Shown one piece after another: positions 1-41,820 of a stretch of DNA of 41,820 nucleotides; positions within the stretch are counted from its first letter, which is position 1; each line of letters opens with the position of its first letter. A program made the translations under genes and the position numbers. This stretch comes from a bacterium (GTDB lineage Bacteria > Elusimicrobiota > Elusimicrobia > UBA1565 > UBA9628): assembly GCA_021806745.1 (NCBI GenBank), contig JAJZQS010000010.1, positions 1-41,820 on the forward strand, in the 5' to 3' direction. The notes under the pieces were generated by a model. It saw only the letters and a program-made list of their open reading frames with translations, was not told where the DNA came from and ran no database searches.

Positions 1-123
1 GTCCAACGGCAGAATCGCCACGCGTACCTTGGCCGGCGGGAGCACCGTCACGCCTTGCTTGCGCCAAGGCGCGCATCCCGTCAGAAGGACGAAGGCGAAC
101 AGATGAGGGAGAAGGCGCGGCAT
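1..123 (-). CDS. Lipoprotein, N-terminal part (truncated by window edge)
   Basis: Reverse-strand reading from CAT at 121-123 gives MPRLLPHLFAFVLLTGCAPWRKQGVTVLPPAKVRVAILPLD...: signal peptide plus LTGC lipobox, open to the window edge. Confidence 0.6.
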   Translation of the reverse strand, partial: MPRLLPHLFAFVLLTGCAPWRKQGVTVLPPAKVRVAILPLD

Positions 124-137
124 CGGGTCCAAAGGCC

Positions 138-323
138 TCAGAAGGTGACGACCTTATCGCTCTCCCGCACGATGTCGTACATGTCCTTCATCGTCGAGAT
201 CGGACACATCTGCGAAGCTTCCTGCTCCCGCGCCTTGATGCAGGTGCCGCAGGCGTAGATATTCCCGCCGGATTTGAGAAATTTCTCCGCGTCATTCGGC
301 GATATGATGATTCCCAGCTTCAT
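138..323 (-). CDS. DsrE-like family protein, short (61 aa)
   Basis: MKLGIIISPNDAEKFLKSGGNIYACGTCIKAREQEASQMCPISTMKDMYDIVRESDKVVTF; GGxIxACGTC and CPISTMKDxYxIVxESDKVVTF resemble the DsrE-family C-terminus. Purine-rich SD (GAGGAG) upstream of ATG at 323. Confidence 0.75.
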   Translation of the reverse strand: MKLGIIISPNDAEKFLKSGGNIYACGTCIKAREQEASQMCPISTMKDMYDIVRESDKVVTF

Positions 324-372
324 GCGGTCTCCTCGAAATGAGGTCGGCGACGATCCCAATGTATCGTACCAT

Positions 373-412
373 ACCGATCGTGTCGGTTACCGTTTATTGG
401 TTTTGAAACGGT
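373..412. promoter_or_regulatory. Two inverted repeats upstream of the efflux-operon promoter
   Basis: ACCGA-N5-TCGGT (373-387) and ACCGTTT-N10-AAACGGT (389-412), directly upstream of the -35 box at 415. Confidence 0.55.
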
Positions 413-414
413 CA

Positions 415-443
415 TTGACAAATTTCGGCGCTCGGCCTATAAT
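415..443 (+). promoter_or_regulatory. Consensus sigma70-type promoter TTGACA-N17-TATAAT
   Basis: TTGACA 415-420, 17 nt spacer, TATAAT 438-443; ATG follows after 6 nt at 450. Confidence 0.85.
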
Positions 444-449
444 CCCCGC

Positions 450-848
450 ATGACGTCGCGGCGCGCGTTGGGCGGGTTTTTTGCGGTCGTTTTCGGCGCG
501 GCGGGCTTGTGTCGCTTCGCGTGCGCGGAGTCCTTCGCCGCGCCAAGCGCCGTCGCGCCTTGCTGCGGAGGCGGCGTCGCAGCCTCGCGCCGCTGCCACC
601 CGTCTTCCCGCCGCGCTCCGTGCTGCGCGCGCGGCGTCGCCGACGCGCAGGCGCTGCCGCCCTCTCTGCCGGCTCGCCCGGCTTTCCGCGGCGCGCTCGT
701 CGCCGTCGTCTTCGCGCGGCCGCTCGCCGTCCCCGCGCCCGCCGCCGTCGCTTCGCTTCAGTCCTCCCGCGCGCCGCCGGGCGCCGGTCTGCCTCGTCCC
801 GCGCGCGATCCGCGCTCTCCCCGCCCGCCGCCCTCCCGGGCGGCCTGA
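450..848 (+). CDS. Small Cys-rich secreted hypothetical protein (metal-efflux-associated)
   Basis: ATG 6 nt after a consensus promoter; signal-peptide-like N-terminus MTSRRALGGFFAVVFGAAGLCRFACAES, then CC...C..CC and a Pro-rich C-terminus; precedes the efflux operon. Confidence 0.5.
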   Translation: MTSRRALGGFFAVVFGAAGLCRFACAESFAAPSAVAPCCGGGVAASRRCHPSSRRAPCCARGVADAQALPPSLPARPAFRGALVAVVFARPLAVPAPAAVASLQSSRAPPGAGLPRPARDPRSPRPPPSRAA

Positions 849-957
849 GACTCGGCCTGCTGCCGAGCCCTCGCCGTCGCCGACCCGCCTAGGCGCGCTT
901 TCGTGCGCCGCCGTGGAGGAGCAGCTTCATTAAAGACGCCGCATCCTGGAGACAACA

Positions 958-1352
958 TGAAACTCATCGCCGCCGTCCTCGCCGTTGCCGTCGCCGGAAT
1001 CATGACTTCCGCCGCATGGTCGCATGAAGGAACCGACGCCGAACACGGCGCCGGAGGCATGGAGATGACGGTCAAAGGGGAGCTCGTGGACCTGGCCTGC
1101 TACATGCCGCACCAAGGCCGCGGAAAGAAGCACGCCGAGTGCGCGCGCATGTGCATCAAGAACGGCGCCCCTCTCGGCTTGCTTGCCGCCGACGGAAAGA
1201 CCTATCTGCTCATCGAGGACCATTCCTCGGCGAAGGCGCGCAAGCCCTACCTCCGCGCCCGGGAACTCGTCGCCGAGACCGTGACCATCCACGGCGACAT
1301 GTATGAGCGCGGCGGCCTTCCCGCCATCGCCGTTGAGAGCGTGACCCAATAG
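958..1352 (+). CDS. Secreted Cys/His-containing hypothetical protein (VKGELVDLACYMPHQ..C..MC)
   Basis: ATG at 958 after a GGAGA SD; signal peptide; VDLACYMPHQGRGKKHAECARMCIKNGAPLGLL. Confidence 0.75.
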
Positions 1353-1354
1353 CC

Positions 1355-1783
1355 ATGAAGCCCTACCTCTTGCATCCGGCGGCCGTTCATTTCCCGCTGG
1401 CCCTGCTGATCACGGGCCTGGGGTTGTGCGCCGTCGACGCCCGGAGCAAGAGGCCGCCGTGGACGGCCGACGCCGCTTCCTGGCTGTTGTGGCTGGGGAC
1501 GGCGTCGGCCTGGGCGGCGGCGGGCCTGGGGCTGCTCGCGGCCCGCACCGCGCCGCACGCGCCGCCCGCCTGGGAGACGCTGGCCGATCACCGCACGCTC
1601 GGCCTGTGGACCGCGGCGATGTTCACGCTGCTGTCGGCGTGGCGGTTCTTCCGGCCGTCGTGGGCGCCGCGGCTTTTCTTGACGGCGTGGATCGCCGCCT
1701 CGGCCGTGCTCGTCTCGGCGGCGAGGCTGGGCGGCGAACTCGTCTTCGCCTACAACATGGCAACGGCGGCGAACGAACCATGA
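1355..1783 (+). CDS. DUF2231-like membrane protein
   Basis: MKPYLLHPAAVHFPLALLITGLGL... 142 aa with several TM segments; HPAAVHFP N-terminus typical of DUF2231. Confidence 0.75.
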   Translation: MKPYLLHPAAVHFPLALLITGLGLCAVDARSKRPPWTADAASWLLWLGTASAWAAAGLGLLAARTAPHAPPAWETLADHRTLGLWTAAMFTLLSAWRFFRPSWAPRLFLTAWIAASAVLVSAARLGGELVFAYNMATAANEP

Positions 1784-3045
1784 AAATCGACATGCTGGCG
1801 CTCGCGGCGATTCTCGTTGGTTCCATCGGGCGCGCGCAGACCGCCCCGGCGGCATCCTCCGCGACGCTGGCGCTGTCGCAGGCGCTGGAGGCGGCGCGCC
1901 GCGACAATCCGGAATTGAAGGCGGCGCGCGGCGAATGGGAGGCGGCCGAGCAGGCGCCGCAGCAGGCCTCGGCGCTGGAGGACCCCACGGTCTCATTGAT
2001 GGGGATGATCGCCCCGTTTCAGAGTTGGCCCTCCAACGGGCAGATCGGCGTTTCCCAGAGCGTTCCGTTTCCCGGAGTGCTGTCGCTGCGAGGGAGGGCC
2101 GCGGGCCTGGACGCGGAGATGGCGAGGCAGGCCTATCGCGCCAAGACGCTGTCGGTCCTGGCCGAGACGGTCGACGCCTACTACGAGCTCTATTTTCTCC
2201 TGCGGACTCGGGCGATATTGAAGGAGCAGACGAGCGTGCTGGAGCGCGCCGCGCGCGTGGCCGAAAAGAAGTATGCCGTCGGCCGCGAGCCCCAGGCCAG
2301 GGTCTTTCGCGCGCAGGTCGAATTGGCCGGTCTGGCCACCGACTTGGTGACGAGCGAGCAGCGGATCGCCAGCGCGCGCGCCCGGCTCAACGCCCTTCTC
2401 GACCGCCCGCCGCGATCGCCGCTGGGCGAGCCGCTCGGCCCGCCCGTGCCGGCGTCGGGCTGGGATGTCGGGTCCTTGAGCGCGGCGGCGCTGGCGTCGC
2501 GTCCGGAACTGCTCGCGCTGAGAGCTCTTGAAGGACGGCGCGGCGTGGAGCGAAGCCTCGCGCTGCGCAAGTATTTTCCCGATTTCACGATCGGCTATCA
2601 GTACATGGGGCCCGGGATGTCCTACACGGGGCGCGCCGCCGGCGCCGGGCAACTCGGCTTGAGCCTGCCGCTCTGGCTGGGAAAGAACGGGGCTGCGGTG
2701 CGCGAGGCGGACTCGCGGCGGGACGCCTCGCGCATGAGCGTCGAGGATTTGAGCAACCGGACGCGCTTTCAAGTGGAGGACCTCGTCGTCAAGCTCGAGA
2801 CGGAGGCGCGCCTGTCCAAGCTTTACGACGACACCGTCTTGCCTCAGGCGCAGGCGGCCTTGGAGTCCACGCAAAGCGCCTACGAGAGCGACGCCGCGGG
2901 TTTCTTGGACTTGCTGGACGCGGAGCGCGAGCTTCTTCGCTTCGAGTTGGAGCACGAGCGTCACCTCGTCGACTACGCCGAGGACTTGGCAGAGCTCGAG
3001 AGAATCGTCGGCGGGACTTTGCCGCCTCCGGGAGAAAAAAAATGA
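1780..3045 (+). CDS. TolC-family outer membrane efflux protein
   Basis: ATG at 1780 overlaps the previous stop; LSQALEAARRDNPELKAARGEWEAAE and later coiled-coil repeats typical of OEP/TolC; adjacent to RND genes. Confidence 0.9.
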   Translation: MKIDMLALAAILVGSIGRAQTAPAASSATLALSQALEAARRDNPELKAARGEWEAAEQAPQQASALEDPTVSLMGMIAPFQSWPSNGQIGVSQSVPFPGVLSLRGRAAGLDAEMARQAYRAKTLSVLAETVDAYYELYFLLRTRAILKEQTSVLERAARVAEKKYAVGREPQARVFRAQVELAGLATDLVTSEQRIASARARLNALLDRPPRSPLGEPLGPPVPASGWDVGSLSAAALASRPELLALRALEGRRGVERSLALRKYFPDFTIGYQYMGPGMSYTGRAAGAGQLGLSLPLWLGKNGAAVREADSRRDASRMSVEDLSNRTRFQVEDLVVKLETEARLSKLYDDTVLPQAQAALESTQSAYESDAAGFLDLLDAERELLRFELEHERHLVDYAEDLAELERIVGGTLPPPGEKK

Positions 3046-4097
3046 AAATGACCCTGGTCGTCGCCGTCGCGCTCGCCGCTCTTGCCGCCTGCGGGCGCTC
3101 CGACGGCCGGATTTCGGACGGCAAGCCCGGGCGAAAGATATTGTTCTATCGCTCCCCCATGGACCCCGGTCAGACCTCGCCCGTGCCGGCCAAGGACTCG
3201 ATGGGGATGGACTTCGTTCCCGTCTACGCCGACGAAAAAACCTCGGCCGACGCGGAACCCGGAAGCTTTCGCGTGGGAGAGGGGCGCCTCCAGCTCATCG
3301 GCGTGACCGGCGAGCCGGCGCGCTCGGCCGACCTGATCCGCTCCATCCGCGCCGTCGGGCGCATCGCCTACGATCCGGAACTCTATCGCACCCAAGAAGA
3401 GTACATCGCCGCCCTCGCCGCGGCGCGCCAGGCCGAAGGCAGCAGCTTGGCCCAAACCTCCCCGCGCGCCCGGTCGCTGCTTGCGTCCAGCCGCCTGCGC
3501 CTGCGCCTGCAGGGGCTGACCGACGCGCAGATCGACGCCTTGGGCGTGATCGGTAAACCCGACATGGGACTGCTGTTGTCTTCCGGCAAGGGCGGGATCT
3601 TGTGGCTCTACGCCGAGATCTACGAGTCCGACCTTCCGCTGGTTCGGGTTGGGCAGGCCGTGGAGGCGACGACGCGGTCGCTGCCCGGAGAGGCGTTTCG
3701 CGGCGTCATCGCCTCGATCGACCCAGTCTTGAACCCCAAGACGCGCACGGCGCGCGCGCGCATACGCGTGACCGATCCCCGGGGACTTTTGCGCCCCGAC
3801 ATGTATCTCGACGCCGACATCCGCGTCGATTTGGGCCGGCGCCTGACCGTCCCCCGCGACGCGGTGGTCGACACGGGAACGCGGCAGGTCGTCTTCATCC
3901 TGCGCGGCGGCGGCGTCGTCGTGGCGCGGCCGGTGCGCCTGGGCGAGAGCTCCGACGATCGCGTGGAGGTCGCCTCGGGCCTGTCGGAAGGCGACGAGGT
4001 CGTGACCAGCGGGAACTTCCTCATCGACTCGGAGTCCAACTTGAAGGCGGCCCTGGCCGGCATGGGCATGGATCGGGACGCGGGAGTCAAGCCGTGA
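3042..4097 (+). CDS. cusB: Efflux RND periplasmic adaptor (CusB/CzcB-like) with heavy-metal-binding segment
   Basis: Lipoprotein-like N-terminus; FYRSPMDPGQTSPVPAKDSMGMDFVPVY heavy-metal-binding motif; membrane-fusion-protein core. Confidence 0.92.
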   Translation: MKMTLVVAVALAALAACGRSDGRISDGKPGRKILFYRSPMDPGQTSPVPAKDSMGMDFVPVYADEKTSADAEPGSFRVGEGRLQLIGVTGEPARSADLIRSIRAVGRIAYDPELYRTQEEYIAALAAARQAEGSSLAQTSPRARSLLASSRLRLRLQGLTDAQIDALGVIGKPDMGLLLSSGKGGILWLYAEIYESDLPLVRVGQAVEATTRSLPGEAFRGVIASIDPVLNPKTRTARARIRVTDPRGLLRPDMYLDADIRVDLGRRLTVPRDAVVDTGTRQVVFILRGGGVVVARPVRLGESSDDRVEVASGLSEGDEVVTSGNFLIDSESNLKAALAGMGMDRDAGVKP

Positions 4098-7000
4098 TCG
4101 AACGGCTCATCGCTTGGTGCGCGAAGAACCGCTTTTTCGTTTTCCTGGGGCTTGTCTTCGCCGTCGCCTGGGGGATGTTCGCGCTCAAGAACATTCCGCT
4201 CGACGCCATCCCCGATCTGTCGGACGTGCAGGTCATCGTGTTCACGGATTGGCCGGGACGCTCCCCGGGCCTCGTGGAAGACCAGGTCACCTATCCGATC
4301 GTGAGCGCGATGATCGCCGCTCCCAAGGTCCAGACCGTGCGCGGCTACTCTTTCTTCGGGTCGTCGTTCGTCTACATCGTCTTCAAGGACGGCGCGGACA
4401 TGTACTGGGCGCGCTCGCGCACGCTCGAGTATCTGTCCGGCATCGAGGGCCGCCTGCCGGCGGGCACTCATCCCGCGCTCGGGCCCGACGCCACCGGGGT
4501 GGGCTGGGGCTTCGAGTACGCGCTGGTCGACAAGACCGGCCGCCACAGCCTTGCCGACCTGCGTTCGTTCCAGGATTGGTCCCTGCGCTATTGGTTGGAA
4601 TCGGTCCCGGGCGTGGCCGAGGTGGCCTCGATCGGCGGCTTCGTCAAGCAGTACCAAGTGGAGGTCAATCCTGACGCCTTGCTGGCCTACGACATCCCCT
4701 TTCACGCCGTCGTCGCGGCGCTGAGGCGCTCCAACAACGACGTGGGCGGCGGAGTCCTGGAAATGAGCGAACACGAGTACATGGTGCGCGGCCGCGGCTA
4801 CATCAAGAGCCTCGCCGACGTCGAGGACGTCCCCGTGGGTCTGGACGCGCACGGCGTGCCGGTGCTGATCAAGAATGTCGCGCGCGTACATTTCGGGCCC
4901 GACATGCGCCGTGGCGCGGCCGAACTCGACGGCGAGGGGGAGACGGCGGGCGGCATCGTGGTCGTGCGCTACGGCGAGAACGCGCTGAAGGTGCTGGACG
5001 CCGTCAAGAAGAAGATCGCCCAGACGAAGGCGGGTTTCCCGGCGGGCGTGGAGCTGGTCCCCACTTACGACCGCACCGACCTCATCGAGCGCTCCATCGA
5101 CACGCTCAAGCACAAGCTCGCCGAGGAGCTGCTGATCGTCAGCCTCGTCATCGTCGTTTTTTTGTGGCATTTTCGCAGCGCGCTGGTGCCGATACTTTCC
5201 TTGCCGATCGCGGCGCTGCTGGCGTTCATCCCGATGTACTACATGGGCTTGAGCGCCAACATCATGTCGCTTGGGGGCATCGCCATCGCCATAGGCGCCA
5301 TGGTCGACGCCGCCGTCATCATGGTCGAAAACGCGCACAAGCGGCTGGAGGAGTGGGAGGCGGGCGGCAAAAATGAGCCGGTGGACGGCGTTCTCCTGCG
5401 CGCGACGCAGGAGGTGGGCAGACCGCTGTTTTTCTCCCTGCTCGTCATCGCGGTCAGCTTCATGCCGGTGTTCACGCTGGAGGCCCAGGAAGGCCGATTG
5501 TTCAAGCCCCTGGCCTTCACGAAGAATTTCTCGATGCTGTTTGCCGCCGTCGTCGCGGTGACCCTGGTCCCGGTGCTCATGCAGATCCTCCTGCGGCCGG
5601 CGCGCGAACTGCGCTTGAAGTCTCCGGCGCTCTCGCGGCTGGTCAATTTCTTCTGGGCCGGGAGGATTTTTCGCGAGGAAGAGCATCCGGTCAGCCGCGC
5701 GCTGTTCAAGGTCTACGAACCGGTCTTGCGTTGGGTCCTGGACCGCCGCTTCTGGGCGATCGCGGCCAGCGCGGCGTTGGTTTTGTTGACGATCCCGATC
5801 TACTCCCGGCTGGGCTCGGAGTTCATGCCCCCGCTCAACGAGGGCGACATCCTCTACATGCCCAGCACCTTGCCCGGCATCGCCATCGAGCCGGCCAAGC
5901 GCTGGCTGCAGGCGCAGGATCGAATCCTCAAGAGCTTCCCGGAAGTCGAGCACGTCTTCGGCAAGATCGGCCGGGCGAGCACGCCCACCGATCCGGCGCC
6001 GCTGGAGATGGTCGAGACGATCGTCAAGCTCAAGCCCCAAGATCAGTGGCCGCCCGTGGCGCGCGAGCGCCGCCTGCTGGGGCTTCATTGGACCACGCGT
6101 CGGCCGCGCACCTGGGATGAACTCGTCTCCGCGATGGACCATGCGCTCCAGCTCCCGGGAACGACCAACGCCTGGACCATGCCCATCAAGACCCGCATCG
6201 ACATGCTGAGCACGGGCATCCGCACGCCGGTGGGCATCAAGGTCTTCGGGCCGGATTTGAGCGTCATCGAGCGCCTGGGAAAAGAGATCGAGGGCGTCGT
6301 GGCGAAAATCCCCGGCGCGCGCAGCGTCTACGCCGAGCGTGTGACCGGCGGTTATTACCTGGATTTCACCGTCCGGCGCCGCGAGGCGGCGCGCTACGGG
6401 CTGACCGTCGGCGACGTGGAGGACGTCGTCGAGACGGCCATCGGCGGCATGAACGTCACGACGACCGTCGAAGGCCGCGAGCGTTATCCGGTCAACGTGC
6501 GCTACCCGCGCGGGCTGCGCGACGACGTCCAGCGCCTTAAGCGCGTGCTTGTGCCCACGCCTTCCGGCGCCCAGGTGCCCATCGTGCAGCTCGCGGACAT
6601 CCGCGTCGTCGCCGGACCGCCGTCGATCAAGGACGAGGAGGGAATGCTGACGGGCTGGGTCTACGTGGACTTGGATCCCGGCCGCGGCGTCGGCGGCTTC
6701 GTGGAGCAGGCGCGGGCGCGCGTGGCGCGGGAGGTGGCGCTGCCTCCGGGCTATGCCTTGGAATGGAGCGGACAATTCGAGTACATGCAGCGCGCCAAAA
6801 AGCGCCTGCAAATCGTCGTCCCGTTGACCGTGCTCGTCATTTTCGTGCTTCTTTTCGTCAATACCGGCTCGTGGATCAAGACCGGGATCGTGTTTTTGGC
6901 CGTGCCGTTCTCTCTGGTGGGCGCCGTGTGGCTGCTGTGGATTCTGGGCTACAACATGTCGGTGGCCGTTTGGGTCGGCCTCATCGCGCTGGCCGGCGTC

Positions 7001-7351
7001 GACGCGGAAACGGGCGTCATCATGTTGCTCTACTTGGACATGGCCTACGCCGAGCGCGCCGCCGCCGGGCGCATGCGCACGCTCGAAGACCTCGAGGAGG
7101 CGGTGATGCACGGCGCGGTCAAGCGCATCCGGCCCAAGATGATGACGGTGCTCTGCCTGTTCATGGGCCTGTTGCCGATCATGTGGGCGTCCCCGGCCTC
7201 GGCCGGAGCCGACGTGATGAAGCGCATCGCGGCACCCATGGTCGGCGGCATCGTGACCTCCTTCATCCTCGAGCTTCTGATCTACCCCGCGATCTTCACG
7301 GTTTGGAAGTGGCGCGGCGAGATGCGCGGCGGCCGGGTCGGGGGTTCCTGA
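4094..7351 (+). CDS. cusA: Heavy-metal efflux RND transporter (CusA/CzcA family)
   Basis: GTG start overlaps the cusB stop (GTGA); IPLDAIPDLSDVQVIVFTDWPGRSPGLVEDQVTYPI; GVDAETGVIMLLYLD; 1085 aa. Confidence 0.96.
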   Translation: MIERLIAWCAKNRFFVFLGLVFAVAWGMFALKNIPLDAIPDLSDVQVIVFTDWPGRSPGLVEDQVTYPIVSAMIAAPKVQTVRGYSFFGSSFVYIVFKDGADMYWARSRTLEYLSGIEGRLPAGTHPALGPDATGVGWGFEYALVDKTGRHSLADLRSFQDWSLRYWLESVPGVAEVASIGGFVKQYQVEVNPDALLAYDIPFHAVVAALRRSNNDVGGGVLEMSEHEYMVRGRGYIKSLADVEDVPVGLDAHGVPVLIKNVARVHFGPDMRRGAAELDGEGETAGGIVVVRYGENALKVLDAVKKKIAQTKAGFPAGVELVPTYDRTDLIERSIDTLKHKLAEELLIVSLVIVVFLWHFRSALVPILSLPIAALLAFIPMYYMGLSANIMSLGGIAIAIGAMVDAAVIMVENAHKRLEEWEAGGKNEPVDGVLLRATQEVGRPLFFSLLVIAVSFMPVFTLEAQEGRLFKPLAFTKNFSMLFAAVVAVTLVPVLMQILLRPARELRLKSPALSRLVNFFWAGRIFREEEHPVSRALFKVYEPVLRWVLDRRFWAIAASAALVLLTIPIYSRLGSEFMPPLNEGDILYMPSTLPGIAIEPAKRWLQAQDRILKSFPEVEHVFGKIGRASTPTDPAPLEMVETIVKLKPQDQWPPVARERRLLGLHWTTRRPRTWDELVSAMDHALQLPGTTNAWTMPIKTRIDMLSTGIRTPVGIKVFGPDLSVIERLGKEIEGVVAKIPGARSVYAERVTGGYYLDFTVRRREAARYGLTVGDVEDVVETAIGGMNVTTTVEGRERYPVNVRYPRGLRDDVQRLKRVLVPTPSGAQVPIVQLADIRVVAGPPSIKDEEGMLTGWVYVDLDPGRGVGGFVEQARARVAREVALPPGYALEWSGQFEYMQRAKKRLQIVVPLTVLVIFVLLFVNTGSWIKTGIVFLAVPFSLVGAVWLLWILGYNMSVAVWVGLIALAGVDAETGVIMLLYLDMAYAERAAAGRMRTLEDLEEAVMHGAVKRIRPKMMTVLCLFMGLLPIMWASPASAGADVMKRIAAPMVGGIVTSFILELLIYPAIFTVWKWRGEMRGGRVGGS

Positions 7352-7382
7352 AACATCCGCGCGCAATTCCTACAATGGGCGC

Positions 7383-7922
7383 ATGCATAACTTCCAGGAA
7401 GTGCGCTCCGAAGCCGACATCCCCGAGCGCTACAGAGACACGCCCGTCGGCGAACTGTTGCGCTACCATGACCTCGGCGCGCCGCGCGACCGCCGCGCCG
7501 ACAAGCCGAGGCTTCTCATCGGCATGTGCATGGACAGCCGCAAGCACCTGCGCATCCCCGACAACTTCGCCTTCATCCTGCGCACCGGAGGGGCGAACCT
7601 GCGCCTGGCCGAGTTTCGCGTCTCCTACGCGATCGCCGTGGGCGGCGTGCGCGCGATCGCGCTGATGGGCCACACGAACTGCGGCATGTCGGGCCTGATC
7701 AACCGCCGCGCGGCGTTCGTGGACGGGCTTGTCGAGGTGGGGTGGTCGCGCGCGGCGGCCGAGGAGCATTTCGACCGCCTCGCGTCCGAGCACGAGATCG
7801 GCCCCGAGGGGGATTTCATCCGCGCCGAGGCCCGGCGTCTGCGCGCGCTGTATCCGAAAGTGCTGGTCGCGCCCATGCTCTACCGCGTCGAAGACGACAC
7901 CGTCGCCCTGCTCAAGGAGTAG
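7383..7922 (+). CDS. Beta-type carbonic anhydrase family protein
   Basis: CMDSR and GHTNCG motifs supply Cys-x-Asp-x-Arg and HxxC zinc ligands; 179 aa; TACAAT 6 nt before ATG. Confidence 0.85.
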   Translation: MHNFQEVRSEADIPERYRDTPVGELLRYHDLGAPRDRRADKPRLLIGMCMDSRKHLRIPDNFAFILRTGGANLRLAEFRVSYAIAVGGVRAIALMGHTNCGMSGLINRRAAFVDGLVEVGWSRAAAEEHFDRLASEHEIGPEGDFIRAEARRLRALYPKVLVAPMLYRVEDDTVALLKE

Positions 7923-7934
7923 CGGCCGCGGCGG

Positions 7935-8294
7935 CTATCGGCCCAAGAGCCGATTCCAGGCGGCGCGCAGCGAGTCGCCCAGGCCTTCGAGCATGGAGCC
8001 GAGCTTGCGTCGGTCCCCGGCGGTGGAGTCCGCCAGGCGCGACAAGGACCGGCTTGCGTCGTCGGCGGCGGCGCGAAAATCGTCGCCGTGCAGATTCAAA
8101 CCCGGGCCCGAGTTCTTGCGTGCGGGTTCCCGTTTTTTGGGCGCGAGCTTCTTGCCGAGAGCGGAAAGTTCGGCGCGCAGTCCGTGGGAAGACGGTTTTT
8201 TCTTGTGCGCTTTCTTCGAGCGCGCCGCGGCCGGCGAAGCGGCGCAGAGCAGCACGCCCAGCAGCAAGGTGAACGCGGGCGCAAGCGCCTTCAT
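7935..8294 (-). CDS. Secreted basic hypothetical protein (119 aa)
   Basis: Signal peptide MKALAPAFTLLLGVLLCAASPAAA; ATG at 8294 preceded by TAAGCT at 6 nt. Confidence 0.6.
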   Translation of the reverse strand: MKALAPAFTLLLGVLLCAASPAAARSKKAHKKKPSSHGLRAELSALGKKLAPKKREPARKNSGPGLNLHGDDFRAAADDASRSLSRLADSTAGDRRKLGSMLEGLGDSLRAAWNRLLGR

Positions 8295-8337
8295 GAAGAC
8301 AGCTTAGACTTTTCCCGCCGCGAATGCGAGGGAGGCT

Positions 8338-9885
8338 TTAAGGCTTGGCGTCGCCGACGGGAGCCGACGGCTCGCCCGCGGCCGCGTCGGCCTCGGGTCC
8401 GCCGCCCGACACGCCCGAAGCGGCGGCTTCCACGGAAGACTCGGGGCGGACCGAGGCGGACCGCGGCGCCGCCGCGGCGGCGCGAATGGGGCTGGTTCGG
8501 GCGAAAAACGAGGAGAGGCTCATGAAAAGCCCGGCCAGGCCAGCCGCAACCGCCCACCAGGCCAGAGGCATGCCCCAGAAGTAGATCGACGCGCCCAGCG
8601 CCAAAGCCTGGACGGTCAGGCCCACCGACATGCGCGAGGCCGCGCGGGCGCCGCCGCGGTTGGACGCGGCCAGAATCAGCGCCGACAGCGCGCCGGCCGC
8701 GACGGCTCCGGCCAGGACCGCTTGCGGGACCGCGTAGATCGACATCGTCATCACGGCCTGCGTCGCGAGCAGGGCGGCTGCCGCGGCGGCGGGCAGCGCG
8801 CGGCGCACGCGGGCCGCGCGGGACAGCCCCGGAGCGCTCAGCGCCGAGTAGGCGGACTTGCCGAGGACCGCCGCGGCCAGCGCCGTGGCCAGCGGGTTCA
8901 GACCGACGATCGAAAATCCGTTGAAGGCCATCTGGCCCGCGGCCAAGACCACATGAGCGGTGGAGGCCGAAACCGCGGCGCCGGAAACCGCGGCGCCCAC
9001 GGCGCGACCCGCCCCGGCGCCGGAGCGGCGCGCGGAGACGAAGCCTCCCACCGCGCCGGTCGCGGCCGAGAAGGCCAGGGCCGCGGGGTGCATCGCGGCG
9101 AGCTTGGCGGCGATGCCCTGCGCTCCGCCGAACAGGGAGGAGACATGCGGCCAAGCCCAACGCGCGACCATCGTCGCCGACACGCCCATGCCCACCAGCC
9201 GCGCGACCTTCTGCATGCGCGCCGAGGGAACTCCGGGGGCCGTCGACGCCGCAGCGGCCGCCGAGGCGGGCTTCAGGCCGGAGGCGACGCGCTCGGCGCT
9301 TTCGGCCGCGGGCGACGGCGCGGCTTGAGGAGCGGTCGAGGCCTCCGCGCGGGAGCGCAAGCCGTCGAAAAGTCGACCGAGGGATGAAAACGAACCTTCG
9401 CGTCCCGAACGCGCGGCGAAATCCATGGACGGCGCGATGCGATCGGCGGGGTCCGCGCGAAGAACGCCTTGTTCTGACGAGCGCGGGGCGGGCGCCGCGT
9501 CGGAAGCCTCCGTCGGGACCGCGTTCGCGGAGGGGGCGGCGGCTTCGGGCGCGGACGCCTCGGGCGCGGCGACGGTCGCGGGCGCGGCTTCAGACGGCGC
9601 GGGGGCGGCCGCCGGTGCGGCGGCAGGCGACGGCGTGGCGGCCGCCTGGGGCGCGGCGCCGGGCTCGACGGCGGGCGCGGCCAGAAGGGAATTCGCGGCG
9701 GCGGGGGCGAGCGTCGGCGAGATCGCAGAGACGGCCGGAGCGATGATCATGGGCGCGGCGTGCGAGGCCGAGGCGGCTCCCGCGTCCATCGCGCCGACTT
9801 CCTGGGCCGCCGAGAAAACCGGGGCGACGCCGACGAGGGTCGCGGCCAGCGCCGCGCTCAGGCACTTCGGGAGTGATCGCTTCAT
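8338..9885 (-). CDS. Ala/Pro-rich protein with C-terminal multi-TM domain, paralog A
   Basis: Signal peptide, long low-complexity Ala/Pro region, LFDG motif, then multiple hydrophobic segments; homologous block with the next gene (GFSIVGLNPLATALAAAVLGKSAY). Confidence 0.8.
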   Translation of the reverse strand: MKRSLPKCLSAALAATLVGVAPVFSAAQEVGAMDAGAASASHAAPMIIAPAVSAISPTLAPAAANSLLAAPAVEPGAAPQAAATPSPAAAPAAAPAPSEAAPATVAAPEASAPEAAAPSANAVPTEASDAAPAPRSSEQGVLRADPADRIAPSMDFAARSGREGSFSSLGRLFDGLRSRAEASTAPQAAPSPAAESAERVASGLKPASAAAAASTAPGVPSARMQKVARLVGMGVSATMVARWAWPHVSSLFGGAQGIAAKLAAMHPAALAFSAATGAVGGFVSARRSGAGAGRAVGAAVSGAAVSASTAHVVLAAGQMAFNGFSIVGLNPLATALAAAVLGKSAYSALSAPGLSRAARVRRALPAAAAAALLATQAVMTMSIYAVPQAVLAGAVAAGALSALILAASNRGGARAASRMSVGLTVQALALGASIYFWGMPLAWWAVAAGLAGLFMSLSSFFARTSPIRAAAAAPRSASVRPESSVEAAASGVSGGGPEADAAAGEPSAPVGDAKP

Positions 9886-9955
9886 GACTTTAGGATAGCC
9901 GCAGCCGCGTTCCGGCGCCTGATTCGAACGGCCCCCCGCGCTCGGACCGGAAGAC

Positions 9956-11365
9956 CTAGGCCTTGGGCGGCGCGGGAGGGCCGTCGGCGGGCGCTGCAGG
10001 CGCGGGCGGGGCGGGGGGAGTCTTGGGCGCGAACAGGGACGCCCATAAGGAGACGAGCGCGGAGCGAAACTCAGCGAAGCCCACGGTCAGCACGTCCCAG
10101 AAGCCCCAAACGGCCAGCGCCGCGAAGGGCAGGGAAAACCAAGGATTGGAGAGCGCCAGCGCCAAGCCGCCCATCAAGGACTGGAGAACGAAGCCTCGCG
10201 CCATTTGGTTGGGCCCGTTGGGGTCGGAACGGCCGGGCGTGAACAGCGTCGCGTAGAAGGCGGCGATGAGGCCGGTCACCGACAGCGCCGAGGCCGCCAG
10301 CGCGTGCGTCCAACTGGAGACGGCCACGAATTGGGCGATCGTGTAGGCGTTGAGGCCGAAGGCCGCCGCCACGGCCGGGAAGGCGCTGAAGATGCGGTCG
10401 GCGGAAGTCGTGGTCGCGGAGCCGAACTTGCCCTCGAAGGCGGTGTGGCCCAGCGCGGCCGTGACCAGCGCGGTGGACACCGGGTTGACGCCGGCAAACG
10501 AGAAGCCCGACAGTGCCGACTGCGCCATGCCCATGAGCGCGTAGGTGCCCGCGCCTCCGATGACGCCGTAGCGCAGGGCCGAGGAAAAAACCTGGCCGGA
10601 ACTCGGCGGCCCGCCCTCGGCGCGCCTCGCGGCGACCAGGCCGTAGACGACGCCGACGGCGGCGCTGAGCAAGGTGGCCGTCGGGTGCAGCGCCGAGAGC
10701 ATCGAAGCCGTGGTGAGGGCCGTGAACGGTGCGGACGCGGCCGCCGCGGCGGTCGCCGCCAGCGCGGGGACAGGAGCCAGCAAGACCGCGGCGGCGGCGA
10801 CGGCCAGGGGAACGGCGCGGCGGGCGCGGGAAGGCGAAAGCCGGGAGGGGGTGGGCCGGCCGACGGAGGAAGCCGCCGCGACCGCCGACGCGCCGGCGGT
10901 CGCGGCGCCGGCGTTCGAGCGGCCGTCGAAGACGGCGTCAAGCGACGGGGCGCTCGGGCGAGCGCGGGCGAAGATGGATTTCAGGACCGCCGTCGCCCGG
11001 GGGACTCGGGCCGCGGCGGGCTCGGGGCGAGCGGCCGGGGAGACCGCCGAGGCGGGGGCCAATGCGGCCTGTTCGTCGGCGGCGGGCGCGGGCGCGGCTG
11101 CTGCCGGGGCGGCGGGAAGCGCCGTTGCCGGGATGGGCGCGGCCGCGGAAAACGCGGGGGCCGCGATCGGCGCCGCAAGCGAGAGGGCGGAAAGCGAAGC
11201 AGCGGCCGACGGCGACGGGCTTGCCGACAGCAAGGCGGCGCCGACGGGGACTTCGATCGGCGCTTCGGGCGCGGCGGCGCGGGCGACGACTTCCTGCGCG
11301 CCGGCGGGTGCGGCAATAAGAACGGCGAGCGCGGCGGCAAGGCCGCGGGAGAAAGCGCGAATCAT
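9956..11365 (-). CDS. Ala/Pro-rich protein with C-terminal multi-TM domain, paralog B
   Basis: Start MIRAFSRGLAAALAVLIAAPAGAQ at 11365 (alternative 11377); VFDG motif; GFSFAGVNPVSTALVTAALGHTAF matches paralog A. Confidence 0.8.
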   Translation of the reverse strand: MIRAFSRGLAAALAVLIAAPAGAQEVVARAAAPEAPIEVPVGAALLSASPSPSAAASLSALSLAAPIAAPAFSAAAPIPATALPAAPAAAAPAPAADEQAALAPASAVSPAARPEPAAARVPRATAVLKSIFARARPSAPSLDAVFDGRSNAGAATAGASAVAAASSVGRPTPSRLSPSRARRAVPLAVAAAAVLLAPVPALAATAAAAASAPFTALTTASMLSALHPTATLLSAAVGVVYGLVAARRAEGGPPSSGQVFSSALRYGVIGGAGTYALMGMAQSALSGFSFAGVNPVSTALVTAALGHTAFEGKFGSATTTSADRIFSAFPAVAAAFGLNAYTIAQFVAVSSWTHALAASALSVTGLIAAFYATLFTPGRSDPNGPNQMARGFVLQSLMGGLALALSNPWFSLPFAALAVWGFWDVLTVGFAEFRSALVSLWASLFAPKTPPAPPAPAAPADGPPAPPKA

Positions 11366-11460
11366 CGCCCGTATCATACCGCGCGGACGGTGATCGCGCC
11401 CGGTGCGAAAGGCCCGGAAACACGCGGCCGGAGGACCCAGCGCGGACCGGGACGCGGGGT

Positions 11461-12795
11461 CTAGGGCGCGCCGCGCCGGCGCGCCAGATCGTGGAAGGAA
11501 TCCGACCGCAGATCCGCGGCGGTCACGCCCGCGGCGGCGAGTTCGCTTTCACCGAGCGCGCCGCAGTCGAGCCCGCGCCGAAAGAAGTTGAGCAGGCCGC
11601 GGCCGGTCGCCGCGTCGTCGAAGGCGCCGCCCGCGCGGGTGGCTTGCGCGCAGCGCTCCAAGAATCCGCGCAGGCGCCGCGTCGCGGAGGGAAGTCCCGC
11701 GAGAAAAAAAGCGTAGACCGCCGCGTGCCGCGAGACGAGTTGCGCGGGGTGCAGGTCCCAGCCCTGATCGAATCCCTCCGCGAGCGTTCGACTCGCGTCG
11801 TCGAAGTGCGCGCGCCAGGCCCCGCGCACGGCCGCGGCGTTTTCGCGCTCCTGCTCCGGCGTCAGCGGCCGCCCGGGTTCGGCACGGTGGGGTTCCGCGG
11901 GCAGAATCGTCGTCGCGCCGTCGCTGAGAGCGGCGCCGGTTCCGTAGAGAGCGGCCTGCATCGCGGCGCGGGCGAAGACGCAGGCCGGGTGCGACAGGTT
12001 CTGGTGCGAGGCGGCCACCGCGCAGGCCGCGGTGTAGTCGTAGGCGCCGAAGTGGACGCCGTCGGCGCGCGCGCCCAGCGCGGCATGGAGGGCGCGCAGG
12101 GGACTGGCGCCGTCCGGACCCACGAGCGCGTCGGGGGATTCGACCATGATCTCGGCGCGGATCGACCCCGGCGACAGCCGCTTGGCGCGCTCGAAGTCGG
12201 ACAGCAGGCCCGCCAGCGCGCGGCACTGTTCGGGCCGCGAGACCTTGGGAAGGGTCACGCGGAAATTCGGCGGCAATCGGCCCTTGGTCCGGCGCACGAG
12301 CGCGGTCAGGAACACGTCGAGCGTGCGCGCGCCGCGCCGCGCGGTCGCGCCGTCGAGCGCCTTGATGCGCAGGCCGATGAACGGCGGCAGAAGCCCCTCG
12401 TCGAATCCTCGCGCCAGTTCCTCGGCGGCGGCGGCGGCGTGGGCGTCTTCCTCCGCGTCGGGACGCGGGCCGTAGCCGTCTTCGAAGTCGATTCGATAGT
12501 CCTCCACGGGCTCGCGCTTGAGCTTTTCGACCACGCGCTCGTAGACGGGCCGCGCCAGAGCCGCGTCCAGCCCCAGCGCCGTCGCCAGGGATTCCGCGTC
12601 CGGCGCGTGGCGCGAGAGCGCGCGCAGCGCCAGCTCGCCCAGACGGTGCGCCGTGTCGCGCCGGAACAAGTGCGCGCCGCCGTAGACCGTGTGCACGGGA
12701 CGGCGGGCGGTGGCCTTCTCTTCGTCGGCGCCGCGCGCCAGGCGCGACAGGCGCGCGGCGATTTTTCTCGGCTCGAGGGTGGTCTGGGGCTTCAT
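11461..12795 (-). CDS. HpcH/HpaI aldolase-like protein (DUF6986-type)
   Basis: VHTVYGGAHLFRRDTAHRLGELA, EDYRIDFEDGYGPRPDAEEDAHA, VHFGAYDYTAACAVAASHQ; 444 aa. Confidence 0.75.
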   Translation of the reverse strand: MKPQTTLEPRKIAARLSRLARGADEEKATARRPVHTVYGGAHLFRRDTAHRLGELALRALSRHAPDAESLATALGLDAALARPVYERVVEKLKREPVEDYRIDFEDGYGPRPDAEEDAHAAAAAEELARGFDEGLLPPFIGLRIKALDGATARRGARTLDVFLTALVRRTKGRLPPNFRVTLPKVSRPEQCRALAGLLSDFERAKRLSPGSIRAEIMVESPDALVGPDGASPLRALHAALGARADGVHFGAYDYTAACAVAASHQNLSHPACVFARAAMQAALYGTGAALSDGATTILPAEPHRAEPGRPLTPEQERENAAAVRGAWRAHFDDASRTLAEGFDQGWDLHPAQLVSRHAAVYAFFLAGLPSATRRLRGFLERCAQATRAGGAFDDAATGRGLLNFFRRGLDCGALGESELAAAGVTAADLRSDSFHDLARRRGAP

Positions 12796-12811
12796 CGCGC
12801 GGCGTCGAGGG

Positions 12812-14038
12812 CTACTCGGCTTGCGCGAAGCCGTGCAGGGCGCCGACGCCGCGGTAGACCATTCCCGAGATCTCGCGGATCACGTTGCCGCGCTCGCGCA
12901 GCCAGCGGAAGTAGTGCCGGGCGCGGCGGCGCTTCTCGATGATGCCGACCATCGCGTAAGCGTATTCACGACCGTCGGGGCCCTTGGCGCGCAGTACGCC
13001 GATGTCGCCGCACAGCCGGCTGGTGCTGCCGGTCTTGCTGTAGACCTGGACGTCGTCGGGCAGAGGCGCGCCGGTCTTGAGACGGTCGCGCTTGGGCAGG
13101 GCCATTAGGCGCTTGATTTCCTGCGAGCCGGGAAGCTGGTCGCGCCACAGCGCCAGCAGGAAGCGGCTATAGTCGCGCGCCGAGGCCTTGTTGCGGTAGG
13201 TGCGGCCGTCGGCCGGAATGTACTCCTTGATCTGGACGCCCGACAGCAGGGCGCCGTAGCGCTCGCGCAGCAGGCGCTGGACGGCCGCGGGTCCGCCGAC
13301 GCGGCGCATCGCCCAATCCGCAGCGGCGTTGTCGGAGCGCTGGATCATCTTCTCCAGGTGCGAACGAGCCGAGGCGTCGTAGACGAGCTTGCCGTCGGCG
13401 ACGCGGCTCATGAAGGCCAGCGCGATCAGCGGCTTGACGAGGCTGGCGGTCTGCAGTTCGTCGTCGGCGTTGATCTCGACGAGGGTCTCGCCGGTGGTGA
13501 AATCGTAGACCGACCAGGCGGTGCGCTCGTCGCGCGCCAGGCGTCCCTCGCGACGCAGTTCGAGGACGTGCGCGGCGAGCAGGCCTTCGAGCCGGCGCTT
13601 CTCGGAGGCGCGCGCGGTTTCCAGAGGTACGACGACCCTCGGCGCGCGAGTCTTGCGCGCGCGCGCGTGCTTCGTCGCGGCGCGCGCGACCGCGACGGGA
13701 GCGGGCGGCGCGTCGATCATGACCCAGTCGCGCGAGGCCACGATCCAGGCCTTGCCGAGTTTGTGGCGGCGCAGGACGAGTGACTGCCGCTTGGCGGCTC
13801 GCATCGCGCCGTTGCGGTCGCGGCCGCGCAGGTAAATCACCCCATAGGCGCCGTCGGCGGCAACCACGCGCAGGTGCCGTCGCGCCGTGGGACCGAGGAG
13901 CTTGCCCACCGCGTCGCGCCTGGCCGCGGCGGATGCCTGGTCGACATGCCACAAATAGGACAAGTCGTAGGTGCCCGGCGCGGCCGCGCGCGCCGCCGCG
14001 GCGAAAAAAACCAACGCCAGCCATGCATGGGCGCGCAT
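12812..14038 (-). CDS. Serine hydrolase (class A beta-lactamase/PBP-like fold)
   Basis: SxxK (TASLVKPL), SDN (QRSDNAA), KTG (YSKTGSTSRLCGD) motifs in order; N-terminal signal peptide. Confidence 0.85.
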   Translation of the reverse strand: MRAHAWLALVFFAAAARAAAPGTYDLSYLWHVDQASAAARRDAVGKLLGPTARRHLRVVAADGAYGVIYLRGRDRNGAMRAAKRQSLVLRRHKLGKAWIVASRDWVMIDAPPAPVAVARAATKHARARKTRAPRVVVPLETARASEKRRLEGLLAAHVLELRREGRLARDERTAWSVYDFTTGETLVEINADDELQTASLVKPLIALAFMSRVADGKLVYDASARSHLEKMIQRSDNAAADWAMRRVGGPAAVQRLLRERYGALLSGVQIKEYIPADGRTYRNKASARDYSRFLLALWRDQLPGSQEIKRLMALPKRDRLKTGAPLPDDVQVYSKTGSTSRLCGDIGVLRAKGPDGREYAYAMVGIIEKRRRARHYFRWLRERGNVIREISGMVYRGVGALHGFAQAE

Positions 14039-14091
14039 ACGGCAATGGTAACAGTTTTTTTGGGATTTCGTCAGGGGGGCCGAGAGAAATT

Positions 14092-14129
14092 TTCAAAAAG
14101 CAAGGAAGCCCTCCTCGCGGAGGGCTTCC
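14092..14129 (-). terminator. Rho-independent terminator downstream of hsp20
   Basis: On minus: GGAAGCCCTCC-gcga-GGAGGGCTTCC followed by TTGCTTTTTG. Confidence 0.85.
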
Positions 14130-14152
14130 CGGTTTTCGCGGCGTTTCTCGGT

Positions 14153-14611
14153 CTAGCCGATGGCGATCTTGCGCGCGCGGGCCTCTTCGGCCTTCGGCAG
14201 GCGGATTTCAAGCACGCCGTCGCGCATGGACGCCACGGCCTTGGCGGCGTTCACATCGGCGGGCAGGTCGAACGCCCGGTAGAACTCTCCGCGCGCAAGC
14301 TCGCGGCGCACCCAGGAGTCCTCGTCGGAGCCCAGCGGTTTCATGCGTCCCGACAGCACGAGCGCGTGGTCTTTGATTTCCAGCGTCACGTCTTCCTTGG
14401 ACAGGCCGGGAAGAGCCGCGTAGAGCACGAGTTCGGCGTCGGTCTCGCGGATGTCGACGGCCGGCGTCCAGCCCAGGCCCGCGCTCTGGCGGCGGGTGCC
14501 GTAGAACGGCGACGGTCCGAACACGGACTCCATCAGGCGGTCCAGCGTGCGGACGTCGGTCTGCGCGGCCTCTTCGCCGTCTCGGATGAGCATCGCGTAT
14601 TTGTCGTTCAT
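14153..14611 (-). CDS. Small heat shock protein, Hsp20/alpha-crystallin family
   Basis: WTPAVDIRETDAELVLYAALPGLSKEDVTLEIKDHALVLSGR...GEFYRAFDLPADVNAAKAVASMRDGVLEIRLPKAEEARARKI; GGGAGG SD upstream of ATG at 14611. Confidence 0.95.
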   Translation of the reverse strand: MNDKYAMLIRDGEEAAQTDVRTLDRLMESVFGPSPFYGTRRQSAGLGWTPAVDIRETDAELVLYAALPGLSKEDVTLEIKDHALVLSGRMKPLGSDEDSWVRRELARGEFYRAFDLPADVNAAKAVASMRDGVLEIRLPKAEEARARKIAIG

Positions 14612-14656
14612 GGTGTTGCCTCCCAAGATCGCGTCGTTTCCGGCGCGGATTTATAA

Positions 14657-14683
14657 TTGGCAGTCAATGTGCCCGACTGCCAG
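14657..14683. promoter_or_regulatory. CIRCE-like operator (variant) upstream of hsp20
   Basis: TTGGCAGTC-AATGTGCCC-GACTGCCAG, a 9-9-9 inverted repeat. Confidence 0.85.
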
Positions 14684-14686
14684 ATT

Positions 14687-14715
14687 ATTTTAACGCACGA
14701 ATTTAAAATTGTCAA
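14687..14715 (-). promoter_or_regulatory. hsp20 promoter TTGACA-N17-TAAAAT
   Basis: Minus strand: TTGACA (14715-14710), 17 nt, TAAAAT (14692-14687), with the CIRCE-like site immediately downstream. Confidence 0.8.
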
Positions 14716-14761
14716 TATGGCATGTTGATTGCCAGTTTTGATCCGCCTCGGGGGCAATTGA

Positions 14762-15835
<1,074 letters not shown>

Positions 15836-15838
15836 CGC

Positions 15839-17731
15839 TTAGCGGCGAGGCTTCTTTTTCGGGCGCGCAGGCTTGGCCGGAGCCGGCCGCCGCGGTTTAC
15901 GCTTGGGGCCGGAGGGAGCCGCCGGGCCCGAGCCGCCGCCGTGCCGAGCCGCCGCGGCGCGCATCTTGGCCAGAATGGCGGAGGTCGGCGCGGAGGCCAG
16001 GCCCCAGAGCAAGTCGAAGTGCGCCTGCATGTAGGCGGCGTGGAAGCTTTGCCACAGCTCGACGTTCTCGAAATTGTGGAGGAAGGCGTTTTCGCTGATG
16101 TTGAGCGAGTCGCCGAGCTTGGCCAGAGCGTCGGGGGCCGCGCCGTCGAAGACCATCACTTTCTCATGCATCTTGGACGCGTATGTATACGGCGCGCCGC
16201 GAAGCACGACGTCGGGGCCGGCGATGGTCTTGAGCTGAAGCCCGTTCTTCATCAAGGGAAGCAGTTCGGCGCCCGCGCCGGCGACTTCCCCGACGTCGGC
16301 GATCAGGCGCACGGGGATGTTCTTGGCCAGCAGGGCCCGGATGGCGGCGGAGAGGCTCGGCGTCGGGTAGGGCGCGAACATGAGGATGTCGAGCGTGCGC
16401 TTGACGGTCTGCACGGCCCGGGTCAGCCAGCTTTCGGCCGTGCCGCCGGGAGTGCCCATGGCTTTGGGAAAAGGCACGCCGTGGAAGTTCAGCGTGCGGC
16501 TGGGGTCTTGGGGGATCGGGTCGGAGGGGTCCATCACCGGATCTTGCGGCTGAAGCGAGCTCGAGTACGGACGCGCGCGGCGGTAGATCCAAGCGTGGAA
16601 CTTCGAATAAAAAGAAATGCGGTCGGGATCGTTCGTGAAGACGACGTTTTCCCAGTGGCTGTTTTGCGAGGCCAGGGAATAGTTGAAGGAGCCCGACTGC
16701 AGGAGTTGGGACCCATCGGCGGCGGTGAAGACGGTGAACTTGTCGTGGTTGATGCCGATGGGGCCCAGCCCCTTGAGGATGCGCAGTTCCAGGTTCGGCC
16801 CGAGATTGGCGACGATGTAGTTCATCGCGGGCGTGGGCTGGGGCAGGGGTTCCCCGGTCTTTTGGGAGCGGGCGATGTTTTCCGGCATGCGCTGCGGAAA
16901 CCAGTTGCTGTAGTCGCCGACGATGACTTGTTTTTTGCCCGCCTTCGCGGCCGCGACGATGGCCTGGGCCATGGCCATGTCGTCGAAGTTGTACATCGCG
17001 ATGAGCGCCGAGGAGCTCTGCGCGTGCGCGGAAAGCCAAAGCGCGAAGATGTCGTCGCCGACGGTGGGCAGAGCGATCACGGGCAAAACGGCCGCGCCGA
17101 AAGTCACGGTCGGGCGCGTTTTGGGGTTCAGGATGCCGGAGCCGGCGGAGGGGGAGACGACGGGGCCGTGTGAATCGGGGGACTCGGGTTGGTCGCCGGA
17201 CTCGGCTTGTCCCCAGTCCAAAAATTGTTGAAGAGTCGCGGCGAGATTTTCGGACAGCCGCGGACGCGCGCGCGACAGCAGGCTTTGGGCGGCGCGGGCG
17301 GCGGCGGCGCGCGAGGAGGCCGCGCGCGCGGCGAAGGCGGGGTCGCGTGCGGCCTGCGCGTCGATCTTGCCGGAGACGGCCGCCAGGCGCTTGGCCGCCG
17401 CCGCGGGAACGCCGGCCTGGCGCAGGCGTTCGGGAGTCGCCGAGGTCGGCGCGGCCAGAACCGCGAGCGCGGCGGAGTAGGCCGCCGCGGCCGGAGCGCT
17501 TTGGATCGAGGCCGCGCGAGCGCTCAAGGCGTCGAGCGAAGACAGCGCCAGCGCGGGGCTGCGCAGGGACAGGCCGCCCGCCGCGCGCGTCAGCGCGGCG
17601 GCCGCGCCGCCGGAGAAAGCCGAGGCGACGGCGCTGGCGGGCAGCGCCGGAAGCGCCGGCTCGACGACGACCGCGCCCGCGGGCGCGGCCAGAAGCAACG
17701 AGAGTAGAACGCGAAGCGCGCGCGACATCAT
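15839..17731 (-). CDS. Secreted phospholipase D-like protein (two HKD-like motifs)
   Basis: Signal peptide; INHDKFTVF...GSFNYS and SKMHEKVMVFDG; Ala-rich N-terminal region; basic Pro/Arg/Lys C-terminal tail. Confidence 0.82.
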   Translation of the reverse strand: MMSRALRVLLSLLLAAPAGAVVVEPALPALPASAVASAFSGGAAAALTRAAGGLSLRSPALALSSLDALSARAASIQSAPAAAAYSAALAVLAAPTSATPERLRQAGVPAAAAKRLAAVSGKIDAQAARDPAFAARAASSRAAAARAAQSLLSRARPRLSENLAATLQQFLDWGQAESGDQPESPDSHGPVVSPSAGSGILNPKTRPTVTFGAAVLPVIALPTVGDDIFALWLSAHAQSSSALIAMYNFDDMAMAQAIVAAAKAGKKQVIVGDYSNWFPQRMPENIARSQKTGEPLPQPTPAMNYIVANLGPNLELRILKGLGPIGINHDKFTVFTAADGSQLLQSGSFNYSLASQNSHWENVVFTNDPDRISFYSKFHAWIYRRARPYSSSLQPQDPVMDPSDPIPQDPSRTLNFHGVPFPKAMGTPGGTAESWLTRAVQTVKRTLDILMFAPYPTPSLSAAIRALLAKNIPVRLIADVGEVAGAGAELLPLMKNGLQLKTIAGPDVVLRGAPYTYASKMHEKVMVFDGAAPDALAKLGDSLNISENAFLHNFENVELWQSFHAAYMQAHFDLLWGLASAPTSAILAKMRAAAARHGGGSGPAAPSGPKRKPRRPAPAKPARPKKKPRR

Positions 17732-17808
17732 GGCTTGAGCTTACCGCGCGCGCGCGATCGGCGATAGAGTCCTATGGCCCCGCCGGACGGGGACGGAAGA
17801 CCCAGCGT

Positions 17809-19044
17809 TCAGTGGACGCGGCACCAGAGGACTTTCAGGTACTCGCCCTCGGGATGGTCGGCGGCGAAGGGGTGGTCGGCGCCGGCGCCGCTTTTGCGGA
17901 AGATCTGCACGCGCCGCCCCGAGGAGCCCGCGGCGGTGCGCACGAACTGCAGGAAGTCCGTCCACGAGAGCATCCCCGAGCACGAGCAGGTGACCAGGAT
18001 GCCCCCCGGCTCGACGAGCGACATCCCCAGGCGATTGAGGTCGATGTATTTCTGCCGGCCGATGTGGTAGCCCTCGGAGGTGGCGATGAGCTTGTAGGGG
18101 TCGAGCACGACTAGGCCGTAGCGCCGGCCGTTTTGCGCGGCCTGGCGCATGTAGGGGAAGGCGTCGGCGCAGACCGCGTCGACGCGCAGTTGGTTGGCGT
18201 TGGCGTTTTTCTTGAGCAATTCGACGGCCTCGGGATCGAGCTCCACGGCCGTGACCTCCTCGGCGCCGGCCTTCTTGGCGTGGAGCGCGAAGCCGCCGGT
18301 GTAGGAGCAGACGTCGAGCACTTTCCGGCCGGCGGCGAAGTCGCTCACGGCGCGGCGATTGTCGCGCTGGTCGCAGAAAAAGCCGGTCTTGTGTCCCGAG
18401 GAGGGCTCGACGATGAAAGTCACTCCGTTTTCCTTCACGCGCGTGCCGCCGCCGCGCGCGGGCGTGAGCTCGAAGCCCTCCATGCTCTGCGTGTGCGGGC
18501 TGGCGCGGTGGAAAAATCGCGCGTTCGGATAGTGCGTCTTGAGCGCGCGCTCCAGGCGCGCCGCCTGACGGTGCATGCCCAGCGAGTAGAACTCCAGAAC
18601 CACGCAGTCGCCGTAGCGGTCCACGACCAGTCCCGGCAGGCCGTCGCCGTTGTCGTGCACGAGACGATAGGCGTCGGTGGAGGCGTCAAGACCGAGCACG
18701 CGCCGCCGGAAGTCCACCGCCGTCGCCACGCGCTCGGCGAAGAAGGCCTCCGCGTCGAAGTCTCCCACGCCGCGCGTGAGCAGGCGCAGGGCGATGAGGC
18801 TGCGCGGATTGTAGAGCGCCACGCCGTAGGGCGCGTCGGCGCGGTCGTAGACCGCGACCAGGTCGCCGGGCTTGGCCTTGGGGTCGACCTCGCCGAGCAT
18901 GCGCTTGTAGAGTTGGTGGCCCGACGCGGCCGAGCGCAGGCGTGCCCAGGGGATGGGCAGCGCGTGCGAGGCGGGCCGCCCGCGCGGTCTGGGCGGCGGC
19001 GCGGGTTCGGGTTCGTCGGGCGGCGGGGAAGTCGGCTCGGTCAT
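17809..19044 (-). CDS. rlmI: Class I SAM-dependent rRNA methyltransferase, RlmI-like
   Basis: PUA-like N-terminus; GLPGLVVDRYGD; GFFCDQRDNRRAV; VLDVCSYTGGFALHAKKAGAEEVTAVELDPEA; LDPYKL; CSCSGML. Confidence 0.88.
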   Translation of the reverse strand: MTEPTSPPPDEPEPAPPPRPRGRPASHALPIPWARLRSAASGHQLYKRMLGEVDPKAKPGDLVAVYDRADAPYGVALYNPRSLIALRLLTRGVGDFDAEAFFAERVATAVDFRRRVLGLDASTDAYRLVHDNGDGLPGLVVDRYGDCVVLEFYSLGMHRQAARLERALKTHYPNARFFHRASPHTQSMEGFELTPARGGGTRVKENGVTFIVEPSSGHKTGFFCDQRDNRRAVSDFAAGRKVLDVCSYTGGFALHAKKAGAEEVTAVELDPEAVELLKKNANANQLRVDAVCADAFPYMRQAAQNGRRYGLVVLDPYKLIATSEGYHIGRQKYIDLNRLGMSLVEPGGILVTCSCSGMLSWTDFLQFVRTAAGSSGRRVQIFRKSGAGADHPFAADHPEGEYLKVLWCRVH

Positions 19045-19055
19045 TGCCTGCGGAT

Positions 19056-19092
19056 GAAAAACCCCCGCCGCCGCGTTGGCGGCGACGGGGGA
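19056..19092 (-). terminator. Terminator downstream of the cold-shock gene
   Basis: Minus: CCCCCGTCGCCGCC-aacgc-GGCGGCGGGGG followed by TTTTTC. Confidence 0.85.
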
Positions 19093-19112
19093 GTTTTCAG
19101 GTTCGTGAGCTG

Positions 19113-19316
19113 TTAAAGCTTGCGAACGTTCGAGGCCCGGGGGCCCTTCTCCGACTGCTGAACGTCGAACTCGACGGCCTGGTTCTCCGCCAGGGTCTTG
19201 AAGCCCTCGCCCATGATCGACGTGTGATGGACGAACAGGTCCTTGGAGCCGTCGTCCGGCGTGATGAACCCGAAGCCCTTCTGGTCGTTGAACCACTTCA
19301 CTTTGCCCGTAGCCAT
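19113..19316 (-). CDS. cspA: Cold-shock protein (CspA family)
   Basis: [67 protein letters not shown]. Confidence 0.97.
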
Positions 19317-19395
19317 GTCTTTGTAAGTCCTCTTTGTTTGCGTCTTGCTCACGTACCGTCTGTGTAGCGGGAGGCGTTCCCGCCTCCGTGGCTTT

Positions 19396-19401
19396 ATTAT
19401 A
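19396..19401 (-). promoter_or_regulatory. -10 box of the csp promoter (TATAAT) with ~70 nt 5' UTR
   Basis: Minus-strand TATAAT, then a GGAGGCG...CGCCTCC hairpin in the leader before the ATG at 19316. Confidence 0.6.
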
Positions 19402-19453
19402 GCACGGCCCGCGCGGCCGCGGCGAGGAAATCGCCGTCGAGGGGCGGAATTTT

Positions 19454-20185
19454 TTACCCCCCCGCGGAGGCGGCCCAGCGTTCGGCGGCGCGGAGGTTTT
19501 CCGGGGTGCCGATGTCGTGCCACGCGCGCGGCTCCGCTGACCAGGCGCGGATGTCGGCGCCCTCGGCGGCCAGGCGCAGGTAGGTCTTCGTGATCGAAAA
19601 GACCCCGCTTTCCGTGATGCGGTCGAGCAGTTCGGGCGAGATCGCGTGGACGCCGTCGAAGTGCAGGCGCCGGGCGCCGGGCACGGGGCCGCGCGCCCAG
19701 GTCGTGTTGCCGCGGTCGTCGTGGCCGACCAGCCGTCCGTGCGCGTCGAACAGATAGGCGCGCGCGCCGGCGCCCCGGGCGACGGCCAGCGTGGCCAGCG
19801 CGCCCGAACGCGCGTGCGCGGCGTAGAGCGCGCGCAGGTCCAGATCGGTGAGGATGTCGGCGTTGTGCATGAAAAAGGCCTGCGAACCGCGCAGCAGCGG
19901 CGCGGCCTTCTTGAGCCCTCCGCCGGTGTCGAGCAGGAGTTCGTCCTCGCGCGAGACGGCGATCGGCGCGCCGACCCGGCGCGAGAGTTCGGCGCAGAAC
20001 TCGGCCACTTTCGCGGCGTGATGGTGAGCGTTGACCACGAAGGAGTCGGCTCCGGCCGCGCGCAGGCGGGAGATCACGCGTTCGATCGCCGCGACGCCGG
20101 CCACGGGAATCAGCGCCTTGGGCGTCTTGTCGGTCAGCGGCCGCAGGCGCGAACCCACGCCCGCGGCGGGCACGAAGGCCTTCAA
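19454..20185 (-). CDS. Sugar nucleotidyltransferase, MurU-like
   Basis: [40 protein letters not shown] (NTP_transferase); TTG start; paired with a phosphotransferase. Confidence 0.85.
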
Positions 20186-20192
20186 CGGACGC

Positions 20193-21617
20193 TCACTTGG
20201 CCGGCCAGGCGCCGCGCTCGCGGTGCTCCACGGCCGCGCGCACGCCCTGGTCGCGCAGATGCTTGGCCAGCCTCTCGGCGCAGAACACCGAGCGGTGTTG
20301 GCCGCCGGTGCAGCCGAAGGCCACCTGCAGGTGCGTGAAGTTTCGTCGGCCGTACTCGGCCGCGGCCTGGTCGATCAGCGCGAAAGCCGAGCGAGTCCAG
20401 CGCTCGACGTCGTCTTGCGCGGACAGGTAGGCGATCACCTCCGAGTCCAGTCCGGTGAGGTTCTTGAAGCGCGCCAGTCGGCCGGGGTTGGGCAGGCAGC
20501 GGCAATCGAACACGTAGCCGCCGCCGTGGCCGCGGTCGTCGCGGGGCATGCCGTTTTTGTAGGAGAAGCTCTGGATTTGGACTTCCAGCGAGAGTTTCGC
20601 CGAGCCGAAGCGACGCAACTCCGCCGCGCCGATCAGGCGCTTGAACACCGCGAGCAGTTCAGGCACCTCCACGGGGAGGTTCGAGGTCAGCAGGATGCGC
20701 TCGATGTTTCGGATCGCGTAGGGGATGCTTTGGAGGAACAGCGGCTTTTTTTCGTGGAAGCCGCGCAGTCCGTAGGCGCCCATGGCCTGCATGATGCGGA
20801 TCAGCGCGAAGCCGGGGAAATACTTCTTGAACTGCGCCGGATCCACCGGCGCGTAGCGCGCGGCCTCGCGCAGGTAGTGCTCCAGGAGTTCGTCGCGCAG
20901 TTCGAAGGGCACATCGGCCTTGGCGTCATAAAGGAGAGAGGCCAAGTCGTACTGAAGCGCGCCCCGGCGCCCGCCCTGGTAGTCGATGAAATAGGGACGG
21001 CCGTCCTTGAGCATCACGTTGCGCGACTGGAAGTCCCGGAACAGGAAGTAGTCGCGCGGAGCCGCCAGCAGGTAGTCGGCGAACGCCGAGAAGTCCTGTT
21101 CCAGACGCTCCTCGTGGAAGACGACGCGGCCCAGGGTCAGGAAGTAGTACTTGAAGTAGTTCAAGTCCCAAAGCATCGACTGCTTGTCGAAGCTGCGCCG
21201 GGGGTAGCACCAGCGCTCGTCGATCCCGCGCCCGGCCGCGATTTGTATGCGCGGCAGCCACGACACGACGCCGCGATAGGCGGCGACCACATCCTCGGGA
21301 AAACCCTGGGGCTGGCGGCGGCGGCTCAGGAACTGGAACAGCGTGGTGTCGCCGAGGTCTTCCTCCAGGTAAGCCGTTCCCGAGGCGTCCTCGCCGAAAA
21401 TCTCCGGGACGGGGATGCCCTCCTTCAGGAAATGCCGCGAGAAGTCGATGAAGGCGCGGTTTTCCCGGACATCGTCGTTGAGCACGCCGACCGCGGTGCG
21501 TCCGTCCGCCGCCAGGCGGTAGATGCGGCGGTTGGAGCCCTCGGCGCGAACCGGCTCGACCGACTCGGGGTCGCGCCCGAAGCGCGCGCGAAAAAGCGTC
21601 CTCAGTGCGTCGTGCAT
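20193..21617 (-). CDS. Aminoglycoside-phosphotransferase-type (AmgK-like) kinase fused to RapZ C-terminal domain
   Basis: N-terminal APH-like: YLEEDLGDTTLFQFL, FLFRDFQSRNVMLKDGRPYFIDYQGGRRG; C-terminal RapZ-like: VFDCRCLPNPG...VAFGCTGGQHRSVFCAERLAKHL. Confidence 0.88.
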   Translation of the reverse strand: MHDALRTLFRARFGRDPESVEPVRAEGSNRRIYRLAADGRTAVGVLNDDVRENRAFIDFSRHFLKEGIPVPEIFGEDASGTAYLEEDLGDTTLFQFLSRRRQPQGFPEDVVAAYRGVVSWLPRIQIAAGRGIDERWCYPRRSFDKQSMLWDLNYFKYYFLTLGRVVFHEERLEQDFSAFADYLLAAPRDYFLFRDFQSRNVMLKDGRPYFIDYQGGRRGALQYDLASLLYDAKADVPFELRDELLEHYLREAARYAPVDPAQFKKYFPGFALIRIMQAMGAYGLRGFHEKKPLFLQSIPYAIRNIERILLTSNLPVEVPELLAVFKRLIGAAELRRFGSAKLSLEVQIQSFSYKNGMPRDDRGHGGGYVFDCRCLPNPGRLARFKNLTGLDSEVIAYLSAQDDVERWTRSAFALIDQAAAEYGRRNFTHLQVAFGCTGGQHRSVFCAERLAKHLRDQGVRAAVEHRERGAWPAK

Positions 21618-21687
21618 CCGGGCATCTTAGCCAAAATATGCGCTATGATGTCGCGGCGCCGGTCGTTCTCGGCGCGGAGGAAAACGC

Positions 21688-22056
21688 ATGATCAAGCTGG
21701 CATTCGCCCTCGCGCTCGCCGCCCCCGCGGCGTTCGCCGCCGCGGACAAGAAAGACGCCGCCCCGGTGCGCGAGTTCAAGGTCGTCAACATCGAATACAA
21801 GGGCGCCAAGATCTGGACGCCGGGCACGCTCGTCGTGCGCAAAGGCGACCGCGTCAAGATCACGCTCGTGAACTTGGCCCCGTCGGGCGTGCATGCCTAC
21901 GCCATCGAGGGCTACGGCGTGAACGTGCCGGTCAACAACAAGGAAGGCGACAACACCAAGACCGTCGAGTTCGTGGCCGACAAGCCCGGCATATTCCGCA
22001 TCTACTGTTCGATGCACGCCGCGCACGTCGGCGGTCAACTGGTCGTTCTCGAGTAG
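21688..22056 (+). CDS. Secreted cupredoxin-domain protein
   Basis: Signal peptide; VVRKGDRVKITLVNLAPSGVHAYAIEGYGVNV...KPGIFRIYCSMHAAHVGGQLVVLE; GGAGG SD. Confidence 0.82.
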   Translation: MIKLAFALALAAPAAFAAADKKDAAPVREFKVVNIEYKGAKIWTPGTLVVRKGDRVKITLVNLAPSGVHAYAIEGYGVNVPVNNKEGDNTKTVEFVADKPGIFRIYCSMHAAHVGGQLVVLE

Positions 22057-23309
22057 GCGTTCGCGTCGGACGGCGCCGGTTGGGCGGGCAGGCGCAGCGT
22101 GAAGCGCGCTCCGCCGCCGGGGATGTTTTCGGCGGAGAGATCCCCGCCCAACCGCCGCGCGGCCTCGCGCGACAGGTGCAACCCCAGTCCGGTGCCGCCG
22201 GTGGTCGTGAAGGGCTGGAACAGCCGCGCCAGCACCGCCTCGGGCAAACCCGGGCCGTCGTCTTCGACGCAGACGATCGCCCAGGACTTGCCGTCGCGCT
22301 CCTCGCGCCGCGCGCTCACGCGCACGCGGCCGCCGTTTTGCATCGCCTTGGCCGCGTTGCCCAGCAAGTTGAGCAGCACGCGCTCGACGTCCTGCGCCAC
22401 GGCGCAAATCGACAGCCCCGGCACGACGGCGATCTCCAATTCCACGTGCCGCGTGCGCAACACGGGCTCGGCCAGAGCCGCGGCCGCCTCGACGACGGTG
22501 ATCAGCCGCCTCGGCGCGGCCGCCTCGCTGGCGCGCGACATCAAGTCCGCGCACAGGCCTTGGCAGAAGGCGGCCGCCGATTCGATGCGCGACAAGTCCT
22601 TGGCCAAGACGGGATCGGCGACGCCGCGCTCCAGGTGCAGCTTGGCGTAGGAGCGCACGACCATCAGCGGCGTGCTTAAGTCGTGGGCGGCGCGCGCCGC
22701 CGCGGCCGAGACCGTGCGCATGCCGCGCTCTTTTTCCCAGGCCGCCGTCGCCGCGCGGGAGGATTCCTCGAGCATCTCGATCTCGCGGCGTTGGACGCGC
22801 ACGCGCTCCTCGGCCTCGCGTTCCGCGCGGGCCATCAACCCCAGGCCCGCGGCGGCGCAGGCCAGCACCGCCGTCTTGAGCGCCAACTCGAAGCTCGCCG
22901 ACGGGCTCCAGCGAGTCAGCAGCGGAATGTAGAGCGCCGAGTCGGCCGCGCAGGCGCCGAGCGTGGTCCACGCCAGCGCGCGGGCGTCCAGCAGGATCGC
23001 GGCGGAAAAAAGAGGCAGCAGGTAAAGCGCCCACAGGGCCGAGTCCGTGCCTCCCGACCATTCCTGCACGCCGGCGATCGAGGCCAGCCCCGAAAGCAGG
23101 GCCAGCGCGTGCAGCCAGGTCCGATCGGGCGCCAGGCGCACGGACAGGCTGGCCGCCAGAGTGGAGGCCAGCAAGGCCGAGAAGAAGTAGAGCACTTGCG
23201 GATAAATCAGCCGCGGGTCGTCCTTGGCCAGGAAGGCCAGGCCGACCATCACGATCCACAGCGCCGCCTCGAACGAGGCGGCGCGACCGCGGCGAGGCTG
23301 GGCATTCAT
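22035..23309 (-). CDS. Sensor histidine kinase with N-terminal TM region
   Basis: RAAHDLSTPLMVVRSYAKLHLE (H-box), LLNLLGNAAKAM (N-box), EDDGPGLPE, GTGLGLHLSREAARRLGG. Confidence 0.9.
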   Translation of the reverse strand: MNAQPRRGRAASFEAALWIVMVGLAFLAKDDPRLIYPQVLYFFSALLASTLAASLSVRLAPDRTWLHALALLSGLASIAGVQEWSGGTDSALWALYLLPLFSAAILLDARALAWTTLGACAADSALYIPLLTRWSPSASFELALKTAVLACAAAGLGLMARAEREAEERVRVQRREIEMLEESSRAATAAWEKERGMRTVSAAAARAAHDLSTPLMVVRSYAKLHLERGVADPVLAKDLSRIESAAAFCQGLCADLMSRASEAAAPRRLITVVEAAAALAEPVLRTRHVELEIAVVPGLSICAVAQDVERVLLNLLGNAAKAMQNGGRVRVSARREERDGKSWAIVCVEDDGPGLPEAVLARLFQPFTTTGGTGLGLHLSREAARRLGGDLSAENIPGGGARFTLRLPAQPAPSDANAYSRTTS

Positions 23310-23397
23310 GGCTCCTCCGGGCTCCGGCGCCGTCAGTATGGCGCGGCGAGCCCAAATGCCGCCGAGGCCGCGCTGAAATGGGTCTGAACGCGACGGC

Positions 23398-23426
23398 TTG
23401 CAATTTCGCGGTGGATGGGTTAGAAT
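23398..23426 (+). promoter_or_regulatory. hrcA operon promoter TTGCAA-N17-TAGAAT
   Basis: TTGCAA 23398-23403, 17 nt spacer, TAGAAT 23421-23426, abutting the CIRCE-like repeat. Confidence 0.7.
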
Positions 23427-23453
23427 CTAGCAGTCGGTAAATTTGACTGCCAA
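23427..23453. promoter_or_regulatory. CIRCE-like operator (variant) upstream of hrcA
   Basis: CTAGCAGTC-GGTAAATTT-GACTGCCAA, a 9-9-9 inverted repeat. Confidence 0.88.
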
Positions 23454-23470
23454 TTATCAGCAGAGCCGAG

Positions 23471-24559
23471 ATGAGACAACTCAAGCCCGAGGTCGTCCAG
23501 GAGCGCAAGCGCCACCTTCTTCAGTGGATCGTCCATTATTACATCAAGACCTCCAAACCGGTGTCGTCTGGCCTCATCGCCGAGGAGGCGGGCTTGGATT
23601 TGTCCAGCGCGACCATCCGCAGCATCCTGCAGGACTTGGAAGATGAGGGCTACCTGGTCCAGCCCCACTCCTCGTCCGGGCGCGAGCCCAGCGACAAGGG
23701 CTACCGCTTTTTCGTCGACTACCTGTCCGACGTCCAGCGCCTGGCCGCCGCGGAGAAAGACAGCATTGAAGAGCAGTATCGCCGCCGCATCGGAGAACTG
23801 GACACGCTGCTCGTGGAGACTTCCAAGCTTCTGTCGCGTGTGTCGCAGGGCGCGGGCATGGTCTTGTCGCCGCAGGCCAAGCGCCAGACTCTCAAGCGCC
23901 TGGAGATCATCAGCCTGGGCGGGCGCCAGGCGCTGGGCGTGATGGTCACCGAGGAGGGGCTGGTGCGGCACTGGCCGCTGCAGTTGGCCTTCGCGCCGAC
24001 GGCGCGACAGCTCGGGGCGATCAACGCGTTTCTCAACGAGCGCCTGCGCGGCGTGCCGGTCGAGAAGGCCCGGGCCTTGGTGACGGCGAACTTGGGCGCG
24101 ATGGAGCGGGAATTTCGCGCGCTGGCCGACATGGCCGCGGAGATGGTCGAGGAATTCGGGCGCTCCGCCGCTCCGGACTCTCTCTACATCGACGGGGCCG
24201 ACAACATCCTGTCGCAGGCCGAGCGTTTCGGGGATCTTAAGGAGGTGCAGTCGCTGATGCGCGTGATCGGCCAGAAGGGGCGCTTGGCCGAGATTCTCGA
24301 GCGCGAGGTCCACGACGCGGGCCGTAACGACCAGCCCGCGCGCGTGCGCGTGCGCATCGGCGAGGAGGCCGGCCTGCCCGAGCTCAAGAGCGCGAGCTTG
24401 GTCACGCACGTCTACCGCCACGGCGGCCGCGTGGTCGGCGTGCTGGGGATTTTGGGCTCCAAGCGCATGGAGTATTCGCGCATGATGGGGCTGGTCGACT
24501 ACGTGGGGCGGCTGGTGGAGGGCCGCCTCAGCGAGTGGGACGAGGAGGATGCGTCGTGA
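23471..24559 (+). CDS. hrcA: Heat-inducible transcription repressor HrcA
   Basis: RQLKPEVVQERKRHLLQWIVHYYIKTSKPVSSGLIAEEAGLDLSSATIRSILQDLEDEGYLVQPHSSSGREPSDKGYRFFVDYL; precedes grpE-dnaK-dnaJ. Confidence 0.97.
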   Translation: MRQLKPEVVQERKRHLLQWIVHYYIKTSKPVSSGLIAEEAGLDLSSATIRSILQDLEDEGYLVQPHSSSGREPSDKGYRFFVDYLSDVQRLAAAEKDSIEEQYRRRIGELDTLLVETSKLLSRVSQGAGMVLSPQAKRQTLKRLEIISLGGRQALGVMVTEEGLVRHWPLQLAFAPTARQLGAINAFLNERLRGVPVEKARALVTANLGAMEREFRALADMAAEMVEEFGRSAAPDSLYIDGADNILSQAERFGDLKEVQSLMRVIGQKGRLAEILEREVHDAGRNDQPARVRVRIGEEAGLPELKSASLVTHVYRHGGRVVGVLGILGSKRMEYSRMMGLVDYVGRLVEGRLSEWDEEDAS

Positions 24560-25059
24560 GCGATGAGGCGAAAACGGCCCCGGCCGCGGAAGGCTCCGCG
24601 GCCCCCGCGCCCGCGCCGTCCGCGGAGCCGACGCCGGACTACTACGCCCAGCTCTTGAAGCTGAAGGCGGAGTTCGAGAACTACCGCAAGCGCGTGGACC
24701 GCGACAGGCCCGAGTGGCTCAAGACCGGGCGCGCCGAGGTGTTGGCCAAGCTCCTGCCTCTCTACGACCTGCTCGGCCACGCGCACGCCGAGGTGAAGTC
24801 CGGCCACGCCGACACTCCGTTGGCGCGCGGGCTCGAGGCGATTTTCCGCGAATTCGACAAGCTGTTCCGCGAGGAGAAGATCGCGGCGATGGAGCCGTTG
24901 GGAAAGGCGTTCGATCCGCACTATCACGAGGCGCTGGGCTTCGTCGACAGGCCGGGATTCGAGGAGGGGGCGGTGGCCGACGTGCTGCAGGCCGGCTACC
25001 TGCTCGAAGACAGAGTGTTGCGCGCCGCGAGGGTGCGCCTGCAAAAAAAATCGAACTGA
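24556..25059 (+). CDS. grpE: Nucleotide exchange factor GrpE
   Basis: GTG start overlapping the hrcA stop; [19 protein letters not shown]...[38 protein letters not shown]. Confidence 0.96.
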
Positions 25060-25075
25060 CTTTGGAGGAAAGCAC

Positions 25076-26944
25076 ATGAGCAAGATCATCGGAATCGACC
25101 TGGGAACTTCGAACACGGCGGCGGCGGTGCTGGAGGGCGGCAAGCCCACCATCATCCCGTCGGCCGAAGGCACCTCGGTGGGCGGCAAGGCGTTCCCGTC
25201 CTACGTGGCCTTCGCCAAGGACGGTCAACTGCTGGTCGGCGAGCCGGCGCGCCGCCAGGCCGTGGCCAACCCGGACGGGACCTTCATGGCCTTCAAGCGC
25301 AAGATGGGCACCGACCACAAGTTCAAGGGCCCCGACGGCAAGGAGTACACGCCGCAGCAACTGTCGGCGTTCCTGCTTCAGAAGGTCAAGCGCGACGCGG
25401 AGGCGTTCCTGGGCGACAAGGTGGAGAAGGCCGTCATCACCGTGCCCGCCTACTTCAACGACAACCAGCGCCAGGCCACCAAGGACGCGGGCACGATCGC
25501 CGGCCTTGAGGTCGTGCGCATCGTCAACGAGCCCACGGCCGCGTGCCTGGCCTACGGCATCGACAAGAAGGGCAAGGACGAGAAGATCATGGTCTTCGAC
25601 CTGGGCGGCGGCACGCTCGACGTGACCGTGATGGACTTCGGCGGCGGCGTCTTCGAGGTGGTCTCCACCTCCGGCGACACGCAGCTGGGCGGCACGGACA
25701 TGGACAACGCCCTGCTCGACTTCGTGGTGGGCGAGTTCAAAAAGGAGACCGGCGCCGACATCAAGAAGGACGCGATGGCCGTCCAGCGCGTGCGCGAGGC
25801 CGTGGAGAAGGCCAAGATCGAGCTGTCCACGACCTTCGAGACCGACTTGAACCTGCCCTACCTCACCGCGGTCGACAACGCGCCCAAGCATCTGGCCATG
25901 AAGCTCTCGCGCGCGAAGCTGGAGTCCATCGTCGAGCCGATCGTCAAGCGCTGCAAGGCCTCCATGGAGCAGGCGCTGGGCGACGCGAAGCTCAAGGCCT
26001 CCGACATCACCAAGGTGATCTTGGTCGGCGGTCCCACGCGCATGCCCATCGTCCAGAAATTCGTCGAGGACTACGTGGGCAAGAAGCTGGAGCGCGGCGT
26101 CGACCCGATGGAGTGCGTGGCCTCGGGCGCGGCCGTGCAGGCTGCGGTGCTGACCGGCGACGTCAAGGATGTTTTGCTGCTCGACGTGACGCCGTTGACG
26201 CTGGGCATCGAGACTTTGGGCTCGGTGATGACGCCGGTCATCGAGCGCAACACGACCATTCCCGTGGAGAAGTCCCAAGTGTTCTCGACGGCCTCCGACA
26301 ACCAACCGGCGGTGACCGTGCACGTTCTTCAGGGCGAGCGGCCGAAGGCGTCCGACAACGTGAGCCTGGGTAAGTTCGACCTGGACGGCATCCCGCCGGC
26401 CTCGCGGGGAACCCCTCAGATCAAGGTGACCTTCTCGATCGACGCCAACGGCATCCTCAACGTCAAGGCCGAGGACTTGGGCACCAAGAAGACCCAGCAC
26501 ATCACGATCACCGCGCCCAACAAGCTCGACAAGGCCGAGATCGACAAGTTCGTCAAGCAGGCCGAGCAATTCGCCGAGGAGGACAAGAAGTTCAAGGAGA
26601 AGGTCGCGGCCAAGAACGAGGCCGACGCGCTGTTGTTCTCCGCGGAGAAGGCGCTCAAGGAACATGGCGACAAGGTTTCGGCCGAGGACCGGCAGAACAT
26701 CGATCGGTGCGTGTCCGAGCTCAAGGAAGCGCTGAAGGGAGACGATGCGGCGGCCATCAACAAGGCCAAGGAGTCGCTGCTGAAGGCGTCGCACAAGCTC
26801 GCCGAGGAGATGTACAAGTCCGAGCAGGCCAAGGCGGGGGCCGCCGCCGGTGCCGGTGCCGGCGCGGGCGCTTCCGGCGCGGGTGCGGCGGGCGGCGACG
26901 GCGTGGTCGACGCGGAAGTGGTCGACGACAAGGATTCCAAGTAA
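25076..26944 (+). CDS. dnaK: Molecular chaperone DnaK (Hsp70)
   Basis: [56 protein letters not shown]. Confidence 0.99.
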
Positions 26945-26970
26945 GGCCGCGGGTGCGGTCCGGGTGAGAC

Positions 26971-28116
26971 ATGGCTGAAGACTACTACGGGCTTCTGGGG
27001 GTGGCGCGCAACGCCACCGACGCGGAGATCAAGGCCGCCTACCGGAAGCTGGCCATGAAGTATCACCCGGACCGCAACCCGGGCGACAAGCAAGCCGAGG
27101 CCAAGTTCAAGAAAATCGGCGCGGCCTACGAAGCCTTGTCCGACGAAAAAAAGCGCCGTCTCTACGATCAGTTCGGAGAGGCGGGGGTCAACGCCGGCGC
27201 GGCCGGGGGCTTCGGCGGCGGGGGAGGGGCGCCGGGCTTCGAGGGCTTTGGCGGCGCGGGCGTGGACGTCAACGAGGCCTTCGGCGACTTGTTCGAAAAC
27301 CTTTTTGGCGGAGGTCGCGGCGGCGGAAGCCGGCGGCGCTCTTCGGGCGCGGACCTCAAATACGAGACGGAGATATCCCTGGACGACGCGTTCCATGGAC
27401 TGCAGTTGCCGTTGAAGTTCCCGCGCGTGGAGTCGTGCGCGACTTGCGGCGGTTCGGGGGCCAAGCCGGGCTCGCGGCTCAAGCGCTGCGCGGAGTGCCG
27501 CGGTTCCGGGCGCATCCAGCTTTCGCAGGGATTTTTTTCAATGACGCAGACTTGCCCGCGCTGCCGCGGCGAAGGGCAGATCGTGGAAGATCCCTGCCGC
27601 AACTGCAATGGTCAGGGCCGCGTTCGCCGCGAAGCCGACCTCAAGGTCAAGATTCCGCCGGGCATCTACGACGGCGCGACCTTGCGCATTTCTGGCGAGG
27701 GCGAGGCCGCGCCGCACGGCGGCGCGCGCGGCGACCTCTACGTGCACGTCCGCGTCAAAGCCGACCCGCGCTTCGACCGCCACGAGGACGATTTAAAGTC
27801 CGCCGTCGGAGTCGACTTGGCCACGGCGGCTCTGGGCGGCGCGGTGGAAGTTCCCACCATCGACGGCGAGCCGGTGCGCGTGAAGGTTCCGTCGGGCGTG
27901 CAGTCCGGGGCGATCTTGCGCGTGCGTGAAAGGGGCATGCCGCGCTTGCACGGCCGCGGCCGCGGCGATTTGCTGGTGTCGGTGCGCGTGGACGTGCCGC
28001 GCGAGCTCACCGCGCGCCAGCGCGAATTGCTGGAAGAACTGCGCAAGACCTTTCATCCCGACGCCGAGGGCAAGGGCGACTCGGGCGTGTTCGGGCGCAT
28101 CTTCGGCAAGGAGTAG
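26971..28116 (+). CDS. dnaJ: Molecular chaperone DnaJ (Hsp40)
   Basis: J domain [39 protein letters not shown]; Gly-rich region; CxxCxGxG zinc fingers. Confidence 0.98.
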
Positions 28117-28134
28117 CGGCGGCCGCACGCGGCT

Positions 28135-28365
28135 TCAGCAGACCAGCCCCAGGAGCGCTCCGACGACCGCTCCGACCAGCCCGCCCCACTCGGCTCGGGC
28201 ATACAACATCCCGGCGACGTAGCCCAGGACCATCCAGGCCGTGGTCGAGCGGGGCTTCCCCAGGCGCTCGAAGACGGCCGCGGCGGCGAACATCCCCGCC
28301 GTGACGGCCCAGAACAGCGCGGATGCGTGGCGCGGGACATGGAGGGGTACGAAGAGCGTGCTCAC
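28135..28365 (-). CDS. Small membrane protein (76 aa)
   Basis: GTG start; hydrophobic segments, Gly-rich C-terminal GGLVGAVVGALLGLVC; TAGACT 6 nt upstream. Confidence 0.6.
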   Translation of the reverse strand: MSTLFVPLHVPRHASALFWAVTAGMFAAAAVFERLGKPRSTTAWMVLGYVAGMLYARAEWGGLVGAVVGALLGLVC

Positions 28366-28467
28366 GCCCGCAGTCTAGCAACTCCGAGCGACCCGCGGCC
28401 GATCGCCGTCGCCAAAGCCAATAGACGACCAGCGCTTGTTTTCCTACCATTGCGCCCGGCCGCGCCG

Positions 28468-29142
28468 ATGCACCCGCTCGACAACCCGATCTGGGAGTCC
28501 CTCGTCAGCCGCCACGCACGCTTCGCGCGGGGCGCGGGGACGGCGCGCCGCTTCGATCCCGAGGTGAGCGTGCTGGCCGGTTTCTCGGGCGAAGCCGAGG
28601 AGGGGCTGGCGGCGCTCGCGGAACTGACCGCGCCTGGCGAGACGGTGGGGGTGTTCATGAGGCGCGCGCCGAAGGCGGCGCCGGGCTGGACGCTCGTGCG
28701 CGGCGGCGAACTCTTGCAAATGGTACGCGCGCAGGGGGAATTCCCGGAGTGCGCGCGGGAACTCGTCGAGCTCGGCGCGGGTGACGCGCAGGATATGTTG
28801 GCGCTGGCGGAGCTCGCCAAGCCCGGGCCCTTTTCGATGCGTACGCGCGAGCTCGGGCTCTACTTGGGGGTGCGCGAGGGCGGGCGGCTCGCGGCGATGT
28901 CGGGCGAGAGGCTCAAGATTCCCGGCTGGACGGAGATCAGCGCGGTGTGCTCGCATCCGGAGCATCTCGGACGCGGGCACGCGGCGGCGCTGATGTCTGA
29001 AGTCGGACGGCGCATCGTTGCGCGCGGGGAACGGCCGTTCCTTCACGTCCTGCCGGCAAACGCGCGCGCGCTCGCGCTCTACGAACGGCTGGGCTTCCGG
29101 ACGCGGACCGCGTTTCGCTACGCGCTCTTGCGTCGCGACTGA
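28468..29142 (+). CDS. GNAT-family N-acetyltransferase
   Basis: SAVCSHPEHLGRGHAAALMSEVGRRIVARGERPFLHVLPANARALALYERLGFRTRTAFRYALL. Confidence 0.9.
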   Translation: MHPLDNPIWESLVSRHARFARGAGTARRFDPEVSVLAGFSGEAEEGLAALAELTAPGETVGVFMRRAPKAAPGWTLVRGGELLQMVRAQGEFPECARELVELGAGDAQDMLALAELAKPGPFSMRTRELGLYLGVREGGRLAAMSGERLKIPGWTEISAVCSHPEHLGRGHAAALMSEVGRRIVARGERPFLHVLPANARALALYERLGFRTRTAFRYALLRRD

Positions 29143-29217
29143 CGGCGCCGCGCGGCCAAAGGCGGGAAACGGGCTCTCCCGTTGTTGGTAGAATCGGGGC
29201 CGAGAGGTGATGCGCCC

Positions 29218-29991
29218 ATGCCCCAGTTCTTCGTCGCTGCCGCCGACATTCACAAGAAGTCGTTTCGCCTGACCGGGCCCGAGGCGTTTCACGTGGTCAA
29301 GGTCCTGCGCTTCTGCCGGGGACAGAGCATCGAGCTCTTCGACGGCAAGGGCGGGCGCTTCGAGGGCGTCATCGAAGACATCGGCTCCGACGGCGTCGTG
29401 ACCGGGCGCATTTCGGCCACGCTGAAGGCCGACGACGCGCGCGCGCCCGCGCGCGTGCACTTGCATCTGGGCTTGCTGAAATCCAGCCATTGGGACTACG
29501 CGCTGGAGAAGGGAACGGAGCTCGGCGCGGCGTCGTTCACGCCGATCCTGACGCCGCGCACCGTCGTCTTGCTGCACGAAGTCGAGCGCGCGCGCGCCAA
29601 GCAGGACCGCTGGGCGCGCGTGGTGATGGCCGCGGCCAAGCAGTGCGGGCGCGCCGAACTGCCGCCCGTCCACGAGCCGCGGCCTTTTCGCGACGCGATG
29701 CGCGCCTGCAAGGACCGGGGGCTGATTCTTCTGGCGTGGGAGGGAATGGCGGGCTCGACGGCCGGCGAGAGCCTGCGCGCGGTCCTGCGCGCGGCCGACG
29801 CCGGGCGCGGCGCGCAGGCGCTGGAGGTGCATCTGTTCGTCGGCCCGGAGGGCGGCTTCACGGAGGAGGAGGTGGAACTCGCCGAAACCGAGGGAGCGGA
29901 GCTCTTCGGTTTGGGGCCGCGCGTGCTGCGCGCGGAGACCGCCGCCGCGGCGGCGACGGCGATCGTGCAATACGAGTTGGGCGGCTTGTGA
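29218..29991 (+). CDS. rsmE: 16S rRNA (uracil1498-N3)-methyltransferase RsmE
   Basis: MPQFFVAAADIHKKSFRLTGPEAFHVVKVLRF; FVGPEGGFTEEEVELAE...LGPRVLRAETAAAAATAIVQYELG. Confidence 0.94.
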   Translation: MPQFFVAAADIHKKSFRLTGPEAFHVVKVLRFCRGQSIELFDGKGGRFEGVIEDIGSDGVVTGRISATLKADDARAPARVHLHLGLLKSSHWDYALEKGTELGAASFTPILTPRTVVLLHEVERARAKQDRWARVVMAAAKQCGRAELPPVHEPRPFRDAMRACKDRGLILLAWEGMAGSTAGESLRAVLRAADAGRGAQALEVHLFVGPEGGFTEEEVELAETEGAELFGLGPRVLRAETAAAAATAIVQYELGGL

Positions 29992-30488
29992 CGGCGCCGT
30001 CCGACGATCCCGCGTTCGAGGCGAAGCTCGCCGCCGCCTCGAAGATTCTGGTCCCGGCCGCCGCGGGGCTGGGAGCGGGGGTCGCGGGCATGGCCGCGAC
30101 GGCCGCGGTGCTGGCGCTGCTGCGCTCGCCCGGCGCGGCCTGGAGCGACGACTCGCGCCTGGTCGGCCTGCTCACGGCGCTTTCGTTGGCCGGGAATTTG
30201 GCCGCGGGATTTGCCGCCGACATCCTGTGGAAGGCGCGCTTGCGCGCAGCCGCGCCTCGATGCGCCGACGCCTTGACGGCGGCTTTCGTCTTGCGCGTCG
30301 TCCCGCGCGAGGCCGCCGCCATGCTCGGCGGCGTGGCGGCTGTGCTCGGAGCTCAGAGCGGGCTGCTGCGCGCGCGGCCGGTGTATTGGCTGTCACTGGC
30401 GCCCGCGGCCCTGTTTTTGAATTTTCTGCGCGAGGTCTGGCCCAGCCCGCGCAACCTGCGCGACGAATTGGAGAAGATCGTCCGTTGA
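29988..30488 (+). CDS. Membrane hypothetical protein (166 aa)
   Basis: GTG start overlapping the rsmE stop (GTGA); hydrophobic segments. Confidence 0.7.
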   Translation: MTAPSDDPAFEAKLAAASKILVPAAAGLGAGVAGMAATAAVLALLRSPGAAWSDDSRLVGLLTALSLAGNLAAGFAADILWKARLRAAAPRCADALTAAFVLRVVPREAAAMLGGVAAVLGAQSGLLRARPVYWLSLAPAALFLNFLREVWPSPRNLRDELEKIVR

Positions 30489-30574
30489 GCGCGCGGCGAG
30501 CGCGCGATCGCGAAGCTTTTGGATCTCGGTTCTCCTGCGTGCTGTTTTATGATAAATTAGTTATTTAGATTATC

Positions 30575-31723
30575 ATGTATAAACGAAAACAAGTTTTTCT
30601 TGGAAGGGGCCATGAGTCCTGCTTCCTGTGGGGCGCGCGTCAGGCCGGCAAGAGTACGCTGCTCAAGAGCCTCTTTCCGGACTCGCCGCGCTACGATCTC
30701 CTTCTTTCCGACGAATACCGGCGGTTGAGCACGCGTCCCGCGCTGCTGCGCGAGGAGCTGCTCGCGCGGCCTCCCGGCGCACGCCCGGTCGTCATCGACG
30801 AAGTCCAAAAAATTCCCGGACTGCTCGACGAGGTTCAGTGGCTTGCCGTCAACCACCGCGTGCAGTTCATCCTTTGCGGGTCCAGCGCGCGCAAGCTCAA
30901 GCGCGGCGGGGCTAATCTCCTCGGTGGACGGGCGCTGCGCTACGAGCTCTTCCCGCTGGTCCATCCGGAGATTCCCGAGTTCGACTTGCTGCGCGCGCTC
31001 AACAACGGGCTCATCCCCCGCCACTACCGGGCAGAACATCCTCGCGGGCTCCTGGAGGCCTATGTCGGCGACTACCTGAAGGAGGAGATCGCCGCGGAGG
31101 CTCTGACGCGGAATATTCCCGCGTTCGGCCGTTTTCTGGAGACGGCGGCATTCAGCAACGGCGAGATCGTCAACTACCAGAACATCGCCGCCGAATGCGG
31201 CGTGAGCGCGCCGACCGTGAAGCAGTATTTTCAGATCTTGGAAGACACTCTGATCGGCCGCATGGTCCCTTCGTTCCAAAAGCGCCCTAAAAGGCGCGTG
31301 ATCATGGCCCCGCGCTTCTATTACTTCGACGTCGGTTTGGCGAGCTTCCTGCTCAAGCGCGGGAAGGTTGCGCCGCGCAGCGAGGCGTTCGGGAAAGCCT
31401 TCGAGCACTTCATTTATCAGGAGCTGACGGCGCACAGCCACTACTCGGGCCTTCACTATCCCATCGCCTATTGGCGCACGGCCTCGCAGTTGGAGGTCGA
31501 TTTCATCCTGGGCGATCACGAGGTTGCCGTCGAAGTCAAAGGCAGCGAGCAGGTGGCCGCGCATCATCTGACGGGACTCAAGGCCTTCCGCGAGGAATAT
31601 AAGACCAAGTATTCCATCGTCGTTTCTCTCGACGCGAAGCCCCGGATCATCGATGGGATCACGATCCTTCCTTGGCAGTCGTTCCTCAGGAAGCTCTGGG
31701 CAGGAGAGATCGTCTCGGCGTAG
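30575..31723 (+). CDS. AAA-family ATPase with DUF4143 domain
   Basis: LWGARQAGKSTLLKSLFP (Walker A), VVIDEVQKIPGLLDEVQWL, CGSSARKLKRGGANLLGGRALRYELFPL; C-terminal WRTASQLEVDFILGDHEVAVEVKGS. Confidence 0.93.
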   Translation: MYKRKQVFLGRGHESCFLWGARQAGKSTLLKSLFPDSPRYDLLLSDEYRRLSTRPALLREELLARPPGARPVVIDEVQKIPGLLDEVQWLAVNHRVQFILCGSSARKLKRGGANLLGGRALRYELFPLVHPEIPEFDLLRALNNGLIPRHYRAEHPRGLLEAYVGDYLKEEIAAEALTRNIPAFGRFLETAAFSNGEIVNYQNIAAECGVSAPTVKQYFQILEDTLIGRMVPSFQKRPKRRVIMAPRFYYFDVGLASFLLKRGKVAPRSEAFGKAFEHFIYQELTAHSHYSGLHYPIAYWRTASQLEVDFILGDHEVAVEVKGSEQVAAHHLTGLKAFREEYKTKYSIVVSLDAKPRIIDGITILPWQSFLRKLWAGEIVSA

Positions 31724-31746
31724 GCGCGAAGCTGTATAATTCCGGC

Positions 31747-32985
31747 ATCAAGATTTGGGTCAAGACGTTCGGCTGCCGGGTCAACCAGGCCGAGGGCGAC
31801 GCGCTGAAGGCGGCCCTGGCGGGGGCGGGTGCGCGCGAGGCGGAGGATTTCGACGGCGCCGACGCGTGCGTGATCAACACTTGCACGGTCACGGGGGAGG
31901 CCGACCGCGAGGCGCTGGCGCTGCTTCGCCGCGTCGCGCGGCGCAATCCCGCGGCCAGGCTCGTGGTCACCGGTTGCCTGGCCGAGCGCGACCCGCGGGC
32001 GGTGCTCGCGGCCGCGCCTCACGCCGAGGTCGTCGGCCACGCGGCCAAGGCTGGAATTCCCGCGATGTTCGGCTGCTCGGCCGCGCCCGCGGGGATGCTC
32101 GCCGCTTCGCCCGCGGGCCGCAGTCGCGCCTTTCTCAAGGTCCAGGACGGCTGCAACATGTCTTGCGCCTACTGCACGATTCCCGCGATACGCCCGGAGC
32201 TCTCTTCGGTCCCGGTCGCCGAGTTGATCGCGCGCGTGCGGGCCCTGGCCGCGGCCGGCGTGCCCGAGATCGTGCTCTGCGGCGTGAGGCTCGGCCGCTA
32301 CCTGCGCCGCGACGACGGCGAGCGCGTGGACTTGGCCGGCCTCATCGCCCGACTGCTCGACGCGGCCGAGGGGTTTCGCCTGCGCTTGTCGTCGCTGGAG
32401 GTCACCGACGCGAGCGATCGCCTTTTCGCGCTGATGCGCTCCTCGGGCGGGCGGCTGTGCCCGCACCTGCACCTGCCCCTGCAGTCGGGCTGCGACGAGA
32501 CCTTGCGGCGCATGCGGCGCTGGTATCGCTGCGAGTTCTACCGCCGCCGCGCCGACGCCTACCGCGCGGCGGTCCCGGAGGGCTCGTTGTTCGCCGACGT
32601 GATCGCGGGATTTCCCGGCGAGACGGACGCCGAGCACGAACGCTCGCTGTCGTTCGCCCGTGAACTCGGCTTCGACGGCCTGCATGTTTTCCGATATTCG
32701 CCCCGGCCCGGCACCGCGGCCGCGGCCTGGAAGGCGCCCGCGCCCGCCGTCACGCGCGCGCGCGCCGAGGAGTGGCGCAGCCTGGACGCCTCGCGCCGGG
32801 ACGCGCACGCGGACCGGGCCGTCGGGCGCGCACGCGTGCTGGCGCCCGCCCTGGACGGGCGCGAGGGCGTCAGCGAGGATTTTTTGACCGTGCGCGTGCC
32901 GCGCGGTTTGGGCCGCGGACTGACCCCCGTGCGCGTGACGGCGCGCGAGGGCGGCGCGCTGGTGGCCGGGCCGTCCGGGTCCTAG
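31747..32985 (+). CDS. mtaB: MiaB-type tRNA methylthiotransferase (MtaB-like, radical SAM)
   Basis: IKIWVKTFGCRVNQAEGDAL; VQDGCNMSCAYCTIPAIRP radical SAM cluster; HLPLQSGCDETLRRMRRWY. Start uncertain: ATC at 31747 fits a leaderless promoter; in-frame TTG lies upstream at 31672. Confidence 0.9.
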   Translation: MKIWVKTFGCRVNQAEGDALKAALAGAGAREAEDFDGADACVINTCTVTGEADREALALLRRVARRNPAARLVVTGCLAERDPRAVLAAAPHAEVVGHAAKAGIPAMFGCSAAPAGMLAASPAGRSRAFLKVQDGCNMSCAYCTIPAIRPELSSVPVAELIARVRALAAAGVPEIVLCGVRLGRYLRRDDGERVDLAGLIARLLDAAEGFRLRLSSLEVTDASDRLFALMRSSGGRLCPHLHLPLQSGCDETLRRMRRWYRCEFYRRRADAYRAAVPEGSLFADVIAGFPGETDAEHERSLSFARELGFDGLHVFRYSPRPGTAAAAWKAPAPAVTRARAEEWRSLDASRRDAHADRAVGRARVLAPALDGREGVSEDFLTVRVPRGLGRGLTPVRVTAREGGALVAGPSGS

Positions 32986-33057
32986 GACTCAACTCGCCCC
33001 TGGGCCGTGGGCCCTTGCCGCCTTCCGGGCAAAAGGCTACAATCGATCGGAGAGTTG

Positions 33058-33396
33058 ATGGCCGATTGTCTGTTTTGCCGGATTATCCGACGCGAGATTC
33101 CCGCCCAGATCGTCCAAGAGGACGAGCATGCGCTGGTGTTTCGAGACATCCAGCCGCAGGCGCCGACGCACGTGCTCGTGATCCCGAAGAAGCATTTCGG
33201 CTCCTTGCTCGACACTTCGGACGCGGATGCGGTCTTGCTGGGACGCCTGCAGGCGGCCGCGAGGCGCTTCGCCGCCGAGGCCGGGCTGTCTTCGTTTCGG
33301 CTGGTGGCGAACAATGGCCGCGGGGCGGGGCAGTCGGTGGATCATCTCCACTATCATCTTTTGGCCGGGCGGGCGATGCAATGGCCGCCGGGTTGA
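33058..33396 (+). CDS. HIT-family (HINT-like) nucleotide-binding protein
   Basis: MADCLFCRIIRREIPAQIVQEDEHALVFRDIQPQAPTHVLVIPKKHF; QSVDHLHYHLLAGR (HxHxH). Confidence 0.97.
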   Translation: MADCLFCRIIRREIPAQIVQEDEHALVFRDIQPQAPTHVLVIPKKHFGSLLDTSDADAVLLGRLQAAARRFAAEAGLSSFRLVANNGRGAGQSVDHLHYHLLAGRAMQWPPG

Positions 33397-33439
33397 CGGG
33401 CAGTCCAGTTCCGACGACGGAAAGGTGGTGAATCACTGA

Positions 33440-33637
33440 ATGGTTTTCATCAAACTGAGGGAGGGCGAAGGCCTCGAGGAGGCTTTGCGCCGCTTCAAGC
33501 GCGAGTGCGAGCGCAACGGCGTGCTGAAGGAAGTCAAGCGCCGCGAGCGCTACGCGTCCCCGGCCGTCAAGCGCAAGCTCAAGGCCGCCGAAGCCCGCCG
33601 CAAGCAGCGGCGCGCCAAGCGCCGCCGCGTCCCCTGA
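33440..33637 (+). CDS. rpsU: 30S ribosomal protein S21
   Basis: MVFIKLREGEGLEEALRRFKRECERNGVLKEVKRRERYASPAVKRKLKAAEARRKQRR; followed by dnaG and rpoD. Confidence 0.97.
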   Translation: MVFIKLREGEGLEEALRRFKRECERNGVLKEVKRRERYASPAVKRKLKAAEARRKQRRAKRRRVP

Positions 33638-33640
33638 CCG

Positions 33641-33690
33641 CGGCCGGCGCCGCCGCGCGCTTTCAGCGCCGCGGCGCCGGCCGTTTTTTT
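33641..33690 (+). terminator. Strong hairpin plus T-tract between rpsU and dnaG
   Basis: CGGCCGGCGCCGC (33641-33653) pairs with GCGGCGCCGGCCG (33671-33683), then TTTTTTT. Confidence 0.92.
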
Positions 33691-33745
33691 GATTTGGAGG
33701 AATGTTGAACGACGCCGTTCGAACCGCCGTTGCGGAGCGTGAGCG

Positions 33746-35458
33746 ATGATCTCGCCGGAGACCATCGAGGCCATCCGCGCCCGGTTGGACATCGCCGAAC
33801 TGGTGGGCGAGCGCGTTCAGCTCTCCCGCGCCGGGCGCAATTTGAAGGGCCGCTGCCCGTTCCACCAGGAGCGCACTCCTTCGTTCGTCGTCAGCCCCGA
33901 GCGGCAGACTTTCCACTGCTTCGGCTGCGGCGAGGGCGGCGACGCGTTCTCGTTTCTGATGAAGTCCGAGGGCCTGAGCTTTGCCGAGGCCGCCGAGCGC
34001 CTGGCCGAGCGCGCGGGCGTCAAGCTCGAGGCCTCCCGGGAGCTGTCGCCGCAGGACAAGGACCGCCTGCGCATGAAAGAGGCCATGGAGTTCGCGGCCG
34101 CGCATTACCACGAGGTCCTGCTCAAGGACCCCGCGGCCGAGCCCGCGCGGCGCTACGCCGCCGCGCGCCGCCTCAACAAGGCCTCGGTGGAGGGATTTTT
34201 TCTCGGATACGCCCCGCGCCAGGGGCGATTGTGCGAAGCCGCGCAGAAAAAGGGCTTTGAGGCGCAACTCCTGATCCGGGCGGGCCTGGCCGCGCGTCGG
34301 CCCGACGGCGCGCTTCGCGATTACTTCTTCGACCGGCTGATGTTTCCGATCCGAGACGCCAAGGGCGCGACGATCGGCTTCGGCGGGCGCACGCTCGGCG
34401 ACGGCGAGCCGAAATACCTGAACAGCCCCGAGTCCCCGGTGTTCTCCAAGGGTCGAGTGCTCTACGGCCTTTTCGAGGGCGACGGGGCCGCGCGCAAGGC
34501 CCGCCGCGTCCACCTGATGGAAGGCTACATGGACGTCATCGCCGCGCACCAGCACGGCCTCAAGACCGCGTGCGCGGCGCTGGGTACCGCGCTGACGCCG
34601 GAGCAGGCCGCTCTGGTCAAGCGCCACGCCGAGGAGGCGGTTCTCGTCTTCGACGCCGACTCCGCGGGCCAAAACGCCGCCGTGCGCGGCGCGGAGGTCG
34701 CTCTGGCGGCCGGCCTGGGCGTGCGCGTGGGCAGCGTGCCCGAGGGAAAGGACCCCGACGAGTTCCTGCACGCCAAGGGCCTGCCCGCGTTCGAGGCGGC
34801 TCTGGCCGCGGCGGTGGACCCGGTCGCGTTCCAGACCGAGCTCTTGATCAAGCGCGCCGGCGAACTGACACCGGAGGCCAAGTCCAAGGTCGCCAAGGAA
34901 GTCCTGGCCACGATCGCGCGCTGCCCGGACGAGGTGCTCAAAGACGAGTGGGTCCGACGCCTGGCCGCGCGCCTGGGCGTGCGCGAGGAGTCCTTGCGCC
35001 GCGCCGGGGCCAAGGCCGCGCCGCCGCGCCGCGCCGCGCTCTCGCCCGAGGCCGACGCCCCCGCACCGGCCGCGCCCGCGGCGCTGCCCTCCATCGAGCG
35101 CAGCCTGCTGGAGGTCCTGGCGCAGGCGCCGAGCGTGCTGGAGGAGACCGACGACGGGGATTTTTCCTCGCCGGCGGCGCTCGAGCTGGCGCGGGCGATG
35201 CGCCGCGCCGCGCCCTACGACAAGGGCTGGGCCGCGCGGTTTCTGGAGGCGACGCCGGAGGGCGCGCTCAAGTCCGCGGCGCGCGCGCTCCTGCACCGGG
35301 ATTTGCCCGAAGACGACTACGTGCGCGTGGCGCGCGAGAAGCTGAGGATGCGGCGACTGGAACTGCAGCGCCGCCGCCTGAGCGCCGCGTCCGGCGACGC
35401 GCGCGAGATGGCGAAGATCGTGGCCGATTTGAACCTGGGAACGAAGACGGGCGCGTGA
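33746..35458 (+). CDS. dnaG: DNA primase DnaG
   Basis: CHC2-type zinc finger GRCPFHQERTPSFVVSPERQTFHCFGCGEGGDAFSFLM; TOPRIM region MEGYMDVIAAHQHG. Confidence 0.98.
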   Translation: MISPETIEAIRARLDIAELVGERVQLSRAGRNLKGRCPFHQERTPSFVVSPERQTFHCFGCGEGGDAFSFLMKSEGLSFAEAAERLAERAGVKLEASRELSPQDKDRLRMKEAMEFAAAHYHEVLLKDPAAEPARRYAAARRLNKASVEGFFLGYAPRQGRLCEAAQKKGFEAQLLIRAGLAARRPDGALRDYFFDRLMFPIRDAKGATIGFGGRTLGDGEPKYLNSPESPVFSKGRVLYGLFEGDGAARKARRVHLMEGYMDVIAAHQHGLKTACAALGTALTPEQAALVKRHAEEAVLVFDADSAGQNAAVRGAEVALAAGLGVRVGSVPEGKDPDEFLHAKGLPAFEAALAAAVDPVAFQTELLIKRAGELTPEAKSKVAKEVLATIARCPDEVLKDEWVRRLAARLGVREESLRRAGAKAAPPRRAALSPEADAPAPAAPAALPSIERSLLEVLAQAPSVLEETDDGDFSSPAALELARAMRRAAPYDKGWAARFLEATPEGALKSAARALLHRDLPEDDYVRVAREKLRMRRLELQRRRLSAASGDAREMAKIVADLNLGTKTGA

Positions 35459-35481
35459 CGCGAGGCGGATAAAGGAGAACC

Positions 35482-37197
35482 ATGGCCATTCAGACGAGCC
35501 AGGCGATGAAAAACCTCATCGACCTGGGCAAGGAGCACGGCTACTTGACGCTCGAGGAGATCAGCCGTACCGTCTCCGTCGCCAACATGAAGACCGAAGA
35601 GGTCGACGAGTTGATGACGGCGCTTGAGGATCTCGGCGTCGAGGTCGTCGACCGCAAAAAGCCCAACGCGAGTCCGATCGTCGAGCGCGAGCGCTTCTCC
35701 GAGGACTGGGGCGGCTCGTCGGACATCTCCAACTCGATTCGGATGTATCTGTCGGAGATGGGCCGCGTCCCGCTGCTCAACCGCGAGGAGGAGGTCACGC
35801 TGGCGCGCAACGTGCGCGAGCGCGAGAAGGAACTGCGCATGCTCGTGCTGGAGTCTCCGGTCACCATGCGCGAGATCCGCTCCTGGGAGACCCTGATCGA
35901 GGCCCAGGAGATGACGCCCAAGGAACTGATGCCGCGCGGACGCAAGACCACCGCCGAATTGACGGGCATGCGCCGCAAGATGAAATCGGTCGCGCAGTTC
36001 ATCACCAAGGCCGAAAAGCAGATGCAGGCCCTGCGCGAGAAGCTGGAAAGCCCCAAGCTCACGCCGCAGCGCCGCATCAAGCTGCAAAAGAAGATCGAGG
36101 GCATCAACAAGCTCGTCATCGCCCGCATCGTCAGCCTGAACCTGAACCAGGAGAAGATCAAGCGTCTGACCAATAAGATCAAGAACCTGGCCGGCAAGAT
36201 CGACGAATGCAAAGACGAGATGTCGCGCTACCAGAAGCGCTACGGCTGCACCCACGAGGAGATCAAGACCTACTACGCGCAAGTCAAGAAGGGCAAGATG
36301 ACCGAGGCCGCGTTCAAAGCCAAGACCGGCTACGCGACGACCGCCGTCGAGGCCGCCGTCGAGAACATGGACGCGGTCGCCGATCGCCTGCAGCGCATCC
36401 AGAACACCCTGCCCATCCCGATCGACCGGTTCATGGAGCTCAACGACAAGATCGTCAATCTGGAAGACACGATCCTGGAAGACAAGCTCAAGCTCATCAA
36501 GGCCAACCTGCGCCTGGTGGTCTCCATCGCCAAGAAGCACGTGAACTCCAACCTGGAGCTGTCGGACCTGATCCAGGAGGGCGGCCTGGGCCTGATGAAG
36601 GCCGTCGAGAAGTTCGAGTACAAGCGCGGCTTCAAGTTCTCCACCTACGCGACCTGGTGGATCCGCCAGTCGATCAACCGCGCCATCGCCGACCAGGCGC
36701 GCACCATCCGCATTCCGGTGCACATGAAGGAGCTCATTTCCAAGCTCACCAAGGTCACCCGGCGCTACCGCCAGGAGTTCGGCCGCGAGCCCACGCTCGA
36801 GGAGTACACGCGCTCGCTGCACATCAGCATGGACAAGGTCAAAAACGTCCTGAAGATCATGCAAGAGCCGGTGTCGCTGGCCACGCCCATCGGCGAGGAC
36901 GAGGACAGCTACCTGGAGGATTTCATCGAGGACAAGACGACCTCCGCGCCGTCGAACTCGGCGGGCACCTTCCTGCGCCGCGCCGAGATCGAAAAGGTCC
37001 TCTCCACGCTCAGCGACCGCGAGGCCAAGATCATCAAGTTGCGCTTTGGAATCGATTCCGGCTATCCGCGCACGCTCGAGGAAGTCGGCCGAATCTTCCG
37101 CGTCACGCGCGAGCGCGTGCGCCAAATCGAAGCCAAGGCCGTGCGCAAACTCCGTCACCCGTCGCGCAGCAAGTCCCTGCGCGACTACATGGAGTAG
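35482..37197 (+). CDS. rpoD: RNA polymerase primary sigma factor RpoD
   Basis: [103 protein letters not shown]. Confidence 0.99.
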
Positions 37198-37199
37198 CC

Positions 37200-37439
37200 G
37201 TGCGCCGCGTTCTGGAGATCGTCGTCGTCGTCGCGGCCGTCGGCCTGGCCGCCCTGCTGTGGCGCTCCCGGCCCGCGCGCCGGGGGGCGGCGGCTGTTTC
37301 GCATGGCGATCCGATCCCTTTCGGCTCGGCTGCGCCTCAGCCGGCGGTGACGGGGCTGGCGCCGATCAAGGTGAGGTTGGCGCCGCGGGCCTCGCGCGAG
37401 GCCGCTCCGCCGCCGCCGCCCACTACGGCGGGCGACTGA
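37200..37439 (+). CDS. Small membrane-anchored Pro-rich hypothetical protein (79 aa)
   Basis: GTG start 2 nt after the rpoD stop; VRRVLEIVVVVAAVGLAALLW TM then a Pro/Ala tail. Confidence 0.5.
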   Translation: MRRVLEIVVVVAAVGLAALLWRSRPARRGAAAVSHGDPIPFGSAAPQPAVTGLAPIKVRLAPRASREAAPPPPPTTAGD

Positions 37440-37443
37440 ACTG

Positions 37444-38118
37444 CTAGCGGCGGCGCTTGAGCACCTCGCGCAGGGCTTCCGCGGCCAAGTCCTTGGCGCC
37501 GAGGCCGAAAGCGATGGCCAGCGCCAGTCCGAGCGAGCCCAGCAGGATTTGCGCCGTCGACACGACGAGCGCCGGCCTTGCCCCGATCTGCTCGAGCGCG
37601 GCCAGCGCCGAGTAGCCGACGACGACCGCGTAGGCTCCGGCGGCCACGGCGCGCCCGCCGCGGATGGTGTTGGCCTCGGAGGCGTTGATGAGCACCTGCG
37701 ACAGCAGGCGCGCGAACAGCAGGCCGCCGAAGACGATCAGCACGCCGGAGATCAGCGCCGGCAAGAACGCCGCGAAGCGCTCAAGCAAGTCCGAGACCGC
37801 CGTCATGTTCAGCGCGTTGGCCGCCGAGACCACGAAGACGACGATCAGAAACCAATAGACGACGAACGCCGCGACCGCCGTCGGTGAGCGGCCAAGTCCC
37901 AGGCGCGCGAGCAGTTCGTTGAGGCCGGCGCGGCTGGTGTGGTCGTCGAGGCGGATTTTTCCGAGCACGGTCTCGACGATCATCCGGAAAAAGCGCGCCA
38001 GCAGCATTCCGGCCAGCAGCAGCAGGAACGCCGCCGCCAGCGCCGGCAGAGCCGACGACACGCGCTTGGCCGCCGTCAGCAGCGGATCGACGAACAGCGA
38101 GGTCCAATTGCCGTACAT
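37444..38118 (-). CDS. Membrane protein with mechanosensitive-channel-type conserved TM helices
   Basis: ALAAAFLLLLAGMLLARFFRMIVETVLGKIRLDDHTSRAGLNELLARLGL; LALAIAFGLGAKDLAAEALREV. Confidence 0.75.
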   Translation of the reverse strand: MYGNWTSLFVDPLLTAAKRVSSALPALAAAFLLLLAGMLLARFFRMIVETVLGKIRLDDHTSRAGLNELLARLGLGRSPTAVAAFVVYWFLIVVFVVSAANALNMTAVSDLLERFAAFLPALISGVLIVFGGLLFARLLSQVLINASEANTIRGGRAVAAGAYAVVVGYSALAALEQIGARPALVVSTAQILLGSLGLALAIAFGLGAKDLAAEALREVLKRRR

Positions 38119-38145
38119 GGGCGCGATTCTAGCACTTCGCGCCGT

Positions 38146-38523
38146 CTACCAGCGCGGCGCGCGGCGCGCGGCGGCGCGCTTGAGCTGGCGGATGGCGCGG
38201 CGGGGCATCGCGCGGCGGCGGCGTTGGGCGCGCCGAGCGGGCTTGCGGCGCGCGGCCGCGGCGGGCGCCAGGCCCTGCTCGGGAGATTTCGCGGCGGGAG
38301 CCAGCGCCGCGGCGGTTGAGGGCGCGTCGCCCAGACGCAGCACGATCACTCGGCCCGAGGCGCCGCGCATCGCCGCCGTCAGCCCCTCTCCGGGTTTGTC
38401 CGTCTGGGCCAGGATTTGTTCCGAGAGCGGGTCGGAGCCGATGATTTGGGGCACCCCGTCGGCTCGGGCGAAAGACGCCGCCATCATCAGCCCCGCCGCC
38501 GCCGTCAGGATCACGCGCCTCAT
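38146..38523 (-). CDS. Secreted Arg/Ala-rich hypothetical protein
   Basis: Signal peptide MRRVILTAAAGLMMAASFARA; basic C-terminus. Confidence 0.55.
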   Translation of the reverse strand: MRRVILTAAAGLMMAASFARADGVPQIIGSDPLSEQILAQTDKPGEGLTAAMRGASGRVIVLRLGDAPSTAAALAPAAKSPEQGLAPAAAARRKPARRAQRRRRAMPRRAIRQLKRAAARRAPRW

Positions 38524-38563
38524 CTTGCGGACATTATGCGCGCGGCGCGCGCCTCGCGCAGGC

Positions 38564-38601
38564 GGCTTAGGTCCCGAATCCGGCTAGGCCCTCGGTCCTA
38601 T
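38564..38601 (-). promoter_or_regulatory. Two-block repeated element, copy 1
   Basis: Minus: ATAGGACCGAGGGCCTAGCCGGATTCGGGACCTAAGCC; the two GGAC cores are 24 bp apart; upstream of the 38523(-) start. Confidence 0.45.
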
Positions 38602-39482
38602 TATTGGTTGGTCGTCGCGCGCAGGCCCAGGGGCTGGGGCTGGCCGGCGTTCGGGTCGGTCGCGGACGGCGAGCCAAGAGCGTTTGCGTTCAGCACGGAG
38701 CCTTCGACGCCTTTCATGCGCGCGTCGGCCGCGATGGCCGGCCGGTAGGTGAGCCGGATTTTGCTCGTGTCGGCGACGGTCGCGCCGTCCACGCGGCCGG
38801 GCTCCAGGGCGGCGGCGCCGCGCGCGCCGGGTCCGGCGCCGAGGCCGGGCGCGCCGCCGAGTTGGGCCATCAGCCGGCCCATCCCCGAGCCCAGGGACCG
38901 GGCTCCGGAATCGGAGGCGCCCACGGTGGAGGGATCGCTGCCCGAGGTCCCGCTAAGACCGAGCATGCCCGAGCCGGAGGGCTCGGGAACCGCGCCGGCG
39001 CCCGAGGCCAGCGGGCCCGCGCCGACGGAGTCCCCGCCGCCGCCGGCAGCGGGGGAGCCGTCGGCCTTGAAAGTGGAACCTCCCGGCGTCATCAGCCCGC
39101 CCGGGGTGCCCAGGCCGGCCGCCACGTCCGGCCGGGCGCCGAGGCGGGCGCTGAACCCGAACGGGCGCTGAGAGCGCAGGCATTGTCCGTAGGCCCGCAC
39201 CACCGGGTCGTCGGTCTTGTCCAAGGAGATGAAGTCGGTGTTCTTGCCGGTGGCCAAGTCCGACATCTTCACCGTGCCGTGGAAGAAGATGAACTGCTTC
39301 TGGGCGGCCATGTCGTAGCAGGTCTGCCCGCCGGCGGGGGGAGCGTCCGCGCTCGCGGGGGAGGCCGCTTCGAGTGTGGACGCGTCGAGATTGGAAAATC
39401 CCGCCCCGGGCGCGGTCGAGGCGCGCGCCGGAGCGGCCGCGGCGAGCGCGGCGGCGATCAGGAGCCGGGGAGGGGTTTTCAT
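38601..39482 (-). CDS. Secreted Gly/Ser/Ala-rich hypothetical protein
   Basis: MKTPPRLLIAAALAAAAPARA signal peptide; QTCYDMAAQKQFIFFHGTVKMSDLATGKNTDFISLDKTDDPVVRAYGQCLRSQ, then a low-complexity Gly-rich region. Confidence 0.65.
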   Translation of the reverse strand: MKTPPRLLIAAALAAAAPARASTAPGAGFSNLDASTLEAASPASADAPPAGGQTCYDMAAQKQFIFFHGTVKMSDLATGKNTDFISLDKTDDPVVRAYGQCLRSQRPFGFSARLGARPDVAAGLGTPGGLMTPGGSTFKADGSPAAGGGGDSVGAGPLASGAGAVPEPSGSGMLGLSGTSGSDPSTVGASDSGARSLGSGMGRLMAQLGGAPGLGAGPGARGAAALEPGRVDGATVADTSKIRLTYRPAIAADARMKGVEGSVLNANALGSPSATDPNAGQPQPLGLRATTNQ

Positions 39483-39541
39483 GGGAGTCGTTCCTTGTCG
39501 CGTCGACATCCCCAGCATACCCCGCTCTCTCGCATGGCGCC

Positions 39542-39580
39542 ATAGGACTAAAGACCTACCTGTCAATGGGACTTAAGGCC
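39542..39580 (+). promoter_or_regulatory. Two-block repeated element, copy 2
   Basis: ATAGGACTAAAGACCTACCTGTCAATGGGACTTAAGGCC; GGAC cores 24 bp apart; upstream of the phosphohexomutase gene. Confidence 0.45.
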
Positions 39581-39602
39581 CACAGGCGCTTGGGGGCGGC
39601 GG

Positions 39603-39632
39603 TTGACCGGGCCCCCCGACTTATCTTAGGAT
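39603..39632 (+). promoter_or_regulatory. Promoter TTGACC-N18-TAGGAT, 5 nt before ATG
   Basis: TTGACC 39603-39608, TAGGAT 39627-39632, ATG at 39638. Confidence 0.6.
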
Positions 39633-39637
39633 GGCCC

Positions 39638-41116
39638 ATGATTAAATTCGGCACCTCGGGCTGGCGCGGCGTGATCTCGGACGAGTTCACCTTCGCCAAC
39701 GTCCGCCGCGTCGCGCACGCGGCCGCGGGCAGCGTCAAGGAGAGCGTGGACGTCGGCTACAACAGCGACGACTACCGCCAGTTCCTGAAGGGAGCGGCTC
39801 CCAGCCGCGTGCCGACCGTCGTCGTCGGCTACGACACGCGCTTCCAGTCCGAGGATTTCGCGCGGGAGGTCGCGGCGGTGTTCGCCGCCGACGGCGTGCG
39901 CACGCTGTTTTCCGCCTCGGATTTGCCCACGCCGGCGGCCGCCTGGGCGGTGCTGGCGCACAAGGCGGTGGGCGGGGTCATGATCACGGCCTCGCACAAC
40001 CAGAGCCATTACAACGGGCTGAAGTGGATGCCCTATTGGGGCGGCGCGGCCTCGCCGACGGTGACCGGGGAACTGGAGCGGCGCGTGGACTTGCTCGGCG
40101 AGCACGCGGTCAAGACGATGCCCGAGGAGCGCGCGGTCAAGGAGTCCTGGTTCGAGACCGTGGACTTCCGCAAGTCGTATTTCGATCAGTTGGAGAGCCT
40201 GCTCGATGTCAAGGCGATCCGCAAGGCGAAGTTGTCCGTGGCCGTCGACGCGATGCACGGCTCGGGGCGGCTGTATCTGCGGCCGTTCCTGGAGGAGCGC
40301 CTGGGCGTGACGGTGGCGGCCATCCGCGAAAACCGCGATGTGCTGTTCGGCGGCGCCTCGCCGGAGCCCTCGCCGGAGGCCTCGGCGCCGCTGGCCGAAC
40401 TGGTCAAGAAGGGAAAGCTCGACCTGGGGCTGGCCTGCGACGGAGACGCCGACCGCTTCGGCGTCATCGACGCCGGCGGCGAGTGGATTTCGCCCAACGA
40501 CGTGATCGCGCTGGCCTACGAACACTTGGCCGCGCGCCGCGGCCTCAAGGGCAAGGCCGCGCGCTCGGTGATGACCTCGCATTTCGTCGACGCCGTGGCC
40601 AAGTCCCACGGCTCGGAGACGCGCGAGACCCCGGTGGGCTTCAAGTTCCTGGGCGAACTGCTGCGCACCGGCCAGTTCCTTCTGGCCGGCGAGGAGTCCG
40701 GCGGTCTGTCCATCCGCGGCCACGTGCCTGAGAAAGACGGCATCTTGGCCGGACTGCTGATGCTGGAGATGGTCGCCTGCGAGGGCAAGACGCTTACGGC
40801 CGTGCGCGAGCGCCTGCACAAGAAGCTCGGACACTTCCACAACGCCCGCGTCAGCCAGCCCGTGGAGCGCGTGCGCCAGATCTCGGAGCTCGAAGGCCGC
40901 CTGCGCGCCAAGCCGCCGCTGGAACTGGCCGGGGGCTCGGTGTGGCGCGTCGACCAGAGCGACGGCTTCAAGTTCATCCTGCGCGACGGTTCTTGGTTGG
41001 GACTGCGCAGTTCCGGGACCGAGTCGGCGTTCAGGCTTTACGCCGAGGCGTCGACTCCCAAGCGCTTGCATGAGCTCTTGGATGCCGGGCGCAAGCTGGC
41101 GCAGGGAAAGTTCTAA
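39638..41116 (+). CDS. Alpha-D-phosphohexomutase (phosphoglucomutase/phosphomannomutase family)
   Basis: KFGTSGWRGVISDEFTFANVRRVA; VMITASHNQSHYNGLKWMP; LACDGDADRFGVID; LRSSGTESAFRLYAEA. Confidence 0.95.
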   Translation: MIKFGTSGWRGVISDEFTFANVRRVAHAAAGSVKESVDVGYNSDDYRQFLKGAAPSRVPTVVVGYDTRFQSEDFAREVAAVFAADGVRTLFSASDLPTPAAAWAVLAHKAVGGVMITASHNQSHYNGLKWMPYWGGAASPTVTGELERRVDLLGEHAVKTMPEERAVKESWFETVDFRKSYFDQLESLLDVKAIRKAKLSVAVDAMHGSGRLYLRPFLEERLGVTVAAIRENRDVLFGGASPEPSPEASAPLAELVKKGKLDLGLACDGDADRFGVIDAGGEWISPNDVIALAYEHLAARRGLKGKAARSVMTSHFVDAVAKSHGSETRETPVGFKFLGELLRTGQFLLAGEESGGLSIRGHVPEKDGILAGLLMLEMVACEGKTLTAVRERLHKKLGHFHNARVSQPVERVRQISELEGRLRAKPPLELAGGSVWRVDQSDGFKFILRDGSWLGLRSSGTESAFRLYAEASTPKRLHELLDAGRKLAQGKF

Positions 41117-41140
41117 GCGATCGCCTCATAAAATCGTCCC

Positions 41141-41172
41141 TTGACCCGATACCTAGGTATAGGGTCTATAAT
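41141..41172 (+). promoter_or_regulatory. MerR-type promoter: TTGACC-N20-TATAAT with spacer dyad
   Basis: ACCCGATACCTAGGTATAGGGT (41144-41165) is a 22 bp dyad with one mismatched pair and a perfect ATACCTAGGTAT core; 20 bp spacer. Confidence 0.88.
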
Positions 41173-41178
41173 GAGGTC

Positions 41179-41598
41179 ATGAGCGGACCCCTGACCGCCG
41201 GCCGCCTCGCGCGTCGCGCCGGCGTGAATATTCAGACCGTCCGATATTACGAGAGGCGCGGGCTCCTGGCCCCCGAGCGGCGCACCCCGTCGGGCTATCG
41301 GCTCTATGGGCCGCAGGCCGTGCGGGTCATCCGCTTCGTCAAGAACGCGCAGGCGTTGGGCTTCACCCTCGATGAAATATCCAAGCTCCTGCGCCTGCGC
41401 GTCGACCGGAAAAGCCGCTGCGCGTCGGTCCAGCGGCGGGCCCGGGCGCGGCTGGCTCTGGTGCGCGAAAAGCTCGCGGGATTGCGCGCGATCGAAAGCA
41501 CCCTGCGTCGGCTGCTCAAGACCTGCGCCGCGCGCGGGACCACGGACTTGTGCCCGATTCTCGAAAGTCTCGAATCAAGGAGGTCGTTCCATGGATAG
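41179..41598 (+). CDS. merR: MerR-family transcriptional regulator, mercury-type
   Basis: N-terminal HTH GRLARRAGVNIQTVRYYERRGLL; three Cys with spacing 35 and 9 residues, equal to the Cys82/117/126 spacing of Tn501 MerR; followed by a merT-like gene. Confidence 0.92.
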   Translation: MSGPLTAGRLARRAGVNIQTVRYYERRGLLAPERRTPSGYRLYGPQAVRVIRFVKNAQALGFTLDEISKLLRLRVDRKSRCASVQRRARARLALVREKLAGLRAIESTLRRLLKTCAARGTTDLCPILESLESRRSFHG

Positions 41599-41820
41599 AA
41601 AATTTTCCGTCATCGCGGCGCTGGCTTCGGCCGGGCTCGCCTCGGCCTGCTGCCTGGGCCCGCTGCTTCTGACCGGCCTGGGGCTGGGAAGCCTGGGGCT
41701 GGCCGCGGGTCTGGCGAAATACCGACCGCTCTTCCTGGCGTCGACCGGGATCATCCTCGCCGTCGCGTTCTACCAGACCTACCGCAAGCGCGAGGTCCCC
41801 TGCGCCGACGGGAGCTGCGA
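41591..41820 (+). CDS. merT: MerT-like mercuric transport protein (truncated by window edge)
   Basis: MDRKFSVIAALASAGLASACCLGPLLLTGLGLGSLGLAAGLAKYRPLFLASTGIILAVAFYQTYRKREVPCADGSC; vicinal CC in the first TM; ATG overlaps the merR stop region. Confidence 0.85.
   Translation, partial: MDRKFSVIAALASAGLASACCLGPLLLTGLGLGSLGLAAGLAKYRPLFLASTGIILAVAFYQTYRKREVPCADGSC

Follow-up and report, generated by a model that had tools for sequence, protein, structure and literature searches.

Leaderless mRNAs in other bacteria are translated by 70S ribosomes that bind a 5'-terminal AUG or GUG directly. A computational survey of 953 bacterial genomes reported start-adjacent TANNNT boxes and leaderless genes in 207 of them (PMC3160421); leaderless genes were found in 8 of its 20 'Other Bacteria', a group that might include an Elusimicrobium. 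Leaderless transcription was likewise predicted by GeneMarkS-2 (Lomsadze 2018) in 21.6% of bacterial genomes, as cited in PMC9581028. In Deinococcus radiodurans the TANNNT hexamer was tested and acts as a -10 region (PMC12340547); in mycobacteria, both AUG and GUG work, and some leaderless messages are inhibited when IF3 is high (PMC9031893, PMC9094748). Our search of the open-licence literature found no earlier description of leaderless expression in Elusimicrobia or Elusimicrobiota.

Here, we analyze a window of 41,820 nucleotides, one entire contig from the draft genome (2.78 Mb, 93.6% complete) of an uncultured soil bacterium of the class Elusimicrobia, whose closest named relatives, judged by DnaK, are uncultured Elusimicrobia MAGs (93% identity). 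A first-pass annotation of this window had listed 14 genes with a TANNNT hexamer 5-7 nt before the start codon and had likened them to the leaderless genes of Deinococcus. The parallel holds, and the host lineage (Elusimicrobiota) is indeed unrelated; the architecture is more common among bacteria than the annotation implied (207/953 genomes, PMC3160421; 21.6%, via PMC9581028).

Start-adjacent TANNNT boxes in the window

Sites were scored with a 38-nt promoter matrix trained on the genome minus the window, in part on contigs picked for TATAAT-N6-ATG, against a null of 42,376 internal ATG/GTG codons. All 14 hexamers, gaps and start codons listed by the first-pass annotation match the sequence as claimed, and this held-out matrix gave p = 2.4e-5 to 1.1e-3 for every one of them. 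For 17 other window genes (hsp20, rpoD, dnaK, dnaJ, hrcA, a histidine kinase gene and others), the same matrix gave p of at least 0.13. From these features and those of the genome-wide population described below, the 14 window sites are very probably start-abutting sigma-70 promoters that yield leaderless or near-leaderless mRNAs.

At 438..452 (+), TATAAT-N6-ATG is joined by TTGACA at 415-420 over a 17-bp spacer, a perfect sigma-70 consensus (p = 2.4e-5); the ORF behind it (450-848, 132 aa) is weak and was uncalled by the codon-usage gene finder. The same score was obtained for TACAAT-N6-ATG at 7371..7385 (+), ahead of gene 7383-7922 (carbonic-anhydrase-like by a weak Pfam match under the cut-off), for TATGAT-N6-ATG at 14762..14776 (+), ahead of an FMN oxidoreductase gene (14774-15835), and for TAGAAT-N7-ATG at 38116..38131 (-), ahead of gene 37444-38118 with a mechanosensitive-channel helix. 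Two further forward-strand sites share p = 9.4e-5, namely TATAAT-N6-ATC at 31735..31749, where an mtaB-like radical-SAM gene (31747-32985) has a putative AUC start codon, and TAGGAT-N5-ATG at 39627..39640, which precedes a phosphoglucomutase/phosphomannomutase gene (pgm, 39638-41116) whose relatives keep a TTGACC -35 element. On the reverse strand, TAGACT-N6-GTG at 28363..28377 leads into a short 76-codon ORF whose start is 28365 (p = 1.2e-4), TAAGAT-N6-ATG at 21615..21629 into a gene with APH and RapZ-C domains (20193-21617; p = 2.1e-4), and TACCAT-N6-ATG at 14036..14050 into a gene with a beta-lactamase-family enzyme domain (12812-14038; p = 2.8e-4).

Four more reverse-strand hexamers, at the starts 8294, 9885, 11365 and 17731, have weak middle bases, and their support comes mainly from membership in the population: TAAGCT-N6-ATG at 8292..8306 (ORF 7935-8294, 119 aa, signal-peptide-like; p = 2.6e-4), TATCCT-N6-ATG at 9883..9897 (gene 8338-9885; p = 8.5e-4), TATGAT-N7-ATG at 11363..11378 (gene 9956-11365; p = 1.1e-3) and TAAGCT-N6-ATG at 17729..17743 (gene 15839-17731, PLD-like; p = 8.3e-4). 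For the starts at 11365 and 38118 (gap 7) and at 39638 (gap 5), we infer a leader of 0-1 nt. As a separate observation, an in-frame ATG (11377) lies within the -10 box TATGAT of gene 9956-11365 (-), and automatic annotation would begin this protein four codons early.

The remaining site, TATAAT-N6-ATG at 41167..41181 (+; p = 3.3e-4), precedes a merR-family gene (41179-41598) and has TTGACC 20 bp above TATAAT (41141-41172). This spacer holds the palindrome ATACCTAGGTAT. A palindrome in a long -35/-10 spacer is the usual layout of MerR operators, and the gene, with its leaderless-type promoter, is probably self-regulated. Upstream of hrcA, at about 23426-23460 and also in the loci L101-L129, we noted an inverted repeat like TTAGCAGTC-N-GACTGCTAA, a variant of the CIRCE operator.

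Positional enrichment and promoter anatomy across the genome

We sampled 1.26 Mb of the genome in stretches (GC 68%) and called genes with a simple codon-usage-only finder that is blind to upstream sequence. Of the first 40 stretches, many belonged to contigs known to carry the motif, and the statistics were redone on the 60 others; the unselected subset, with contigs drawn regardless of motif, amounts to 570 kb and gave the same outcome as the full sample. In the 1.26 Mb, these motif-blind calls revealed a sharp TANNNT peak 6 nt ahead of ATG/GTG. The hexamer stood at -12 in 47/248 divergent genes, 25/202 genes with a large upstream gap and 22/90 genes with a gap of 25-59 nt, and in 8/427 operon-internal genes, the per-position background being 2.1, 1.3, 0.2 and 0.2, respectively. 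Among unselected contigs, 36 of the 245 first-in-unit genes had TANNNT at -12 against 1.8 expected (P ~ 7e-34), and just 3 of the 185 operon-internal genes did, which restricts the box to first genes. Its spacing is exact, with a gap peak at 6 and a shoulder at 7-9 that together rise 20-fold over other positions ahead of the same genes, and a gene-call-free histogram of the distance from TATAAT to the start also peaks at 6 nt, for ATG and for GTG. This comparison with matched controls was the test that the first-pass annotation had named; run genome-wide, it found the enrichment and did not refute the claim.

By the promoter matrix, 68 of 245 first-in-unit genes in the unselected contigs reached p<1e-3 (28%, a share that is slightly optimistic as these contigs belong to the training set) vs 6 of 185 internal genes, and genes at this threshold make up about 17% of all genes there. 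About a quarter of transcription-unit-initial genes have a promoter that directly abuts the start codon.

The anatomy of the 102 box-bearing genes is that of a sigma-70 promoter. TTGAC lies exactly at -35 in 11 of them, at -34 in one and elsewhere within -48..-25 in one, which corresponds to the standard 17-bp spacer to the -10 box. SD motifs and the box exclude each other: 4/102 leaderless-type genes have an SD motif vs 320/775 others (Fisher 1e-16). The base at -1 is C in 79 of the 102 (77%), G in 21, T in 2 and A in none. Start codons are ATG and GTG, and TTG is absent among the 102. Operon-internal genes carry an SD motif in 194/427 cases vs 55 in a control interval, and the SD system therefore also operates in the same cell.

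We infer the position of the transcription start and the mode of ribosome recruitment from this anatomy. An ordinary sigma-70 promoter, comprising a -35 TTGAC, a 17-bp spacer, often an extended TG and a -10 TANNNT, abuts the coding sequence, with the -10 box ending 6 nt (range 5-9) ahead of ATG or GTG. RNA polymerase would start 6-7 nt below the -10 box, that is, on the A or G of the start codon, usually after C at -1; where the gap is 7-9, a leader of 1-3 nt may remain. The resulting mRNAs would be leaderless or nearly so and would have to be translated without SD contact, while operon-internal genes of the same genome use SD sites.

Conservation in relatives and rival explanations

The architecture is conserved across the class. 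Named class Elusimicrobia loci had 21 TANNNT at -12 vs 1.4 expected, and no such peak was present in the sampled Endomicrobia and Omnitrophota, which served as negative comparison groups, or in the other classes sampled. Counts of TATAAT-N6-ATG relative to the same pattern with a 16-nt gap were enriched in the class Elusimicrobia families f1 (146:43), f2 (29:7), f3 (1461:709), f4 (409:282) and f7 (18:6), where f4 is heterogeneous and some of its member genomes have little or no excess. Family f6 of the same class was not enriched (19:35), and f5 and f8, with a single genome each, gave no significant result. The families of other classes were not enriched either (f10, 558:648 in 11 of its genomes). 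A small and mixed set of loci (L130-L142) showed no peak, though f3 is enriched by pattern counts.

Single orthologues permit a closer view. Within the genus, pgm keeps TTGACC and TANNNT while the spacer has diverged, and its start is fixed by the protein sequence MIKFGTSGWRG. This start lies 5-9 nt after the box in L202-L204, L206 and L211, whereas in L207-L210, L212 and L213 it is separated from the same promoter by a leader of some 30 nt that contains AAGGGG. For rsmE, TAGAAT-N6-ATG occurs in L104, L107 and L113; L104 has TAGAAT-N6-ATG-CCC, with the start fixed by MPQFFVAPED and close variants in L107 and L113, and the gap of the window copy is 23 nt long and includes an SD-like motif. These differences among orthologues suggest that leaders come and go between closely related genomes, and, as read from the promoter and protein alignments, orthologues switch between predicted leaderless and leadered forms inside one genus.

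Three other explanations were weighed against start-abutting promoters. A+T-rich intergenic DNA ahead of starts could give TANNNT at many positions by chance, and with 2869 TANNNT in the sample lone matches indeed carry little weight; the peak, however, is limited to gaps 6-9, where it exceeds the other upstream positions of the genes concerned 20-fold, and the whole genome contains TATAAT-N6-ATG 28 times, the version with a 16-nt gap 2 times and the reversed pattern 0 times. The peak and these counts refute chance and composition, to which we assign practically no probability. We regard as very unlikely that the hexamer belongs to a normal leader as an A/T-rich non-SD element for ribosome binding, like that of Bacteroidota, with the promoter farther upstream, even though it keeps a constant distance to the start codon and takes the place of the SD. 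The consensus is TATAAT and not just A/T-rich, given that 27 of 83 TATAAT stand 6 nt before ATG vs at most 1 for any permuted hexamer (in a partly motif-selected sample), and the hexamer is nearly absent from operon-internal genes, which need ribosomes too. It is also coupled to TTGAC exactly 17 bp upstream, and because of this coupling we read it as a sigma-70 -10 box and not as a ribosome-binding element.

The start codons themselves might be wrong: translation would then begin farther downstream, after an SD site, and the ATG next to the -10 box would be there by accident. The longer, AAGGGG-containing pgm leaders (about 30 nt) behind the same promoter fit this account, but in the pgm, rsmE and mtaB proteins N-terminal conservation begins precisely at the codon that follows the gap, and the excess behind near-consensus boxes is limited to ATG (53) and GTG (18), every other codon occurring at most 3 times; misplaced starts are thus highly improbable. 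On the preferred reading of start-abutting sigma-70 promoters, leaderless expression would extend to the class Elusimicrobia, in sharp contrast to Endomicrobia within one phylum, the switching of pgm and rsmE between close relatives would open leader gain and loss to study on a short time scale, and gene callers that expect an SD may misplace starts in class Elusimicrobia genomes.

Start codons of mtaB and infC, and comparison with known systems

Gene 31747-32985 (+) is an mtaB/miaB-type methylthiotransferase (UPF0004 and radical-SAM domains) with ATC where ATG would be expected. In the window, an in-frame TTG 25 codons upstream of ATC is a possible start, and the next canonical start lies 41 codons downstream, past the conserved motif. 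In genome G165 the orthologue has TATAAT-N6-ATC, and its open frame contains no ATG, GTG, TTG or CTG ahead of the conserved FGCRVN motif; in G207 an in-frame stop stands two codons ahead of ATC, and in G208, from another family, there is ATC only. The putative AUC start is conserved in L183, L184 and L185, where no alternative canonical start is in frame. Other genera of the order have ATG, GTG or TTG at the same position, and five loci (L190, L231, L236, L237 and L239) have GTC behind GGAGG or GGGAGG, and L231 and L237 offer no ATG, GTG or TTG anywhere from the in-frame stop to the conserved motif. AUC as a general leaderless start codon was rejected, since the sampled genome shows no excess of ATC after -10 boxes, and mtaB would therefore be an exception.

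The IF3 gene infC of the window's genome (L243:1495-2031, -) has no canonical start in frame, and most genus members (L244-L260) have ATC or ATT with an AGGAG motif upstream. The lineage appears to initiate infC at ATC or ATT, and starts of this kind serve IF3 autoregulation elsewhere (PMC13009471). A tentative reading, which we hold to be possible rather than probable, is that the mtaB-like tRNA-modification gene of the genus is expressed from a leaderless mRNA beginning with the near-cognate AUC, that orthologues in the order may use AUC or GUC, and that the start is held weak as if on purpose, like that of infC, so that mtaB output would track IF3 activity. Our search of open-licence papers found no AUC-initiated leaderless message; if the mtaB start is read on a leaderless mRNA, it would put to the test the rule that only AUG and GUG support leaderless initiation.

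In Staphylococcus aureus, infC, ccpN and cvfC1 initiate at AUA or AUU, which lowers their yield and is modulated by IF3 (PMC13009471). The infC of the present lineage likewise appears to have ATC or ATT. The S. aureus genes are SD-led with an extended SD, whereas mtaB here has a candidate leaderless-type AUC in two genomes. Mycobacterium (PMC3898074, PMC4633059, PMC9094748) resembles the present case in the use of ATG and GTG as 5'-terminal starts and in a share of about 25%; its leaderless mRNAs have been mapped by RNA-seq, whereas those described here are predicted from sequence. Genomes predicted as leaderless by GeneMarkS-2 also have a promoter box directly ahead of the start. Deinococcus-Thermus (PMC3160421, PMC12340547) has the same hexamer about 12 bp before the start codon, coexisting with an SD class as it does here. 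The leaderless share in that group is 30-40%, compared with about 17% of genes and 28% of first genes here (p<1e-3, unselected contigs), and the unrelated Elusimicrobia differ further by a clear TTGAC -35 in a subset. Judged by every sequence feature that can be tested, the Elusimicrobia promoters fit the known leaderless TANNNT architecture, and the new part is the lineage.
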